In this document: one piece after another, positions 1-64,000 of the stretch | Layout: each line of letters starts with the position of its first letter | Numbering within the stretch: position 1 is the stretch's first letter | Source: Arcticibacter tournemirensis | GTDB lineage: Bacteria > Bacteroidota > Bacteroidia > Sphingobacteriales > Sphingobacteriaceae | Direction: 5' to 3' | DNA length: 64,000 nt | NCBI RefSeq assembly: GCF_006716645.1 | Contig: NZ_VFPL01000002.1 | Coordinates: 372,001-436,000 of the forward strand | Notes under the pieces: model-generated | Databases searched by the model: none | The model's input: the letters and a program-made list of their open reading frames with translations, nothing else | What the model was told of the DNA's origin: nothing | Translations under genes and position numbers: made by a program

Positions 1-3000
1 AGAGTTAGATTCCGTGCCGTTATATCTTTCATAGCGCTTCAGTATTCCCGCATTACTATTTTCGATATCACCTCCCCTGAAATAGCGATAGTTATCAGAC
101 GACGGGTCATTGTTTATTTCTTCAGCAGCCTGCGAACTAAGCTGTCCCCGTACCTGGTTAAGGAAACCCGAAAAGTGCTGGCGCTCGTCGGCGTCGGTCA
201 AACCCTCAAGTCCGGCATCCTGAAATTGTCTGGACTGCGGATTATTATCAAAAGCCTGAATTACCGGCTGAAGCTTAGGCACTCTGCCCCATACGGTCTC
301 GTCGGTGCGCGAAGGGTCGCCATCCGGAGCAAGTCCGTTCTCCAGCGATTTCCTGCCATCTTTTAAGATATCTTCCGAGATATTTCCAAGGTTAAAATAC
401 AGATCACCTCCCGGTGAGTCAGGCTTATATATAAACGGATCGAGTACCCAAAACTCTATAAATTCAATATTGAGCGCTTCAAAATCGGTCGTCTCTAACT
501 TTCGAAATATTCCACCCCAGCGATTCTTAGGATTAGAGAGTGTTCCATCGGGATTCACTCCTGATGTCGTATAATTATAAGGCCCCCTTACATTCGGATA
601 ATAAGTAAGATCCAAAGTAGGCAGTGTTAATGGCTGGCCGGTAACCGATTGTTTCAACGGAAACACCTCCTGCTCAAGCACTTCACGTACATAGTGGTTC
701 GACTGCTCATTGCGATTGTTGCGAATGTTGGCTGGAGCAAGCGAGTTATTCCTGTTAAAAAATATCGGATCTATATTATAGAATGCAAGCCGGGCACGAT
801 TATACCCGTATGCAAGATCATTGCTTAATGCCGCCTCTGGAAAGAGATTGTTCGACGTAACGGGAGTACCCGAGATTTGCCAGGCGACAGCACTTTTTAG
901 ATCAATAACCGACCTGCTGCCCTCGAAATCATCCAGATAACTCACCCCATTCTTGCTGCCCGCGAAGTTCAGCGAGCGGGGATGTCCGGGAATAAGATTT
1001 GCAAACTCACCCGAAAACGTCAAAGAAGAGGGTTCCTTCGTTTCGATAAAAGGGATCTTATCTACCAGTCGTGTCAACAGTCGCGAGTCGGAACTGTAAT
1101 TGGCATCCAGCCCCCACATGGTATTCGAGATCGGCTCTTCTCCAATGTTCACCTTGGCTGTCAGTGGCTTCTCCGTGAGGTTCATGATTGTACCTCCCAG
1201 GTTTAGCTTATTGTTCACCCTGTAATCCAGGTGAGTTCCAAAAAGCGACCGCTGCTGAAGGCCAAAAAGTTCACTATTTTCCAGCTTAATCCGAATAGGC
1301 TGACCTGAATTGAGCAGAGCCTGATTGAGTATCCGCACACGGCCAATATTGTAATCCACCGTAAAGTCTGTACCTTCCACCAAAGGCAGGGTTCCCGCTG
1401 TTACCTGCACGGATCCCGCCGGAATATTAATCGCGTTTAACTGAAACTCCGATCCTACTTCCGATTGATAAGTGCCGCGGATAATATAACGGTTGAGACC
1501 AGGATATAACTGCTGGGCGTCAGCCCTTGTAAGGTCGTACAGCTGCTGGAAAACATATTTATCTCTTAAGTTCGTTTCAGATGGATTGAATTTCGCCGCC
1601 AGATCAGAGCCGAAGGGCTCCAGCAGCGGAAATGTGATCCTCCCGTTCAGGGGATCTATTGTGATGCCTTCTATAAAATCAAAATAACCATCAGGGGCTT
1701 TATCCCCGTTCTGGGTCAGGTTGTCCAGATTAGTTAACTGGAGCCATCGTTTCCCATTGGTATTTACGCCCTCTGTCACCGATGGAGTTTCTACACCGCT
1801 CTTTTCATCAAGTCTGTAGATATTAAGATTAAAATCATTTCTGCTGATCTGGTAAGCACCCAACGAGTAAATATTCTTCATCATCAGGTCCCAGGTAGGC
1901 AGGTTGGTTTTAAGCATTTCGTTTTTCAGAAGCTTTACGAACAGCATACTTGGATTAGCCGGATCGACCGGAACATCGGAAGAAAACTCTCCAACCTGGT
2001 ATTCTACGCCGTTGTAGTTGTATCTGAACGCCACTGCAAGGACCTCATCAGCATTAAGCGCAAAGTTCAAAGAGATATATCCGAGACGTGGGTTTAACGT
2101 AAACTCCCTGTCGGTAAGCTTACGGGCATATGTTAACTTGGAATAATTGTCGGTTCCACGATTGCCCTGAAAATATTCAGTGACCGCATTCGAATTGGTG
2201 TTGCGCACCTGAGCTGAATAATTCAGTAAGTTCTGCAGCAGGTTATTGGATTGTTGAAGAAAAGCAGGATCACCTACCGGACCGGCGGCGGGCAAGACAG
2301 ATCCGCCACTTCTCAACTGCCTGTTATCAAATGGATTGGACTCACCTAAATCCATCAGCGCCAGCACATCCCTCGAATCGGTAGTACTATTATTTCTGTT
2401 CGTCACCCACACCTCAATTTGGGTGATATTGATGTTCGACCGGATAAGCGGCAGGCTTTGAAGTGCCTGATTATAGTTTTGTCTGAAGTATTGAGCCAGG
2501 AAAAAATGCTTGTTCACTTCGTAGCTGTCAGCGCTGATCCTGAATTCATTCTGCTGCGATCCGTTAGTAATGGTAATCTCCTTTTGCTGCGACTTCTGCT
2601 GAGAAAAAATACTGGTAACATTCAGCTTGCCAAACTGCAGCTGCGTTTTTATACCAAATAAAGCCTGGCTACCGCTGATCAAAGTCGAATTTAGCGGAAG
2701 ACTTACGTTCCCGGCTTCAATCTTTTGGATAATATCATCAGGCTGCCCGGCATAATCCAGCTTCATCTGGTTTTCAAAATCAAACTGAGCCTCCGTGTTA
2801 TAGTTAGTACCCAGCTTAAAATTCTTACCGATCTGACCAGTGACGTTCATCTGTATACGCTGATCAAAGTCGAAGTTCGTTTGCTTTCGCTGCCGTTCGT
2901 TGAAAAGAGGGTTTTCATTTTTGTTTATCCTCCCCGAAAGGGTAAGGTCTGCAGAGCCCTGGGGTCTTATGTCGATCGTAGACCCCCCAAAAATACGTTC

Positions 3001-3405
3001 AAAGGCACGACTGTTTACCGTGATGGAGGGGATAAGGCCATTTTGCTGCATCCTCGCAGTAGCTGTATCAGTTAGCTGCCGCCAATAGTCACGCTTTAGC
3101 TGCTCGGTTTCATAACGCTCGTATTCTTCAATGGTGAGGTATTGAGGCGGGCGATACAGGCGATCACCGATCATTTCCCGGATAATGTAGCGACGGCTTG
3201 CAGGGTCGAATTCTACACTACGCTTTATATTAGATGGCTTTTGTAAATAAAACCCCGGTGCGGGATCCAGATCCAGAGTTTTGGTATCTTTAAATGGGTA
3301 TGGTATCCGAAGACTGTCGGTCCTGCGCTGTGCAAATCCTTTCAGCTGCAACAAACACAAAACACTACAGATACTAAATATGAAAATAGCAGATATTCGT
3401 CTCAC
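1..3405 (-). CDS. sprA: SprA, type IX secretion translocon protein (N-terminal half, cut by window edge)
   Basis: SprA is the giant outer-membrane barrel through which the type IX secretion system exports proteins and gliding adhesins in Bacteroidota. The frame stays open from 3405 to base 1, 1135 codons; the family is usually well over 2,000 residues, so the C-terminal half lies off the left edge. The start is a GTG at 3405, 15 bases after the ruvA stop codon, which is in the same frame; no earlier start is possible. Residues 2-25 form a signal peptide ending near KGFAQR. SprA-like blocks are readable, including SADLTLSGRINKNENP and, near the edge, LKRYERYNGTESNS. It is the last gene of maeB-ruvA-sprA. 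From memory, ruvA beside sprA is common in the phylum. Identity is secure; only completeness is unknown. Confidence 0.93.
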   Translation of the reverse strand, partial: MRRISAIFIFSICSVLCLLQLKGFAQRRTDSLRIPYPFKDTKTLDLDPAPGFYLQKPSNIKRSVEFDPASRRYIIREMIGDRLYRPPQYLTIEEYERYETEQLKRDYWRQLTDTATARMQQNGLIPSITVNSRAFERIFGGSTIDIRPQGSADLTLSGRINKNENPLFNERQRKQTNFDFDQRIQMNVTGQIGKNFKLGTNYNTEAQFDFENQMKLDYAGQPDDIIQKIEAGNVSLPLNSTLISGSQALFGIKTQLQFGKLNVTSIFSQQKSQQKEITITNGSQQNEFRISADSYEVNKHFFLAQYFRQNYNQALQSLPLIRSNINITQIEVWVTNRNNSTTDSRDVLALMDLGESNPFDNRQLRSGGSVLPAAGPVGDPAFLQQSNNLLQNLLNYSAQVRNTNSNAVTEYFQGNRGTDNYSKLTYARKLTDREFTLNPRLGYISLNFALNADEVLAVAFRYNYNGVEYQVGEFSSDVPVDPANPSMLFVKLLKNEMLKTNLPTWDLMMKNIYSLGAYQISRNDFNLNIYRLDEKSGVETPSVTEGVNTNGKRWLQLTNLDNLTQNGDKAPDGYFDFIEGITIDPLNGRITFPLLEPFGSDLAAKFNPSETNLRDKYVFQQLYDLTRADAQQLYPGLNRYIIRGTYQSEVGSEFQLNAINIPAGSVQVTAGTLPLVEGTDFTVDYNIGRVRILNQALLNSGQPIRIKLENSELFGLQQRSLFGTHLDYRVNNKLNLGGTIMNLTEKPLTAKVNIGEEPISNTMWGLDANYSSDSRLLTRLVDKIPFIETKEPSSLTFSGEFANLIPGHPRSLNFAGSKNGVSYLDDFEGSRSVIDLKSAVAWQISGTPVTSNNLFPEAALSNDLAYGYNRARLAFYNIDPIFFNRNNSLAPANIRNNRNEQSNHYVREVLEQEVFPLKQSVTGQPLTLPTLDLTYYPNVRGPYNYTTSGVNPDGTLSNPKNRWGGIFRKLETTDFEALNIEFIEFWVLDPFIYKPDSPGGDLYFNLGNISEDILKDGRKSLENGLAPDGDPSRTDETVWGRVPKLQPVIQAFDNNPQSRQFQDAGLEGLTDADERQHFSGFLNQVRGQLSSQAAEEINNDPSSDNYRYFRGGDIENSNAGILKRYERYNGTESNS

Positions 3406-3420
3406 ATCCCCTGATAAACT

Positions 3421-4011
3421 CTATAAATTTTTCAAAGCGGACTTTATCAATTGCTCTACAGATAGATTTCCCTGTTCCTTTTGAGTTTGAGATACGTTAT
3501 CCAAAGCTTTCTCTGCCACGTTCTTAGAAAACCCAAGCATGACGAGAGCTGACAATGCTTCCTCTTTTGCAGTGTTATACTGCGGAATGTCAGTCAAGGT
3601 TTCAATTCCTTCCTTTTTTAATTTATCCTGCAATTCAAGAATAAGGCGTTGAGCAGTTTTGGGGCCAATACCTTTAATCTTCTTAATCTGCGAAAGGTCG
3701 CCTTTTACAATAGCAACCTGTATTTCCTCAGGCGTGATGGATGAGAGGATCATCCTGCCCGTGCCGGGACCGATACCAGAAACAGAAATCAGATGAAGGA
3801 ATAAACGACGTTCTCCTTCATCTGAAAATCCGTATAATGTATGGGCATCTTCTTTAACATGAAGCCATGTATACAACTTACATCGCTCGGTACCAGGCAA
3901 TTTCGAATATGTATTAAGCGAAATATTAATGTGATAACCAATGCCTCCGGCATCGATTATCACATATGCGGCACATTTAAAAACAAGTTTTCCGTCAATA
4001 TATGCGTACAT
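3421..4011 (-). CDS. ruvA: Holliday junction branch migration protein RuvA
   Basis: RuvA binds four-way DNA junctions as a tetramer and loads the RuvB motor during recombinational repair. The 196-residue product has the normal length. Residues 1-63 form the OB-fold, followed by two helix-hairpin-helix motifs (VSGIGPGTGRM and IKGIGPKTAQRLIL) that grip the junction arms, and a C-terminal RuvB-binding domain after an acidic linker near residue 145. It starts with ATG 33 bases after the maeB stop and ends 15 bases before the sprA start, so the three genes are probably co-transcribed. Confidence 0.96.
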   Translation of the reverse strand: MYAYIDGKLVFKCAAYVIIDAGGIGYHINISLNTYSKLPGTERCKLYTWLHVKEDAHTLYGFSDEGERRLFLHLISVSGIGPGTGRMILSSITPEEIQVAIVKGDLSQIKKIKGIGPKTAQRLILELQDKLKKEGIETLTDIPQYNTAKEEALSALVMLGFSKNVAEKALDNVSQTQKEQGNLSVEQLIKSALKNL

Positions 4012-4044
4012 ATTCTTTAAGCAGATCTTACCATAATCTAATTA

Positions 4045-6363
4045 TCAATTCATTACCAGCCCGAAAACACCTTTCTTTTCCTTGGCCGAGGCAGCCTCTT
4101 CCTCCTTAGTCTGCACATCAACAACCGCAATAGTCACCATATTCACAATCTCACGGACCGAGCTGCCGATCTGAAGGATATGTACCGGCTTGTTCAAACC
4201 CAGAAGAATCGGCCCTACAGCTTCGGCTCCGCCAAGTTCCTGTAGCAGCTTATATGAAATATTACCAGACTCAAGATTAGGGAATACCAAAGTATTAGCC
4301 GGATTACCGCTAAGTTTACTGAAAGGGAAGTTATCCTTCAGCAAACACTCGTTAATGGCGAAGTTAGCCTGCATTTCACCATCGACCGTTATGTGAGGAT
4401 ATTGCTCATGAAGTATGCGGACAGCTTCCCGTGTTTTTTCCGGCACCCCTCCTTTCGTAGAACCAAAGTTAGAATACGACAGGATAGCAATCCTCGGATT
4501 AACATTAAACTTCCTTACTGAATGATCGATCAGCGTGGTTATAGCAACAAGTTCATCAACGTTCGGATTCTTATTTACAGTGGTATCACCGAAGAAGATA
4601 GGACCCTTTTTAGTTAGCATCATATACATTCCGGCAACTTTGCTAACATCAGGTTCTGTACCGATAATATGGAGAGCAGGCCGTACTGTCGACCCATAAT
4701 CTTTAGTAAGTCCCGAAATCAGAGCGTCCGCAGCTCCAAACTGCACCATACATGCTCCGAAATAATTACGGTCCTTCACCATACCCATGGCCTTAGCGAT
4801 AGTGACGCCCTTTCTCTGTCTTTTCTCGAACAAGAAATTCGCGTATTGATCCAGCATTTCCGTTTCCTCCAGGGGATCTATAATCTGGACTCCGTTAAGG
4901 TCGAGGGAGTGCTCTTCAATTATATCCTGTATTTTCTTCCTGTTGCCAAGGAGGATAGGAATAGCGATACCGTCTTCTTTAACGATCTGAACTGCCTTCA
5001 ATATTTTATGATGATCTGCCTCGGCGAACACCACTTTCTTTGGATTAGATTTAGCCCTGTTACTTAACGTTCTGAGCAAGGCATCTTCACCGCCCAACCT
5101 TCTGCCGAGTTCTTCTGTATAGGCGTCCCAGTCGGTTATTGCAGCGCGTGCCACTCCCGACTCCATTGCTGCTCTTGCCACTGCGGGGGAGACCGAAGTA
5201 ATTAAACGGGGATCCATAGGCTTAGGGATAATATACTCCTTGCCAAACTTCAAGTTCTGCAAATTATAAGCAAGCATTACAGCCTCAGGGACAGGCTTCT
5301 TAGCCATGTCTGCGATAGCTTTAACCGCAGCAATCTTCATCTCCTCGTTAATCGTAACAGCCCGTACATCCATCGCACCCCTGAAGATATAAGGGAAGCC
5401 TAGTACGTTGTTTACCTGGTTGGGATAATCAGAGCGACCCGTAGCCATGATGATATCTTTACGCGCCGCAATAGCAAGCTCGTAAGCGATCTCAGGATTA
5501 GGGTTAGCCATTGCAAAAACAATAGGGTTTTTTGCCATCCCCTTTAAAGAATCCGGCGAAAGAACGTCGGCAGCAGAAAGGCCGATAAACACGTCGGCAT
5601 CTTTCATTGCTTCATCCAGAGTATATATATCTCTGTCGGTTGCAAACTCAGCTTTTAAAGGATCCAGTTTTGCCCTGTCTCTCCTGATCACACCTGTACG
5701 GTCGATCATGACAATATTCTCTTTCCGTGCCCCCAGGCTTACATACAACCTGGAACAAGAGATCGCAGCCGCACCAGCTCCGTTCACTACTATTTTAACC
5801 TTCTCGAGCTTCTTCTTCTGTAGCTCACAGGCGTTTAGCAATGCTGCGGCAGAGATAATGGCAGTGCCATGCTGATCATCATGCATTACCGGAATGCTCA
5901 TCTCTTCTTTAAGCCGCCGTTCAATTTCAAAGCATTCAGGCGCTTTAATATCCTCCAGGTTAATACCTCCGAAGGTGGGCTCAAGAGCTTTTACAATGGT
6001 GACGAACTCGTCGACGCTCTTAGTGTTCAGCTCAAGATCGAATACGTCGATATCCGCAAAGATTTTAAAAAGAAGTCCTTTGCCCTCCATTACCGGCTTA
6101 CCAGCTTCAGGGCCTATGTCGCCCAGGCCTAATACAGCCGTACCATTACTAATAACTGCTACGAGATTTCCTTTAGCGGTATATTTATAAACATCATCTT
6201 TATTTTCAGCAATTTTCAAACAAGGTTCAGCTACTCCGGGTGAGTAAGCCAATGTAAGGTCGCGCTGAGAATTTGTAGGTTTAGTTGGTAATACCTGGAT
6301 CTTACCAGGACGCCCCTGGGAGTGATAATCCAGGGCATCCTTCTTTCGATTTAATTTGTCCAT
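4045..6363 (-). CDS. maeB: NADP-dependent malic enzyme with phosphotransacetylase-like domain
   Basis: Oxidative decarboxylation of malate to pyruvate, supplying NADPH in the cytoplasm. The 772 residues match the long MaeB type: malic N-terminal domain (about 1-165, with [12 protein letters not shown] and HDDQHGTA), NAD(P)-binding domain with [10 protein letters not shown] (about 170-400), and a phosphate acetyl/butyryltransferase-like C-terminal domain (about 430-760) that in this family is regulatory rather than a working transferase. The ATG start follows a good promoter (6386-6416). It appears to lead a maeB-ruvA-sprA unit; gaps are 33 and 15 bases. Nothing is truncated. Confidence 0.95.
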
Positions 6364-6385
6364 TATAATCTATATTGGGAAGTAA

Positions 6386-6416
6386 CAAAACTACAATTCT
6401 ATAAGGAAAGCGCAAA
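6386..6416 (-). promoter_or_regulatory. Bacteroidota-type promoter of maeB
   Basis: On the minus strand there is a -33 TTTG (6416-6413), a 19-base spacer and a -7 box TAGTTTTG (6393-6386), matching the TTTG/TAnnTTTG consensus of the Bacteroidota housekeeping sigma factor. The predicted transcript starts about 20 bases before the maeB ATG. Confidence 0.75.
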
Positions 6417-6429
6417 TAAAGTTTAATTA

Positions 6430-6555
6430 GGATGTGGGATACAGGATGTGTGTTGCGGGTTGTAGGAGGCTTGTTGCGGGTTGTATGTTGAAGGTTGTAA
6501 GATCGAGGTTGAAGGTTGTGCGTTAGGAATTATGGGTTATGGATTATGAGTTGAC
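6430..6555 (+). repeat. Degenerate heptanucleotide array R1 (18 units)
   Basis: Cutting the sequence every 7 bases from 6430 gives 18 consecutive units with no insertion or deletion. Most fit NGTTNNN: GGTTGTA occurs three times, TGTTGCG twice, GGATGTG twice, with relatives such as GGTTGAA and GGTTATG. The array lies between maeB and the bidirectional terminator. The units match those of array R2 beyond the barrel gene in opposite orientation. It holds no plausible ORF. Confidence 0.85.
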
Positions 6556-6605
6556 GTATATAGGGTAGTAAACAGGCAAAGGTCCGTTAAAAATAGCCAG
6601 ATATC

Positions 6606-6650
6606 ATATAAAGCAAAAAGGCTCCCTGGGGGAGCCTTTTTGCTTTATAT
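6606..6650. terminator. Strong bidirectional intrinsic terminator
   Basis: A perfect 21-base inverted repeat (6606-6626 with 6630-6650) and a three-base loop. The GC core GGCTCCC/GGGAGCC is flanked by A5 and T5 runs on the two sides, so it can terminate on either strand. It sits just downstream of the barrel-protein gene, which ends at 6670 on the minus strand. Confidence 0.9.
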
Positions 6651-6669
6651 GAATAATTCATTGTGTATC

Positions 6670-7266
6670 CTAGAATAGAAATCCTACAGATATCGAGAAC
6701 ACTTTATTCTTGGCTGTAACATCAGCAAGTTCAGACTCCTTCATAACATTAATAAGCCCAAGTCCATAATTGGCATTAAGCGTAAGGCCATTGCTAAACT
6801 CTAAGCCTCCAAGAAAATTAACGCCAAAATCTGCAGTATTAAAAGAAGACTCATCTTCATCCAGGCTCTCGCCGTCCAGCTTATATTTCTCAGAAAGCTT
6901 TACTCCTGCGTAAGGCCCGCCACCCAGAAATATTTTACCAAAGGAAACTGGAAACTTTGCCAATGCATTAACAGGAATATCAAGGTACATGACGTTGACC
7001 TCAGCTTCCTCTTCGCCAGAATCACTCTTAAATCCTTTTCCTGAAACGCCAATACCTGGTTGAATTGAGAAATTAGGAGAAACCCCATAATCTACAAAGC
7101 CATGAAAATGAAAGGAGGTGAGAGAAGATAGCGAAACGCTCATTCCGCTGCTGCTAAATGTTTGATTTGCAAAGTTAACACCGGCTTTTAATCCGTACTT
7201 AACTTCCTGTCCGAATACAGCTCCCATTACGAACAGCAAGGAGAGGCTTAGGAAAACTTTTTTCAT
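6670..7266 (-). CDS. Small outer-membrane beta-barrel protein
   Basis: A 198-residue porin-family barrel of the PF13568 type common in Bacteroidota; substrate or role unknown. Residues 1-20 are a clear signal peptide ending in VFGQE. The rest alternates polar and hydrophobic residues with recurrent GV/GL turns (YGLKAGVNFANQTF, FLGGGPYAGVKL, NANYGLGLI) and ends in the aromatic FSISVGFLF expected for BamA recognition. It is a single-gene unit: own promoter at 7285-7316 and strong terminator at 6606-6650, with heptad arrays outside on both sides in inverted orientation. Confidence 0.85.
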   Translation of the reverse strand: MKKVFLSLSLLFVMGAVFGQEVKYGLKAGVNFANQTFSSSGMSVSLSSLTSFHFHGFVDYGVSPNFSIQPGIGVSGKGFKSDSGEEEAEVNVMYLDIPVNALAKFPVSFGKIFLGGGPYAGVKLSEKYKLDGESLDEDESSFNTADFGVNFLGGLEFSNGLTLNANYGLGLINVMKESELADVTAKNKVFSISVGFLF

Positions 7267-7284
7267 ATTAATTTATATTTTCGT

Positions 7285-7316
7285 CAAATATAAATACTGT
7301 TCTCCTTATGCTACAA
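7285..7316 (-). promoter_or_regulatory. Predicted promoter of the barrel-protein gene
   Basis: Minus-strand -7 box TATATTTG (7292-7285), exact TAnnTTTG, with TTG (7316-7314) 21 bases upstream as the likely -33 element. It lies 18 bases before the ATG. Confidence 0.55.
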
Positions 7317-7403
7317 GATTTTTTTCAACGAACTGAGAAACTTTGCTTACATACAGGCTATATTCAACGATATAGGCAGAACAATACATTATGACGCTTA
7401 GCT

Positions 7404-7487
7404 TTAATTCATAACCCATAATTCATAACCCAGAACACTCAACTCTGAACCCACATCCCATAACCTGCAACCCGCAACCCATAACTC
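7404..7487 (-). repeat. Degenerate heptanucleotide array R2 (12 units), starting in the lutB stop codon
   Basis: Read on the minus strand from 7487, twelve perfect 7-base steps follow, nearly all GNGTTNN-like: GGGTTGC twice in succession, GGGTTAT twice, GAATTAT, GAGTTGA. The first unit, GAGTTAT, uses the GA of the lutB TGA stop codon. The array shares a 19-of-20 match with R1 (7405-7424 against 6527-6546, inverted). Confidence 0.85.
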
Positions 7488-8868
7488 ACCTCTTTCCTCT
7501 TCCTTCTTTCCACTGCTTGCTGAAGGACTTTTCGGCAACCTCAGGCATATCCCGGTATTTACCCCAGCTCTTTTTGAAAAAGGTTTTTAAGATGAGGTTT
7601 TTCATCTTACCCCCTACCATATCCATCCAGCTTCTTTTAAGCATGGCGCGCTTCCATCCTTTCCAACCAAGTGTTTCCGCTTTGGGACTAAGTCCCTCCT
7701 TCACAGCATCCCGGCGGTTCAGAAGAAGCATTTTATGAATATCTATTTTGACAGGGCAAACTTCGGTGCACTTTCCGCAAAGGCTTGAAGCGTAGCTAAG
7801 ATGTTTAAACTCCTCCATCCCTTTAAAATGGGGAGTAATAACAGAGCCTATTGGGCCGCTATAGGTAGTCTGATAGGTATGCCCTCCAACATTTTTATAA
7901 ACCGGGCAGGCATTCAAGCAGGCGCCGCAACGTATACAATACAAACCCTGCCGTTGCTCTTTGTGAGCTAAGAGCTCAGTCCGTCCGTTATCGAGCAAGA
8001 TCACATACATCTCTTCCGGGCCGTCTGTTTCACCTTCCTGCCGCGGTCCACCCAGTATGGTGTTATAAACAGTGAGATTCTGTCCCGTACCATGAGTCGA
8101 TAAAAGAGGAAGGAACAGGTCGAGGTCTGAAATAGAAGGAATGAGTTTTTCTATCCCCGCTATGGCAATATGTATCTTAGGGAACGTAGTTGAGAGCCTC
8201 GCGTTTCCTTCATTCTCTGTCAACGAAATACTTCCTGTATCGGCTATCAAAAAATTCGCACCAGTAATGCCTATATCTGCTGAGGTATATTTTTCACGCA
8301 GAAGTTCCCTGGCTTTAAGCGTAAGCTGCTCAGGAGTTGCATCAGGAGGCGTACCAAACTTCTCATGAAAAAGTTTTGCGATATCTTCCTTGCTAAGATG
8401 CATAGCAGGAGTAACAATATGGTATGGCTTCTGGCCAAGCAACTGAACGATATACTCGCCCAAATCACTTTCAATCGATTCAATGTGATGTTCTTCCAGA
8501 AATTCATTCAAATGAATTTCTTCTGTAGTCATCGATTTAGATTTTATAACCGTCTTTGCACCAGACCGGCGGACAATCTTTAAGATCTCTTCTGTAGCTT
8601 CTTCTGCATCATTGGCCCAGATAACCTTCCCGCCTCTTCTCTGAAAGTTTGCTTCAAATTCAGGCAGCAGCTTATCAAGGTTTTCCATCACCTTCCACTT
8701 GATCACATGCGCCTTCCTCTTCGATGCTTCAAGATTCACAAGCTTTGACAAACCCCTCTCAACCGCTGTATGATACCTTCCGATATTGAAATTAATGATA
8801 CGGCGATGATCCAGATCAAATGCTTTCTCCTCTGATGCTCCCTGAAAATCCTCAGCAAATTTTGTCAT
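7486..8868 (-). CDS. lutB: LutB-type iron-sulfur protein (lactate utilization)
   Basis: LutB is a subunit of the LutABC complex that oxidises L-lactate to pyruvate at the membrane. The 460-residue product has the LUD domain (about 60-300) and two iron-sulfur motifs: CIRCGACLNACP (Cys 311, 314, 317, 321) and CGKCTEVCP (Cys 364, 367, 371), the ferredoxin-like arrangement of the family. Length is normal. No lutA or lutC is adjacent; neighbours are a barrel protein and a peptidase. The stop codon overlaps the first unit of heptad array R2. The family call is firm; lactate as substrate is inferred from the family. Confidence 0.85.
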   Translation of the reverse strand: MTKFAEDFQGASEEKAFDLDHRRIINFNIGRYHTAVERGLSKLVNLEASKRKAHVIKWKVMENLDKLLPEFEANFQRRGGKVIWANDAEEATEEILKIVRRSGAKTVIKSKSMTTEEIHLNEFLEEHHIESIESDLGEYIVQLLGQKPYHIVTPAMHLSKEDIAKLFHEKFGTPPDATPEQLTLKARELLREKYTSADIGITGANFLIADTGSISLTENEGNARLSTTFPKIHIAIAGIEKLIPSISDLDLFLPLLSTHGTGQNLTVYNTILGGPRQEGETDGPEEMYVILLDNGRTELLAHKEQRQGLYCIRCGACLNACPVYKNVGGHTYQTTYSGPIGSVITPHFKGMEEFKHLSYASSLCGKCTEVCPVKIDIHKMLLLNRRDAVKEGLSPKAETLGWKGWKRAMLKRSWMDMVGGKMKNLILKTFFKKSWGKYRDMPEVAEKSFSKQWKEGRGKR

Positions 8869-8925
8869 ATAGCGAAGTTAGGTGTTTTTAACCGGAATTC
8901 AATTTTTCGACAGTATAAGCCATCA

Positions 8926-8960
8926 TCCTCAACTGTCCGTTCTCAATTGTCAATTGTCAA
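8926..8960 (-). repeat. Degenerate heptanucleotide array R3 (5 clear units) over the M61 stop codon
   Basis: On the minus strand from 8960: TTGACAA twice, then TTGAGAA, CGGACAG and TTGAGGA in strict 7-base register, with two weaker units down to 8912. The first unit contains the TGA stop codon of the peptidase gene. The array occupies much of the 88-base gap before lutB. Confidence 0.75.
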
Positions 8961-10771
8961 AGCTTCAGCCACTTCTTCCTGACTGCCAGTTGCTCTGCTG
9001 TCGCATTCTTATCCGCTTCAATACGGAACTTGCCATTCGTATCAGGAGTCAACGTCAGCTCTATGGTTTTCAATAGACCATCCCGCGAAATAATAACGCT
9101 GATCTTATCGCCAACTTTTCCCGATGCAATGATCTTGTCAAGGTCGGTAGTACGTAAGGCATCAGTAGTGCCGTTAACCCGGTAGCCGTCAACCGCAATT
9201 ATTTCGTCATTTACACTCAGTCCGCCGATCCAGGCAGATCCTCCTCTTGTTACCGAACTCACTATTAACTTGCCCTCTTTTTGCGACGCAGTGATACCCA
9301 AAGAAGGCACATTGCTTCCCGCGTTCTCATTCACAAGACTTAAGCCGGCATGTCCGAGATGTACATTATAGTTAATAGGCGAAGTGCCATGTACATAATC
9401 CCTGTAAAAATTATCTAGAGAGATACCTGCTATTTTCTCGGCCATCGCTTTGAACTCGTCGCCAGTATAGCCCCTTTTTTGCCTGATATAGTATTCGTCG
9501 TACATAGCTTTCATAACATCGTCCAGGCCTTTAGCAGCTTTTGTCGCGTTCAATATCTCCAGGTCGAGTATCATGCCGAGCAGGGCCCCTTTATTATAGT
9601 ACGATATAGTAGAATTCCTTGAGTTCTCGTTGGGGCGGTAATACTTTATCCAGGCGTCGAAGCTTGATTCACTCACTGGCTGTATTTTACTCCCCGGCTG
9701 ATTCTCCACCACTTTAATATCTTCGCAAAGTACTTCCAGGTACTTTTCAGGAGAATAAAACTCCGCTCTCCGGAGCATAAGGTTATCGTAATAGGCAGTA
9801 AACCCTTCGGCAATCCACAGATCCGTAGTATAGTTCTCAGTGTCGTAGTCAAAAGGCCCTAAGGCCTGCGGACGCAGCCTCTTCACGTTCCAGAGGTGAA
9901 AATATTCGTGCGCTACCAAACCAAGAAAGCCCTTATAGCTCTTTTCTGATTTATATCCCAGACGTGAAGCGCCAAGAACAGTTGAATTAAGATGCTCTAA
10001 ACCACCTCCTCCATTCTGAAAATTATGAACAATAAAAACATACCGCTTATTCGGGTTTTCCTTAAAAATCTCAGTCTCCGTTTCGATGATTAAAGCCATG
10101 TCTGCCGACAATTTTTCCTTGTCGTAGTTACCTCCGCCATACATAGCCACTTCATGTTTCACCCCGGCAGCCTCAAACTCAAATACATCCTGATTGCCAA
10201 CTTCAATAGGAGAGTCGTACAGGACATCAAAATTTTCGGCGTAGAACGTATTCTTCTTTCCCTTTACCGCATCAAGACCGGTAGATATTTTTTTCCAGTC
10301 AACATGAGGATTAATGCTTACTGTTGCCGGCTGATTAATAAGCCCGTCAACATACATAAATATTCCTGTGGGCGACAAAAAGGCATGCGACTCATCAATA
10401 AAGCTCGTCCTTACCGATATTTCAAACGCATACACACGATACCCGGCTTTGATGCCCTCTTTACCCTTTGCGGCAATTCGCCATGTATTCTTATCAAGCT
10501 TCTGAACTTTCAGAGGAGCATTATCCGCCCCCTTAGCATAAAAGCCCTCTACGTTCTTTGCAAACTCCCTTACCAGATAAGACCCCGGAGCCCATACCGG
10601 CATTTTCAAATCAATAAAATCACTTTTATTACCAGAAATCTGCATTTCCACGTCGGCATAATGTGCCTGTGGCTCGGTAAAAGATATTTGAAAAGAGATT
10701 CCAGGTTGAGCGATCAACCCATTAAACGACGATATCATAAAAATCAAAGCAAAACAAAAGTACCTGTTCAT
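8957..10771 (-). CDS. M61-family metallopeptidase with PDZ domain
   Basis: Exported zinc peptidase of the M61 (glycyl aminopeptidase-like) family, 604 residues. The chosen ATG at 10771 begins a signal peptide (MNRYFCFALIFMISSF, cleaved near LIAQP). A frame extension to 10867 exists but is coded by heptad array R4 and would hide the signal peptide, so I reject it. The catalytic HEYFH lies at residues 288-292 with a downstream EGFTAYYDN block; a PDZ domain (about 515-580, GLSVNDEIIAVDGYRV) is near the C-terminus. A -7 box at 10781-10788 is very close to the start. Substrate unknown. Confidence 0.9.
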   Translation of the reverse strand: MNRYFCFALIFMISSFNGLIAQPGISFQISFTEPQAHYADVEMQISGNKSDFIDLKMPVWAPGSYLVREFAKNVEGFYAKGADNAPLKVQKLDKNTWRIAAKGKEGIKAGYRVYAFEISVRTSFIDESHAFLSPTGIFMYVDGLINQPATVSINPHVDWKKISTGLDAVKGKKNTFYAENFDVLYDSPIEVGNQDVFEFEAAGVKHEVAMYGGGNYDKEKLSADMALIIETETEIFKENPNKRYVFIVHNFQNGGGGLEHLNSTVLGASRLGYKSEKSYKGFLGLVAHEYFHLWNVKRLRPQALGPFDYDTENYTTDLWIAEGFTAYYDNLMLRRAEFYSPEKYLEVLCEDIKVVENQPGSKIQPVSESSFDAWIKYYRPNENSRNSTISYYNKGALLGMILDLEILNATKAAKGLDDVMKAMYDEYYIRQKRGYTGDEFKAMAEKIAGISLDNFYRDYVHGTSPINYNVHLGHAGLSLVNENAGSNVPSLGITASQKEGKLIVSSVTRGGSAWIGGLSVNDEIIAVDGYRVNGTTDALRTTDLDKIIASGKVGDKISVIISRDGLLKTIELTLTPDTNGKFRIEADKNATAEQLAVRKKWLKL

Positions 10772-10780
10772 AGTCTGCCG

Positions 10781-10788
10781 CAAAAGTA
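10781..10788 (-). promoter_or_regulatory. Candidate -7 box of the M61 peptidase gene
   Basis: TACTTTTG on the minus strand fits TAnnTTTG. No convincing -33 TTTG was found, and the box is only 9 bases from the ATG, so the leader would be very short. Tentative. Confidence 0.35.
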
Positions 10789-10810
10789 AATGAAAATGAT
10801 GATAAAAGCC

Positions 10811-10922
10811 GTTAGAAATCAGCAATCGGCTATTAGCTAAAAGAAACCAGGACTTAAAGAAGCCCATTACTGATTTCTGAATGCAGATGACAGAATACTG
10901 ACGACTGATTTCTGACAGCTAC
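10811..10922. repeat. Degenerate heptanucleotide array R4 (16 units, palindromic)
   Basis: Sixteen steps of exactly 7 bases from 10811. The left part has ATCAGCA, ATCGGCT and ATTAGCT; the right part has TTTCTGA (twice), TTACTGA, ATACTGA and CGACTGA, which are reverse complements of the same AGNNNTC-type words. The middle units (about 10839-10866) are weaker. The array separates the divergent M61 and efflux genes. Confidence 0.8.
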
Positions 10923-10968
10923 TATAGTAAAATCCTTGATACACCTATTAAAAAACACACTTACATAG

Positions 10969-10976
10969 TATTTTTG
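10969..10976 (+). promoter_or_regulatory. Candidate -7 box of the RND efflux operon
   Basis: TATTTTTG fits TAnnTTTG. A clear -33 element is not visible at the usual distance. The leader would be about 80 bases and contains a small AGAC-GCAA-GTCT hairpin followed by T6 (10990-11007). Confidence 0.45.
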
Positions 10977-11065
10977 CAGTTCTAAAATAAGACGCAAGTC
11001 TTTTTTTATGTTACCAGAACCAGGCTTTCCGGCGGTAATAAAACGATCGAACCACTTAAATCACA

Positions 11066-12139
11066 ATGAAAACAAAATATATTATTTATGCTTTACTGAT
11101 CATTGGTCTTGGCTATCTCATATTCTATCGGATAAAAAAGAATAGCGGAGTAGAACAATCAGCTGGTGGTCCGCCTCAGGGAGGAGCATCGCAAAAGCCC
11201 ATGACCGTCAATGGCATAGTTGTAAGCCCCGTTCGATTCGCGAACAGCCTTACCGTTACAGGTTCTGTAGACGCAAACGAGCAGGTACAGATCAGAAGTG
11301 AGGTACAGGGCATCATCCGAAGCATCTCTTTTAAAGAAGGAACAAACGTTTCTAAAGGACAGGTTTTATTAAGAATAGACGATTCGGAACTCAGGGCTCA
11401 GCTTGCGCAGGCACTGACGAGAGAAAACCTCGCCGCCGAAACCGAAAGACGGGCACAGCTTCTGCTTGAAAAGGAAGCCATCAGCCGGGAGGAATACGAT
11501 GTAGCGCTTGCCGATTACCGTGCTTTAAAAGCACAAACCCAGTTGATCAGGGCGCAATTAGCTAAAACCGTGATCAGAGCGCCCTTCAGTGGTAAAATCG
11601 GCCTTCGATCTGTATCACAGGGAGAATATCTAACACCAACAACCGTTGTCACCAGTCTGGTTAATATAAACCCTGTGAAGATCACCTTTTCTGTACCCGA
11701 AAAGTACTCCACCATGGTGAGGAACAACACCAAACTAACATTCACATTATCAGGTTCGAACGAAAAACATACGGCAACGGTGTACGCAATAGAACCACAG
11801 GTGGAAGCAAGCACCCGCACTCTTCAGTTGCGGGCAAGAGCGGCTAACCCCGACGGATCGCTTATTCCGGGATCATTCGCCAATATTCAGCTGCCTCTCA
11901 ATACCATTGAGAACGCCATCCTGATCCCTACGCAATCCGTTATTCCGGTGCAGAACGGCAAAAAAGTATTTACCTCTCAAAACGGGAAAGCAAAAGAAGT
12001 AGTGATCGAAACCTCCTCCCGGACAGAGAAAGATATCCTGGTAACAACAGGATTGAAAGAAGGCGATACTGTCCTTACTACAGGGATCATGACATTAAAG
12101 GAAGGAAGTCCGGTAAAGGTTATCACCGGCCGGAAATAA
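11066..12139 (+). CDS. RND efflux periplasmic adaptor (membrane fusion protein)
   Basis: Links the inner-membrane RND pump to the TolC-type outer-membrane channel. The 357 residues comprise an N-terminal membrane anchor (about 5-22), a biotinyl-lipoyl-like half with QVQIRSEVQGIIRSI and EGTNVSKGQVLLRID, a short alpha-hairpin (about 105-160), the second lipoyl half (VIRAPFSGKIGLRSVSQGEY), a beta-barrel and a C-terminal membrane-proximal domain. It opens the adaptor-permease-TolC operon; the permease starts 9 bases after its stop. Substrate cannot be told from sequence. Confidence 0.92.
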   Translation: MKTKYIIYALLIIGLGYLIFYRIKKNSGVEQSAGGPPQGGASQKPMTVNGIVVSPVRFANSLTVTGSVDANEQVQIRSEVQGIIRSISFKEGTNVSKGQVLLRIDDSELRAQLAQALTRENLAAETERRAQLLLEKEAISREEYDVALADYRALKAQTQLIRAQLAKTVIRAPFSGKIGLRSVSQGEYLTPTTVVTSLVNINPVKITFSVPEKYSTMVRNNTKLTFTLSGSNEKHTATVYAIEPQVEASTRTLQLRARAANPDGSLIPGSFANIQLPLNTIENAILIPTQSVIPVQNGKKVFTSQNGKAKEVVIETSSRTEKDILVTTGLKEGDTVLTTGIMTLKEGSPVKVITGRK

Positions 12140-12148
12140 GAGGAACTT

Positions 12149-15100
12149 ATGAGTTTATCAACAACAAGTATAAAACGGCCGGTCCTTACAATCGTAATGA
12201 ACCTGATCCTGATCTTATTTGGGATTATTGGATATACTTTTTTGGGAGTACGGGAATACCCTTCCATCGATCCGGCGATTATATCAGTGCGTACCAGCTA
12301 TTCGGGAGCGAATCCTGATATAATTGAGTCGCAGATCACAGAACCACTCGAAAAATCGATCAATTCAATTGACGGAATACGAAATATCACCTCATCCAGT
12401 AATCAGGGATCAAGCAATATCAGCATTGAGTTTAACCTCGAAAAGAACCTTGAGGAAGCTGCAAATGATGTAAGGGATAAAGTATCGCAAGCAACCAGAA
12501 GTCTTCCGCAGGATATTGACGCGCCTCCTGTTGTTTCAAAAGCTGACGCCGACTCTGATCCCATTATGACAATGACCGTTCAGAGCAATAAACGGGACCA
12601 GCTTGCTTTGAGTGACTATGCGGAGAACGTCATATCTCAAAGGATCCAGACGATACCCGGTGTGAGCAGTGTGCAGATATGGGGACAAAAGAGATATGCC
12701 ATGCGGCTTTGGATCGACCCGATGAAGCTGGCGTCCTACGGACTTACAGTATCAGACATCAGGACTGCGCTGACACGGGAAAATGTGGAACTGCCTTCCG
12801 GCAAAGTAACGGGTGCGAATACCGAACTGAGCGTGAGAACCCTGGGGAATCTATCGAGCGCTGAACAGTTTAACAACCTTATAGTACGCACGCAGGGTGA
12901 CAAGATCATTCGTTTCAGCGACATCGGCCACGCCACGCTGGGACCTGAAAATCTGGAAACCCAGATGACCCAGTCGGGCGAACCAATGGTAGGCCTTGCC
13001 GTTATTCCGCAGCCGGGAACTAACTATCTTGAGATTGCTTCAGCTTTCAAAGAACGCTTTGAGCAATTAAAAAAAGAGCTGCCCGACGACATTAAGCTGG
13101 ATATAGCCATTGACAATACACTGTTCATCAAACAGTCGGTAACCGAAGTAGCAGAAACCATCCTGATAGCCCTGATACTCGTTATCCTCATCATTTACCT
13201 CTTCTTCCGCGACTGGGGCATCGCATTCAGGCCATTGATCGATATACCGGTGTCGCTTATCGCAACCTTCTTCATCATGTACCTGATGGGATTTTCAGTG
13301 AACGTGCTGACGCTGCTCGCCATCGTGCTGGCAACCGGACTGGTAGTTGACGACGGGATTGTGGTGACCGAGAATATCTTTAAAAAGGTAGAAGAGGGCA
13401 TGTCGCCCATAGAAGCGGCCATTAAGGGTTCCAATGAGATCTTCATGGCAGTAATCTCTATTTCCATCACGCTGGCAGCCGTATTCCTTCCGGTGATATT
13501 TCTTGAAGGCTTCGTAGGGCGACTGTTCCGCGAGTTTGGAGTAGTGATAGGAGCAGCGGTGCTGATATCGGCATTCGTTTCATTAACGCTGACACCGATG
13601 CTGAATGCCTATCTCATGAAGGGCGGGACGCATAAAAAATCAAGGTTCTACGAAATCACAGAACCTTATTTCGAAAAAATGAACAAGGGCTATGCCCGCG
13701 CCCTTGAAAAATTCATGAAAAGAAAATGGCTTAGCTTTCCTATTCTGTTAGGTTGCCTCGGCCTCATTGGCCTGTTCTACACAATCCTTCAGAAAGAAAC
13801 GGCGCCGTATGACGACAGGAGCTACTTAAGAACCGTTGTCAGCGCTCCCGAAGGCGCTTCGTTCGAGTATATGGACCGCTACATGAAGGAGCTGACTAAA
13901 CTCGTAAATGATTCTATACCCGAGAAAAGAATTAACCTCATAATGACGTCTCCTGGCTTCGGCTCGGCATCCGTCAATAGCGGCAGAATGCTGATAAGGC
14001 TTGTACAACCCGATGAACGCGAGATGTCGCAAAAGGATATTGCTCAAAAACTGACAAAAATGACCCGACGGTTTAGTGAAGGAAAAATCCTCGTCACACA
14101 GCAACCAACTATCTCGGTAAACCGGCGCGGGGGACTTCCGGTTCAGTTCATTATCCAGGCGCCCAACTTTCAAAAGCTAGAGCAGAAAGTGCCCCAATTT
14201 ATGGACGAGGTTTCTAAGGATCCAACATTTACAGTAAGTGATATCGACCTGAAGTTCAACCGGCCGGAAATAAATATATCCATTGACCGCGACAAAGCCC
14301 AAAGCCTGGGAGTGTCGGTTATCGATGTAGCTCAAACCCTGCAGCTGTCGCTTAGCGGTCAGAGGTTCGCCTACTTTATGATGAGCGGACGGCAATACCA
14401 GGTGATAGGCCAGTTCGATAAAGCCGACAGGGACGATCCGCTGGACCTTACTTCCATCTTCGTCAGAAGCAATACAGGCCAGCTCATCCAGCTGGACAAC
14501 CTGGTTACCATGAAAGAGCAGAGCAGCCCGCCACAGCTATATCATAATAACCGGTACCTATCTGCCACTGTTTCGGCCGGACTGGCGCCTGGTAAAAGTA
14601 TGGGCGACGGAATCGAAGCAATGGAAAGGATAGCTGATAAAGTTTTAGATGAAACCTTCTCAACGGATCTTGGCGGCGAATCACGCGACTTCGTTGAAAG
14701 TGGCTCCAATACAATGTTTGCATTCGGACTGGCGCTTCTGCTGATCTATCTTATTCTGGCAGCGCAGTTTGAAAGTTTCGTCGACCCACTCATCATCATA
14801 TTAACAGTTCCAATGGCTGTAGCAGGAGCGATGCTTTCTCTATGGCTCACCGGTCAGACATGGAATATATTCAGCCAGATAGGTACCATCATGCTCATTG
14901 GTTTAGTCACCAAGAATGGGATCCTGATCGTTGAATTTGCGAATAAGCTGCGCGAGCAAGGGAAACCAAAAATGACGGCTATTATCGAAGCAGCCGAAGC
15001 ACGGTTAAGGCCTATCCTGATGACAAGCCTTGCCATTGCATTAGGCGCATTACCCATTGCCCTTGCCCTTGGCGCCGCTGCGCAGAGCCGGATGGGAATG

Positions 15101-15250
15101 GGGATCGTGATTGTAGGAGGAACTATTTTCTCTCTCGTCCTTACATTATTTGTGATTCCCGCCATTTATGCCATGTGGTCAAGGAAACGTAAAACGAACC
15201 AAGAGCAGGAGAAAATAGAAGCATTTGAAAAATCAGAAGCAAGCTTCTGA
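12149..15250 (+). CDS. RND (HAE1-type) efflux pump permease
   Basis: Proton-driven inner-membrane multidrug exporter of the AcrB/MexB class, 1033 residues, normal length. The first transmembrane helix follows TTSIKRPVLTIVMNLILILF. The proton-relay aspartates are in LATGLVVDDGIVVTEN of TM4, and the TM10 lysine in IGLVTKNGILIVEFAN. Two large periplasmic loops follow TM1 and TM7. Gene order adaptor-permease-TolC supports a complete pump. A 13-bp hairpin (15227-15255) spans the stop codon, and heptad array R5 starts directly after it. Confidence 0.95.
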   Translation: MSLSTTSIKRPVLTIVMNLILILFGIIGYTFLGVREYPSIDPAIISVRTSYSGANPDIIESQITEPLEKSINSIDGIRNITSSSNQGSSNISIEFNLEKNLEEAANDVRDKVSQATRSLPQDIDAPPVVSKADADSDPIMTMTVQSNKRDQLALSDYAENVISQRIQTIPGVSSVQIWGQKRYAMRLWIDPMKLASYGLTVSDIRTALTRENVELPSGKVTGANTELSVRTLGNLSSAEQFNNLIVRTQGDKIIRFSDIGHATLGPENLETQMTQSGEPMVGLAVIPQPGTNYLEIASAFKERFEQLKKELPDDIKLDIAIDNTLFIKQSVTEVAETILIALILVILIIYLFFRDWGIAFRPLIDIPVSLIATFFIMYLMGFSVNVLTLLAIVLATGLVVDDGIVVTENIFKKVEEGMSPIEAAIKGSNEIFMAVISISITLAAVFLPVIFLEGFVGRLFREFGVVIGAAVLISAFVSLTLTPMLNAYLMKGGTHKKSRFYEITEPYFEKMNKGYARALEKFMKRKWLSFPILLGCLGLIGLFYTILQKETAPYDDRSYLRTVVSAPEGASFEYMDRYMKELTKLVNDSIPEKRINLIMTSPGFGSASVNSGRMLIRLVQPDEREMSQKDIAQKLTKMTRRFSEGKILVTQQPTISVNRRGGLPVQFIIQAPNFQKLEQKVPQFMDEVSKDPTFTVSDIDLKFNRPEINISIDRDKAQSLGVSVIDVAQTLQLSLSGQRFAYFMMSGRQYQVIGQFDKADRDDPLDLTSIFVRSNTGQLIQLDNLVTMKEQSSPPQLYHNNRYLSATVSAGLAPGKSMGDGIEAMERIADKVLDETFSTDLGGESRDFVESGSNTMFAFGLALLLIYLILAAQFESFVDPLIIILTVPMAVAGAMLSLWLTGQTWNIFSQIGTIMLIGLVTKNGILIVEFANKLREQGKPKMTAIIEAAEARLRPILMTSLAIALGALPIALALGAAAQSRMGMGIVIVGGTIFSLVLTLFVIPAIYAMWSRKRKTNQEQEKIEAFEKSEASF

Positions 15251-15255
15251 TTTTT
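15227..15255 (+). terminator. Hairpin spanning the RND permease stop codon
   Basis: A perfect 13-base inverted repeat (15227-15239 with 15243-15255), loop AAA, whose right arm contains the TGA stop and ends in T5. It could stop or attenuate transcription before tolC, or stabilise the mRNA end. There is little U-tract beyond the stem, so termination is uncertain. Confidence 0.5.
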
Positions 15256-15341
15256 GGCTGTTGGCGATTAGCTATTAGCAATTGGGTATTTAGGAACTGA
15301 ATGCTAATAGTCAATTACTAACAGCCAACAACTAGTACAAT
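15251..15341. repeat. Degenerate heptanucleotide array R5 (about 13 units, palindromic)
   Basis: Exact 7-base steps starting on the base after the permease stop codon. The left half has CTGTTGG, CGATTAG, CTATTAG and CAATTGG; the right half has AATGCTA, ATAGTCA, ATTACTA, ACAGCCA and ACAACTA, which pair with the left half as an imperfect hairpin. Register is kept through the reversal. Array words reappear inside the 5' end of tolC. Confidence 0.82.
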
Positions 15342-15370
15342 TAGAATTGAGAAAATATAAAACATTAAAC

Positions 15371-16708
15371 ATGGCCAACTGCCAATTGCTAACAGCCAAA
15401 AGCTATTTCACATATAGCGGCTTACTTTTAGTCTTCCTGCTTTTTGGACTGACTACAGAAGCACAACAACTATTAACCCTCGAGGATGCCGTGAAGATCG
15501 CCCTTGAGAATAATTACAACATCCGGCTATCCAAAAACAACGCTGCAATCAGCGCGAATAACGTTAACCTGGCCGAAGCGGGGATGCTTCCCGCCGTAAC
15601 GGGAAACCTGAATAACAATTCGTCCATACAGAACAGCAGCCAGACGCAGGCCGACGGATCTGTAAGAGAATTAGACCGTGCCCGCAATTCAAGTACCAGC
15701 TATGGGGTAAGCCTTAACTGGACGGTCTTCGATGGCTTCGCTATGTTCTCGATCTACGACGAACTAAAAGAACTTAAGAAGCTAGGCGAAACAAACATGA
15801 GGGCAACGGTACTCAATACAGTATCCGAAGTCATCAACAACTACTATAACCTGGTCAGGCTTAAACAGGAGCTCAGCGCTACCGACACAGCGGTTGCCAT
15901 CTCCCGCCTGCGGTTAACCACGGCTCAGAACCGCTATAAAATAGGCAAGGCAGCAAAACTTGAAGTGCTAACAGCAACAGTCGACCTGAACACCGACACG
16001 ACGAATCTCCTGAGACAGCGGGACTATGTGCGATCAGCAAAGATCACGTTAAACGAGCTGCTGGCCCGTGACGTCAATACGCCCTTTGATGTCACCGACA
16101 CCATTGCAGTCGACAATCAGCTTCAATATGACCGCTTACAACAATTATCGTCGCAGCAAAACCCTGCAATACAAACAGCTTTCATCAACGAACGGATTGC
16201 CCGGCTTAATCTCAAACAGGTAAAGGCGAACCGCTATCCGGTAATAGGCTTAGCTACGGGATACAACTTCTCACGATCACATTCCGAACTCGGATTTGCG
16301 AGAGATTCGAGAGGCAGAGGACTAACTTATGGCGTCACAGCCTCTGTAAATATATTTAACGGTTTTTTGCAAAGACGTTACGAGAAGAACGCGGAGATAC
16401 AGATTGACAATGCCAACCTCGAATATGAACGTCAGAAGCAGAATATAAATGCACAGCTGCTATCGGCATATCAAACATATCAAACCAACCTTGAGCTGGT
16501 AAAGCTTGAAAAAAGCAATCAGGATGTAGCAAAGCAGAATATGGACATTACGCTGGCTAAATTCAGGCTGGGAAGCGTTACACCCGTAGAGTTCCGTGAA
16601 GCACAACGAAATTACCTCGACGCCAATGTGCGATTTACAGGAGCACAATATCAGGCCAAAGCAGCCGAAATCGCATTAAAAGAGTTAGCCGGGAACCTGG
16701 ATCTATAA
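15371..16708 (+). CDS. TolC-family outer-membrane efflux channel
   Basis: Outer-membrane exit duct of the tripartite pump; 445 residues from the ATG at 15371. Two outer-membrane efflux repeats (about 40-215 and 245-440) with long coiled-coil helices such as NNAAISANNVNLAEAGMLPAV and ANLEYERQKQNINAQLL, and a signal peptide whose hydrophobic core is LLLVFLLFGL, cleaved near TTEAQ. A TTG at 15347 would add eight residues; I prefer ATG. Codons 2-13 are made of five heptad units (15374-15408), so the signal peptide n-region has array sequence. The true start could therefore be misjudged, but no better one is visible. Confidence 0.88.
   Translation: MANCQLLTAKSYFTYSGLLLVFLLFGLTTEAQQLLTLEDAVKIALENNYNIRLSKNNAAISANNVNLAEAGMLPAVTGNLNNNSSIQNSSQTQADGSVRELDRARNSSTSYGVSLNWTVFDGFAMFSIYDELKELKKLGETNMRATVLNTVSEVINNYYNLVRLKQELSATDTAVAISRLRLTTAQNRYKIGKAAKLEVLTATVDLNTDTTNLLRQRDYVRSAKITLNELLARDVNTPFDVTDTIAVDNQLQYDRLQQLSSQQNPAIQTAFINERIARLNLKQVKANRYPVIGLATGYNFSRSHSELGFARDSRGRGLTYGVTASVNIFNGFLQRRYEKNAEIQIDNANLEYERQKQNINAQLLSAYQTYQTNLELVKLEKSNQDVAKQNMDITLAKFRLGSVTPVEFREAQRNYLDANVRFTGAQYQAKAAEIALKELAGNLDL
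15374..15408 (+). repeat. Heptad units inside the tolC 5' coding end (5 units)
   Basis: GCCAACT, GCCAATT, GCTAACA, GCCAAAA and GCTATTT follow in 7-base register from the second codon of tolC. The words match those of array R5 just upstream (ACAGCCA, CAATTGG reversed). Confidence 0.7.
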
Positions 16709-16800
16709 GAAAAACAGGCAATTGTGATGTGAAAGTTTACATATTTTGATCAGTTTCTCTTTTTTTGAAACCTTTTTTGGGCTTATCTCGTATACTTTGG

Positions 16801-16835
16801 GCTGATTGCTATTAGTCCATAGCCCTATAGCTCAA
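16801..16835 (+). repeat. Short heptad array R6 before the response regulator
   Basis: About four to five units in register (GCTGATT, GCTATTA, GTCCATA, GCCCTAT) ending a few bases before the ATG at 16839. The first two share words with R4, R5 and R10. Short, so less certain. Confidence 0.5.
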
Positions 16836-16838
16836 AAA

Positions 16839-17228
16839 ATGGAAGAATTCAGATATAAGTCGGTATTACTGATAGATGATAGTTACATAGATAACCTCAT
16901 CAATCGCAAGATCCTTGAGGGGAGTAATTTCGCCGAAAGCATTACGGTAATTGACTCACCATTTAAGGCCATGGAATATTTAGTACAGTCCTTCAAGAAA
17001 AAAAATCCCCCGGAAGTAATCTTCCTTGACATCAGAATGCCGGGCATGGATGGCTTTGAATTCATTAGACAGCTCGATCAAATAAAGCAGGAATTTTATT
17101 CTGATTTAAAGATTTATATGTTATCTTCGTCTCTTGACCCAAACGACCTAAAGAAGGTGGAGAGCAATGACCTTGTTGCCCAGTTTATAGGGAAACCTCT
17201 AACGGCAAGAGCATTGGAAGAGATTTAA
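16839..17228 (+). CDS. Single-domain response regulator receiver protein
   Basis: CheY-like receiver with no output domain, 129 residues. The acidic pair is in LLIDDSYIDN, the phospho-acceptor aspartate in VIFLDIRMPGMDG, the switch Ser/Thr in MLSSS and the conserved lysine in FIGKPLT. A TTG extension to 16806 would run through heptad array R6, so ATG 16839 is chosen. It ends one base before the next ATG, so both are probably translated together. No histidine kinase is nearby; partner unknown. Confidence 0.88.
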   Translation: MEEFRYKSVLLIDDSYIDNLINRKILEGSNFAESITVIDSPFKAMEYLVQSFKKKNPPEVIFLDIRMPGMDGFEFIRQLDQIKQEFYSDLKIYMLSSSLDPNDLKKVESNDLVAQFIGKPLTARALEEI

Positions 17229-17229
17229 A

Positions 17230-18084
17230 ATGATATTAGTTGCTGACAGCGGATCTTCAAAAACAGATTGGATTATCACCAATAGCGACTCCGGCACCCT
17301 TGAGTTCACAACCAAAGGAATTAATCCTTTTTTCATAAACGAACGTGAAATAACCAGGATTTTCTCGCAGGACTCCGAAATAAAAAAATATGCAGAGCAA
17401 GCTAAAGAAGTATATTTCTTTGGCGAAGGATGCTCGAATCCCGACAAGCGGGAGATGGTTTCAAACGGACTTTCTCAGATTTTCAAAAACGCTTTTATTA
17501 ATGTAGAGAACGACGCCGTAGGCTCCGCTTACGCCACCTGCGGACACAGCCAGGGTTTCACGTGCGTACTTGGAACCGGTTCTAATATTGCATTTTACGA
17601 TGGTGAAGAAGTACAGTATGGAAAACACGGATTAGGCTTCATTTTAGGAGACGAAGGATCAGGCGCATGGTTTGGTAAAAAGTTAATTACAGGCTATCTG
17701 TTCGGAAAAATGCCTAAGACACTAAAGAAAGACTTTAAGGAAACCTACAATATCGATAAAGAGGTAGTTATAAAGAATGTGTATCAAAGGCCGCTTGCAA
17801 ATATCTGGCTATCGTCATTTACACCCTTTTTGAGCAAACACAGGAGCGACCCCTTTACAGAAAGCCTTATCAATGAAGGACTGGAGAGCTTCATTCGCAC
17901 CCACTTGATTCCCTATCCGGATCACCGCCATTTTCCGTGTCACTTTGTAGGCTCAGTAGCATGGCATTTTCGGGATACACTAGAAACAATCTGCAAGAAA
18001 CATCATATAAAGCTGGGTAAAGTACTGTCGCACCCCATTAAAGAGCTTTCAGAATATATCCTCAAAGAAAGAGTAGAAGTTTGA
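17230..18084 (+). CDS. N-acetylglucosamine kinase-like protein (BadF/BadG ATPase family)
   Basis: A sugar kinase of the actin-like ATPase fold, 284 residues, close to family length. It begins with the phosphate-1 motif ILVADSGSSKTDWII and has the phosphate-2/adenosine motifs VLGTGSNIAFYDG and LGDEGSGAWFGKKLI. In this family the usual role is phosphorylation of GlcNAc or a similar amino sugar, for example in cell-wall recycling; that specificity is inferred. It starts one base after the response regulator and converges on the wecA-like gene with a 22-base gap. Confidence 0.8.
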   Translation: MILVADSGSSKTDWIITNSDSGTLEFTTKGINPFFINEREITRIFSQDSEIKKYAEQAKEVYFFGEGCSNPDKREMVSNGLSQIFKNAFINVENDAVGSAYATCGHSQGFTCVLGTGSNIAFYDGEEVQYGKHGLGFILGDEGSGAWFGKKLITGYLFGKMPKTLKKDFKETYNIDKEVVIKNVYQRPLANIWLSSFTPFLSKHRSDPFTESLINEGLESFIRTHLIPYPDHRHFPCHFVGSVAWHFRDTLETICKKHHIKLGKVLSHPIKELSEYILKERVEV

Positions 18085-18106
18085 GTACAGAGCTGATCTT
18101 TTCTAT

Positions 18107-19291
18107 TTAATTAGGGCTTACCTTTTTCAAAATCTCCTCAGCAAATTCCTTACCTTCTGGTGTTAACTTTGAAACAACCGCAGGATGTTTAACATCTGCT
18201 TTAGCCAGCATTGCCTCTTTCGCAGCCTGCGCATCCAGCTCAACCCTCTTGCTAAACAGATAAAGCGAAAGACCGCTGTTCATCACAATCACCATCAGCA
18301 CCAAAGTAGCTACCAATTGATTATTACCTATGTTTTGTAAAGAGAAAGCAGTAATAACAAACACCAGAGAAACACTAACCAACGTTGCAGTAGCCTGCAT
18401 ATGATTCATTCCCAAAGCCAGCATGCGGTGATGCATATGGTTCTTGTCCGCTTTGAAAGGAGACTGATGATTCACAATACGAATGGTAAAAACACGTAAA
18501 GTATCAAATATCGGAAGCGCCACAATAGCCAGTGCCAATGCAGGAACAGAAGTAATCGAAAGAGATCCCAATTCTATAACTTTTCCTCCGCCCACATTAA
18601 TAAACTGAATAGTCGAAACAGCAATCAGGAAGCCAAGCACCAGCGACCCGCAGTCGCCCATAAATATTTTAGCAGGCGAAATATTATGAATCAGGAACCC
18701 GGTAATAGCGCCCGCCAGAGCGAGACACATGCAAGCCCACTCATTATACCCAGCCGCGTAAAATAAGCAAGCATAGGTAAGCGAAGTCATCAATCCCAGG
18801 AAGCCAGCCAACCCATCAATCCCGTCGACCAGGTTAAACGCATTGATCATCCCAACAATCACAAACACGCTCAGACCAATACTAAAAGCATACGACAGCT
18901 GATGAAATCCCAGCAAGCCATCCAGGTTCATAATCCGGATATCACCCAAAATAGTGATCAAAAACGCCGCAGCAAACTGAGCCGCAAATTTCTTCATGGG
19001 GTCAACCCCGATAATGTCATCCTTAAGCCCCGTTATAAAAATCACAATACCCGAAGCAAGCAGATAATTAGCATTCCAAAAGTCGGTAGTTTTGATGAAA
19101 AGAGAAACCGCCAACAGAAATCCAGAAAAAATTGCTAGCCCGCCAATGTTCGGTATAATCCGTTTATGGATTTTTCTCGACTCCGAAGGAGCATCAAAAA
19201 GGCGCTTTTTTATCGCAATCGTGATAAGAGGACTTATAGAAACAGCAACAACCAACAGACTAAATGTAAATACTAGTAAAAATGTAATCAT
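18107..19291 (-). CDS. WecA/MraY-family undecaprenyl-phosphate sugar-1-phosphate transferase
   Basis: Integral membrane enzyme (about 11 helices, 394 residues) that transfers a HexNAc-1-phosphate from UDP-sugar to undecaprenyl phosphate, starting assembly of the repeat unit. Family motifs are present: DD at 91-92 (TGLKDDIIGVDP), NAFNLVDGIDGLAG from 150, MGDCGS at 211-216 and the WecA-like HMHH at 285-288. It is the last gene of the polysaccharide operon, 149 bases after the WbuB-like transferase, so it may also have its own promoter. Whether it uses GlcNAc, FucNAc or QuiNAc cannot be read from sequence. Confidence 0.9.
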   Translation of the reverse strand: MITFLLVFTFSLLVVAVSISPLITIAIKKRLFDAPSESRKIHKRIIPNIGGLAIFSGFLLAVSLFIKTTDFWNANYLLASGIVIFITGLKDDIIGVDPMKKFAAQFAAAFLITILGDIRIMNLDGLLGFHQLSYAFSIGLSVFVIVGMINAFNLVDGIDGLAGFLGLMTSLTYACLFYAAGYNEWACMCLALAGAITGFLIHNISPAKIFMGDCGSLVLGFLIAVSTIQFINVGGGKVIELGSLSITSVPALALAIVALPIFDTLRVFTIRIVNHQSPFKADKNHMHHRMLALGMNHMQATATLVSVSLVFVITAFSLQNIGNNQLVATLVLMVIVMNSGLSLYLFSKRVELDAQAAKEAMLAKADVKHPAVVSKLTPEGKEFAEEILKKVSPN

Positions 19292-19440
19292 GGTTAATGT
19301 TTTAGGTTCATAGATCTTCGGACAAGGTTCACAGTGCTAAATTAAAAAAAAATCTATAACATACATAATAAACTATAGGGTAATACGTACGCGAGAGGGA
19401 AATGGCTACAGGAGATGACGAAATAATTTCCGGTACTTAT

Positions 19441-20706
19441 TTATATATTTAACAATTTATCTGATAGATCTACATACTGCTTTGTTACTGAAGCTTTAGT
19501 ATAGCAACCTTGAATTTCCCTGAACCCATTAGCCCCTAAAGTTATTAAATGGGACTTATCCTCATATGAGGATCTTAAGAAATAGACTATTGCAGAACAT
19601 TTTTCTTCCATTGAGCCCTCATTTACAAGGAATGCACAATTTACTAAATTTAGGAAGTTGAAAATTGGAGTATCTTTACCAGAAATAATCAATAAAGGCT
19701 TTGCACAGGCCATAATAGAATATACTTTAGAGGGGAAGCCTTGTCCTTCCATTTCAGGAGACATAAAGATAAAATGGATGTCTGCATAAGCTATTAAGGC
19801 GGGCATATATTCCCGCGGCTGATATGGAATAAGATGAATATTTAAAAGTTTATTCTCTAATATTTCTGATTGCAACTGGTTCTTCATAACCCCTTCTCCA
19901 ATAATCCAAAACTCAATTGGATCGCCAATAAGAAGTTTTGCAACTTCAATAAGCGGCTTCCAGTCTTGAGCATGCCCGATGTTTCCAGCATACATTACTT
20001 TTAAAATTCTTTCGTCCTGGGGAAATAAGTTTTTGTTTAAAAGGGACAAGCTACTCGATGGTAACGGCTTATATAAATCAACGTCTACGAAATTAGGGAT
20101 TATAACAAGCTTGGAAGGCTCTTTAAATCGTGGCGCTAGCGTGTTATAAAAGATTTTATCTATAGTAGTAACAGCATCCGAGTAATTGTAAACAAAACGC
20201 TCCAACTTTTTTAGAAGAGTTATAACCGGCTTAAGTTTTAGTTTGCTATAATTAATCAAGAGGTCAGGATATATCTCTTGAACATTATAAATAACCTTAG
20301 CTCCTTTAATTTTTCCAATAATTATGTTAACTGCTCCCAATGTTAAAGGAGGTGAAGGTGAAATAATAAGGCTGATATTGCTCTGTAGCAATCCCAGTAA
20401 AAGAGATAACGCGTGCCAATATGCAAAGCCTATTATTCTAAGCAGAGTATTGTTAAATTTCCTCTGTGGTACGTGAAGAACCTTTATACCTTTAAAATCA
20501 CTCTCATAGAATAGTCCAAACCATTTTTTAATAAGCGGTTGCTTTACCAACTCTTCCTTAACTAAATTATAGTGCGGTGTAGTTGTTAGCACGACCACCT
20601 CATAACCCGATTCGGCGAACCTTTCAGCTATATCATTATAAAGATACGCAGTTGACACCCCGTCTGGACTAAATACAAGACTGTGTATAAGAACTTTCTT
20701 TCTCAT
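19441..20706 (-). CDS. GT4 glycosyltransferase, WbuB-like (probable L-FucNAc transferase)
   Basis: Cytoplasmic or membrane-associated GT-B enzyme, 421 residues. N-terminal VLIHSLVFSPDGVSTAYLYNDIAERF is typical of the WbuB group; the donor-site region has YAGNIGHAQDW and the EX7E-like stretch SPEMEGQGFPSKVYSIMAC. It lies directly downstream of the three UDP-L-FucNAc genes (8-base gap), the position WbuB takes in known FucNAc-containing O-antigens. Transfer of L-FucNAc is inferred from that context. Confidence 0.8.
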   Translation of the reverse strand: MRKKVLIHSLVFSPDGVSTAYLYNDIAERFAESGYEVVVLTTTPHYNLVKEELVKQPLIKKWFGLFYESDFKGIKVLHVPQRKFNNTLLRIIGFAYWHALSLLLGLLQSNISLIISPSPPLTLGAVNIIIGKIKGAKVIYNVQEIYPDLLINYSKLKLKPVITLLKKLERFVYNYSDAVTTIDKIFYNTLAPRFKEPSKLVIIPNFVDVDLYKPLPSSSLSLLNKNLFPQDERILKVMYAGNIGHAQDWKPLIEVAKLLIGDPIEFWIIGEGVMKNQLQSEILENKLLNIHLIPYQPREYMPALIAYADIHFIFMSPEMEGQGFPSKVYSIMACAKPLLIISGKDTPIFNFLNLVNCAFLVNEGSMEEKCSAIVYFLRSSYEDKSHLITLGANGFREIQGCYTKASVTKQYVDLSDKLLNI

Positions 20707-20714
20707 CCTATTCT

Positions 20715-21848
20715 CTATTCCGACCAGACAACCCTTTTAATATAGTCGACATAACTAATAATAATTCGAACTACCTTATCAGATACATTTGGCACACTAT
20801 AATCTTTCACTAGATTGAACACCCTTTGACTTCGATCCAAACCTGTTATTTGAACCAATCCGTGCATAATACGTTCTTTATTTAGCCCCACCATCATAAC
20901 GCATGCTTCCTCCATTGCCTCTGGCCGCTCGTGCGCCTCTCTAATATTTAGCGCTGGAAAATTCATAATAGAAGATTCTTCAGAAATTGTACCGCTGTCT
21001 GATATTACTGCAAAAGCCTTCATTTGCAGGGCGTTAAAATCAACAAAACCCATTGGCTTTAGAAACTGTACCCTTTCACTAACATTGAGGTTTCTTGATT
21101 CAATCATTTTCCGTGTGCGGGGGTGAGTGCTTACTATAATTGGAAAGTTGTACACTTCTGCAATCACGTTAAGACTATCAATAAAATTTTGAAAATTCTT
21201 TTCATTATTTATGTTCTCTTCCCTGTGAGAAGAAACAACAAAAAAATTATTCTCCTTAAGATTCAAACGGTGTAATATATCTGAAGATTTTATCTCTGGC
21301 ATGTAATGATTTAGTACTTCGAACATGGGAGAGCCTGTCTTAATAATTCTATCTGGAGACAATCCTTCTCTCAACAGATATTCTCGCGCTATATCACTAT
21401 AGGGTAAGTTAATATCAGAAATATGATCGACTATTTTACGGTTTGTTTCTTCAGGCACCCTTTGATCGAAACAACGGTTGCCAGCTTCCATGTGAAAGAT
21501 GGGGATATGCCGTTTCTTAGCGGGAATGGCGCATAAACAACTATTTGTATCCCCGAGCACTAAAAAAGCATCCGGACCCTCCGATGCAAGTAGAGAATCT
21601 ATTTTGATCAAAATCTGACCAATCGTCTCTACCGCCGTTGCGCCAGCAGCATTCAAAAAGAAATCAGGCTTACGAATCTTCAAATCATCAAAAAAGATTT
21701 GATTTAATTCATAGTCGTAATTCTGTCCAGTATGTACAATAACATGCTCAATGGCTTCAGATTCATCAAGCTTAGCCATTACACGGGAAAGACGAATTAT
21801 TTCGGGTCGTGTGCCCACAACCGTCATTACTTTTAGTTTAGATCTCAT
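20715..21848 (-). CDS. UDP-HexNAc 2-epimerase of the FnlC/CapG/WbjD type
   Basis: Last step to UDP-N-acetyl-L-fucosamine: C2 epimerisation of the talosamine intermediate. 377 residues of the WecB-like fold with VVGTRPEIIRLSRV, VLGDTNSCL, HMEAGNRCFDQRVPEETNRK and DSGTISEESS. It stands 30 bases after the CapF-like gene and 8 bases before the WbuB-like transferase, the standard order. A plain UDP-GlcNAc 2-epimerase (WecB) is the main alternative but fits the neighbours less well. Confidence 0.87.
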   Translation of the reverse strand: MRSKLKVMTVVGTRPEIIRLSRVMAKLDESEAIEHVIVHTGQNYDYELNQIFFDDLKIRKPDFFLNAAGATAVETIGQILIKIDSLLASEGPDAFLVLGDTNSCLCAIPAKKRHIPIFHMEAGNRCFDQRVPEETNRKIVDHISDINLPYSDIAREYLLREGLSPDRIIKTGSPMFEVLNHYMPEIKSSDILHRLNLKENNFFVVSSHREENINNEKNFQNFIDSLNVIAEVYNFPIIVSTHPRTRKMIESRNLNVSERVQFLKPMGFVDFNALQMKAFAVISDSGTISEESSIMNFPALNIREAHERPEAMEEACVMMVGLNKERIMHGLVQITGLDRSQRVFNLVKDYSVPNVSDKVVRIIISYVDYIKRVVWSE

Positions 21849-21878
21849 ATTCGGTACATTACTGTTCTCTATTCAACA

Positions 21879-22997
21879 TTATACGTTTTCCATATAGGTG
21901 TCAGGATTGGCTGGATCAAAGCACTCATTAATCCAAAAGAGTGTGTAAAGTTCGTCCGTGCCTATATTCTTTATATTATGCGTATACCATATTGGCATGT
22001 CCACATAGGCAGGCTCTTCACCAGAAAGAAAAAAGTCCAGTACCTCATTGGTACCAATCTGCCTCAATTGAATTAAGGCTTCCCCCTTAATTACTGAAAA
22101 CCTTTCAATCTTACGGGTATGAAAATGGTTACCTCTTACGACTCCAGGAAAAGTGGTCGAAAAGGAGACTTGGCCGCCGGACTTTAACCTGACTATCTCA
22201 ACAAATTTACCTCTTTGATCAGCGTGGAGTGCAAACTTTATAGGAAAGTGTCTGTCGTGATCTATATAAGACCTAAACGTATTAAACAAATTAATTTCAA
22301 AAGGGGTGTTTAACGCCGGAATAATACCTAATTGAAAGTATTGTATTTTATAGTCTTCAAGCAATACCAAAAATTCAGAAACTTTTCGTCTCTCGGTATA
22401 AGGAACGGTTACCACTTCCGCTCCATCGCGCGCTCTTATCTTTTTAAGAATAAAGCTAACGAGATCATCAATATAAATGAGCTTCACATCACTATCAACC
22501 TCAATATTAGGCAGTTCATTGTGGGTCAACTTATGGCAAAACGTTGCAATAAAAGAATTATAATTAGGCTTACAAAAGGGGCCGAATACATTTGGAATAA
22601 CCATTCCTGTAAAGCAGCCTCCATTGTTTTCTGCCCAATTACTTAAAAGCTGACGGCCTTCTTTCTTACTTCTTCCATACAAGTTATCATGTTCTTCCTG
22701 GGACGATGAAGAAAACAAAACATGAGCTTTGCTTCTTGTGAACGTCAAAGAAGATATCAGCTTTTCGACCAATTTTTTATTGGTGTCATAAATAAACTGA
22801 GCATCATTATGCCGGTTCAATGCTGCTAGGTGAACCACAACATCGCATTCTGAAACGAACTTGTTTAGTTTCTCCTCACTATCAAAAAAATCACGATGGT
22901 ATTCGACTCTGAGGAACTCCTTTGGATAAAGACCTAAAGTGTTATATAAATGCTGCCCAATGAATCCCTCCTGACCAGTTATTCCAATTCGCATCAT
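21879..22997 (-). CDS. CapF/FnlB/WbjC-type bifunctional reductase-cupin
   Basis: Second enzyme of the UDP-L-FucNAc path: C3 epimerisation by the C-terminal cupin and C4 reduction by the N-terminal SDR domain. 372 residues. The Rossmann motif is at the N-terminus (GITGQEGFIGQHLYNTL), followed by SSSSQEEHDNLYGRSKKEG with the YxxxK pair; the cupin half (about 250-372) has the metal-ligand block GVVRGNHFHTRKIERF. The length and domain order match CapF. Confidence 0.9.
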   Translation of the reverse strand: MMRIGITGQEGFIGQHLYNTLGLYPKEFLRVEYHRDFFDSEEKLNKFVSECDVVVHLAALNRHNDAQFIYDTNKKLVEKLISSLTFTRSKAHVLFSSSSQEEHDNLYGRSKKEGRQLLSNWAENNGGCFTGMVIPNVFGPFCKPNYNSFIATFCHKLTHNELPNIEVDSDVKLIYIDDLVSFILKKIRARDGAEVVTVPYTERRKVSEFLVLLEDYKIQYFQLGIIPALNTPFEINLFNTFRSYIDHDRHFPIKFALHADQRGKFVEIVRLKSGGQVSFSTTFPGVVRGNHFHTRKIERFSVIKGEALIQLRQIGTNEVLDFFLSGEEPAYVDMPIWYTHNIKNIGTDELYTLFWINECFDPANPDTYMENV

Positions 22998-23030
22998 GAT
23001 TATATCAAATTAACATCAGTCATCATTATA

Positions 23031-23468
23031 CTATTTATGCCAGTCAAACCACATATTTTCATCAAATTTATAGTTATCATTCCCAGATTGTTCCAATGTG
23101 AAATCAGAAAAAACAATCATTTTCGAATTAGCTGCAGTCGCTTTCAATCCATTGGCATATCCACCAGGCACATAAAGGACCCGACTCTCTTCACTCGACA
23201 AGGTATATTCCATTACATCTAGAGCAGGAGAAGGCTGGTCCCAGTTATCTGGTCTTGTCAGAACAATTTTAAAACTCCCAGCCAACACATAAAACCACTT
23301 TTGCTCTCGCTTGTGACCCTGCCACGCACGGACAACAAAAGGATCGCTGTGTTCAATAATATAGAATCTTTTCACCTCATCAATGTGAAAATCGTTAACG
23401 AACCACAGGGTGCCCCTGCTGTCAGAATGCGAACCTCCATCTATAATTTGGGGATACATTAACTTCAT
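23031..23468 (-). CDS. RmlC/WxcM-like cupin, putative sugar epimerase or isomerase
   Basis: A 145-residue cupin with DSRGTLWFVNDF, RAWQGHKREQKWFYVLAGSF and the pocket strand RVLYVPGGYANGL, resembling dTDP-4-dehydrorhamnose 3,5-epimerase and FdtA/WxcM ketoisomerases. It overlaps the CapE-like stop by one base (TAATG), so it is translationally coupled, and sits between the first and second enzymes of FucNAc synthesis. CapF already has its own cupin, so this one may act on a different 4-keto intermediate. Exact reaction unknown. Confidence 0.7.
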   Translation of the reverse strand: MKLMYPQIIDGGSHSDSRGTLWFVNDFHIDEVKRFYIIEHSDPFVVRAWQGHKREQKWFYVLAGSFKIVLTRPDNWDQPSPALDVMEYTLSSEESRVLYVPGGYANGLKATAANSKMIVFSDFTLEQSGNDNYKFDENMWFDWHK

Positions 23469-24508
23469 TAGTGAGGATATTGTACAACATTACTTTCACC
23501 GAATACCTGCTCCCTTATTAGTGGAAGTTTAGATAACAATTTCTTAAGTCCATCTATATCCAGTCTAACGGTATTATGTGAATGATAGTCCTCTATCTTT
23601 GAGATATCTGTTTGGCCTTCAGAGAAATACTTGTTATAATTAAGATTGCGATTATCAGCTGGTATCCTATAAAAGGACCCCATATCTTCAGATCTCAGCA
23701 TCTCTTCCCGCGTACACAACGTTTCGTATAATTTCTCACCATGTCGAGTCCCAATAACTTTAACTTCTGTGTCCGCATTACACAATTCCTTAATTGCCTT
23801 AGCCAGATTACCAATTGTGCCCGCTGGAGCCTTGTTCACAAATAAATCTCCCTGTCTTCCATTCTCAAAAGCAAACAATACTAATTCTACTGCATCCTCC
23901 AAAGACATCAGAAAGCGGGTCATATTAGGATCAGTAACAGTAATGACGTCTCCTTCTTTAATCTGTTTAAGAAACAGAGGAATGACAGAGCCCCGTGAGG
24001 CCATCACATTCCCGTATCTTGTAAGGCAAACAGTCGTGATTCCATTATCAATATTCCTAGATGAGGCGATGGCGACTTTTTCCATTAGTGCTTTAGAAAT
24101 GCCCATCGCATTGATGGGGTAAGCTGCCTTGTCAGTACTTAAGCAAATTACTTTCTTTACGTTGTTTGCTATCGCAGCATCAATTGTATTCTTGGTGCCA
24201 AAAACATTTGTTTTAGTAGCCTCCAACGGAAAGAATTCACAAGAGGGAACCTGTTTTAATGCTGCTGCGTGAAAAACGTAATCCACTCCACTCATAGCGC
24301 TGTTAATGCTGTTAAAGTCGCGAACATCACCAATATAGAACTTGACCTTTTCATTTCTAAGCTGGTTACGCATATCGTCCTGCTTTTTCTCATCTCGGCT
24401 GAATATTCGGATTTCGCGGAAATGATCAGTATGAAGGAAGCGATTTAGCACAGCATTTCCAAAGGATCCCGTGCCGCCTGTAATTAGAAGTATTTTATTT
24501 TGAAACAT
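23468..24508 (-). CDS. CapE/FnlA/WbjB-type UDP-GlcNAc 4,6-dehydratase/5-epimerase
   Basis: First committed step to UDP-L-FucNAc; a soluble inverting dehydratase of the extended SDR family, 346 residues. ITGGTGSFGNAVLNRFL binds NAD(P). The catalytic region reads CLSTDKAAYPINAMGISKALME: the usual Tyr of YxxxK is Met, the SMK-type triad described for WbpM-like dehydratases. Genes 23031, 21879 and 20715 complete the route. Confidence 0.9.
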   Translation of the reverse strand: MFQNKILLITGGTGSFGNAVLNRFLHTDHFREIRIFSRDEKKQDDMRNQLRNEKVKFYIGDVRDFNSINSAMSGVDYVFHAAALKQVPSCEFFPLEATKTNVFGTKNTIDAAIANNVKKVICLSTDKAAYPINAMGISKALMEKVAIASSRNIDNGITTVCLTRYGNVMASRGSVIPLFLKQIKEGDVITVTDPNMTRFLMSLEDAVELVLFAFENGRQGDLFVNKAPAGTIGNLAKAIKELCNADTEVKVIGTRHGEKLYETLCTREEMLRSEDMGSFYRIPADNRNLNYNKYFSEGQTDISKIEDYHSHNTVRLDIDGLKKLLSKLPLIREQVFGESNVVQYPH

Positions 24509-24532
24509 ATTATTTTAATTGAAGTCTATCTC

Positions 24533-25669
24533 TTACAATTTAAGTATTCTTTCATCTATAAAGTGCCCTATATCATTCCACGACTTTGCATCCATCGCAT
24601 ACCCTCTACCAAGCCCTACTTTTAAATCAATTAATTCCGGATTGGCAAATGCTTCAGATACAACATTTAAGATATCTAGAGGATCGAATGGATCGAAATA
24701 GAATGCAGCATCCTTACAAACATCAACAGCAAAATCCATCTTGCTCGTGAATATCGGTTTACCAAAAAACATTGATTCAATATAAGTGCCTGAAAACGAC
24801 TCCAAAAGCGTAGGAAGAAACAATCCATCGTGCTCTTTATATACTCTTTCGATATCGTCTATTGCCACATTACCAATATTAGTTATAAAAAAATTAAGAT
24901 CCAGTTTGTCAACCATCTCTAAAAACCTCATACTTCCTGAATTTTCAGTTTTTTCAATTGTAATCGTAATATGAATAGGCAAACTGAACTCTTTCACTCT
25001 TTTCGCCAGCTCAAATAATATCTCAAAATTTTTGTGAGGGTAATACTTGCTTAAAAAGAGAAGACGTATTTGGTTACTAGGCGTGTCTTCCTTTACTATA
25101 TCACTTTTCATACAATTAAAGGAAACGGCATTAGGAATGACCAAAATACGATCTTTGGGGATATCATACAATCCACTTATTCTTGATCGCATTGTCTCAG
25201 TTTGAACTCCTATTACAGATGCATATCTCAAATTTATCTTAATAAACTTTATCATACGCCTTAAATAAATGTAAAATGATTTATCGTCCAATCGTACTCG
25301 ATCCCATACCAAACTATCTGGATATGCCAAAAATGATTGATGAATGAGTAAAAATTGGGGCCTATTAAATACTGGAAACGCTATATTTCCTAAGCTCAGC
25401 ACAAAGTCGCATTTAGAGGTAACCGACAAAAAAGGTAATATCACATAATTTGTTAAAACCTTTAAAAATGAACAATTAAAGATCCTTGATAAAAACACAA
25501 ATCTGGCTTTAGGATAAGAGTCTTTAAGATACTCATATCCACATGATGATGGTGCAATAATCAGCAACTGTCTTATTTTGCTATTATTTAAATAATAAGT
25601 TAAGATATTCAGTCCGACTGTTTTTCCACCCCCAAAACGTAAATTCGAAACATTGATTAATACTCTCAT
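24533..25669 (-). CDS. GT4-family glycosyltransferase
   Basis: GT-B glycosyltransferase, 378 residues from ATG 25669 (a GTG one codon earlier is possible). N-terminal glycine-rich acceptor loop NVSNLRFGGGKTVGLN; C-terminal donor site with LFLSKYYPHKNFEIL and the EX7E region PTLLESFSGTYIESMFFGKP. The start overlaps the upstream stop (TGATG), so the two are coupled. It adds one sugar of the repeat unit; which one is not readable. Confidence 0.85.
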   Translation of the reverse strand: MRVLINVSNLRFGGGKTVGLNILTYYLNNSKIRQLLIIAPSSCGYEYLKDSYPKARFVFLSRIFNCSFLKVLTNYVILPFLSVTSKCDFVLSLGNIAFPVFNRPQFLLIHQSFLAYPDSLVWDRVRLDDKSFYIYLRRMIKFIKINLRYASVIGVQTETMRSRISGLYDIPKDRILVIPNAVSFNCMKSDIVKEDTPSNQIRLLFLSKYYPHKNFEILFELAKRVKEFSLPIHITITIEKTENSGSMRFLEMVDKLDLNFFITNIGNVAIDDIERVYKEHDGLFLPTLLESFSGTYIESMFFGKPIFTSKMDFAVDVCKDAAFYFDPFDPLDILNVVSEAFANPELIDLKVGLGRGYAMDAKSWNDIGHFIDERILKL

Positions 25670-26886
25670 CACTGTTCAAACAATTTATATACCATTTTTA
25701 CCATTTTATCAACTTGCACATGAGGATTCTTATTTTGATAAACGAACTTTTGAGCACTTCTTCCTTTAGCACTCAGAACTTCTTTACTTTGTTGACAAAT
25801 ACTTTCTATCTTGTCTGCCAACGACGAAATAGAAGTATCATCAAGGGAATAACAATGGTCGTAATATTCATCAGGAATACCTTCTAGTTTATACATTAAG
25901 GTTGGTACGCCTGAAGCAAGATATTCTATTATCTTGGAAGGGAACGAGTATTTAGTGAATTCGTTATCTGGAAGTCTGGGACTAACCAACAAAGTAGAAC
26001 TCCTTTGAAGCTTCATAGCCTCCCCCCTAGGTACCTGACCTTTGTAAATAATTCTTTTATCCTTTAAAGCTTCCGATTTAATTTCCTCTCGGCTCTCTCC
26101 GTCTCCACAAATCAGTAATCGGTAGTTGTCTTGTTTAATTAACTTGAAGGACTTGACCAGAAATAGTATCCCGTTGCGAGCATTAAGTGCTCCTGAATAA
26201 AATACTGTTTTCATGTCCTTTGCTTTTTTATCCACCTCCACCACCTCTGCCTTCTGAGGATTGTAAATACCTTCTATAATAATATAAGGTTTTTTGTTTA
26301 TAGGCAACCTATCCTTCATATGCTTACTAATCAACACGTAGGCATCAACACTTGGAATACACATATTTAGCATCCACTTCTCAAACACACCCCAAAAATG
26401 ATACAACAAATTCTTAGGGTTACCTGTAAAATCATACAAATCCGGAACAATAAGACAGATTTTTGCATTGGGGTAAGACTTCTTTGCCAACAAGGCAGCC
26501 ATCAAAAAAGGTGGATGTAAATCATACACTACAATCACCATCTCTCCTTTAGTCTGTTTTATCCACCCATGCAATACTCTCCTGATATTAAGAAACCGAC
26601 TAAAATGTTTTATTGCCACTAAGTTTAAAAACCCTACACATCTTCCATAGCGTACAAAACCAGCGTCAAACTCCCCACCCTTAAAATAAGGTGACCTATA
26701 TTTAAAAGGAAATGCACCTATATTAGGAGAGCTTATCACTCTGCAGTCCTGGTGAAAATCTGAAATTCCTTTCAAATATGCCCATTGCAAAGAATCATTT
26801 GCGTTTGCAATAGGCCCCTTACTGTTCTTTAATATTTCTGTTCTCAATTCGTTTGGGAACAGGCTCGTTAAGAAAATTGGCGTCAT
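25669..26886 (-). CDS. GT4-family glycosyltransferase
   Basis: 405-residue GT-B enzyme of the operon. The donor-binding half shows FYSGALNARNGILFLV, LICGDGESREEI and the EX7E-like block SFPSKIIEYLASGVPTLMYKLEG. The start overlaps the wzy stop by four bases (ATGA), and the end couples to the next GT4. Sugar specificity unknown. Confidence 0.85.
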   Translation of the reverse strand: MTPIFLTSLFPNELRTEILKNSKGPIANANDSLQWAYLKGISDFHQDCRVISSPNIGAFPFKYRSPYFKGGEFDAGFVRYGRCVGFLNLVAIKHFSRFLNIRRVLHGWIKQTKGEMVIVVYDLHPPFLMAALLAKKSYPNAKICLIVPDLYDFTGNPKNLLYHFWGVFEKWMLNMCIPSVDAYVLISKHMKDRLPINKKPYIIIEGIYNPQKAEVVEVDKKAKDMKTVFYSGALNARNGILFLVKSFKLIKQDNYRLLICGDGESREEIKSEALKDKRIIYKGQVPRGEAMKLQRSSTLLVSPRLPDNEFTKYSFPSKIIEYLASGVPTLMYKLEGIPDEYYDHCYSLDDTSISSLADKIESICQQSKEVLSAKGRSAQKFVYQNKNPHVQVDKMVKMVYKLFEQ

Positions 26887-28088
26887 AAACTAGATGACCT
26901 CCACACACTTCTATTCAGCAACCCATACATAAATAAAACATTCATAAATAATGAATACCTTAGATCCTGACTACTTAATATCATCAAAAATGCAATTAAA
27001 ACTATAACGTTTAAGCCCGTAGCCCGACCTATTCGTCGAGACAGTTGTAACATTGAGTACATCAATAAAGCTCCATAAAACAGTCCAAAAATCGCAAAAG
27101 TATTAACAATTGTATTAGTGGAGGCACTCGCAGGATCTATGTATATATTAAACAATTTCATTGAATAAACTGAATAGAGCGTAACAAAGTTAGTAAGGCC
27201 CACCCCAGCTAAAGGATTATTTACAAAAATTTCAAGGGGTATAATAAATGAGGAGAGCCGTGCTATAGTGCTAAAGTAGTCAGATGAATCAGGACTGAGT
27301 TTTGAAAAAAATTGATTTGATATACCCGGTACTAATATAAGTACCCCTGCTACCAGCGATAGAAAGACCAATATTGATATATAATTCCTCATTTTATTCT
27401 CTTTAAACATAAAACCCATAGCAACCACCGCAAAAACAAATATACCAGAGGTGGAAAAGGTGGTAATTAGGGCCGCAGAACAAGCAGTTAAGCGCTTTCT
27501 ATCAGGCCTTTCCTTTAAAAAAAACTCTATAATTAAGCCAAATAAAAGATATATAGTATATACTCCCGGTTCTCTAAAGATACTTGTATTTCTAAAAACC
27601 GTAGTTTCCTTAAATACGGAACACAAAAAAAGATTAATAAACTCCGTCCCGCCAAAATTAACAGTTGTTGGAAATACCATTAAAAGACCTGGAGAAATTA
27701 GGGATATGACAAAGACTATTAAAGAAATAACCGATAAGAAATATATAATAAGACTATAATAAGTAATAAATCGCCCAAATTCCAGATATTTAACAATCAA
27801 CATAGCGAAAAGTACTGTTAACAATTGTAGCAAATACCCGGGTCTAAAATCAATATTGATTACAACAGTGGTTAAAAATGATGACAATAACAAGCCTATC
27901 GAGATCAGTTCTTTTCTAGAATATAGAACCACTCGTCTTCTACAATTTAAAAGGGCAAATAAAAATATTGAAAGAATAACATAAACAATATAGCGAAAAA
28001 CAATAAAAGCTTGATTCCGATTTGTGCCAAAAGTCACAGTATCATCGGAAATAAAGAAAATAGTGAGAAGTATACAAGACGCAATCAT
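26883..28088 (-). CDS. O-antigen/capsule polymerase (Wzy-like)
   Basis: Very hydrophobic, about 11-12 membrane segments and one larger periplasmic loop (about residues 140-200), the usual Wzy layout; Wzy proteins share little sequence, so the call rests on topology and its place beside wzx, wzz and wza. I start at ATG 28088 (401 residues, first helix MIASCILLTIFF). The frame is open to a TTG at 28166; the extra 26 codons contain a perfect 15-base tandem duplication (28096-28125), each copy with GGAAAAGTG, a possible ribosome site plus GTG start. The true start is thus uncertain. Base content is extremely AT-rich. Confidence 0.75.
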   Translation of the reverse strand: MIASCILLTIFFISDDTVTFGTNRNQAFIVFRYIVYVILSIFLFALLNCRRRVVLYSRKELISIGLLLSSFLTTVVINIDFRPGYLLQLLTVLFAMLIVKYLEFGRFITYYSLIIYFLSVISLIVFVISLISPGLLMVFPTTVNFGGTEFINLFLCSVFKETTVFRNTSIFREPGVYTIYLLFGLIIEFFLKERPDRKRLTACSAALITTFSTSGIFVFAVVAMGFMFKENKMRNYISILVFLSLVAGVLILVPGISNQFFSKLSPDSSDYFSTIARLSSFIIPLEIFVNNPLAGVGLTNFVTLYSVYSMKLFNIYIDPASASTNTIVNTFAIFGLFYGALLMYSMLQLSRRIGRATGLNVIVLIAFLMILSSQDLRYSLFMNVLFMYGLLNRSVWRSSSL

Positions 28089-28095
28089 CGTATCC

Positions 28096-28125
28096 GTGGA
28101 CACTTTTCCTGTGGACACTTTTCCT
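28096..28125 (-). repeat. 15-base perfect tandem duplication at the wzy start region
   Basis: Two adjacent identical 15-base copies (28096-28110 and 28111-28125). The length is a multiple of three, so the frame is kept. Each copy carries GGAAAAGTG on the coding strand. Confidence 0.9.
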
Positions 28126-28204
28126 ATTGATATAGAGGCTAATGGATATGCCGATATTCTTTTCAAGATACAAATCTATTGTTCCCTGTGACGCTGAATC
28201 ACAG

Positions 28205-29266
28205 CTAACATTGCTTCAATAAATCTATATATTCACTTAATAACCCCACGTCTTTCCATGATTTCTCCGTAACCGGAAAAACTCCGATATTACCGTTTCT
28301 ATTTTTAATTTTTTCAACCAACTGTGTAATATGAAAGAACTCGTTTTCCGGTATCTCATCTAATAAATGTGACTCTAAAATATACATACCACTATTTATT
28401 TTGAATGTCAACTCCGGCTTCTCCTTTAAATCTATCAATTTGCCATTCTCCCCTGTTTTAATAATCCCATAAGGAATTGGATAATGTTTCAATGCAGCGA
28501 TAATAGTAATTTCATTCCCGCAGTTCTTATGATAATCCAAAATTTCAGAATAGTCTTGGTCTATCAATATATCACAATTACTTACGACAAAAGTTTGATC
28601 AATCTTACCTTTTAATAAGGTCAAGCTACCGGCAGTTCCTAATGGTTTCTCCTCTTTAAAGAATTCCAAGGAATAAGGCAAATTCTGGCTTCTCAAATAA
28701 TACTCTATCAGGTCCGCTTTATAATTAACAGAGATAAAAAACTGATCACAACCATGTTTTCCAAATCGGTCAAAGATCTCTTCTAATATTGTTTTTTTAC
28801 CTATAGGCAGAAGCGGCTTAGGTAAAACATTCGTCAATGGTTTCAACCGCGTACCGAATCCACCCGCCATTATAACGATTGGCAATTTAAATTGCTTAAC
28901 AGGAGCATCTTCAAAAGATCCAAATAGGTCCTCCCAAAAATGTACTTCCAAAAGCTCTCCCCCGTCAGTGACAACAGGCATAAATTCGGCTCTAATCGAA
29001 AGCATTAATTTTTTTACATCTTCTATCGAAGTGTTAGGTTTAACGGAAATATAGTCTTTTCTAATTATTTTATGTATCGGAGTACCTAGATCTACACTAC
29101 TAATTATTGATCTTTGTAAATCTCCAATTGACAGCAATCCGAGATACTTATTTTGGTCGAAAACAAGGAGAAGTTTTTTCCTTATCTCATCCATTTTTTT
29201 TAAAGAAAACAAGAGAGTACTGTTAGATGAGATTACTATATCTTTTAACGATTCCGATACTTCCAT
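28205..29266 (-). CDS. CBS-domain nucleotidyltransferase (PtmE-like sugar-1-phosphate guanylyltransferase)
   Basis: 353 residues: two N-terminal CBS domains (about 1-115) joined to a sugar-1-phosphate nucleotidyltransferase domain (about 125-353) with the signature MAGGFGTRLKPLTNVLPKPLLP. The same architecture occurs in PtmE, which makes GDP-glucosamine in legionaminic acid synthesis, so a GDP-activated amino sugar is plausible. It lies with an acetyltransferase, an aminotransferase and a LegB-like dehydratase upstream. The nucleotide and sugar are inferred; a mannose-1-phosphate guanylyltransferase is an alternative. Confidence 0.8.
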   Translation of the reverse strand: MEVSESLKDIVISSNSTLLFSLKKMDEIRKKLLLVFDQNKYLGLLSIGDLQRSIISSVDLGTPIHKIIRKDYISVKPNTSIEDVKKLMLSIRAEFMPVVTDGGELLEVHFWEDLFGSFEDAPVKQFKLPIVIMAGGFGTRLKPLTNVLPKPLLPIGKKTILEEIFDRFGKHGCDQFFISVNYKADLIEYYLRSQNLPYSLEFFKEEKPLGTAGSLTLLKGKIDQTFVVSNCDILIDQDYSEILDYHKNCGNEITIIAALKHYPIPYGIIKTGENGKLIDLKEKPELTFKINSGMYILESHLLDEIPENEFFHITQLVEKIKNRNGNIGVFPVTEKSWKDVGLLSEYIDLLKQC

Positions 29267-29324
29267 TATTAAATTTATTGTATTACATTACATTTGATCA
29301 GAGGTATTTAACAACCGAGCAATC

Positions 29325-29939
29325 CTATTGTCTTTTTCTTGCTGGCAAACCAATGAAAACACCAGGAACATCAATATCTTTAGTAACAACCGCTCCAGCT
29401 CCAATAATAACGTTGTTACAGATAGAAACATTGGGCAATATTGTGGAATTTGAGCCTATATAGCAAGATTCACCAACGTTAACATTTCCCAAGACCACAG
29501 CGTTAGGTGCTACTGTACTATACTTACCGATAACAGTGTCGTGCATAATATTACAGCTAGTATTTAGTTTAACAAAATCAGCTATTCTTGCCTGAGCAGA
29601 TATATTAACCCCAGACTGAGCTATTACCCCTTTCCCTAACTCCGCACTTTTAGAAATTCTACATTCTTTAGCTATTAATGTTGTAAAATGGTAGCCATAA
29701 TGTGTATAAGCCGCACTCAATTTCATTCTCACCGAAGGCTGATCTGGCGTTATAACAAGGGGGGTCTGTTTAAATTCTTCAGATAAGCTATCAGCATTCA
29801 TATCAGTTGCTAGAACAGGATACCCCCGGTATTCTCCGTTCTTCCTATTATCTATCAAGCCAAGGATTTTTATATTCAAATCTTCAGCCATTTCAATAAT
29901 TTCATGAAAGGCACCTATTAGTATTATCTCTTTTATCAT
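29325..29939 (-). CDS. NeuD/PglD-family sugar O- or N-acetyltransferase
   Basis: 204 residues with the two-part PglD build: an N-terminal Rossmann-like segment (IKEIILIGAFHEIIEMAEDLN, here without the full glycine motif) and a left-handed beta-helix of hexapeptide repeats (AELGKGVIAQSGVNISAQA, VAPNAVVLGNVNVGESCYIG) ending in GAGAVVTKDIDVPGVFIGLPA. It overlaps the aminotransferase start by four bases, as expected for an enzyme acetylating the 4-amino group that partner installs. Confidence 0.85.
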   Translation of the reverse strand: MIKEIILIGAFHEIIEMAEDLNIKILGLIDNRKNGEYRGYPVLATDMNADSLSEEFKQTPLVITPDQPSVRMKLSAAYTHYGYHFTTLIAKECRISKSAELGKGVIAQSGVNISAQARIADFVKLNTSCNIMHDTVIGKYSTVAPNAVVLGNVNVGESCYIGSNSTILPNVSICNNVIIGAGAVVTKDIDVPGVFIGLPARKRQ

Positions 29940-31060
29940 AAAATCTCTTTAAGAGTCGTAGTAATAAAACTAACCTCGTCTTTACTCAACTTAGAGTACA
30001 TAGGCAAGGTAATAATACTATCTGCTACATATTCTGTTATAGAAAGCTTAGTATAAAAATCCTTATAAATAGAAAATTTGTGAACCGAGGGATAATGAAC
30101 GCTAGTTTGAATTCCTTTTTGAGATAACTGTTCGCGTATCATATTTCTTTTTTTAAAGTTCGAGTCTTTTAAGACGATAGGAAAAATGTAGTTTGATGAA
30201 AATTCTTTATTATCTTTAAAAGGTATTATAATACTTTCAACTGCACTTAATTGAGACACATACTCGTGCCGTATCTGTTCTCTTTTTGTTAAGTCTTCCT
30301 TGATCTTCTGCAATTGAATTATTCCGATTGCAGCTCTCAAATCATCCATACGATAGTTAAACCCTAATTCTATAACGTCGTATTCAGAAGAGTGACCTTT
30401 GGCTCTCTCGTATGACATTGAAGTCATACCATGAGAACGTAGCAACTTTGCTTCGTTATAGTATTCACTAGAGTTTGTTACTAACATGCCTCCTTCTCCT
30501 GTGCTAATGTTTTTATTAGAAAAAAAGCTAAAACATCCTATATCTCCAATAGTTCCTAGCTTCTTTCCATTAAACTCAGACAAAGGTGCATGACATGCAT
30601 CTTCTACAATCTTTAAGTTATGCTTTCTGGCGAGGCCCATTATTGGATTCATATTGCATGCAAACCCACCATAGTGCATTACGATTATGGCTTTCGTTCT
30701 ATCTGTTATTTTTCTTTCAATATCCTCTGGAGATATAGTCAAATTTTCAAGACTGCTTATATCTGCAAATACAGGAATGGCATTGCAATATCTTATAGCG
30801 TTCACAGTGGCCACAAAAGTGAGCGCAGGACAAATAATTTCATCATTACTTTTGATGCCTATTAACTTTAAGGCTAAGTGCAGTGCAACAGTGCAATTTG
30901 CTACAGCGACTGCATGTTCCACATTTAATAATTTCGCAAACCGTTCCTCGAACTCTATAGTTTTCGGTCCCGTCGATATCCACTTTGAACGAAGAACATC
31001 TATCACTGCCTGCTCTTCCCGGCTATCAAAGTTCAAATCAAAAAGCGGTATTTTATACAT
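29936..31060 (-). CDS. DegT/DnrJ/EryC1 family sugar aminotransferase
   Basis: PLP-dependent aminotransferase that adds an amino group to a nucleotide 4-keto (or 3-keto) sugar, 374 residues. SKWISTGPKTIEFEERFAKL begins the fold; EDACHAP holds the PLP-binding aspartate and FSFFSNKNISTGEGG the Schiff-base lysine. It overlaps its neighbours by 4 and 8 bases, and the LegB-like dehydratase in the operon could supply the 4-keto substrate. Product inferred as a 4-amino-4,6-dideoxy sugar. Confidence 0.88.
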   Translation of the reverse strand: MYKIPLFDLNFDSREEQAVIDVLRSKWISTGPKTIEFEERFAKLLNVEHAVAVANCTVALHLALKLIGIKSNDEIICPALTFVATVNAIRYCNAIPVFADISSLENLTISPEDIERKITDRTKAIIVMHYGGFACNMNPIMGLARKHNLKIVEDACHAPLSEFNGKKLGTIGDIGCFSFFSNKNISTGEGGMLVTNSSEYYNEAKLLRSHGMTSMSYERAKGHSSEYDVIELGFNYRMDDLRAAIGIIQLQKIKEDLTKREQIRHEYVSQLSAVESIIIPFKDNKEFSSNYIFPIVLKDSNFKKRNMIREQLSQKGIQTSVHYPSVHKFSIYKDFYTKLSITEYVADSIITLPMYSKLSKDEVSFITTTLKEIL

Positions 31061-32282
31061 TATTTTTAAGCTTAATTTCTCTGTTCAAAATATCCTTATA
31101 GGCATTAATAAGTTTATCACAATTATTCTCTATACTAAATTCACTCATACCATAATCAAATGCCTTATTAGTCAAATCTTCAAAGTATCTTTCATCTGTC
31201 AATAGCTTACTCACATGCGTTGTCATTTGCTTAATATCTCCTGGGTTGGCAAGCAAAATCCTTTCATCAGCTTTGTTAAATTCGGGGATACTACCTGTAG
31301 AATAGGCTACAACCGCTAATTTTAGACAAACGCCCTCACGTAACACTGTTGGAAACCGGTCATTATAAGTTGGAATTACGAGAATTCTAGATCTTAGTAC
31401 CTCTGCGTATAAATCGTCACTGCTTCGTATAAATCCTTTTATGGTGATATTTCTTTCACAACCTAACTCCACTATTCGCTCCTTCAGACGTTTTAAGTAC
31501 TCCGCTTCTACCGGGCCAATAATGCTAGTCCGTAAATCGGGAAAGTCTACTTTAAGGTTTCGGACTAAAAGCAAAAAGTCCTCTGCTCCCTTCTCTTTAG
31601 TAATTCGCCCCCAATATAACAAATCAGCTTCCTTATCGGTCGTTAACTTCGCTAAGCCATGAATGTTAGACCCGTTTGGATAATAATATTTGTAGAAATT
31701 GAATGCCTCAGTCTTGATCTTTTCAATTAAGCGCATTGAATCCGGGTCGCCTCCAAAATATCGGCACTCGTTTATAATTTTCGCTTCAGTGTTAATACGG
31801 TGCTTTTTATAACGACCCTTTTTTTCGCATTCCAGACTTACGAATCCCTGTATTGTAACAAGGACCGGGTACTTTTGACAAACATCCAGTACAGAAGAGC
31901 TATAATAGGAATTTTCCGCACCTTGTAAATTAATTAAGCGAGGCTTAATCCGATCTATCAGCTTTTTAATCTTTCTTCTATTAAAATAAAAATTCGTGTA
32001 TAAATCCAGGTTAAAGAAAGCTGGCCAATTTCTGTTTACTACGGGAATACCAATTGAAAAAAAATGATAAAAAATGCCATCGATCTCAAAGTTAGCGTCT
32101 CTCTTCAGATACAGATGAGGCGAAATTACATGAATCTCATATTCGGTATAGTTTTTCAACCCCTCTAATAGGTTCGGAATCCAAGCTGCATAAAAGTCGG
32201 TCTTCTTCCATAGTGTTAACTTACTCTGAACCTCTGGGCTGCTGAAATGGCAAATAACTACGACCTTTATCTTATTATTCAT
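31053..32282 (-). CDS. GT4-family glycosyltransferase
   Basis: GT-B glycosyltransferase, 409 residues from ATG 32282 (an ATG at 32306 would add eight residues and lengthen the overlap with wzx to 32 bases). Donor-site features are LLYWGRITKEKGAEDFLLL, FIRSSDDLYAEVLRS and the EX7E-like RFPTVLREGVCLKLAVVAYSTG. It overlaps the next gene by 8 bases. One of four GT4 enzymes in the operon; sugar unknown. Confidence 0.85.
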   Translation of the reverse strand: MNNKIKVVVICHFSSPEVQSKLTLWKKTDFYAAWIPNLLEGLKNYTEYEIHVISPHLYLKRDANFEIDGIFYHFFSIGIPVVNRNWPAFFNLDLYTNFYFNRRKIKKLIDRIKPRLINLQGAENSYYSSSVLDVCQKYPVLVTIQGFVSLECEKKGRYKKHRINTEAKIINECRYFGGDPDSMRLIEKIKTEAFNFYKYYYPNGSNIHGLAKLTTDKEADLLYWGRITKEKGAEDFLLLVRNLKVDFPDLRTSIIGPVEAEYLKRLKERIVELGCERNITIKGFIRSSDDLYAEVLRSRILVIPTYNDRFPTVLREGVCLKLAVVAYSTGSIPEFNKADERILLANPGDIKQMTTHVSKLLTDERYFEDLTNKAFDYGMSEFSIENNCDKLINAYKDILNREIKLKNNV

Positions 32283-33633
32283 TCCAAATTCCCTCTGCTC
32301 TTTCATTTATAATTTTTTTCACCTGCATCGGCTGAAAATAAAGAGAAACTGCATTCAACGCGCATGTAGCAAGAATAATTCCTGCGCTATTATTCAGCCA
32401 CTTAGCAAAAAAATACGCAATAGGTATAAAAAAAACCAATGTCAAAAAGACGATATAGATGCTCAATTTTATCTTTCCTATTCCATTTATAAAGCTGGTA
32501 TATGGAGATAGACAAACACTTATCATTGCGAAACAGGCCATTGATAGAGACAGCGGAAGGGGAAGCTCTATTCGATCTCCCACCCATAGTCTGAACACAT
32601 ACGGCCCTAACAATATCATAATGACAATTGCTATTGAAAATAATATTGACAGTTGATTCAGCCTCTTAAGTGTACTTCTTAACCATACGAAATCCTGCTT
32701 AATATACGCATCAGTAACTGCGCTCCAAATCGGCGCTATAACAATGCCATATGTAATAATCGGTAGTTGATAATACGTTAGTGCTGTATTATAAATTACA
32801 ACTTCCGATGGCTCAAATAGATGTGAAATAATTATATTCCCGCTTGAAAACAGTAAAATAGCAGCAACTTGAAGAATAAAAAACTTTAAGCCTAAGTTTA
32901 AAAGACTCCTGGCCCTACGGAGACTAATAAACTGCCAATTAGGTTTTAAAAATTTGTATTTGCCAGAAAAAGCATAAATTGTAGCTGCAATAAGAACCAC
33001 CAACGGGGCTCCTACTAATATTATTCCGAGTGTCAATAGATCACTCTTAATTGTAAATTTGTATAATAAAGCGACTATTATAAAGGATAGAACACTGCCG
33101 AATGTCGTAAGAGCATTATTGACTGACGGTCTTTGATCCGCTATATAAATAACCCCAGTAAGTTGGAAGATAAATCGCAAAAGAAACAAGCTCAATACCA
33201 CGCTTGTCAAGCTATACAACTCGTCTTGATTAATAATATTTGCATTTAAAATATATTGCCAATTTATGTATGGATTAATTACCTGAAATAGAAGAATTAT
33301 AACACAAAAAATTACCGAAATTATTGCATAAGTTGTACTGACATATTCTCTGGCAAGCTCTCTATTACTTTCCGATAGAGCCCGAGTCAGCTTGTTTCTC
33401 ATACCGTTACCTATACCAATATCAAAAAAGCTAAACCATGCAAAAATAGAAGATAATGTCAGCCAAACTCCATACCGCTCTTTATCTACATAATCAATTA
33501 AAAGAGGAACAAGCAAAATTCCGACGATCACACTAACGATCTTTATAAAAAAAGATAATACTATTTCCCTCTTTATAGAATATGTTCTATATGAGCTATT
33601 TGCACTCTTTAAAAAAAACTTAAAGAAAAACAT
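32275..33633 (-). CDS. wzx: Wzx-type flippase (polysaccharide biosynthesis protein)
   Basis: 452 residues, about 12-14 membrane helices of the MATE/MOP superfamily. N-terminal YSIKREIVLSFFIKIVSVIVGILLVPLLIDYVDKERYGVWLTLSSI is typical of PST exporters (quoted in part by position: residues 17-62). It moves the lipid-linked repeat unit across the inner membrane for Wzy. It begins 7 bases after the dehydratase gene and overlaps the next glycosyltransferase. Confidence 0.9.
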   Translation of the reverse strand: MFFFKFFLKSANSSYRTYSIKREIVLSFFIKIVSVIVGILLVPLLIDYVDKERYGVWLTLSSIFAWFSFFDIGIGNGMRNKLTRALSESNRELAREYVSTTYAIISVIFCVIILLFQVINPYINWQYILNANIINQDELYSLTSVVLSLFLLRFIFQLTGVIYIADQRPSVNNALTTFGSVLSFIIVALLYKFTIKSDLLTLGIILVGAPLVVLIAATIYAFSGKYKFLKPNWQFISLRRARSLLNLGLKFFILQVAAILLFSSGNIIISHLFEPSEVVIYNTALTYYQLPIITYGIVIAPIWSAVTDAYIKQDFVWLRSTLKRLNQLSILFSIAIVIMILLGPYVFRLWVGDRIELPLPLSLSMACFAMISVCLSPYTSFINGIGKIKLSIYIVFLTLVFFIPIAYFFAKWLNNSAGIILATCALNAVSLYFQPMQVKKIINERAEGIWNE

Positions 33634-33640
33634 TTTAACT

Positions 33641-34639
33641 CTAAATATTATATATATCTGTCTTATACTGCCTCAAGTTTTCATCAACCTTAAACCATTC
33701 TATGGTTTCAAGCAAACCTTTCGACAACGTATATAATGGCTTCCAGTTGGTATTATCTACAATATTCTTATTTGAACCATAAAGCCTAAACACCTCCGAT
33801 TTCTCCGGTCTACTTCTTTGTATATCAGTGATTATTCTTGCATCCGGATTAATTTGTAAAATGATTTTATCGGCTAAATCACCAATAGAAATTTCTGACT
33901 CAGTGGCAATATTGCAGTCACGCCCTATTAAACCAGCCGACTTGGCAATCTCAACAAAACCAGATACAGTATCTTTGACGAACAATAAATCTCTTGTCGG
34001 GTTTAAGTCACCTAACTTAATTTCAGTCTTCCCACTTAATAACTGCGTGATAATAGTAGGTATTACAGCTCGCGCTGACTGGCGAGGTCCGTATGTATTA
34101 AAAGGTCTTACTATAGTAACGGGCAAGTCAAAGCTACGATAAAAAGACTCGGCGAGACAATCTGCTGCAATTTTTGAGGCAGAATAAGGGGATTGAGCTT
34201 GTCTAGGGTGTCTCTCGTCTATTGGAACATAGCAAGCTGTACCATAAACCTCAGACGTTGATGTTACTATAACTCTTTCGACGTTAAGCTCTCTAGAAGC
34301 TTGAAGTATATTTAACGTTCCCTTTACATTAGTGTCAATGTATGAGTCAGGGGAATGATAGCTAAAAGGAATAGCAATCAAGGCAGCGAGATGAAACACA
34401 ACGTCAACATCTTTAACTGCCCTTCTCACCCCATTAGGATCACGAATATCTCCAGCAAATATTTCCATTTGATCTGTAGACTTTTTCGATAAAGAGTCTA
34501 GCCATCCCCAACTATTAAAAGAATTGTAATATACAAACGCCTTAACAAAAGCGCCTTCTTGAAGTAAACCTTCAACCAAATGGCTTCCAATGAACCCATC
34601 AGCGCCCGTTACCAATACTCTCTTCCCTTTTAGTTCCAT
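33641..34639 (-). CDS. LegB-like NAD-dependent 4,6-dehydratase
   Basis: Extended SDR, 332 residues, converting an NDP-HexNAc to its 4-keto-6-deoxy form. VLVTGADGFIGSHLVEGLL binds NAD; STSEVYGTA and YSASKIAAD hold the catalytic Thr/Ser, Tyr and Lys; FNTYGPRQSARAVIPTIITQ lines the sugar site. The long match to the LegB group (NSFNSWGWLDS, LGDLNPTRDLLFV) is stronger than to RmlB or GalE. With the PtmE-like, DegT and NeuD-like genes it could make a GDP- or UDP-linked diamino sugar. It overlaps wzz by one base. Confidence 0.87.
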   Translation of the reverse strand: MELKGKRVLVTGADGFIGSHLVEGLLQEGAFVKAFVYYNSFNSWGWLDSLSKKSTDQMEIFAGDIRDPNGVRRAVKDVDVVFHLAALIAIPFSYHSPDSYIDTNVKGTLNILQASRELNVERVIVTSTSEVYGTACYVPIDERHPRQAQSPYSASKIAADCLAESFYRSFDLPVTIVRPFNTYGPRQSARAVIPTIITQLLSGKTEIKLGDLNPTRDLLFVKDTVSGFVEIAKSAGLIGRDCNIATESEISIGDLADKIILQINPDARIITDIQRSRPEKSEVFRLYGSNKNIVDNTNWKPLYTLSKGLLETIEWFKVDENLRQYKTDIYNI

Positions 34640-35724
34640 TATTCTAATATCTTTCGATAGGCTTTATTGAACAAAAAGCCTATAACTGTGAGAAAACTAA
34701 ATAAAAATCCACCCAGCGCGATTCCTTTCGCCTTTCCCGTTCTATCTTTCTCCAGTGGCAAAACAGCGCGATCAACAACCTGAATCAAAGGCGTTTCCTT
34801 TCTTAAAGAAATTTTTGCAATCTCCAAATTCTTGACCACTTCTCCATAAACAGCTGAACTTGCCTGTACATCAACCTGCCTCCTCTGAGACGGTGCTCTT
34901 AGAATTTGCATCGCAGCATTTGCATTGGGGTTGGCGTCGATAGCTGCTGCTGCACCTCCGATAGACAAGTTTAATACATGGCGCACACTATCCGCCTGTT
35001 TCTGGAGAATTTGCAGGTTTTCCAAAGATCGTTTAGTTTTTGTCTGAATATAAAAGTCATTGACGTTTTCAACAATCTTATCGGTAAACTCCTTAGCAAA
35101 TAATTCATCCTTGGATTTCACCTTTACACTAATTATACTCAGCTTCTTATCAGGTTTACTGACGGTTAAATAGTTTTTTTTTATGTCATTGACAATAATG
35201 CCCATGACGCTATCATTCTGTAAATTAAATTGATCTTTAGGAATATCAAATGAAATTTCCATGAGTTCGCGCTTTTCAGCCCATTCTTGCTTCAGGCCGT
35301 TAGCTTCAATATATCGGTTAATTAATAACCCCTGCTTGTCGTTGAAATTACCTTTAGACAAGAGTGTCTTCTGAATCATTGAGCGGGATTTATACAACTC
35401 TATAATGTTGTCCCCCTGGAATATACCGCTACTGCCGGCGCCGCCCAGATCAATGCCAACCATAGATGCTATCCCCGCATATTGCCCTAAACCACCGCCG
35501 TTTCCTTGCTCTTCCAGAACAAATGTACATTCAGCGGTATAAACCGGCTTTTTAAGATAGGCATATAAAAAACCTAAAAGCCCGCCTATCGCACCTGCAA
35601 GGACAATAACTCTCCACCTAGACAGCAGATATCTATACCACTCCTTGAGTTTTAGAATCAACTCCTTTAAAGAAATCTCATCATCCTGAGCCTGCCGGTC
35701 TGGTTTATTAACTGTAGTATTCAA
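34639..35724 (-). CDS. Wzz-type chain-length determinant protein
   Basis: 361-residue inner-membrane co-polymerase with one helix after RYLLSRWRVIVLAGAIGGLLG (about 34-58), a periplasmic coiled-coil domain, and a second helix near the C-terminus (GIALGGFLFSFLTVIGFLF). No tyrosine-kinase domain is attached, unlike Wzc. The only possible start is TTG at 35724: an in-frame TAA stands four codons upstream and there is no early ATG. It follows wza by 25 bases. Confidence 0.88.
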   Translation of the reverse strand: MNTTVNKPDRQAQDDEISLKELILKLKEWYRYLLSRWRVIVLAGAIGGLLGFLYAYLKKPVYTAECTFVLEEQGNGGGLGQYAGIASMVGIDLGGAGSSGIFQGDNIIELYKSRSMIQKTLLSKGNFNDKQGLLINRYIEANGLKQEWAEKRELMEISFDIPKDQFNLQNDSVMGIIVNDIKKNYLTVSKPDKKLSIISVKVKSKDELFAKEFTDKIVENVNDFYIQTKTKRSLENLQILQKQADSVRHVLNLSIGGAAAAIDANPNANAAMQILRAPSQRRQVDVQASSAVYGEVVKNLEIAKISLRKETPLIQVVDRAVLPLEKDRTGKAKGIALGGFLFSFLTVIGFLFNKAYRKILE

Positions 35725-35749
35725 TTCTTTCGTTTAATAAATACACTTT

Positions 35750-38245
35750 CTACCTAAACAATGCTACAATAATTGCTGCCAATGATGCCAACCCGCTGGT
35801 TATTCCCACTAATTCGCCCGTACTCATCCTTCTTGCCTCCGGTTTCTTCGGCACAAAAATCTCAGCTCCTGGCTTCACCACCGGATAGTTGTTAAAAAAT
35901 AAAAACTTTCCAGCGCTCTCGACAGAACCATTAGCATATATAATGTATGCACTTTTCTTCTTCGCCCGGTCGCTAAAGCCTCCGGCATTCGATATGTATT
36001 GCTTAAATCCTTTCCCTCGGGAATAAACCACGGTTACCGGCGATAATACTTCACCGCTTACTTTAACTGTCTGAAGCTGTCGCGGGATATTTAAAATATC
36101 TCCTTCTTCTAAAAACAGGTCGTCTTTACCGCCAGGCTTTTTCAGAATGCGGGGAAGATTGATTCCCACATAATCATTTCGTATAGCTGCCTCCTCTTCA
36201 ATCTTTAGCGTATCGCTGACTTTCTGCTGAAGACGTTGAAATTGTTTCATTCGGTCGAACTCCATTTTCTTTTCAACGTCGGTACTGTCCTTCACTTTCG
36301 CCCCTGGACGCTGCAGAGAAGCCCCTTCAACATATGCGTAAGCTGTAAATCCGCCGGTACGTTTCAATAAGTCGGAAATGCGCTCATCTTTATGGGTGAT
36401 GGTATAAATGCCTGGGTACAATACTTCTCCCTGTACTTTTACCTGCTGCTGTACTGAGTAACCTGACGATGGCCTTACCACTACGATATCAAAGGGCTGA
36501 AGTACAAATCCTGCCGTGGCACTTTTCAAATTTTGATTGATGTCGACCTGGAATACCTGGGCTGTACGCGCAGATTCGGATAAGACATCGCTATTTTTTA
36601 TCCTTCTCGATATTTCCACTCTTTTAGGAGTAGCGCCTTCTCTTAAGCCTCCTGCCTGGATAATTGCATCCTCCAATGTCATTCCTTCGGCGAAATTGAG
36701 CCTGCCAGGTTTCAGCACTTCTCCTTCTACCCGAACATTATATTCTTCTTTAAGATCAAAGATGGAAGATATCGTGATTACGTCTTCCCGCTTTAACGGA
36801 ATATCGGCAGCTTCGCCTGAAAGAACTTTTGCTATATCAAAAGATACCAGCTCGGTTTGAAGATCGTCTTTCAGCCTTGTAATATATGCCCGGTTACGGA
36901 AAGCGTCTTCGCGGAGCCCTTCGGCTCTTTCGATCAGCTGTTTTACTGTTAATCCCGGTTCAAGCTCAAACTGTCCAGGCCTGAAAACTGCTCCTTCTAT
37001 TTTCACCCTATTCTCAAACCTATCGAGGATCTGATCGACAAAATATTTATCCCCACTTGAAGGGTTATACGAAGCAAACGCGTCAGAAGTTACGTCGTCT
37101 ATCCGGCGTTCTGTTTCTGTATTCTTCAGCACCTTCACCCTTGCCTGATAAGCTCTTTCATTGAAACCGCCGGCAAACCGCAAGAGGTCTGCTAGCTTTT
37201 CGCCGGACTTCATTTCAAAGATTCCTGGTCTTTTTACTTCTCCGGTAATCTCTGTGCGGGTGTGATAAGTTGGTACTCTGATCACGTCCTGATCCTGCAA
37301 TCTGTAATTATTTTTGAATTCTCCATTTAACAGAAAATCGTAAATATCAAGCGTTGCGATTCTTTTGCCTGCCCTGATTAGCTCGATCTGCCGGAACGAC
37401 CCGTTTTCGGTTGGACCGCCCGAAGAATAGAGGGCGTTGAAAACTGTTGCCAGCGAGGGTAAACTATAGGTGCCCGGTTTTACCACTTCGCCGGTGAGAA
37501 TGACCTTAATACTGCGGATATTTCCAATGGCTATACTTACAGATGTATTGCCCGACTTTAAACCTGAATAAATGGTTGACAGCCTTGATTTAATCCGGGA
37601 AGTAGCTTGCTCAATGGTCATGCCGCTTACCGGGATCACTCCTATATAAGGAATATTGATAGTTCCTTCCGGAGAAACCTTCAGCTGATAGCTGGCTTCT
37701 GAATATCCGTAAATATCGATCAGAAGCTCATCATCGGGACCAATCTGATAGTTGCGTGGGGTTGCCAAACGAAGGTTGGGCTCGAATGTAAGCTGACGGT
37801 TCCGGAAAAGGTCTGCTCCAAAAATTTTTGATCTCAATTCACTCAGGGCCTTTTCTGCTGCGGAAGCTCCGGAGGCTTGTACTGAATCGGCAGAAGCTGG
37901 CTCGAAATTATATTCTCTCCCAGACTGAGCTTGACGGTTATTACCGCTGTTTTTTAATCCCTGACTCCCGTTATTTTGTTTCTCCGTCGCCTTGAGCCTG
38001 TCTACGCGTTGCCGCAGCTTCTGTATTTCGACAGGGCTCATTCCCCTGGCCTGCGCTACTTGCTCTAGCTGTGCTTCGCTTAAACCGGTTGCTTCTACCT
38101 GGGCTATAAACTGCCTGATCTGGGTATCCGATAACTCATCCACCCTGATATTACTGAAATTCTGGTTTGTTTGTGCACTTACACTGAGTGCGAAAAATAA
38201 GGTTGTGAGTATTACAAGTACTCTAATATGTTTAATAGGTCTCAC
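35750..38245 (-). CDS. Wza-type polysaccharide export protein with multiple SLBB domains
   Basis: Outer-membrane export channel for the polymer, 831 residues. GTG start at 38245, signal peptide (residues 1-25, ending VSAQT), a helical N-terminal stretch, the Poly_export domain beginning YQIGPDDELLIDIYGYSE (about 165), then about six SLBB units, recognisable by repeated GEV-x-PG patterns (VILTGEVVKPGTYSL, ITGEVKRPGIFEM, VEGEVLKPGRLNF, VQGEVLYPGIYTI, VSGEVLSPVTVVY), and a C-terminal helix. This is longer than E. coli Wza but normal for Bacteroidota. First gene of the operon; no convincing promoter box was found. Confidence 0.92.
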   Translation of the reverse strand: MRPIKHIRVLVILTTLFFALSVSAQTNQNFSNIRVDELSDTQIRQFIAQVEATGLSEAQLEQVAQARGMSPVEIQKLRQRVDRLKATEKQNNGSQGLKNSGNNRQAQSGREYNFEPASADSVQASGASAAEKALSELRSKIFGADLFRNRQLTFEPNLRLATPRNYQIGPDDELLIDIYGYSEASYQLKVSPEGTINIPYIGVIPVSGMTIEQATSRIKSRLSTIYSGLKSGNTSVSIAIGNIRSIKVILTGEVVKPGTYSLPSLATVFNALYSSGGPTENGSFRQIELIRAGKRIATLDIYDFLLNGEFKNNYRLQDQDVIRVPTYHTRTEITGEVKRPGIFEMKSGEKLADLLRFAGGFNERAYQARVKVLKNTETERRIDDVTSDAFASYNPSSGDKYFVDQILDRFENRVKIEGAVFRPGQFELEPGLTVKQLIERAEGLREDAFRNRAYITRLKDDLQTELVSFDIAKVLSGEAADIPLKREDVITISSIFDLKEEYNVRVEGEVLKPGRLNFAEGMTLEDAIIQAGGLREGATPKRVEISRRIKNSDVLSESARTAQVFQVDINQNLKSATAGFVLQPFDIVVVRPSSGYSVQQQVKVQGEVLYPGIYTITHKDERISDLLKRTGGFTAYAYVEGASLQRPGAKVKDSTDVEKKMEFDRMKQFQRLQQKVSDTLKIEEEAAIRNDYVGINLPRILKKPGGKDDLFLEEGDILNIPRQLQTVKVSGEVLSPVTVVYSRGKGFKQYISNAGGFSDRAKKKSAYIIYANGSVESAGKFLFFNNYPVVKPGAEIFVPKKPEARRMSTGELVGITSGLASLAAIIVALFR

Positions 38246-38459
38246 TGTTACTAATATCTAACCCCTTATAGGCTACGGGGGTCCACTAAAATTTGGGTAA
38301 AGATAGTACTTCCTGGAACTACGAAAAGAATTATTTTTTCTTAACATCCTTTTTCCCGGCATATGTGATTTTAAATCATCATTAATAATGCGATACATAA
38401 CATTGATCTGATCAAATAAAGGACAAAAAAGATACCTGAGCTTGTTAGCTGCCTTACAA

Positions 38460-38635
38460 AACCCAGACAAGTGCCTGACCAAACCCTGATCTTGTCAGCA
38501 TCTCATTAGACTCTCGTCAGCATCATGTCAGACTCTCGTCAGACTTTAGTCTGACATGATGCTGACGAGATGCTGAGATTATGCTGACGAGATGCGGCAT
38601 TGGTAAGGGTTTTATCAGGCACTCGTCAGAGATTA
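38460..38635. repeat. 11-base degenerate array R7, palindromic
   Basis: Ten clear 11-base units from 38493 to 38602 with no indel: five of the CGTCAGNNTCT type, then five of the reverse-complement type (ATGCTGACGAG twice). The reversal gives a perfect 22-base inverted repeat (38513-38534 with 38548-38569, 13-base loop). Weaker units extend the same register and pairing outward, e.g. AACCC-GA at 38460 and 38482, and GTGCCTGA paired with TCAGGCAC. The octamer CTCGTCAG or its complement occurs five times. Confidence 0.85.
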
Positions 38636-38731
38636 TCCCTATTTCTGTCCCTTCGGGGTATCAGTTTCATATTATTTCTTTCAGCAAAAAATGCCAGACG
38701 AAAGCATTTTCCTGATAAATACAATCAACCA

Positions 38732-38762
38732 TTTGAAAATTAAACATTTTGCTCTATCTTTG
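38732..38762 (+). promoter_or_regulatory. Promoter of the rplM operon
   Basis: TTTG at 38732-38735, a 19-base spacer and TATCTTTG at 38755-38762, an excellent fit to the Bacteroidota consensus. The leader to the GTG start is about 50 bases. Confidence 0.8.
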
Positions 38763-38817
38763 CAGTCCCAATTTATGGGGTATACTATAATTGTTTAATT
38801 AATTTAATATCAAGCAA

Positions 38818-39261
38818 GTGAATACGTTAAGTTACAAAACTGTCTCAGCCAACAAAAAGACCGTTAACAAGGAATGGGTAGTTGTTGACGCACAAGGCGA
38901 GATTTTGGGGCGCTTGTCTACTAAGATCGCGATGATGATCCGTGGTAAGCACAAGCCTACTTTCACCCCAAACGTAGACTGCGGAGATAACGTGATCGTT
39001 ATTAATGCAGACAAGGTAAAACTGACCGGTAACAAACTAAGCGACAAGACTTATGTTCGTTACACAGGCTATCCAGGCGGTCAGCGTTTCGTTTCTCCTA
39101 AAGAGTTATTGGCGAAGCATCCCGAACGTATTGTTGAAAAAGCAGTACGCGGCATGCTACCTAAAAATCGTTTGGGCCGTGCATTATTCGGAAACCTGTA
39201 TGTATATGCAGGCGGCGAACATCCACACAGCGCACAAAACCCGAAAGAAGTTAAACTTTAA
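38818..39261 (+). CDS. rplM: 50S ribosomal protein L13
   Basis: 147-residue large-subunit protein. NKEWVVVDAQGEILGRLSTKIA, GDNVIVINADKVKLTGNK and RMLPKNRLGRALFGNLYVYAG-type blocks (positions 23-44, 59-76, 112-132) are characteristic. The start is GTG at 38818, giving the usual Bacteroidota N-terminus MNTLSYKTVSANKK. First gene of rplM-rpsI-rpsB-tsf; rpsI follows after 16 bases. Confidence 0.97.
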   Translation: MNTLSYKTVSANKKTVNKEWVVVDAQGEILGRLSTKIAMMIRGKHKPTFTPNVDCGDNVIVINADKVKLTGNKLSDKTYVRYTGYPGGQRFVSPKELLAKHPERIVEKAVRGMLPKNRLGRALFGNLYVYAGGEHPHSAQNPKEVKL

Positions 39262-39277
39262 TTAAAGAGAAAAAGAA

Positions 39278-39664
39278 ATGGCGATCACAAACACTTCAGG
39301 AAGAAGAAAAACTGCAGTTGCCCGCATCTATTTAACCGAAGGCAGCGGCATCATTACCGTGAACGGTAAAAATCACACCGAGTACTTCCCTACTTTACCA
39401 TTACAATATATTGTTAACCAGTCATTAGAAGTTTCGGGCTCTACCGGAAAATTCGATGTTACTGTTAACGTAGCTGGTGGTGGCGTTAAAGGACAGGCAG
39501 AAGCTGTACGTTTAGCAATTGCTAAAGCTATTGTTGAATTAGATCCGGAAACGAAATCAGGACTTCGCGCTAAAGGTATCATGACCCGCGATGACAGAAT
39601 GGTTGAACGTAAAAAACCAGGACGTAAGAAGGCCCGTAAAAGATTTCAATTTAGTAAACGTTAA
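39278..39664 (+). CDS. rpsI: 30S ribosomal protein S9
   Basis: 128-residue small-subunit protein with the standard start SGRRKTAVARIYLTEGSG, the GGGVKGQAEAVRLAIAKA block and the basic tail ending KARKRFQFSKR that reaches the decoding region. The L13-S9 pair is conserved in nearly all bacteria. rpsB starts 18 bases downstream. Confidence 0.97.
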   Translation: MAITNTSGRRKTAVARIYLTEGSGIITVNGKNHTEYFPTLPLQYIVNQSLEVSGSTGKFDVTVNVAGGGVKGQAEAVRLAIAKAIVELDPETKSGLRAKGIMTRDDRMVERKKPGRKKARKRFQFSKR

Positions 39665-39668
39665 TTTC

Positions 39669-39674
39669 AGGAGG
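39669..39674 (+). promoter_or_regulatory. Full Shine-Dalgarno sequence before rpsB
   Basis: AGGAGG, ending 8 bases before the ATG at 39683. Such a perfect site is unusual in this window and lineage, where most starts have only A-rich leaders. Confidence 0.75.
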
Positions 39675-39682
39675 ATCAGACA

Positions 39683-40597
39683 ATGGCAAGAACAACATAT
39701 CAGGACTTACTTGATGCAGGTGTACATTTTGGTCACCTTACCCGTAAATGGGATCCGAAAATGTCGCAGTACATTTTCATGGAACGTAATGGTATCCACA
39801 TTATAGATTTAAATAAAACCTTAACCAAGCTCGAAGAGGCTTCGGCAGCAATCAAACAGATCGTTAAATCTGGCCGTAAAGTATTATTCGTTGCTACTAA
39901 AAAACAGGCTAAGGATATAGTTGCCGAGCAGGCAAAATCAGTTAACATGCCTTTCGTAACCGAACGCTGGTTAGGTGGGATGTTAACCAACTTCGCTACT
40001 GTACGTAAGTCGATCAAGAAGATGTCTAACATCGACAAGATGACTAAAGACGGTACTTACGATGTTCTTTCAAAGAAAGAAAAGCTGATGATTCAGCGTG
40101 AACGTATTAAGCTTGAAACCCTTTTAGGTGGTATTTCTGACCTTAACCGTTTACCTGCAGCGCTTTTCCTTATTGATGTTAAGAAAGAACACATTGCTGT
40201 TACTGAAGCTCTGAAGTTAAACATCCCTACCTTTGCAATGGTAGATACTAACTCAGATCCTTCAAGCATCGATTTCCCGATCCCGGCAAATGATGATGCT
40301 ACTAAATCAATTTCCCTGATCACTGATATTATTATCAAAGCGATCCAGGAAGGTTTAGACGAACGCAAACGTGAGAAAGAAGACGAAGCTGAAAAAGAAG
40401 CTGCTGCTGCTAAAGCTAAAATAGATAGTGGTGAAGCTGCTAAAGAAGAAGCTGCTGCTCCTCGTCGCGAGAGAGTGGTAACTGCTGCTACAGCTGAGCC
40501 TGCTGCTGAAACTGCTGCCGCTGAAACGGCTACAGCTGAAGCTGAAGCTCCTTCGGAAGCTGCTGCTGATCAGCCAAAGAGCGAAAGCGCTGAATAA
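39683..40597 (+). CDS. rpsB: 30S ribosomal protein S2 with long acidic C-terminal tail
   Basis: 304 residues. The S2 body (about 1-230) is standard: YQDLLDAGVHFGHLTRKWDPKM, KKQAKDIVAEQAKSV, RWLGGMLTNFATVRKSI and AMVDTNSDPSSIDFPIPANDDA. The last 70 or so residues are a low-complexity tail of Ala, Glu and Thr that E. coli S2 lacks; such tails are seen in other Bacteroidota. A full Shine-Dalgarno site precedes it. Heptad array R8 begins 5 bases after the stop codon. Confidence 0.97.
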   Translation: MARTTYQDLLDAGVHFGHLTRKWDPKMSQYIFMERNGIHIIDLNKTLTKLEEASAAIKQIVKSGRKVLFVATKKQAKDIVAEQAKSVNMPFVTERWLGGMLTNFATVRKSIKKMSNIDKMTKDGTYDVLSKKEKLMIQRERIKLETLLGGISDLNRLPAALFLIDVKKEHIAVTEALKLNIPTFAMVDTNSDPSSIDFPIPANDDATKSISLITDIIIKAIQEGLDERKREKEDEAEKEAAAAKAKIDSGEAAKEEAAAPRRERVVTAATAEPAAETAAAETATAEAEAPSEAAADQPKSESAE

Positions 40598-40602
40598 AAT
40601 TT

Positions 40603-40665
40603 GCTGTGGGTTGCGGGTTGCGCGTTGTGGGCCTCCCGCAACTTACAACCTGCAACCCACAACTT
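40603..40665. repeat. Degenerate heptanucleotide array R8 (9 units, palindromic)
   Basis: Nine exact 7-base steps between rpsB and tsf: four units of the GTTGCGG type, then five of its complement (GCAACTT, ACAACCT, GCAACCC, ACAACTT and the junction GCCTCCC). Together they fold into a long imperfect hairpin followed by TTTT. The words are those of R1 and R2, 33 kb away. Confidence 0.85.
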
Positions 40666-40696
40666 TTATACATAAATTTTAATAAAGGAAAAAGAA

Positions 40697-41536
40697 ATGT
40701 CAACTGTACAAATTTCTGCCTCAGACGTAAATAAACTGCGCCAGCAAACCGGTGCAGGAATGATGGATTGCAAGAAAGCTTTGATCGAATCAAACGGTGA
40801 TTTCGAAGCTGCTATCGACTACCTTCGCAAGAAAGGTGCTAAAGTTGCTGCAAGCCGTCAGGACCGCGAATCGAACGAAGGTGTGGTAATTGCCAAGACT
40901 ACTGCCGATGGCAAACGTGGTGTTATTGTTGAAGTTAACTGCGAAACCGACTTTGTTGCCAAGAATGCTGATTTTATCGCATTTGCTAACAGCATTGCTG
41001 ATCTTGCTGTAGAAAAAACTCCTGCTTCTCTTGAAGAACTAACCGCTCTTGAGCTTAACGGTTCGAAAGTTGCAGATCAGATTCTTGACCAGACTGGAAA
41101 GATTGGTGAAAAGATCGGTGTGAATAAATATGAAATTGTATCTGGCGAAAAAGTGATCGCTTACATCCACGGTAACTACCGTTTAGGTGTATTGGTTGCT
41201 CTGAGCGCTGATGCTGCTGGTGTTGAAGAAGCTGGAAAAGACGTAGCGATGCAGATTGCTGCTATGAACCCGGTTGCTATTGACAAGGACGATGTTGATT
41301 CGCGTACTATCGAACGCGAACTGGATATCGCTAAAGAGCAGATCCGTGCTGAAGGTAAACCAGAAGCAATGGTTGAAAAGATCGCTCAGGGTAAACTGAA
41401 TAAGTTCTATAAGGATTCAACTCTGTTGAACCAGGAATTTGTTAAGGATTCTTCTAAAACTATCGCCCAGTTCTTAAACGGTGTTTCTAACGGTTTAACT
41501 GTTACTGCGTTTAAGAGAGTACAATTAGGCGCGTAG
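40697..41536 (+). CDS. tsf: Translation elongation factor Ts
   Basis: Nucleotide exchange factor for EF-Tu, 279 residues. The N-terminal UBA-like domain has VNKLRQQTGAGMMDCKKAL, followed by GAKVAASRQDRESNEG, the TDFVAKN motif that contacts EF-Tu, and the second core domain ending at FKRVQLGA. Usual partner of rpsB, but here a 99-base gap with the hairpin array R8 lies between them. Heptad array R9a starts on the base after its TAG. Confidence 0.97.
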   Translation: MSTVQISASDVNKLRQQTGAGMMDCKKALIESNGDFEAAIDYLRKKGAKVAASRQDRESNEGVVIAKTTADGKRGVIVEVNCETDFVAKNADFIAFANSIADLAVEKTPASLEELTALELNGSKVADQILDQTGKIGEKIGVNKYEIVSGEKVIAYIHGNYRLGVLVALSADAAGVEEAGKDVAMQIAAMNPVAIDKDDVDSRTIERELDIAKEQIRAEGKPEAMVEKIAQGKLNKFYKDSTLLNQEFVKDSSKTIAQFLNGVSNGLTVTAFKRVQLGA

Positions 41537-41592
41537 TCGAGTTGAAGGTTGAAAGTTTAAGGTTCAAAGCCTAAAGTTGAACGACTGGCTTA
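41537..41592 (+). repeat. Degenerate heptanucleotide array R9a, starting at the tsf stop codon
   Basis: From the first base after TAG: TCGAGTT, GAAGGTT, GAAAGTT, TAAGGTT, CAAAGCC, TAAAGTT, GAACGAC, then a weak unit, all in 7-base register. Complementary words recur in R9b beyond the terminator. Confidence 0.82.
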
Positions 41593-41610
41593 ACGACTAA
41601 ACATATTTAC

Positions 41611-41649
41611 AAAGGGGTTCTTTTGCAATGCAGAAGAACCCCTTTTTTT
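41611..41649 (+). terminator. Intrinsic terminator of the rplM-tsf operon
   Basis: Perfect 12-base stem AAAGGGGTTCTT (41611-41622) with AAGAACCCCTTT (41634-41645), 11-base loop, followed by more T residues. Textbook form; ends the ribosomal operon before pyrH. Confidence 0.92.
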
Positions 41650-41685
41650 GCGTCGTTCTTTCCTTAAAGAGCGCATGGTCCTTGC

Positions 41686-41713
41686 TTTCAACTTTAAACT
41701 CTCGACTTTCAAC
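41686..41713 (-). repeat. Degenerate heptanucleotide array R9b (4 units)
   Basis: TTTCAAC, TTTAAAC, TCTCGAC, TTTCAAC in register. Read on the minus strand the units are GTTGAAA-type, the same words as R9a, so the two arrays flank the terminator in inverted orientation. Confidence 0.75.
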
Positions 41714-41722
41714 TAAAAATTG

Positions 41723-41730
41723 TACCTTTG
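41723..41730 (+). promoter_or_regulatory. Candidate -7 box of pyrH
   Basis: TACCTTTG matches TAnnTTTG and lies 9 bases after array R9b. No TTTG is seen at the -33 distance; the array sequence occupies that place. Leader would be about 100 bases and includes array R9c. Confidence 0.5.
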
Positions 41731-41803
41731 CCCGGCATCTAAAGCCACTCTTCTATTAAGTTCAAATGGATCAAATACAAAAAAATATTAAAAGTAAACT
41801 GAT

Positions 41804-41838
41804 CTCAAATCTCATTTCTCATTTCTTAAATCTCGTAT
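41804..41838 (+). repeat. Degenerate heptanucleotide array R9c touching the pyrH start codon
   Basis: CTCAAAT, CTCATTT twice, CTTAAAT, CTCGTAT in 7-base register; the last unit contains the A and T of the pyrH ATG (41837). In this place a pyrimidine-rich unit sits where a ribosome binding site is normally found. Confidence 0.7.
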
Positions 41839-42544
41839 GAAATATAAGCGTATCCTCTTAAAACTGAGCGGCGAATCGTTAATGGGCGATAAACAGTATG
41901 GCATTGACAGCGACCGGGTGCTGCAATATGCACGCGACATTAAAGCTGTTTTTGATAAAGGAATCGAAATTGCTATTGTTATTGGAGGAGGAAACATCTT
42001 CCGTGGTTTAAGTGCTGAGAAATCAGGAATGGACCGCGTTCAGGCCGACTATATGGGTATGCTTGCAACGGTAATTAACAGCATGGCCCTGCAGGATGCA
42101 CTTGAAAAGCTGAGCGTTAAAACACGGCTTATGACAGCTATTAAAATGGAGCAGATCTGCGAACCTTTTATCCGCCGACGGGCTGTACGTCACCTCGAAA
42201 AAAGACGTATTGTGATTTTCGGAGCGGGCACAGGTAATCCCTATTTTACTACCGACACCTGCGCTTCCCTGCGTGCAATAGAAGTTCAGGCCGACGTTGT
42301 ATTGAAAGGCACCCGCGTTGATGGCATTTACACGGCCGATCCGGAGAAATTCCCTGAAGCTGTAAAATATGATGAGATCACCTTCCAGGAAGTCTACGAC
42401 AGGGGACTGAATGTTATGGATATGACTGCTTTTACACTTTGCCAGGAAAACAAGCTTCCGATCATCGTGTTTGACATGAATAAACCGGGTAACTTTATGC
42501 GTATTGCAAACGGAGATACTATCGGAACTTTAGTAAGAGGATAA
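41837..42544 (+). CDS. pyrH: UMP kinase
   Basis: Phosphorylates UMP to UDP in pyrimidine synthesis; hexameric, GTP-activated in the family. 235 residues with [14 protein letters not shown] at the nucleotide end, [11 protein letters not shown], the [17 protein letters not shown] motif and [16 protein letters not shown]. It is placed between tsf and frr, the common bacterial order, but separated from tsf by a terminator and three heptad arrays. frr follows after 38 bases. Confidence 0.97.
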
Positions 42545-42582
42545 AAAAATAAGTAATTTTATAGCCTGATATAAAGATTTTT

Positions 42583-43146
42583 ATGAATGACCTTATAAAG
42601 AAACAGCTTAACGATGCAAAAACACTGATGGATAAAGCCGTCGATCACGCCGATAGTGAACTGACCAAGATCCGTGCAGGTAAGGCAATGCCATCCATGC
42701 TCGACAGTGTAATGGTTGAATATTATGGCAATCCAACACCGCTTACACAGGTGGCAAGCGTCAATACTCCCGATGCACGCACATTGGTAGTTCAGCCCTG
42801 GGAGAAAGCTTTGCTCCCTAAAATTGAAAAAGCGATTGTTGACTCAAATGTTGGCCTCAATCCTCAGAACGATGGATTGGTGATCCGCCTAAATGTTCCT
42901 CCTCTTACCGAAGAACGCCGTCGCGATCTTGTGAAGAAAGTGAAAGAAGAAGCAGAAAAAGGAAGAATTGCCATACGGAATATCCGTAAAGATACAAATG
43001 GAAAAATTCAGCGCCTAAAAGCTGAAGGTGTGTCGGAAGACGAAATAAAAGGCGGCGAAGCCGAAGTACAGAAACTCACAGATAGCTATATCGTGAAAGT
43101 CGACAAGCTGGCTGAAGTGAAGGAAAAAGATATTATGACCGTCTGA
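42583..43146 (+). CDS. frr: Ribosome recycling factor
   Basis: Splits post-termination ribosomes together with EF-G. 187 residues, normal length; helical domain with AMPSMLDSVMVEYYGNPTPL at the hinge and PLTEERRRDLVKKVKEEAEKGR plus the C-terminal helix ending VKEKDIMTV. Downstream of pyrH and probably co-transcribed; an imperfect terminator follows at 43181-43230. Confidence 0.96.
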   Translation: MNDLIKKQLNDAKTLMDKAVDHADSELTKIRAGKAMPSMLDSVMVEYYGNPTPLTQVASVNTPDARTLVVQPWEKALLPKIEKAIVDSNVGLNPQNDGLVIRLNVPPLTEERRRDLVKKVKEEAEKGRIAIRNIRKDTNGKIQRLKAEGVSEDEIKGGEAEVQKLTDSYIVKVDKLAEVKEKDIMTV

Positions 43147-43180
43147 CGAAGCTGACAGCTCAAAAAATTCATCTGAATAA

Positions 43181-43230
43181 AGTAATAATAAGGGGAATGG
43201 TGTTTGAACGTCATTCCCTTTATTACTTTT
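43181..43230 (+). terminator. Probable terminator after frr
   Basis: AGTAATAATAAGGGGAATG (43181-43199) pairs with CATTCCCTTTATTACT (43212-43227) with a short bulge, then TTTT. The promoter boxes of the next gene lie inside it. Confidence 0.65.
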
Positions 43231-43231
43231 G
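43203..43231 (+). promoter_or_regulatory. Promoter of the ABC exporter gene, inside the frr terminator
   Basis: TTTG 43203-43206, 17-base spacer, TACTTTTG 43224-43231. The -7 box ends only 5 bases before the ATG at 43237, so the predicted mRNA would have almost no leader. Confidence 0.5.
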
Positions 43232-43236
43232 TAAGA

Positions 43237-44985
43237 ATGAAGCTGCTTTACAATTACCTGAAAAATTACAAGGGGCTGATAGCTTTCGCCCTGCTCCTTG
43301 CGGCAATCAACCAGATCTTCTCTTTCCTGGATCCCTGGATCTTCAGGAAGATCATCGATAAATACGTAACACATTACCAAAACTACACCACTGAGGAATT
43401 CTTTAAGGGGGCGGGGATGCTTATCCTGGCAGCAATGGGCGTGGCGATGGTGTCGAGGATTGCTAAAAACTTCCAGGACTATTATGTCAATGTGATCACT
43501 CAGCGCCTGGGCGCCCGGATATATTCTGATGGCCTTGCCCATTCGCTCGAGCTTCCATACCAGGTTTTTGAAGACCAGCGGAGCGGCGAAACACTGGGCA
43601 TCCTACAGAAAGTTCGCATTGATACCGAAAAGCTGATCATCGCTACCATAAACATACTCTTTACGAGCATTATCGGCATCATTTTCGTTTTCATCTATGC
43701 GGTTAATATTCATTGGCTGATTGCCGTTTTTTATATTGCCGTGATACCGGTCTTGGGGACCGTAAGCTCTGTATTGAGCAAGAAGATTAAGGTGGTTCAA
43801 AAGAACATTGTTTCAGAAACTACAGCGCTGGCGGGCTCTACCACAGAATCTCTCCGCAATATCGAACTGGTGAAAAGTTTGGGACTTTCCTCGCAGGAGA
43901 TAAAAAGATTAAACAGCACTACCGACAAAATCCTTGGCCTCGAGCTAAAGAAGGTAAAATATGTTCGCAGTCTTAGCTTCGTCCAGGGCACGCTTGTTAA
44001 CCTCCTGCGAAATGGTATCATCTTTCTGATGATGTTCCTGATCTACGACGGGCAGATCACCATTGGTGAATTCTTTTCGTTGTTCCTCTATTCCTTTTTC
44101 ATCTTCGGCCCGCTTCAGGAGCTGGGCAACATTATTAATACCTATCGCGAAACTGAAGTCTCGCTGGCAAATTTTAAAAGCATTATGAGCACTCCAAAGG
44201 AGGTCAGGCCATCTAACCCGGTTAGGATTGATCATATTACCGATCTGAGCTTCCAGAACGTCAGCTTTAAACATCTTACGGCCAACCGGAATGCTTTGAA
44301 TCATATCAGCTTTAGCACAAAGAAAGGGCAGACTATCGCCTTTGTTGGCCCTTCGGGATCGGGTAAAACTACTTTGGTAAAGCTGCTGGTTGGACTCTAT
44401 CTTCCGAAAGAGGGTCAGATCCTTTATAATCATGTCCCTTATTCTGATATCAATCTCGACCAGCTTAGAGAACAAATTGGTTTTGTGACTCAGGATACGC
44501 AGTTGTTTTCAGGAACGATTCGCGAAAACCTTCTTTTTGTCCGTCCCGAAGCTACAGATGCAGAGTGCATGGAAGTTCTTCAGAAAGCGGCGTGTCAAAC
44601 TCTGCTAGCCAGGGCCGATAAAGGTCTTGATACGATGATCGGAGAAGGAGGTGTGAAGGTTTCGGGTGGAGAGAAACAACGTCTTTCCATTGCGCGTTCT
44701 CTGCTACGCCGGCCGGATATTCTCGTATTCGACGAAGCTACTTCAGCCCTCGATTCGCTGACCGAAGAAGAAATTACCAAAACGATTCGCGATGTATCGG
44801 TAATGGACGAACGAATCACTATCCTCATCGCTCACAGACTTTCTACCATCATGCATGCTGATCGTATTTATGTGCTTGAGAAAGGGGATATTGCCGAATC
44901 GGGGCGTCATCACGAGCTCCTCGAAGAAAGAGGCTTGTATTACGCCATGTGGAGACAACAAATCGGGGAGCGGGAAGAGGTGTAG
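43237..44985 (+). CDS. ABC exporter with fused membrane and ATPase domains (MsbA-like)
   Basis: Half-transporter, 582 residues: six membrane helices (about 20-310) then an ATPase domain with Walker A VGPSGSGKTTLVKLL, Q-loop FVTQDTQLFSG, signature VSGGEKQRLSIARSL, Walker B ILVFDEATSALD and H-loop IAHRLST. Type IV exporter; could move lipids or drugs, substrate unknown. A TTG at 43204 would add 11 residues but lies in the promoter/terminator region, so ATG 43237 is chosen. A perfect hairpin follows 3 bases after the stop. Confidence 0.9.
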   Translation: MKLLYNYLKNYKGLIAFALLLAAINQIFSFLDPWIFRKIIDKYVTHYQNYTTEEFFKGAGMLILAAMGVAMVSRIAKNFQDYYVNVITQRLGARIYSDGLAHSLELPYQVFEDQRSGETLGILQKVRIDTEKLIIATINILFTSIIGIIFVFIYAVNIHWLIAVFYIAVIPVLGTVSSVLSKKIKVVQKNIVSETTALAGSTTESLRNIELVKSLGLSSQEIKRLNSTTDKILGLELKKVKYVRSLSFVQGTLVNLLRNGIIFLMMFLIYDGQITIGEFFSLFLYSFFIFGPLQELGNIINTYRETEVSLANFKSIMSTPKEVRPSNPVRIDHITDLSFQNVSFKHLTANRNALNHISFSTKKGQTIAFVGPSGSGKTTLVKLLVGLYLPKEGQILYNHVPYSDINLDQLREQIGFVTQDTQLFSGTIRENLLFVRPEATDAECMEVLQKAACQTLLARADKGLDTMIGEGGVKVSGGEKQRLSIARSLLRRPDILVFDEATSALDSLTEEEITKTIRDVSVMDERITILIAHRLSTIMHADRIYVLEKGDIAESGRHHELLEERGLYYAMWRQQIGEREEV

Positions 44986-44988
44986 TAG

Positions 44989-45021
44989 TTCCCGAAAGAA
45001 AACGAAGTTTTCTTTCGGGAA
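44989..45021. terminator. Perfect 15-bp hairpin after the ABC exporter
   Basis: 44989-45003 pairs exactly with 45007-45021 around a GAA loop (arm TTCCCGAAAGAAAAC). No T-run follows on the plus strand, so it may be a rho-aided terminator or an mRNA end stabiliser. Array R10a starts on the next base. Confidence 0.55.
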
Positions 45022-45056
45022 GGTTGTCAGCTGTCAGAAATCAGCAATCAGATTTG
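45022..45056 (+). repeat. Degenerate heptanucleotide array R10a (5 units)
   Basis: GGTTGTC, AGCTGTC, AGAAATC, AGCAATC, AGATTTG in exact register, starting directly after the 15-bp hairpin. AGAAATC and AGCAATC are also adjacent in array R4, 34 kb away. Confidence 0.75.
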
Positions 45057-45077
45057 ACTGGCATGAAATGGTGAACG

Positions 45078-45112
45078 CAATTAGCTGGCAGAGATTAGCA
45101 ATCAGCTTTAGC
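45078..45112 (+). repeat. Degenerate heptanucleotide array R10b (5 units)
   Basis: CAATTAG, CTGGCAG, AGATTAG, CAATCAG, CTTTAGC. Same vocabulary as R10a but shifted: the two AGCAATC copies are 54 bases apart, not a multiple of 7, so an unrelated 21-base stretch interrupts the array. Confidence 0.65.
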
Positions 45113-45162
45113 TAGCGTTAAATAGTGAAAAAAGTTTTTCTATATTTATAAAAAAACCAACA

Positions 45163-45387
45163 ATGAACACATTACTATTCCTTAACATCGGAGCATCAGA
45201 ACTTTTAATAGTCGCTTTATTGCCGCTGATCCTTATGATTTTTTGCCTTGTGGATGTCTTACGCTCAGATTTCAAAGATCGTAGCATAAAACCTTTATGG
45301 TGCCTTGTAATAATATTAGCGCCTTTTTTCGGATCCCTTATCTACCTATTGGCAGTGAGAAACCAGAAGATTCAATACCATCGTTAG
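45163..45387 (+). CDS. Small PLDc_N-domain membrane protein
   Basis: 74 residues, two predicted helices: SELLIVALLPLILMIFCLVDVL and PLWCLVIILAPFFGSLIYLL, separated by a short charged loop with the DxLRSDF pattern of the PLDc_N family (PF13396), here without any phospholipase domain. The function of such stand-alone proteins is unknown. ATG start after an A-rich leader with TATATTTA, a near -7 box. Followed by 235 bases with no recognised feature. Confidence 0.75.
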   Translation: MNTLLFLNIGASELLIVALLPLILMIFCLVDVLRSDFKDRSIKPLWCLVIILAPFFGSLIYLLAVRNQKIQYHR

Positions 45388-45622
45388 CCGCAGGTTACTC
45401 CATGGTTTTAGCATACTACTAGTGTTATGTTAAGTCAAACATGACTTGTTTCTTACTATCGGTCGTTATGCTTTAAGCTTAGTACTTATTACGTATAAAT
45501 TAACACTAGACCAATTGCCTTAGGGGGTAAAAGTGTTACACTTTATTGCCAGAAAGGCTTCAGTTTGATACAGAAGCCAGCTTAAGGGCAAGCCTAATGG
45601 CCGGCCACTGACTACATTCTTG

Positions 45623-46894
45623 TTATTTTTCGTGGATCTCCTTCAACCCCAACGGTACCAGAGCCTTCGTTTTCAGATACGTTAAGCTCACTACTATAAG
45701 CGTCATGGTTCCTCCAAAAATTACGGCAGGAACAGTCCCCATTAGCTTAGCTGTGAGCCCGGATTCGAATGCCCCGATTTCATTGGAAGAGCCTATAAAC
45801 ATAGAGTTCACCGCTGAAACCCGGCCACGCATATCGTCGGGAGTTAGCAGCTGCATAATGGTGGAGCGGATCACCACGCTTACACTATCGAACACTCCTT
45901 CAAAGAAGAGGAATATTAAAGTAAGATAAAAGCTGGTAGACAGTCCGTAACAAATGATGGAAACGCCGAAGCCGGTGACGGCAATTAAAAGGTTCCGCCA
46001 GGGTTTATTCATAGGGGAATGGCGGGCCATAATCAACATCGTAATTACTGCACCAACGGCTGGTGCCGCACGCATAAGTCCGAACTGCTCTGCTCCTACG
46101 TGCAGCACCTCACTGGCAATTACCGGGATCAGGGCAACGGCCCCTCCGAAAAACACGGAGAACATGTCGAGACTCATCGCGCCGAGCATCATCCTGTTAC
46201 TGAACACAAATTTTATACCCACCGAAAGGTTCTGAAATATATTTTCCCGGGGGACGAACTGCGGCGGCATCTTCCTTAGAAAAAAAAGACAGCTGAAAGC
46301 TGCAATCATAAACACTAGTATAATTAGGAAAGTTAGCGAAACACCCCCATACGCGTAAATCAGTCCCCCTGCTGCCGGTCCGGCGATGGAAGCAACCTGA
46401 TAGCCGGTACTGTTCCAGGTAGAGGAATTGGGATAGTGCTCGCGTGGAACCACCTGTGCCATGATCGAAAACGTGGCAGGCCCCATAAAACCGCGACAGA
46501 TACCTATACAGAAAATCATGACGTATACAATTCCGACAATATGCCCGGCTCCCAGTTTAGCGGTCAATGCCGGAAGAGTTATGAGGTATAAGATGGCAGA
46601 ACAGGTGAACATGCCGCCAATAATGATCTTAAGTAAGCCGGTCTTCTCCGATTTGTCAGCTACATAACCTCCATAGAGTGCAATGCCGATAGCTGGAATA
46701 GCCTCCGAAAGACCAATCATGCCAAGGGAAAGGGGATCTTTCGTCAAATGATAGATATACCACCCAATTACCACCGCCTGAATCTGATAACCAAATGTCA
46801 GGAAAAACCTCATTATTAAATAAGCACGGAATTCGGGAAACCGCAGAGCGGCATAAGCATCTTTTCGGGGAGGCTGTGAACTATCTGTATCCAT
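45623..46894 (-). CDS. MFS transporter (EntS/MFS_3-like)
   Basis: 423 residues, 12 membrane helices. N-terminal ALRFPEFRAYLIMRFFLTFGYQ and the loop-2 motif YGGYVADKSEKTGLLK fit the MFS_3 group that includes siderophore exporter EntS; the second half has LTPDDMRGRVSAVNSMFIGSSNEIG (residues about 350-374), typical of that group. Substrate unknown. Single gene with its own -7 box (46947-46954); array R11 lies between that box and recG. Confidence 0.87.
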   Translation of the reverse strand: MDTDSSQPPRKDAYAALRFPEFRAYLIMRFFLTFGYQIQAVVIGWYIYHLTKDPLSLGMIGLSEAIPAIGIALYGGYVADKSEKTGLLKIIIGGMFTCSAILYLITLPALTAKLGAGHIVGIVYVMIFCIGICRGFMGPATFSIMAQVVPREHYPNSSTWNSTGYQVASIAGPAAGGLIYAYGGVSLTFLIILVFMIAAFSCLFFLRKMPPQFVPRENIFQNLSVGIKFVFSNRMMLGAMSLDMFSVFFGGAVALIPVIASEVLHVGAEQFGLMRAAPAVGAVITMLIMARHSPMNKPWRNLLIAVTGFGVSIICYGLSTSFYLTLIFLFFEGVFDSVSVVIRSTIMQLLTPDDMRGRVSAVNSMFIGSSNEIGAFESGLTAKLMGTVPAVIFGGTMTLIVVSLTYLKTKALVPLGLKEIHEK

Positions 46895-46946
46895 TTTATT
46901 AGTAGCTATAGGCAGTCGGGTGTCGGCAAAAAGCTTTCAGAATGAA

Positions 46947-46954
46947 CAAATATA
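46947..46954 (-). promoter_or_regulatory. Candidate -7 box of the MFS gene
   Basis: TATATTTG on the minus strand, exact TAnnTTTG; no TTTG at the expected -33 distance, which falls in heptad array R11. Confidence 0.45.
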
Positions 46955-46965
46955 CATAATCCATC

Positions 46966-47049
46966 TTGATTCCTGTATTCTGATACCTGTATCTTGGTAC
47001 TTGATTCCTGTATCTTGATTCTTGATACTAGACACTTGATACTATCCTC
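46966..47049 (-). repeat. Degenerate heptanucleotide array R11 (12 units), starting in the recG stop codon
   Basis: Twelve consecutive 7-base units without indel, read here on the plus strand: TTGATTC three times, TTGATAC twice, CTGTATC twice, and CTGTATT, CTGATAC, TTGGTAC, TAGACAC, TATCCTC. Positions 2-3 and 7 are the most constant. In recG sense the first unit is GAGGATA, whose GA belongs to the TGA stop codon (47048-47050). Confidence 0.88.
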
Positions 47050-49144
47050 ACGATATCTTATTCCAGCTAATCGCAGGAGTTTTCCGGAGAAAGTATTCTT
47101 TTAAGAGAACATTTTTATCTGTGTTCAGTTCAGGGTCATCCTCAAAGATCCGGATGACGGCATCTCTTGCTTCCTGGAGGATGTGCTGATCATGGGCAAG
47201 GTCGGCCAGTTTCAGGTCGAGCACACCACTTTGCTGTGTACCTTCAATATTACCAGGTCCGCGTAGTTGCAGGTCGGTTTCGGATATTTCAAAACCGTCG
47301 TTCGTTTTAACCATCGTCTGAAGCCGTATTCTAGCCTCCCTGCTTAATTTATTCCCGCTCATCAGCACACAATACGACTGTTCCGCTCCGCGCCCCACAC
47401 GGCCTCTCAGCTGATGCAGCTGCGACAAGCCAAAACGTTCGGCATTCTCTATAATCATCACACTGGCATTCGGAACATTTACGCCAACTTCGATAACCGT
47501 CGTTGCCACCATAATCTGCGTCTCGCCCTTCACGAACCGCTGCATCTCAAAATCCTTATCTGCAGCCTTCAACTTACCGTGGACGATACTGATCCTGTAT
47601 TGCGGAAGGGGAAACTCACGTGATATGGCTTCAATTCCGGCTTCAAGATACAAGAGGTCCAGTTTTTCACTCTCTTTTATTAATGGATAAACGATATAGA
47701 CCTGACGTCCCTTTGCGATCTCCTGCCGCATAAACCCAAACATCCGCAAGCGCTGGCTTTCAAACAAGTGGATAGTCTTAATAGGCTTCCGGCCGGCAGG
47801 AAGTTCGTTAATAACGGAGATGTCAAGGTCGCCGTAAAGGGTCATCGCGAGGGTGCGGGGTATAGGCGTCGCCGTCATCACCAGCACATGAGGCGGAACA
47901 CTGTTCTTTCGCCATAACTTCGCCCGCTGTTCTACTCCAAAACGATGCTGCTCATCGATAACAGCAAGTCCCAGATTCTTGAACTGTACCTCATCCTCAA
48001 TGAGTGCATGGGTGCCTACCAGTATATTGAGTGATCCATCCTGCAGAGCCTGGTGTATTATCCTGCGTTCCTTCTTAGGCGTAGAGCCGCACAATAAGGC
48101 CATGTTAATAAATCCCTGGCCCATCATCTTTTCAAGAGAAGCATAGTGCTGCTTTGCCAGGATTTCGGTAGGAGCCATCATACAAGTTTGGAAACCATTA
48201 TCAATGGCCAAGAGCATACTCATTAAGGCTACCACGGTTTTGCCACTACCTACATCCCCCTGAAGCAGCCGGTTCATCTGGATACCTTTTTGAGTGTCCT
48301 GTCTGATTTCCTTTAGCACCTTCTTTTGAGCATTGGTAAGATCGAAGGGTAATTTATCCGAATAAAAGGCATTAAATTTCTCTCCCACCTGCCCGAACAA
48401 TAGCCCGCGAAACTTGCCGGTACGTAGAAGCTTATTTCTGAGAAGCTTTAACTGGATAAAGAACAGTTCCTCAAATTTCAGGCGATGTCGCGCCGCTTCC
48501 AGACTATTCGGGTTCTGAGGAAAGTGAATTTGCTGAATAGCGTCAGCCTTATTAAGCAGCCTGTGCTTTGAACGAAGATAATCGGGAATGGTTTCCTGGA
48601 TGGATCTTCCAACAATTTCCAAAGCCGATGCCTGGAGACGTTGTAAACTCTTAGTATCCAGAAACGACTGTTTCAGCTTTTCGGTAGAGTTGTAGACGGG
48701 CTGCAAGGTGAGGTTTCCCTGTTTTACTGCAGATGGATTATATAACTCCAGCTCCGGGTGAGAAATGGAGAACCTGCCATTAAATTCCGTCGGCTTCCCG
48801 AACACAATAAACACGGCACCCGGCTGGACTAATTTGTCGGCCCAGCGAATACCCTGGAACCACACGAGCTCAAGTACGCCGGTATCATCCTTCAGCTGAG
48901 CCACCAGCCGCCGCGACTGCTTCTCACCAATAATTTCCTTTGATAAGACCCTCCCTATTACCTGAACCGAGGGCATATCTGCAGATACCTCCCTGATTTT
49001 GTAAAACCTTGTACGGTCTACGTAGCGGAAAGGAAAATGCTGTAATAAATCGTTAAACGTATAAACACCCAGCTCCTTCTTCAGCAGTTCAGCTTTTTGC
49101 TGTCCTACTCCTTTCAGGTACTCAATAGGCGTGTCTAAGTTCAA
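47048..49144 (-). CDS. recG: ATP-dependent DNA helicase RecG
   Basis: Remodels stalled forks and branched DNA. 698 residues: wedge/OB domain (about 60-170), then helicase motifs I (LLQGDVGSGKTVVALM), Ia (MAPTEILAKQHY), II (VIDEQHRFGVEQR), III (VMTATPIPRTLAM), and IV-VI ending in QLRGRVGRG, with the C-terminal DLQLRGPGNIEGTQQSG. The start must be TTG at 49144, as there is no upstream ATG and the resulting N-terminus (NLDTPIEYLKGVG) fits the family. It lies 16 bases after ridA. Confidence 0.95.
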   Translation of the reverse strand: MNLDTPIEYLKGVGQQKAELLKKELGVYTFNDLLQHFPFRYVDRTRFYKIREVSADMPSVQVIGRVLSKEIIGEKQSRRLVAQLKDDTGVLELVWFQGIRWADKLVQPGAVFIVFGKPTEFNGRFSISHPELELYNPSAVKQGNLTLQPVYNSTEKLKQSFLDTKSLQRLQASALEIVGRSIQETIPDYLRSKHRLLNKADAIQQIHFPQNPNSLEAARHRLKFEELFFIQLKLLRNKLLRTGKFRGLLFGQVGEKFNAFYSDKLPFDLTNAQKKVLKEIRQDTQKGIQMNRLLQGDVGSGKTVVALMSMLLAIDNGFQTCMMAPTEILAKQHYASLEKMMGQGFINMALLCGSTPKKERRIIHQALQDGSLNILVGTHALIEDEVQFKNLGLAVIDEQHRFGVEQRAKLWRKNSVPPHVLVMTATPIPRTLAMTLYGDLDISVINELPAGRKPIKTIHLFESQRLRMFGFMRQEIAKGRQVYIVYPLIKESEKLDLLYLEAGIEAISREFPLPQYRISIVHGKLKAADKDFEMQRFVKGETQIMVATTVIEVGVNVPNASVMIIENAERFGLSQLHQLRGRVGRGAEQSYCVLMSGNKLSREARIRLQTMVKTNDGFEISETDLQLRGPGNIEGTQQSGVLDLKLADLAHDQHILQEARDAVIRIFEDDPELNTDKNVLLKEYFLRKTPAISWNKIS

Positions 49145-49160
49145 ACCTTCGCTTTTTTGC

Positions 49161-49541
49161 TTACGCTTTAGTTGCCACTACAGAGATCTCCACATTCACA
49201 TTTTTAGGCAACCCTGCAACGGCAATAGTTTCGCGTGCAGGAAAAGCGCCTGTAAAATACGAACCGTAAATCTCGTTAACGACAGGAAACAGGCTCATAT
49301 CAGAAAGGAAAATGGTGGTTTTCACAATATCTTCAAAGCTAAATTCTGCTTCCGCCAGTATAGCCGATAAGTTATCCATCACTTGTTTTGTTTCATCCTC
49401 TACAGAGGAAAGCACCAATTCATTGTTTTGAGGATTGATCGCTATCTGTCCTGAAACGTATAAAAAACCATTTGCAACAATAGCTTGATTGTAAGGGCCA
49501 ATTGGCGCTGGAGCATTCGGGGTTTTGATAATCTGCTTCAT
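49161..49541 (-). CDS. ridA: RidA/YjgF-family enamine/imine deaminase
   Basis: 126-residue trimeric enzyme that hydrolyses reactive enamines from PLP-dependent dehydratases. Family features: NAPAPIGPYNQAI at the N-terminus, FLYVSGQIAINPQ, the catalytic-arginine region FPARETIAVAGLPKNV and the C-terminal VEISVVATKA. Full length. It lies between the small membrane protein (3-base gap) and recG (16 bases), so the three may be one transcript. Confidence 0.95.
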   Translation of the reverse strand: MKQIIKTPNAPAPIGPYNQAIVANGFLYVSGQIAINPQNNELVLSSVEDETKQVMDNLSAILAEAEFSFEDIVKTTIFLSDMSLFPVVNEIYGSYFTGAFPARETIAVAGLPKNVNVEISVVATKA

Positions 49542-49544
49542 ATT

Positions 49545-49685
49545 TTAAGAAAGCCAGTCTATGAGTTTATAAATAATTCCTGCGAGGAATATGAGTATTG
49601 CTATTGCGTTAATAATGTGCATCACCTTCAGGTTAAAGCTCTGAGGCCTGTCGGGGTTTCTTCTCCTGAAAAAATACATAGCCAT
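49545..49685 (-). CDS. 46-residue conserved-looking small membrane protein
   Basis: A short frame with a basic N-terminus (MYFFRRRNPDRPQSFNLKV) and one hydrophobic helix (AIAILIFLAGIIYKLIDWL). ATG at 49685, or 49679 two codons later. From memory, similar short proteins beginning MYFFRRR-P occur in Sphingobacteriales, so I think it is real; function unknown. It ends three bases before the ridA start. Confidence 0.65.
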   Translation of the reverse strand: MAMYFFRRRNPDRPQSFNLKVMHIINAIAILIFLAGIIYKLIDWLS

Positions 49686-49793
49686 TAGGATGAATTATTT
49701 AGATGCAAACTAAGATAAACTTGTTTTATATGCAAGTTTAAAAGCTTATTAAGCAACATCGCTCTCTTTCGTGCACAGAATTCAAAAAGAGAG

Positions 49794-49827
49794 CAAAAAA
49801 AGAGAGGGCTCCTGACGGGAGCCCTCT
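49794..49827 (-). terminator. Intrinsic terminator of the OmpA-family gene
   Basis: 10-bp stem (AGAGGGCTCC 49803-49812 with GGAGCCCTCT 49818-49827), 5-base loop, then on the minus strand a run of T residues. A second weaker inverted repeat, GCTCTCTTT (49761-49769) with AAAGAGAGC (49786-49794), follows. Confidence 0.88.
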
Positions 49828-49856
49828 TTGATAATATGCTTAAATACTATATTATC

Positions 49857-51116
49857 TTATTTTTTGATTTCAACACGACGGTTCTGAACACGTCCTTCTT
49901 CAGTTGAATTTGAAGCAAGTGGACGGCTTTCACCGAAAGCTTTAACTGTAACGCGGTTTGCGTCAACACCTGAGTTAACAAGGTAAGTCTTTACAGAATT
50001 AGCTCTGTCTCTTGACAGGTTCATGTTGTAAGCTTCAGTACCTTCAGCAGAAGCATGTCCTTCTAAAGTTAAAGTAGAAGAAGAGTTAGCTCTTAAGTCA
50101 GAAGAAACCTTATCTAAAGTAGGATAAGAAGAAGTTCTCAATACTGAGCTATCGAATTCAAACTGAATGTTAGAGTAGCTTGCAGAAGCACTGTCAGCAG
50201 TAGGTAACTGAAGAGGGCAACCAGCGCCATCTACAACAGTTCCAGCAGGAGTACCAGGGCATTTGTCGAATCTGTCAGAAACACCATCGCCATCAGCATC
50301 AGCAGAAAGCTGGTTAACAGTATTTTCCAAAGTGCTTACGCGAGTTTTAAGAGCTTCAACTTCCTGACGTAATGTAGGATCTTTTAATTCATCATACATT
50401 AAAGCCACAGGGTTTGACCACTGTAAACTTGGTTTGCTAGAGTTACCCAGAGTGAATTCAAGACCAGCGTATCCATAAGACCATTTGTCTTTGTTAGAAG
50501 TACCACCAGTCCAGGTTCCGTCAAGGTTATCAGCATCAAGGAAGTTAGCATCGTAACCTAAGTTTAATGCAACTACTTCTCCTAATTTAAAGCTGATACC
50601 TGCACCAACCGGGATGAACAGTTCAGTTCTGCTGCCAGCAGCATCACCTGGATCGTATCCGGTTAAACCAGCACCTGCGTTAATGAAGAAACCAACATTC
50701 TTGGTTCTGCTAAGGAAAGATACAGTTCCAACATTAACAACACCTTTTAAAGATACTGCGTAGTTAAGATCTGTTTCGAAATCACCAACACCTCCCTGAT
50801 AATCATCGCGAGTACCAGAAAGCTTGCCCATTGTACCATCCAGCTTTAAAGCGAAGGAAGGAGCAAGTTGTTTTTTAATGAACAGGCCATAACCTAAGTT
50901 AGCATCCCAGTCATTGTAATCATTTGATCCAAAGCCAACGATAGGAGTTAAAACCCCACCAGTTACACCAATAGACCAGGTTCTGTACTGTGCTCTTCCG
51001 CCAAACACCGTGGCAGTAGAGGTCGAAGTCATAGTGGTATCCTGAGCTGAGGCTGCAGTAGCTGCCATCATTAACAGGGAACCAGCTACAACTTTCTTAA
51101 TTGTAGAATAATTCAT
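49857..51116 (-). CDS. OmpA-family outer-membrane protein with calcium-binding linker
   Basis: 419 residues: signal peptide (1-24, ending ASAQD), N-terminal beta-barrel (about 30-240), a short coiled helix (EVEALKTRVSTLENTVNQLS), a thrombospondin type 3-like calcium motif (DADGDGVSDRFDKCPGTP) and a C-terminal OmpA peptidoglycan-binding domain (FEFDSSVLRTSSYPTLDKV, LEGHASAEGTEAYNMNLSRDRA, NRRVEI). It likely anchors the outer membrane to the wall. Strong promoter and terminator suggest a highly expressed single gene. Confidence 0.93.
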   Translation of the reverse strand: MNYSTIKKVVAGSLLMMAATAASAQDTTMTSTSTATVFGGRAQYRTWSIGVTGGVLTPIVGFGSNDYNDWDANLGYGLFIKKQLAPSFALKLDGTMGKLSGTRDDYQGGVGDFETDLNYAVSLKGVVNVGTVSFLSRTKNVGFFINAGAGLTGYDPGDAAGSRTELFIPVGAGISFKLGEVVALNLGYDANFLDADNLDGTWTGGTSNKDKWSYGYAGLEFTLGNSSKPSLQWSNPVALMYDELKDPTLRQEVEALKTRVSTLENTVNQLSADADGDGVSDRFDKCPGTPAGTVVDGAGCPLQLPTADSASASYSNIQFEFDSSVLRTSSYPTLDKVSSDLRANSSSTLTLEGHASAEGTEAYNMNLSRDRANSVKTYLVNSGVDANRVTVKAFGESRPLASNSTEEGRVQNRRVEIKK

Positions 51117-51756
51117 GTTCTGTTTGTTTTAAGGTTAAACAAATTTTTAATTGCGTAATTTGTCACAAATTTAATCATAACTTTGATATCGCCAAATAAT
51201 CAAACTTTGTACCATTTTCTTTACCATAAACAAATTATCTTCAGAAAAGGTTTGTTGAATAAGTTAAATAAGGTAACAAATTAAAGAATCTTTCGTATAA
51301 AAGCAGTTATCGGCATTGCTCCGTCCTAATACAAGACATTGAATGTTAACCTGATAAGACAGAAATGCGATTCAGATATCAGCAATCACCGTTTTTTGAA
51401 AGCTTCTTGCAAATTTTACAGATTAGTGAACATGACACACCTGACAGTGGCAGCCTGGCTAGTAAAAAAGTTACAGTTGTATAATTCCTATACACCATAA
51501 AGTACTGTTTTTACTACATATTGTCGGAAAAGTTAACAATAAAACGATTTAATTCACCTAGGTAACAGAAACTTGCCTTTTAATAAATATCCTCTTCAAA
51601 ATCTCAATAGTGACCAGAAAAAGAAGCAATTCAAATGACAGTCTCGTGGCTTGGTTAATTTTTTCGCACATTTGTCTTTAGAACAGAATATATATATGCC
51701 ATTTATACAAAAGATAACCTTCATTATTTTTATCTGATATTATTGCAGCTCTTCAT
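51117..51756. other. 640-base divergent intergenic region
   Basis: Holds the ompA-type promoter (51166-51196) and, near 51367-51387, three heptad-like units (GCGATTC, AGATATC, AGCAATC) that share a word with arrays R4 and R10. A near -7 box TATTATTG at 51738-51745 may serve the GT9 cluster. Otherwise AT-rich with no ORF, RNA gene or other repeat that I can see. Confidence 0.5.
51166..51196 (-). promoter_or_regulatory. Promoter of the OmpA-family gene
   Basis: Minus-strand TTTG (51196-51193), 19-base spacer, TAAATTTG (51173-51166), an exact fit to the Bacteroidota consensus; leader about 45 bases, A-rich before the ATG. Confidence 0.65.
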
Positions 51757-52737
51757 ATGAATGATACACCAAAACATATATTGGTTTCCCGAAATGACGC
51801 TGTTGGTGATGTAATCCTTGCTTTTCCTGTTTGCGGACTGATAAAAGAATATTTTCCTGATTGTAAAGTATCGTTTCTTGGCAGAACCTATACAAGGGAG
51901 ATTGCACTGTCAAGTACTTTCGTTGACAACTTCGTAAATCAGGATGAGTTAACCCATCAGAGCGAAGATGAAGGTGTCGCTCAACTCTCTAAATTAAATA
52001 TAGATACGGTGATTTTCTTAAGGCCCGATAAAAGTCTTGCCAGAATCGCCAAAAAGGCGGGCATCAAACTACGAATTGGCACTGCTCACAGGGTCTATCA
52101 TTGGTATACCTGTAATAAGCTTGTCAGGCTTAGCAGAAAGAATTCACCGCTTCACGAAGCCCAGTTAAATGTAAAGCTTCTAAAGGGAGTTAATATAAAG
52201 AAGAAGCTGACGCTGTCCGAAATTCCGGCATACTATGGGCTAAAGAGGATTGAGCCCTTAATGGATGAGTACCGGCAAATGCTTTCTGAAGACAAGTTTA
52301 ATCTGATCCTTCATCCAAAATCGCATGGTAACAGTCTCGAGTGGCGACTTCAGAACTTTACCGGGCTGATACAAAAGCTCGACCCAGCGAAATTCAGAAT
52401 CTTTATCAGTGGGTCCCGTAAAGAAAATGAGATTCTAAAGCCCTGGATCGAAGAACAGGGTGACAGAGTGATCAATATTTGCGGGAAATTATCTTTAACA
52501 CAGTTTATTTCATTTATTAATTCGAGCGACGGCCTGATAGCCGCAAGTACCGGCCCGCTTCATATCGCAGCGGCATCGGGAATTCACGCGTTAGGACTTT
52601 ACACCGATATAAAGACCAAGGATGCGGGACGCTGGGGCCCCATAGGAGAAAAGGCAGAGCATCTGCAGTGCAAGCATGCGGATATGGACACGATTACCGT
52701 TGATATGGTATATGAAAAAGTTACAAAGTGGATATAA
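51757..52737 (+). CDS. GT9-family glycosyltransferase (heptosyltransferase-like), copy 1
   Basis: 326 residues of the GT9 GT-B fold. N-terminal HILVSRNDAVGDVILAFPVCGLIKEYFPDCKV-like block (residues 6-37), HPKSHGNSLEWRLQNFTGLI in the donor half, and the donor loop AASTGPLHIAAASG. GT9 enzymes add heptose or other sugars to LPS core on the cytoplasmic face. It is a clear paralogue of the next gene over its whole length. Sugar unknown. Confidence 0.85.
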   Translation: MNDTPKHILVSRNDAVGDVILAFPVCGLIKEYFPDCKVSFLGRTYTREIALSSTFVDNFVNQDELTHQSEDEGVAQLSKLNIDTVIFLRPDKSLARIAKKAGIKLRIGTAHRVYHWYTCNKLVRLSRKNSPLHEAQLNVKLLKGVNIKKKLTLSEIPAYYGLKRIEPLMDEYRQMLSEDKFNLILHPKSHGNSLEWRLQNFTGLIQKLDPAKFRIFISGSRKENEILKPWIEEQGDRVINICGKLSLTQFISFINSSDGLIAASTGPLHIAAASGIHALGLYTDIKTKDAGRWGPIGEKAEHLQCKHADMDTITVDMVYEKVTKWI

Positions 52738-52782
52738 TGAGCGTTCATATATTCGTAGTTTAAATGCAGCTATAAAGCTTTT

Positions 52783-53775
52783 ATGAAAATTAAGAAACCC
52801 GAACATATTCTAATAAGCAGGACCGATGCAATTGGCGACGTAATTCTTACTTTGCCGGTATGCGGTCTCATAAAAGCCCATTATCCCGACTGCAAAATTT
52901 CTTTTTTAGGCCGGCTGTACACGAAAGAGGTGGTGCAGCTGAGTACTCATGTGGATGAATTTATTGATTACGACGAATGGAAGTCCATTTCAGATAAGGA
53001 TGCCGTCCATTTCCTCAGACTTAAAAGGATCGATACGATCATCCACGTATTTCCTAAGAAAAGGATAGCCTTAATCGCCCGGCAAACAGGAATTCCATTA
53101 CGGATAGGTACTACTAACCGTATTTATCACTGGTTTACCTGTAACTGCCTGATCCGCCTAAGCAGGAAACATTCTAACTTCCACGAGTCGCAGTTAAACA
53201 TCAAGTTATTAAAGGGGATAAATATCCCAACCGCACATAGTAAAGAAGAAATATCAGAATACTATGGTCTGAGTAAGCTACCCGATTTACAGGAAGAATA
53301 TTGTTCGCTTCTTTCAAACGAACGCTTTAACCTGATATTACACCCTAAATCAAAGGGAAGCGGGAAAGAATGGAGCCTTGAACGCTATTCGGAGCTGATT
53401 AAAAAGCTTGACAAATCTAAATTCAAGTTGTTTGTCAGCGGATCGACCACTGAAAAGGCTCTTCTTGACAGCTGGCTCTCCCAGCATAAAGACGACGTAA
53501 CGGATATAACAGGACTCTTAACGCTCGAGCAGTTTATAGCTTTCATAAGCAAATGCGATGGTCTGGTAGCCTCTGGCACTGGTCCGCTGCATATTGCCGC
53601 TGCTTTAGGATTGAATGCACTGGGACTTTTTCCCAATGTAAGACCTATACATGCAGGGCGGTGGGCTCCGATAGGCAAAAAAGCCGAGTATATTGAATGT
53701 ACAAATGCGGATATGGATTCCATTACTGCCGACATGGTTTATGACCGGCTCGATTATTGGTCAAAACAGCTGTAG
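52783..53775 (+). CDS. GT9-family glycosyltransferase (heptosyltransferase-like), copy 2
   Basis: 330 residues, same architecture as the preceding gene: HILISRTDAIGDVILTLP, SFLGRLYTKEV, HPKSKGSGKEWSLERYSELI and ASGTGPLHIAAALGLNALG. The two genes look like a tandem duplication that has since diverged; they may add successive sugars. Gap of 45 bases between them. Confidence 0.85.
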   Translation: MKIKKPEHILISRTDAIGDVILTLPVCGLIKAHYPDCKISFLGRLYTKEVVQLSTHVDEFIDYDEWKSISDKDAVHFLRLKRIDTIIHVFPKKRIALIARQTGIPLRIGTTNRIYHWFTCNCLIRLSRKHSNFHESQLNIKLLKGINIPTAHSKEEISEYYGLSKLPDLQEEYCSLLSNERFNLILHPKSKGSGKEWSLERYSELIKKLDKSKFKLFVSGSTTEKALLDSWLSQHKDDVTDITGLLTLEQFIAFISKCDGLVASGTGPLHIAAALGLNALGLFPNVRPIHAGRWAPIGKKAEYIECTNADMDSITADMVYDRLDYWSKQL

Positions 53776-53841
53776 CGTTTTTGGGGGTATCATCGTATGA
53801 TGACTATACGCTGCTTATAATCAGGTTAATTTTTTTAATGA

Positions 53842-54633
53842 ATGTCAGTTATTTCGTCTTCTCTGCTTATTTCCACCTATAATTGGCCCGGGGCTTTAAG
53901 ACTATGTCTTTTAAGCGTGGCGGCTCAAAAGGTGCTGCCCGATGAGGTACTGATTGCCGACGACGGCTCGGGTATAGAGACGAAGCAATTGATTGATTCA
54001 TTTAAAAAAGAGTTTCCAGTCCCTTTAATCCATGTGTGGCATGAAGATAGAGGGTTCAGAAAGACGAGGATCCTTAATACGGCAGTAAGACAAAGTGTAG
54101 GAAAATACATCATCCAGGTGGACGGGGACGTAATCCTTCATCCGTTCTTTATAAAAGATCATTTAGATGTTTCTGAGAACGGCACATTCGTTCGCGGAAC
54201 AAGGGCAAGGTTAACAGAAGAAAAAACAAATGAGATGCTGAACAAGGGCAAAATCAATGTAAATGCTTTTTCCAGAGGAGTATATCACCGGTTGAATGCC
54301 CTGCATCTGCCTCTTCTTAAAGCACTGGGAATTCGGAAAGAGAATTCAGGCAGAAGTGTCAGGGGCAGCAACCTTGCATTTTGGAAAGATGATTTTGTTG
54401 CTGTAAATGGCTATAACACTGATCTCAATGGCTGGGGCCATGAAGACGAAGAACTGGCAACCCGGTTCATCAACAATGGTATTATGAAAAAGATCGTTAA
54501 ACTGTGCGCAATCCAGTTTCATTTGCATCATGCAGAGACATCTAAAGAAAATGAACCATTTCATTCTCAAATAATACAAACAACTATAAAAAACAAAACA
54601 AAAACCTGTGTTAATGGATATAGTTACAATTGA
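53842..54633 (+). CDS. GT2-family glycosyltransferase (chondroitin-polymerase/GT7C-like), copy 1
   Basis: 263-residue GT-A enzyme. SLLISTYNWPGALRLCLLSV starts the fold, VLIADDGSG binds the nucleotide, IIQVDGDVILHPFFI has the DxD motif, and the C-terminal block NGYNTDLNGWGHEDEELATRFINNG resembles the galactosyltransferase C-terminal (Glyco_transf_7C) domain. It ends 1 base before the chosen start of its paralogue. Confidence 0.83.
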   Translation: MSVISSSLLISTYNWPGALRLCLLSVAAQKVLPDEVLIADDGSGIETKQLIDSFKKEFPVPLIHVWHEDRGFRKTRILNTAVRQSVGKYIIQVDGDVILHPFFIKDHLDVSENGTFVRGTRARLTEEKTNEMLNKGKINVNAFSRGVYHRLNALHLPLLKALGIRKENSGRSVRGSNLAFWKDDFVAVNGYNTDLNGWGHEDEELATRFINNGIMKKIVKLCAIQFHLHHAETSKENEPFHSQIIQTTIKNKTKTCVNGYSYN

Positions 54634-54634
54634 T

Positions 54635-55462
54635 ATGAAGCGAGGAATAAAGACATCTTTAATTATCTCCACTTATAACTGGCCCGAAGCTCTCAATCTG
54701 TGCCTGTTAAGTGTTACCAGACAATCTGTGCTTCCGGATGAAGTAATTATTGCCGACGATGGCTCGACATTTGAAACAGCTGAGCTCATAGATAAAATAC
54801 GACTTTCTTTTCCGGTGCCTTTAATCCACGTCTGGCAGGAAGATGAAGGCTTCCAGTTAGCGAAGATCAGGAATAAAGCAATCGCTCATGCCCGTCATGA
54901 GTATATTATACAAATTGATGGCGACCTGGTACTGCACAAACACTTCATTAAAGACCATATCGAGCTTAGCAAGCCCGGAACATTTATTACCGGCAGCAGA
55001 GTATTGATGAACAAGAGCCTTTCAGAAGAATTATTGAGCACGCGGGTAACCAACGCTTCTGTGTTTAGCTCAGGAGTTAAAAACCATTTTAATATTCTCA
55101 GAATAAAGTTCTTGCGGGATTACTTTGCAGATAGGTATAAACAGAAAGACATGCTTTATCTCCGCGGGTGCAATATGGCTTTCTGGAGGGACGATATTAT
55201 CAAGGTGAACGGATATAATGAAGAATTTAAGGGCTGGGGAAAAGAAGATAATGAAATAGCCGTGCGACTGATCAACTCAGGAATTAAGAAACGGGCTATA
55301 AAATTCGGAGGTATCGTCTTTCATATTTATCATTCAGAGAACTGCCGCGCCCAAAGCCATGAAAATGAAACCAGGCTTGCAAATGCGATCAAACACAAGA
55401 TCACGTATTGCCAAAGGGGAATAAGTCAGTATTATAACTTAAGGACAGGGATAAGCATCTAA
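54635..55462 (+). CDS. GT2-family glycosyltransferase (GT7C-like), copy 2
   Basis: 275 residues from ATG 54635; an earlier GTG/ATG (54608/54614) would overlap the previous gene. Same pattern as copy 1: SLIISTYNWPEALNLCLLSV, VIIADDGSTFETAE, IIQIDGDLVLHKHFIKDHIE and NGYNEEFKGWGKEDNEIAVRL. A second tandem paralogue pair in this cluster. Acceptor and sugar unknown. Confidence 0.83.
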   Translation: MKRGIKTSLIISTYNWPEALNLCLLSVTRQSVLPDEVIIADDGSTFETAELIDKIRLSFPVPLIHVWQEDEGFQLAKIRNKAIAHARHEYIIQIDGDLVLHKHFIKDHIELSKPGTFITGSRVLMNKSLSEELLSTRVTNASVFSSGVKNHFNILRIKFLRDYFADRYKQKDMLYLRGCNMAFWRDDIIKVNGYNEEFKGWGKEDNEIAVRLINSGIKKRAIKFGGIVFHIYHSENCRAQSHENETRLANAIKHKITYCQRGISQYYNLRTGISI

Positions 55463-55466
55463 AGAG

Positions 55467-56174
55467 ATGTCTGCTACGCCACTTATATCAGTTATTCTTG
55501 TTACATATAACGTAGAAAAACTATTACAAAATTGTCTGAATAGTATCTTTCGGCAGGAATATCCTTCTCTTGAAACCATTGTAATAGATGGTGCCAGCAC
55601 TGATGGCACTATCGATATCTTAAAGGCTAACAGCAGCAGGATCAAATTCTGGAAAAGCGAAAAGGACAGTGGCATTTATGACGCCATGAACAAAGCGCTG
55701 GACCACATTTCAGGTGAATGGGTATACTTCATTGGAGCAGACGATGAGCTGACCCCCGACTTTTCAGCGCTGGCCTATGAACTGAAAGACGCATCGGCAA
55801 TTTATTATGGCAGTGTGTTGAAAGACGGAAAAAAATACCTCGGCCAATTATCCCCATACCACCATGCGAAGACCGGAATTAACCATCAGGCTATGTTTTA
55901 CCCTGTGTCAGTATTCAGGAAGTATAAATTTGACACTACGTATCCCATTTCCGCCGATCATATCTTAAACATGTGGTGTTGGAAAGACAAAGATTTCAGA
56001 TTTGAATTCAGGGACTATATTATTGCGATATTCAATCACACTGGTGTTTCGTCTCTAAAAAAGGATTTGCTTTTTGAAAAAAGGAAAGCAAACCTGATAC
56101 TAAAAAACTATGGAGTAGCCATCTGGCTGCGATTTCTGTTCAAAAAACTTAAAGCCCGTCTTTCATCTTCTTGA
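55467..56174 (+). CDS. GT2-family glycosyltransferase (WcaA-like)
   Basis: 235-residue single GT-A domain: ISVILVTYNVEKLLQNCLNSI, TIVIDGASTDGTIDIL, DSGIYDAMNKALDHISGEWVYFIGADDEL (residues about 70-98) with the conserved D-G-I-Y-D-A-M-N-K and D-D signatures. Related in sequence to the genes at 60278 and 62043. Starts 4 bases after the previous stop. Confidence 0.85.
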   Translation: MSATPLISVILVTYNVEKLLQNCLNSIFRQEYPSLETIVIDGASTDGTIDILKANSSRIKFWKSEKDSGIYDAMNKALDHISGEWVYFIGADDELTPDFSALAYELKDASAIYYGSVLKDGKKYLGQLSPYHHAKTGINHQAMFYPVSVFRKYKFDTTYPISADHILNMWCWKDKDFRFEFRDYIIAIFNHTGVSSLKKDLLFEKRKANLILKNYGVAIWLRFLFKKLKARLSSS

Positions 56175-56181
56175 GAACTTA

Positions 56182-57051
56182 CTACCTTTTGCTGAAAGCA
56201 AAACCATGGGTAAGACTGAATACGATTTTACGCGGTAGCTTAAGAACCTTCAAGGTCGCCTTTGCTCTTAAACTTTCTATAGGTATCAACCGTACCAGAT
56301 ACAATAGAACGGAGCAATACATAATACGGGCGCTGTCACCGTTTGCTTCCTTCTCCCGTCTCAGTAAGACCCGTACCTCATCCAGATATTCTCCCCGCTG
56401 CTGATTGCTTTTTTGATTCTCCCTTCTGAAGCGAAAGCCTCCAAGCATAAAAGAAGTGGTATATAGTTTTTCATGCCTGAAAAACCTCAGCCATAAATCA
56501 AAATCAGCAGCTAAAGAATAATTGCAGTCTATGAAAGCGCCTGCCTTGTTCCACAAATCACGCCGCCAGAATACCGATTCCTGCTGTATGAATTTTCCTT
56601 TATAAAGATACATTCTCCATTTCGACCAACGCTGCTCATAAGGCTCCTTATCAAACGTGAAGGGGTGCCCGTCTTCATTATAGAAGGTATTATTGCCCAT
56701 GATCCATTTTACGTCAGGAAATTGAAGAAAAATCTTGGCTGCTGTAAACAAAGCGACCTTGTGATACATGTCGTCGGAATTGATCCATGCCATTATATCC
56801 CCTGTTGACCGCTCAAACCCCTTCTGTAGGGCATGATACAGTCCCCCATCAGCTTCACTGATCCAATAAGTCAGATGCTCCTCATATTTCTTAATTATCT
56901 CAACCGAATTATCAGTACTTCCCCCGTCAATGATAATATATTCAAGGTTGGGATAACCCTGGCTTAAAACGGAACGTATTGTATCCTCCAAAAACTGGCC
57001 CTGATTATAGGATGGTGTTACAATGGATATTTTGGGTAACATGTGCCGCAT
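56182..57051 (-). CDS. GT2-family glycosyltransferase, opposite strand
   Basis: 289 residues: ISIVTPSYNQGQFLEDTIRSVL, EYIIIDGGSTDNSVEII, ISEADGGLYHALQKGF, DIMAWINSDDMYH and QQESVFWRRDLWNKAG. The only minus-strand gene in this glycan cluster; it converges on the preceding gene with a 7-base gap and diverges from the exporter. ATG 57051 or the in-frame ATG three codons later. Sugar unknown. Confidence 0.85.
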   Translation of the reverse strand: MRHMLPKISIVTPSYNQGQFLEDTIRSVLSQGYPNLEYIIIDGGSTDNSVEIIKKYEEHLTYWISEADGGLYHALQKGFERSTGDIMAWINSDDMYHKVALFTAAKIFLQFPDVKWIMGNNTFYNEDGHPFTFDKEPYEQRWSKWRMYLYKGKFIQQESVFWRRDLWNKAGAFIDCNYSLAADFDLWLRFFRHEKLYTTSFMLGGFRFRRENQKSNQQRGEYLDEVRVLLRREKEANGDSARIMYCSVLLYLVRLIPIESLRAKATLKVLKLPRKIVFSLTHGFAFSKR

Positions 57052-57143
57052 TTATTTTAGTAGCTGCCAAAGATAAATATTAAAGCTAAGGTCATATTCA
57101 TCTGAACTGATTTAGATTTCGCCGACTATCTGAGGTTTTTTAA

Positions 57144-57151
57144 TACTTTTG
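57144..57151 (+). promoter_or_regulatory. Candidate -7 box of the second ABC exporter gene
   Basis: TACTTTTG matches TAnnTTTG, 16 bases before the ATG. No -33 TTTG at the expected spacing. Confidence 0.45.
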
Positions 57152-57167
57152 CAGATTAACTCATTGA

Positions 57168-58988
57168 ATGAAGACATATTTCAGATTATTATCTTTTGCA
57201 AAACCGATTCAAAAGTTTGCGATACCCTATGTCGTGACGACGATGCTGTCTGTATTATTTAATACGCTGAACCTGGCTCTTATAGTTCCTCTGTTAACCT
57301 TTCTTTTCGATACTGCCGCCGGAACCACCGTTTATACAAAGCCTGAAAGCATCTTTAATATGATGGGCAACTTTCGATATTACTCCCAGGAGATTAACAG
57401 GGCTTACGGCACTTACGGTGCACTGCAGTTCATCTGCGTAGTTATCATCATATCGGTATTATTGAGCAATCTGTTTAAATACCTCTCTCAGAGAATCATG
57501 GAAAACCTTCGTATCCATACCTTGCTTAACATACGAAGAACCGTTTTCGACAACGTGATGAATATGCATCTGGGTTATTTCAACAATGAGCGAAAAGGAG
57601 ATATTCTTTCTAAAATAACTAATGACGTTCAGGTTGTTCAATTCACTGTAAGCGGAACCCTGCAGGTAATCTTCAGGGAGCCTTTTCAATTACTGGCCTA
57701 CTTATTTACTCTGTTCTCTATCTCTTATAAACTAAGCTTTGTATCTATTCTTTTCATTCCCATCTCTGCCATATTTATTGCACGGCTGGTAAAGAGCCTT
57801 AAGAATCAAGCTACGGGCTCTCAGGCATCTTTCGGGATGATGGTGAGCAATCTCGAAGAAGCGCTCTCGGGTGTTAAAATAATCAAGGCGTTCAACGCTG
57901 CCAGCTTCATTAAACAAAAGTTTAACAGAGAGAACGAAAACTTCTCTGAGATCGGTCGGCAGATGGCGAAGAAACAACAACTAGCCTCACCTATTTCCGA
58001 ATTCCTGGGAGTACTCATGGTAGCCTTCATTGTATTATACGGCGGTAATCTTGTACTAAGTGGAAGCGGAGAGCTGTCAGCCCAGGCATTTATTGGTTAC
58101 ATTGCGATTTTCTCGCAATTGACCCGCCCGGCCAAAGCGTTATCTGACTCTTTTACAGGTATCAACTTAGGACTTGCGGCAGGCGAACGTATACTCGAGC
58201 TGGTCGACATGAAACCAGATATTCAGGATGCGCCTGATGCGATAGATGTGAATGATTTTAAAGATTCCATCCTTCTTGATAGCGTTACTTTTGCGTATGG
58301 TGAAAAGACCATTCTCGATAACGTTTCCGTTAAAATACCCAGGGGCAAAACGATTGCCCTTGTGGGCCCGTCGGGGGGAGGTAAATCGACCTTGATGGAC
58401 TTAATACCGAGATTTATAGAGCCAAAAAGCGGAACGATCTATTTTGACGGAATTGACATTAAAAAGATCAAAATGGACTCCCTTCGTGCACAAATGGGAT
58501 TTGTAAATCAGGAATCTATTCTCTTCAACGACACTATTTTTAATAATATAGCTTTTGGCAAACCTGATGCTACACAGGAAGAAGTTGAAGCTGCTGCCAG
58601 GATAGCCAATGCTCACAGCTTTATTATTAACACTGATAATGGTTACCAAACCAACATTGGCGACAGAGGGATTAAGTTGTCGGGCGGTCAAAAACAGCGT
58701 ATTAATATCGCCCGTGCAGTCTTAAAGAATCCTCCGCTTATGCTGCTGGATGAAGCAACGTCAGCCTTAGATACCGAATCAGAAAGACTTGTCCAGGATG
58801 CTCTGAACAGACTCATGAAAAACAGGACTACCCTTGTTATCGCTCACCGGCTAAGCACCATCCAGGATGCCGACCTAATCCTCGTGCTGGAGTCGGGACG
58901 GATCATTGAAAAGGGTACACATTCTGAACTGATGACAGATGACGGTGTATATAAAAGGCTGGTAGAAATGCAGACATTCAGTGAATGA
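57168..58988 (+). CDS. MsbA-like lipid/LPS ABC exporter
   Basis: 606-residue half-transporter: six helices (about 15-330) and an ATPase domain with Walker A VGPSGGGKSTLMDLI, Q-loop FVNQESILFND, signature LSGGQKQRINIARAV, Walker B LMLLDEATSALD and H-loop IAHRLST. Its place among LPS-type glycosyltransferases suggests it flips a glycolipid such as lipid A-core; that is inference. It shares the family with the exporter at 43237 but is not a close copy. Confidence 0.88.
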   Translation: MKTYFRLLSFAKPIQKFAIPYVVTTMLSVLFNTLNLALIVPLLTFLFDTAAGTTVYTKPESIFNMMGNFRYYSQEINRAYGTYGALQFICVVIIISVLLSNLFKYLSQRIMENLRIHTLLNIRRTVFDNVMNMHLGYFNNERKGDILSKITNDVQVVQFTVSGTLQVIFREPFQLLAYLFTLFSISYKLSFVSILFIPISAIFIARLVKSLKNQATGSQASFGMMVSNLEEALSGVKIIKAFNAASFIKQKFNRENENFSEIGRQMAKKQQLASPISEFLGVLMVAFIVLYGGNLVLSGSGELSAQAFIGYIAIFSQLTRPAKALSDSFTGINLGLAAGERILELVDMKPDIQDAPDAIDVNDFKDSILLDSVTFAYGEKTILDNVSVKIPRGKTIALVGPSGGGKSTLMDLIPRFIEPKSGTIYFDGIDIKKIKMDSLRAQMGFVNQESILFNDTIFNNIAFGKPDATQEEVEAAARIANAHSFIINTDNGYQTNIGDRGIKLSGGQKQRINIARAVLKNPPLMLLDEATSALDTESERLVQDALNRLMKNRTTLVIAHRLSTIQDADLILVLESGRIIEKGTHSELMTDDGVYKRLVEMQTFSE

Positions 58989-59034
58989 TGTCGCATACCT
59001 GGTAGATTTACCGTATAAGTAGCAGAAGATCGCT

Positions 59035-60180
59035 ATGTACATTAAAAACAAGAAGAAATTCAGGCTCGTTCGCTTCATTCTGCTCAAAATTTCCCGGCTA
59101 TTACACGTCCTCGCAAGGTTTAGAAAACCAGAGAAAAGGATATTGCTTGTAAAGATTGACGCTATCGGCGATTATATTCTATTCCGCAATTTCCTCGAAG
59201 TCCTTAAAAATTCGGAGAAGTATAAAGATTACCAAATTGAGCTTCTAGGAAATAACAGCTGGAAAGACATTGCTCTGGAATACGACAAAGATGTAGTTTC
59301 CAACTTCTATTTCATTAATGAAGATCCATTGTACGAAAAACCACAAGAAGTATTTAAGCTTGGTTGGATGCTCTTCAAGCGCAAATACGAAGTAGTTCTA
59401 CAATCTACTTACTCACGAACATTGATGGGAAATGGCCTTGCGGCACTGGCTTCTGGAAAAGAGTCAATTGCTTATAACAGCGATAACGAGCATCACCCAC
59501 GGTATAAAAAACAAACTGATAAACTGTATACACAACTGCTGAAGCTTCCCCTACATGTTCATCATGAATATGAAAGAAACCATTTTTTCTTTCAGGAAGT
59601 CACAAACCAAGAAGAGAGTCAGATGACACCTCTCTCTCTCCCCTTTAGAAAATCAGAAAAAAGTGGCATTCTTATTTTTGCAGGATCCAGCTGGATAAAA
59701 AAGAACTGGGAAAAGGAGAAATTCCTTGAAATAATAGAACGACTGTTACTCCACACTTCCGACACTATCATTCTGGCAGGAGGGCCGGCAGAAATTCCTA
59801 TAACATCCTATTTGCTGGGTAATTTAAGTGACACCTCGAGGATTATTGATACCACAGGTAAGAGCAGCCTTCCCGAACTGATTCAAATAGTAGCCTCCTC
59901 CAGACTGGTAATATCCAATGACACAAATACCGTTCATATAGCGGCAGCCACCCACACTCCCGTAATCTGCATCCTTGGTGGCGGACACTTTGGAAGATTC
60001 ATGCCTTATTCAAAGAAAATGTCATTCAAGCCCGTCTGCATTTTCGATGAAATACCTTGTTATAACTGCAGTTGGAACTGTAAATTCTATGAAGACAACG
60101 GCAATCCATATCCTTGTATATCAAGAATTAACACTGAAAGAGTGTGGAATTCGATAGTCAAGGCCCTGCAAGAGATTTGA
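59035..60180 (+). CDS. GT9-family glycosyltransferase
   Basis: 381 residues, a more distant GT9 than the tandem pair. KRILLVKIDAIGDYILFRNFLEVL starts the fold; FAGSSWIKKNWEKEKFLEII, ILAGGPAEIP and SNDTNTVHIAAATHTPVICILGGGHFGRF (about residues 297-325) form the donor site. The C-terminal region has a Cys cluster (PCYNCSWNCKFYEDNGNPYPC) often seen in GT9 proteins of this kind. Sugar unknown. Confidence 0.85.
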   Translation: MYIKNKKKFRLVRFILLKISRLLHVLARFRKPEKRILLVKIDAIGDYILFRNFLEVLKNSEKYKDYQIELLGNNSWKDIALEYDKDVVSNFYFINEDPLYEKPQEVFKLGWMLFKRKYEVVLQSTYSRTLMGNGLAALASGKESIAYNSDNEHHPRYKKQTDKLYTQLLKLPLHVHHEYERNHFFFQEVTNQEESQMTPLSLPFRKSEKSGILIFAGSSWIKKNWEKEKFLEIIERLLLHTSDTIILAGGPAEIPITSYLLGNLSDTSRIIDTTGKSSLPELIQIVASSRLVISNDTNTVHIAAATHTPVICILGGGHFGRFMPYSKKMSFKPVCIFDEIPCYNCSWNCKFYEDNGNPYPCISRINTERVWNSIVKALQEI

Positions 60181-60277
60181 AGGTACCCTCTAAACATCTA
60201 CCCTTATAGAAATAACACTGTATCGAATTCAATAAAAAACTCGTTACTATTATCAGTAATCATACTTTAAATTAATA

Positions 60278-61024
60278 ATGTCATTTGCTCAGAACAGCGA
60301 TCTACCTAAAGTGAGTATCATAACCGTAACACTCAATGCTGAAAAATATATAGAACGATGCATAAATACGGTGTTGTCTCAATCCTATCCGAACATAGAA
60401 CATGTCATTCTGGATGGGAACAGTAAGGATAATACACCTGCTATTCTCAAAAGATACACAAATAAGATTGCTTTCTGGAAAAGCGAGCTGGATAATGGCG
60501 TTTATAATGCTATGAACAAGGCGGTGACGTATGCTACCGGAGACTGGATTCTATTCATTGGAGCTGATGATATCCTTTTTCCAGGCTTTAGCGAGATGGC
60601 TTATAAGCTTAAAGATGAAAACACTATCTATTATGGAAATCACAAATGGAGAAACTCTTTCAATGGACAGAAATTTGATTCTTATCAACTTACGAAAGAA
60701 AATGTCTGTCATCAGAGCATTTTCTATCCAAGGGCAGTATTTGATAAGTATCAATATAACGAGAAGTATCGATCCAGAGCAGATCATGTACTAAATATGC
60801 AATGCTGGGGTGATAACAGGTTCAGGAAGCGGTATTATCCTATTGTAATTTCGGATTATTCGGAAGGAGGTTTTTCTGCTCAAAACAGAGATTTCCTGTA
60901 TTACGAGGATAAACCCTATTTGATCCGAAAGCACCTTGGAGTTATTTGTTTTCTTCGATATAAATACAGGTGCTATAAGAATAAAAAAAGAGGGATTGAT
61001 ATAGATAACGACCTCCTCTATTAA
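60278..61024 (+). CDS. GT2-family glycosyltransferase (WcaA-like)
   Basis: 248 residues: VSIITVTLNAEKYIERCINTVL, HVILDGNSKDNTPAIL, DNGVYNAMNKAVTYATGDW, FIGADDILF and HQSIFYPRAVFDKY. Clear paralogue of the genes at 55467 and 62043. Gap of 97 bases from the GT9 gene with nothing recognisable; the next gene follows after 26 bases. Confidence 0.85.
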   Translation: MSFAQNSDLPKVSIITVTLNAEKYIERCINTVLSQSYPNIEHVILDGNSKDNTPAILKRYTNKIAFWKSELDNGVYNAMNKAVTYATGDWILFIGADDILFPGFSEMAYKLKDENTIYYGNHKWRNSFNGQKFDSYQLTKENVCHQSIFYPRAVFDKYQYNEKYRSRADHVLNMQCWGDNRFRKRYYPIVISDYSEGGFSAQNRDFLYYEDKPYLIRKHLGVICFLRYKYRCYKNKKRGIDIDNDLLY

Positions 61025-61050
61025 TATATCCAAATTCAACTATTACCCAA

Positions 61051-62019
61051 ATGACAGGAACACCCTATCTCACTAAGTCCCCTATTCTCTTCCTTATCTT
61101 TAACCGGCCGGATACAACCTACAAGGTATTTGAAAAGATAAGGGAAGCAAAACCAACCCGACTATATATTGCAGCCGACGGCCCGAGGAAAGATCGAATT
61201 GAAGAAGAATCTTTATGTACCGAAACGCGAGCAGTTTCAAAGCTGGTTGATTGGGATTGTGATGTAAAAATCCTCTTCAGAAACCACAATCTTGGTTGCA
61301 AAAATGCAGTTAGCTCTGCCTTAGACTGGTTCTTCAGCCAGGAGGATGATGGTATAATTCTTGAAGATGATTGCCTGCCTGCTAATGACTTCTTTTTTTT
61401 CTGCGATGAACTGCTGGAAAAATACAGGTTTGATACAAGGATTCGCCATATAGGAGGGAGTAATCTACAATATGGAAATACCAGGGGAGATGCAAGCTAT
61501 TATTTCGCGAATATGACCCATGTGTGGGGCTGGGCATCTTGGAAAAGAGCGTGGATTGATTATGACAAAAATCTTATGAAATACGAACAAAAGGATGTAG
61601 CGATACAACTTGGGAAGATTTTTAGCGATCCCCTGATAGTAGAAACCTGGACAGAAATATTTAGAATGGTAAAAGAAGGCGAGATTGATACATGGGATTA
61701 TCAACTTGGCTTCATTAACTTCTTCAACAATGGTTTGACTATCATTCCAAACACTAATTTAATCTCAAATATTGGTTTTCGAGAAGACGCAACTCATACA
61801 CTTTCTCCAGACAACCCAAATGCAAACATCCCGCTTGGCGAATTAAAAGCATTGGTTCACCCGGTTTATTTTCTTCCGGAAAAAGAAGCGGACGTCTATA
61901 CCCTTAACCATGACTTCAATATTGAAGAACGGCGTGCTCAGGAAAAAGAGGAAGCAAGACTTGTAGAAAAAAACAAAAGAAAGCTGAGGAACCGTGTTAA
62001 GCAATTTTTTAAACACTAG
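61051..62019 (+). CDS. Nucleotide-diphospho-sugar transferase fold protein (GT2-like)
   Basis: 322 residues. SPILFLIFNRPDTTYKVFEKI and LYIAADGPRK begin a GT-A fold; DDGIILEDDCLPANDFFFF carries an acidic E-D-D cluster in the DxD place; HVWGWASWKRAWIDYD is a conserved acceptor-side block of this family. Similar proteins accompany glycan loci in Bacteroidota; the sugar is unknown. The C-terminus is highly charged (about residues 290-322), probably a membrane-associating helix. Confidence 0.75.
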   Translation: MTGTPYLTKSPILFLIFNRPDTTYKVFEKIREAKPTRLYIAADGPRKDRIEEESLCTETRAVSKLVDWDCDVKILFRNHNLGCKNAVSSALDWFFSQEDDGIILEDDCLPANDFFFFCDELLEKYRFDTRIRHIGGSNLQYGNTRGDASYYFANMTHVWGWASWKRAWIDYDKNLMKYEQKDVAIQLGKIFSDPLIVETWTEIFRMVKEGEIDTWDYQLGFINFFNNGLTIIPNTNLISNIGFREDATHTLSPDNPNANIPLGELKALVHPVYFLPEKEADVYTLNHDFNIEERRAQEKEEARLVEKNKRKLRNRVKQFFKH

Positions 62020-62042
62020 ATATAATACATTAGATAACTACT

Positions 62043-62792
62043 ATGGCAACGAACAATTTTGCATTTAACTCTCCCCCTTTAATTAGCGTTATTACCGTCT
62101 CGCTAAACGCGAGCAGCCATATTGAAAGGTGTATTAAAAGCGTTCTATCTCAACCTTACCCTAATATTGAACATATTATCATTGATGGTGGAAGCAAAGA
62201 CGGAACTGTAGAAATACTAAAAAAATACGATAAAGAACTAGCGTATTGGATAAGCGAGCCAGATAAAGGCATTTACCATGCCATGAATAAAGCTCTGGAC
62301 CGCGCACAGGGCGATTGGATCCATTTCCTTGGGTCAGACGATTTCCTGTACGAAGGGTTTAGTGAGATGGCCACTGTCTCGCAGGGAGATAAAACGATCT
62401 ATTACGGCAGCTGTCTTTGGGGTAATACGATCCTTGGAGGAGTATTTACTCCGCTCAGACTGTCGACAGAGTGTATTTGCCACCACGGTATATTCTATCC
62501 CAGGAAAGTATTTGAAAAATATCGTTATGAAGAGAAATATCAAATCTCAGCTGACTATTTCCTGAATATCCAGTGTTGGACAGATGATGAGTTTGACAAA
62601 AATTACTATCCGTATTTAGTTGCCAACTTTTCTCAGGGCGGCCTTTCGGAGAAACGCACAGATGAAATATTTAAAAAGGATTTCAACGAGATTCTTAAGA
62701 AACATTTAACGATGAAAGACTTTCTAAAATATAGATTCGGTCAGTATAAGAAACAACAAGCGACACGAAAACGCCGGCGCCAGTTTATATAG
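62043..62792 (+). CDS. GT2-family glycosyltransferase (WcaA-like)
   Basis: 249 residues: ISVITVSLNASSHIERCIKSVL, HIIIDGGSKDGTVEIL, DKGIYHAMNKALDRAQGDW, FLGSDDFLY and HHGIFYPRKVFEKY. Third member of the paralogue set with 55467 and 60278. Basic C-terminal tail (KKQQATRKRRRQF), likely for membrane contact. A weak hairpin follows. Confidence 0.85.
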   Translation: MATNNFAFNSPPLISVITVSLNASSHIERCIKSVLSQPYPNIEHIIIDGGSKDGTVEILKKYDKELAYWISEPDKGIYHAMNKALDRAQGDWIHFLGSDDFLYEGFSEMATVSQGDKTIYYGSCLWGNTILGGVFTPLRLSTECICHHGIFYPRKVFEKYRYEEKYQISADYFLNIQCWTDDEFDKNYYPYLVANFSQGGLSEKRTDEIFKKDFNEILKKHLTMKDFLKYRFGQYKKQQATRKRRRQFI

Positions 62793-62823
62793 CGCATAAT
62801 TTTCGTTTGTAATAATGTGAATT

Positions 62824-62849
62824 GGGGAACAGGAACAGATTGTTTCCCC
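62824..62849 (+). terminator. Weak hairpin between GT2 and GT10 genes
   Basis: GGGGAACA (62824-62831) pairs with TGTTTCCCC (62841-62849) with one bulged base; only a short T-rich stretch follows. Possible terminator or attenuator. Confidence 0.35.
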
Positions 62850-62946
62850 ATCGATTTATGTTTTCTTCCTAGTATCGCAGAGAGGTAGTGAATAAAGATC
62901 TGTCTGAAAACATCATCTTTGTCTGCAACTTTAGGAACTAAGTCAA

Positions 62947-63897
62947 ATGAGAAAAATAAAAGAAACCATACATCTTTTAAGGGGATACAGCAAGGACAAA
63001 GAGCTATGCAAAGGGTCTCCGGTGAAATTATTTAATTTTTGCAATATAAAAAAGCCTGAAGATGTATGGTTCTACAATTTCATTCACAGTGAATTTCCAG
63101 ACAAACTCTCTTCAAAGAAAGAGATTGCGGTATTCTCAGTATATGGTACCCGTTCGAAGATTAAATTGAATAGAAGTCCTGTAAAGCTATTTTTTACGAG
63201 CGAAAACATCGACAACTATTCCGAATATAGCGATCATTGTCTTGCAGAGGTTGATCTGGTATTGGGATTTGAACATTTACAGGAACAGAACTACCTGCGT
63301 TTTCCGCTATGGATTCTCTACTTTATACCATCTGCTTTGAATCCGCAAATGATCAGAAAGGCAGTCTATAATATGTCGCATTTTAATCATGACGACATTT
63401 CTTCCCGTAAGTTCTGTTGCATGGTATGCAGTCACGATGGAGATGGTGCCAGGCCTGCGATCTACCATAGCTTGAGCGAAATCGAAAAGGTTGACAGCGG
63501 CGGATCTTATTTAAACAACACGAACGATCTTAAAGAACTCTGCGCGGATGACAAACGACTGTTCCTAACTCGTTATAAATTCAATATCTGTCCGGAGAAT
63601 TCCGACGGCGACGGTTATGTTACTGAAAAGCTTTTCGAAGCTATTAATTCTGGATGCATACCAATATATATGGGAAGCAACAACAACCCCGAGCCTAATG
63701 TAATTAACAAAGATGCTGTTCTCTTTTACTCAGGTCCTGAGAGCCTTGAATCATTGAAGAAGCAGGTCGCGGAACTCCATTCTAACGAAAAACTATACAG
63801 GGAATTTATATCCCAGGAACGATTTCTGCCGACGGCAGCAGAGTTTGTGCTTGACACAATCAGCGAGTTGAAGAAAAGGATTGATCTATTGTTATGA
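62947..63897 (+). CDS. GT10-family fucosyltransferase
   Basis: 316 residues with the alpha-1,3/1,4-fucosyltransferase C-terminal signature: FNICPENSDGDGYVTEKLFEAINSGCIPIYMGS (residues about 213-245), where the YVTEK block binds GDP-fucose. The N-terminal half has the acceptor-side features FFTSENIDN and VLGFEHL. It would add L-fucose or a related sugar to a surface glycan. No GDP-fucose synthesis genes are in this window. A minus-strand frame overlaps its 3' end by 6 bases. Confidence 0.85.
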   Translation: MRKIKETIHLLRGYSKDKELCKGSPVKLFNFCNIKKPEDVWFYNFIHSEFPDKLSSKKEIAVFSVYGTRSKIKLNRSPVKLFFTSENIDNYSEYSDHCLAEVDLVLGFEHLQEQNYLRFPLWILYFIPSALNPQMIRKAVYNMSHFNHDDISSRKFCCMVCSHDGDGARPAIYHSLSEIEKVDSGGSYLNNTNDLKELCADDKRLFLTRYKFNICPENSDGDGYVTEKLFEAINSGCIPIYMGSNNNPEPNVINKDAVLFYSGPESLESLKKQVAELHSNEKLYREFISQERFLPTAAEFVLDTISELKKRIDLLL

Positions 63898-64000
63898 AAT
63901 CGGCGATCCGTCTTCCATCTTTTGTAATACTCCCTTCAATTTATGAATGTCGATCGTAATATTACAACCTTCGCCTTCAATATACTGATCTTCCATATCG
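63892..64000 (-). CDS. C-terminal end of an unidentified gene, cut by the window edge
   Basis: On the minus strand the frame is open from the right edge to a TAA at 63894-63892, coding for about 36 residues that end HKLKGVLQKMEDGSPIS. An internal ATG at 63996 means it could also be a 34-codon chance frame. It overlaps the fucosyltransferase stop by six bases in convergent orientation. Family not recognised. Confidence 0.4.
   Translation of the reverse strand, partial: DMEDQYIEGEGCNITIDIHKLKGVLQKMEDGSPIS

Follow-up and report, generated by a model that had tools for sequence, protein, structure and literature searches.

The window, the whole 64,000-nucleotide stretch of DNA that was analysed, carries arrays of 7-base units between its genes, among them arrays at the rpsB-tsf junction and just behind tsf and recG. 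The scan used to score them computes a marginal likelihood over seven columns, takes at least four units and has a threshold of 7 nats. The features are listed with scan scores and the basis of each reading; the strand is given for R8.

6428..6553, R1: 18 heptads with GTTGCGG, GTTGTAG and GTTATGG words (54.7 nats; direct reading and scan)
7402..7485, R2: 12 heptads with CATAACC and GCAACCC words (42.3 nats; direct reading and scan)
8929..8956, R3: 4 heptads TCAATTG (9.8 nats; scan)
10868..10916, R4: 7 heptads of the TACTGA type (21.4 nats; direct reading and scan)
15254..15337, R5: inverted arms, six TTGGCTA and five GCTAATA heptads (14.4 and 9.5 nats; scan and arm matching)
40605..40661, plus strand, R8: predicted hairpin with GTTG and CAAC heptad arms at the rpsB-tsf junction (16.0 nats; scan and orthologues)
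41540..41581, R9a: 6 heptads GTTGAAA (18.1 nats; scan)
41685..41719, R9b: 5 heptads TTTCAAC, inverted match of R9a (13.1 nats; scan and word matching)
41802..41836, R9c: 5 heptads CTCATTT/CTCAAAT (14.6 nats; scan)
45023..45105, R10a with 5 heptads (11.6 nats) and R10b with 4 heptads (6.6 nats, below threshold) (scan)
46964..47040, R11: 11 heptads TTGATAC (37.7 nats; scan)

By direct reading and scan, eleven of the twelve sites at which a preliminary description had read a 7-base register lie above the threshold, R10b being the one that falls short. Its count of up to 18 consecutive units is borne out by R1, the longest array, which runs through 18 units without an indel. Three weaker arrays beyond the earlier list, at 19292, 45466 and 63907, also pass (8.7-10.0 nats).

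By eye, R1 is the inverted partner of R2 across an ORF at 6670-7266; the orthologue of the R1 site in G001 is without an array (G000 denotes the genome of the window, other G numbers the genomes of relatives, and g37, g1 and g15 genera). R2 and R3 touch the stop codons of minus-strand ORFs at 7486-8868 and 8957-10867, respectively, and the spacer holding R3 measures 88 bp compared with 15-46 bp in G001, G003 and G005. R4 may start already at 10811, since matches of relatives to the ORF begin no earlier than residue 13-27. R5 starts 3 bp past the stop codon of the ORF at 12149-15250, R9a 3 bp past that of tsf and R11 7 bp past that of recG. At the R11 site G004 has inverted arms of GTTGCGG and GTTGAAA, and G001 has GCTATTA. 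R9c lies immediately 5' of an ORF start at 41837; this ORF encodes a member of the amino acid kinase family, pyrH to judge by gene order, and G001 shares the word family of R9c at this site. R9a and R9b flank a stem that, by eye, we take to be terminator-like, all promoter and terminator labels at R9 being assigned by eye from known motifs; a terminated transcript would therefore contain one arm only.

Period 7 in the window and the genome

The preliminary description had proposed a comparison with shuffled sequence as a check, and an excess at lag 7 is present both in the window and in a genome sample. Autocorrelation of the 30 intergenic regions of the window against 100 dinucleotide shuffles gives z=8.6 at lag 7, 7.4 at lag 14, 6.2 at lag 21 and 3.8 at lag 28, with z of at most 2.2 at non-multiples of 7. 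A 400 kb genome sample (20 stretches, 3 of them picked near GTTGCGG matches) yields z=10.0, 8.1 and 4.6 at lags 7, 14 and 21, and its coding DNA has 3-periodicity only. In 29 stretches for which repeats were no criterion of choice (580 kb, 302 intergenic regions) we found 45 period-7 arrays compared with 2.0 in shuffles, occupying 32 of the 302 regions; on average the genome is less rich in arrays than the window. The same stretches contain 4 arrays of period 6 (2.5 in shuffles), 4 of period 8 (2.0), 9 of period 11 (0.5) and 20 of period 14 (0.5), the last being the harmonic of 7. The seven-base phase lies well beyond what chance would give. In samples of about 80 kb, G002, G003 and G005 have no excess, and contigs of other Bacteroidota have a period-8 excess as well (33 compared with 5). 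In a genome search with GTTGNRR the reversed-pattern control is not independent of the pattern.

Polarity and pairing of arms at gene junctions

Gene edges are a frequent place for the arrays: for 59 of 128 the distance to an ORF edge is 0-4 bp, in a mixture of chosen and unchosen stretches. Read outward, arrays near an edge have more G than C by 30:10 at 3' edges and by 11:1 at 5' edges (unchosen stretches, summed). Where a region holds at least two arrays, the leftmost is G>C by 42:5 and the rightmost C>G by 43:7. This is a strong bias towards a G-rich 5' arm and a C-rich 3' arm, whichever strand is read. Inverted word matches make up 12 of the 49 pairs within one region and direct matches 5, compared with 4% between regions. 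The outer arms of 23 out of 50 regions pair better with each other than with 95% of the arms from other regions, and against unit-permuted arms the pairing z is below -1 in 19 regions and above 1 in 5. Counted over the unchosen stretches of four genomes (G000, G004, G061 and G139), 59 regions have one array and about 18 have two or more.

A hairpin of the R8 type adjoins tsf in nine genomes of four genera. The seven loci that were folded, out of eleven, have a fold z between -5.0 and -12.5. In a covariation set made of the nine tsf-adjacent loci together with G041 and G093, both sides change in 7 of 27 pairs compared with 3.1 in shuffles, a value as high being seen in 2 of 500. R8 is a predicted inverted-arm hairpin carrying some compensatory changes.

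A heptad spacer with varying words is likewise found at the rplP-rpmC junction, outside the window, in 23 of 33 readable species from five genera. Its lag-7 z is 21.1 for 15 g37 species, 10.9 for 5 g1 species and 10.1 for the 3 others; two g15 species have 8-nt units here. The left arm is G>C in 23 of 23 when the split is chosen by energy. With the split fixed at the midpoint, own arms pair at -22.5 kcal/mol compared with -16.3 kcal/mol after swapping (0 of 20,000 permutations, ignoring kinship). The fold z is -2.8 or lower in 12 of the 15 g37 spacers, and weak folds occur in G167 (-0.8), G139 and G134 (-2.0 each) and G004 (-1.5). In G139 the right arm is homogenised to TTTCAAC beside a G061-like left arm, and the predicted stability is reduced (-16.4 compared with -23.6). 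Between G124 and G129 both arms differ, the 200 nt downstream (rpmC) being 99.5% identical; the two spacers align in register at 65%, and both genomes contain both words (1 and 7 matches of the TTAGT pattern, 62 and 23 of TAAGT). The proposal in the preliminary description that phase is selected through RNA structure agrees with the arm matching kept under changed words here and at R8, an agreement that stops short of proof.

At the rpsC-rplP junction three of eight heptad-filled spacers fold unusually well (z of -3.1 in G119, -4.6 in G061 and -5.0 in G139), and the other five reach only -0.3 to -1.8 against their own shuffles. This spacer measures 38 nt in G124 and 119 nt in G129, with flanks 98.3% and 97.6% identical. 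CGTACAA, the word of G061 and G139 at this junction, is found as a single copy in the empty G124 and G041 spacers, which suggests that the word may have been born locally.

R8 is followed by ACTTTTATA. Across the arrays a T-run after the last array is not enriched (mean 3.08 T in 10 nt), and a reading as intrinsic terminators fails for want of a T-run after the stem. Rfam 15 at the gathering score gave 0 matches in the 64-kb window. A G-quadruplex reading was also rejected: on inspection TTGATAC, GTTGAAA, TAAGTNN and TTAGTNN are without a fixed G-tract; R1 and R8 contain GGG.

Unit variation and explanations of the arrays

Slippage had been regarded as excluded in the preliminary description, and each locus as having a private word family. 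Adjacent and lag-2 units resemble each other more than permuted units do (z of 2.4 and 5.0 in G000, 1.8 and 3.3 in G004, 5.0 and 3.3 in G061, 1.9 and 2.3 in G139), and near-perfect arrays exist in other genera of the family, G061 and G104 among them, such as alternating GATTACC and GATTACT over at least 30 units or TCACAAC in a 14-unit array. Tandem duplication is therefore at work, and the degeneracy of the units may reflect the age of an array. Privacy of the families is contradicted by the 39 pairs of similar words that G000 has in separate regions (4.4 expected). Compared with words from other Bacteroidota, G000 words have a mean similarity slightly raised over column-permuted words (z 5.8) and close matches that are not raised (17 compared with 19.6); for G061 words neither is raised. 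Tandem Repeats Finder recovers some arrays only in part because their units are too unlike.

The mean deviation from the column majority is 0.24 (122 arrays of at least 6 units, four genomes pooled). Star-like decay is rejected by a column-variance test. Simulated neutral slippage produces a column heterogeneity of 1.03 at the observed divergence compared with 1.31 observed, so that much of the pattern requires no selection and the test cannot tell selection from slippage. There is a slight clustering of variable columns (neighbour correlation -0.079 compared with -0.165, z 2.9), which weakly favours a unit of core plus spacer.

Tentatively, and with chances that we put just short of even, we read the arrays as arms, or remnants of arms, of gene-junction hairpins, of which matched arms are kept and lone arrays are by-products. 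Units would arise and spread as 7 or 14 nt are duplicated locally in tandem, and a junction with two matched arms would be retained as the transcript folds there. The folded junction could protect, attenuate or insulate the adjoining messages; lone or decayed arrays would be by-products and may be neutral. Against this speak the predominance of single arrays, the five weakly folded rpsC-rplP spacers of eight, the stem that splits R9a from R9b, the missing T-run enrichment, the arm homogenisation in G139, the weak rplP-rpmC folds in G167, G139, G134 and G004, the slippage simulation, the samples of G002, G003 and G005 without excess, and the period-8 excess in other Bacteroidota.

It is quite possible, if less than probable, that the arrays are neutral repeats: duplication and deletion in 7-nt steps would fill unconstrained gaps and fold-back template switching would copy the arms, with no selection. 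The similarity of neighbouring units and the near-perfect arrays in G061 and G104 fit such a process, as do the presence and absence of the rpsC-rplP array in the close species G124 and G129, the reproduction of most column heterogeneity by slippage, and the R9 arrays, which sit among seemingly functional elements and make the spacer longer than it is in relatives lacking arrays. Since the majority of filled rpsC-rplP spacers are without an unusual fold, neutrality remains a strong rival. Neutral repeats alone, however, would not lead one to expect that paired arms share one polarity (42:5), that rplP-rpmC keeps a heptad spacer in five genera or that both sides of R8 change together in excess, and the homogenisation of one arm in G139 speaks against routine arm-to-arm copying.

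That a dedicated enzyme moves or exchanges paired heptad units among loci, as a mobile or cassette-like element, appears improbable. The recurrence of word families within one genome is consistent with it, as are the changed rplP-rpmC arms of G124 and G129 next to a near-identical rpmC, with both words in both genomes, and the other palindromes seen by eye at the rpsB-tsf site of many g37 genomes. However, the in-register alignment of the G124 and G129 spacers equally fits change in place, and the CGTACAA in empty rpsC-rplP spacers points to local birth. For the dedicated copying process suggested in the preliminary description the single candidate tested was the Y1_Tnp (PF01797)/RAYT transposase; it has 0 matches in G000, G001, G004 and G061, and RAYT/REP mobility was rejected on this ground, although 4 of the 12 genomes in this search do encode the enzyme (G139, G104, G136 and G074). 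That the arrays are binding sites, in DNA or RNA, of a protein or regulator recognising a 7-nt phase is very improbable: the register without indels and the clustering of variable columns would suit this, and S1, Csp or Csr proteins are named as candidates for TAACTGA repeats in the accessible text of MacGregor 2015 (PMC4679880), but words differ among loci, and among species at one and the same locus, and at rplP-rpmC two g15 species have 8-nt units, so that no fixed site is common.

Known heptamer repeats

The Xanthomonas GGGAATC/GGGANTN repeats are intergenic heterogeneous 7-nt units (Rehm et al. 2015, PMC4692102, here and below in its accessible portions). Their places are the first 50 bp after a stop codon, on the coding strand, and the DNA before a start codon, on the non-coding strand; convergent (inverted) pairs number 70 in Xcc and 75 in Xac, and the repeats are under-represented between divergent genes. 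Gene-edge position, a G-rich strand read outward and convergent pairs are common to both, in our arrays as a bias. In contrast to the one word family with G-quadruplex capacity in Xanthomonas, there are many families here, several without G-tracts, and words change by species at one junction with arm matching retained. The geometry is already in print for Xanthomonas heptamers, and the variant here is the many words and their turnover with arms matched.

According to the accessible part of the SPADE report (PMC6344855), no intergenic repeats of prokaryotes are more abundant than heptamer tandem repeats; those of Mrazek 2007 are cited in the available text of PMC4679880 and PMC4692102. Period, genomic place and wide taxonomic range are shared with SPADE heptamers, which are counts of tandem repeats, whereas degenerate arrays and hairpin geometry characterise ours. 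With the SSR/STRR class the arrays share an intergenic 7-nt tandem unit beyond chance, but their units are not near-identical. SRPS stem-loops inside Clostridium operons set transcript stoichiometry (PMC4423207, PMC8219983), and by analogy the junction hairpin could set relative mRNA levels; the accessible text on SRPS makes no mention of phased 7-nt units such as ours. Among the open-licence literature matches listed, none describes heptad hairpins with degenerate, changing words from this family, which is weak evidence that no such description is in print.

We consider it rather unlikely, though worth stating, that the arrays are family-wide junction RNA elements set by a grammar, with the unexplained heptamers of Xanthomonas, Beggiatoaceae and cyanobacteria as further members. 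Under such a grammar the length of the unit (7, with 8 in one genus), its phase, a polarity with G first and the complementarity of the arms would be inherited, and the words would turn over in phase; if true, this would be a class of RNA elements beyond the reach of sequence-based searches. With fixed junctions in a ribosomal-protein operon that can be compared between species, flanks about 98% identical around empty and filled forms, and two species of a sister genus with 8-nt units, direct tests can address how the period arose, the polarity of the arms and what the hairpin does.

The preliminary description knew of no account of such arrays in this phylum, which does not stand: the accessible text of MacGregor 2015 (PMC4679880) describes TAACTGA direct repeats in Beggiatoaceae, cyanobacteria and five Bacteroidetes, in the latter beside other heptamers. 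Like our arrays these are intergenic heptamers close to start codons, and certain relatives have shorter spacers without repeats. Unlike ours, they consist of a single near-invariant word, with related heptamers rare in the main genome, and that text makes no mention of the arm pairing and word turnover seen here. A unit AGTTATC, the complement of TAACTGA in rotated form, occurs in an array at L024 7569.

Seven-base periodicity in intergenic DNA

In 30 intergenic regions of the window (C2:372001-436000 of the two-contig, 5.66 Mb genome; 4,012 nt) the identity at lag 7 is 0.330 compared to 0.275 in shuffles (z 8.6), with further peaks at lags 14, 21 and 28, while lags other than multiples of 7 reach z 2.2 or lower. 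The lags that stand out in coding DNA are multiples of three. Of the 12 sites for which the preliminary description claimed a 7-base register, 11 are recovered by a local scan for arrays, i.e. runs of degenerate 7-nt units (heptads). Across 29 stretches of the same genome not chosen for repeats, 45 period-7 arrays compare to 2.0 in shuffles and cover 4.8% of intergenic bases (32 of 302 regions). The period-7 signal in intergenic DNA is real, and the excess over shuffled controls by which the preliminary description proposed to judge it is present in the window as well as in the unchosen stretches. In the latter, period 11 shows a smaller excess (9 vs 0.5) and is, apart from 14, the only other clear one. 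The 12 chosen stretches, including the window, contain 65 period-7 arrays vs 0.5.

Among the EF-Ts matches listed, the best are a Bacteroidetes MAG and an uncultured Mucilaginibacter (both 84%), followed by species of Pedobacter and Sphingobacterium (81%), so that the window's genome probably belongs in or close to the Sphingobacteriaceae. Arrays are also in excess in unchosen stretches of G061, from another genus of the family (36 vs 0.5, 15 stretches), G139 (9 vs 0.5, four) and G104 (2 vs 0.5, two). The two closest relatives show a lag-7 excess in samples of 25-80 kb, G004 with z 6.4 and G001, where it is weak, with z 2.6; the congeneric G002, G003 and G005 show none. In small samples (10-40 kb) of 19 genomes from other genera it is seen in G012 (z 3.6) and G017 (z 2.7). 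The pattern (GTTGNRR)3GTTG is carried by 32 of 151 family genomes, from 12 of 25 genera, with hit numbers that differ greatly (overlapping hits: 826 in G004, 130 in the window's genome, 119 in G104, none in G001). In tsf-flanking contigs of other Bacteroidota, period 7 is commonest yet not alone (arrays vs one shuffle: period 7 60/4, period 8 33/5, period 6 12/10).

Polarity and pairing of the arrays

We tentatively give most weight, at close to an even chance, to units that would arise by duplication and then stay as arms of junction hairpins. Neutral duplication of 7 nt plus fold-back comes next and is the less probable. Both alike need a cause for the unit length.

With ORFs taken as greedy longest ORFs without a gene finder, so that start-codon distances are approximate, 59 of 128 arrays from the chosen and unchosen stretches together are found within 0-4 bp of an ORF edge. 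Read outward, near-edge arrays of the unchosen stretches, summed, are G-rich vs C-rich by 30:10 at 3′ edges and 11:1 at 5′ edges; the ratios for single arrays alone are 21:10 and 7:1 (chosen stretches, 19:3 and 7:2). At array-less edges the skew is small in most groups and reaches at most 0.17, at the 5′ edges of G061. In regions with at least two arrays, G outweighs C in the leftmost one (42:5) and C outweighs G in the rightmost (43:7), and the 5′ arm is therefore G-rich on either strand. This polarity argues for hairpin retention, while the many single-array regions (59 vs about 18 multiple, unchosen stretches) favour neutral duplication. One idea is that a G-first arm would sequester the C-rich arm on emergence, so avoiding Rho.

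Of 49 array pairs lying in the same region, 12 match in the inverted and 5 in the direct orientation, compared to 4% for other pairs. Taken as RNA, the outer arms of 23 of 50 regions pair better with each other than with 95% of partners from other regions; against the same arms with permuted unit order, z is below -1 in 19 and above 1 in 5. A unit resembles its neighbour and the next unit but one more closely than it does after permutation, as expected if one or two units at a time are duplicated in tandem. Words, i.e. unit sequences, recur inside one genome and between the window's genome and G061 (48 close pairs vs 13.9 expected); when the window's genome is compared with other families, mean similarity rises just slightly and close pairs are not in excess.

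Heptads at orthologous junctions

At rplP-rpmC, where the L16 and L29 family assignments were confirmed, the locus was obtained from 16 of 20 genomes of genus g37. At an array threshold of 6, 15 of the 16 spacers (71-169 nt) carry at least one scan-detected heptad array; that of G084 is 40 nt long. The word families differ (GTTATAA/TTACAAC, TTAGTNN/CTAACNN, TTATACG/ACGTAAA, TTTCAAC). With five species of genus g1, G006, G011 and G017, heptad spacers occur in 23 of 33 readable species (G001 reads N). In genus g15, G104 and G019 (loci L376 and L377) have 8-nt units instead (lag-8 identity 0.53, z 7.2), and g15 stretches elsewhere hold 8-nt arrays (8 vs 2) beside period 7 (10 vs 1). Because of these octads and the period-8 excess elsewhere, a unit length of 7 is not absolute. 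Other predicted stems are found in G020, G021 and G008 (z -1.7 to -3.6), short spacers in G016 (25 nt) and G012 (20 nt), and no clear repeat in the spacers of G007 and G018.

Predicted RNA folding relative to shuffles gives z of -2.8 or lower in 12 of the 15 g37 spacers (G139 and G134 -2.0, G167 -0.8) and -1.5 to -6.3 in the eight heptad spacers outside g37. Split at a fixed midpoint, the 23 spacers pair with their own arms at -22.5 vs -16.3 kcal/mol for swapped arms (0 of 20,000 permutations as low, relatedness uncorrected), and own pairing beats the row median in 21 of 23. With an energy-chosen split, left arms are G-rich in 23 of 23 and right arms C-rich in 22, one being even. The persistence at this junction again favours retained hairpins over neutral duplication.

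In G124 and G129 the rplP-rpmC spacer is 65% identical between flanks of 97.5% (rplP) and 99.5% (rpmC). By eye, several units read TAAGT vs TTAGT on the left and ACTTA vs ACTAA on the right, so that the differences in the two arms complement each other and recur in phase. Recombination may instead have imported the spacer; each genome contains both words. G061 and G139 hardly differ in the left arm and loop. The right arm of G139, in contrast, has become uniform TTTCAAC at nearly constant spacer length (86 and 88 nt), and its predicted stability is lower. Units thus change without losing their register, in some cases in a single arm; such one-arm homogenisation speaks for the neutral reading.

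The rpsC-rplP spacer of g37 is empty in 8 of 16 genomes (38-43 nt) and filled in 8 (88-157 nt); in the six g1 species it is empty. Seven filled spacers carry a scan-detected array, four in both arms, and G113 stays below threshold. Unusually good folds occur only in G119, G061 and G139 (z -3.1, -4.6 and -5.0); the other five reach only -0.3 to -1.8, weak folds that favour neutral duplication. CGTACAA, the word of G061 and G139, has a single copy in each of the empty spacers of G124 and G041, which suggests, from two related cases, that arrays start from local sequence.

The layout of R9 (tsf-pyrH) likewise fits the neutral reading: the spacer is 300 nt in the window's genome, where the extra sequence includes three arrays, 475 nt in G001 and 138-151 nt in G002, G003 and G005. 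In the window's genome and in G001, the array that precedes the downstream start is made of the same words. At R11, beyond recG, three species show three word families. A RecG match in G012 (C1:1514895-1516981) falls into two overlapping pieces, as if split by a frameshift.

At R8 (rpsB-tsf) the pattern TGTGGGTTG-N15..45-CAACCCACA is present in 9 of 201 family genomes; of its 10 loci, nine lie beside tsf (genera g1, g6, g13, g37). In 11 sequences (these nine and two chosen by eye among 19 g37 loci, G041 and G093) 89.5% of cells pair vs 85.9% in shuffles (0/500), and 7 of 27 pairs change on both sides vs 3.1 (2/500 as high). Eight pairs are invariant. The outer nine are constant partly as the search required them. 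When the 3′ side is shifted by 1-3 columns, 34-47% stay paired. This covariation argues for retained hairpins rather than neutral duplication. By eye, the rpsB-tsf spacers of other g37 genomes (L279, L282-L293) hold palindromes that differ between species, of CCCTCTCC..GGAGAGGG and GCGATTCGTTCGC-like types, as if the site called for some hairpin. The adjoining S2 (rpsB) ORF (window 39683-40597) has about 80 C-terminal residues unaligned to relatives and a 15-bp repeat at 40500-40544.

Known repeats and neighbouring loci

The preliminary description knew of no account of such repeats in this phylum; heptamer repeats of Bacteroidetes are, however, already in print (PMC4679880). The Xanthomonas GGGAATC repeat likewise has period 7, the same edge position, the same strand rule and inverted pairs (PMC4692102). 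Within the open-access literature searched, what is new is a strand rule holding across many words, the replacement of words in phase at fixed junctions while the arms still match, and species with octad units.

Elsewhere in the window, two facing 11/22-bp repeat blocks of TCTCGTCAGCATCACATCAGAC and GATGCTGACGA type lie at 38490-38595. About a dozen ORFs at 19441-34639, most of which have no close equivalent in the syntenic regions of relatives, adjoin a polysaccharide-export-like gene at 35750 and are perhaps a strain-specific exopolysaccharide cluster.
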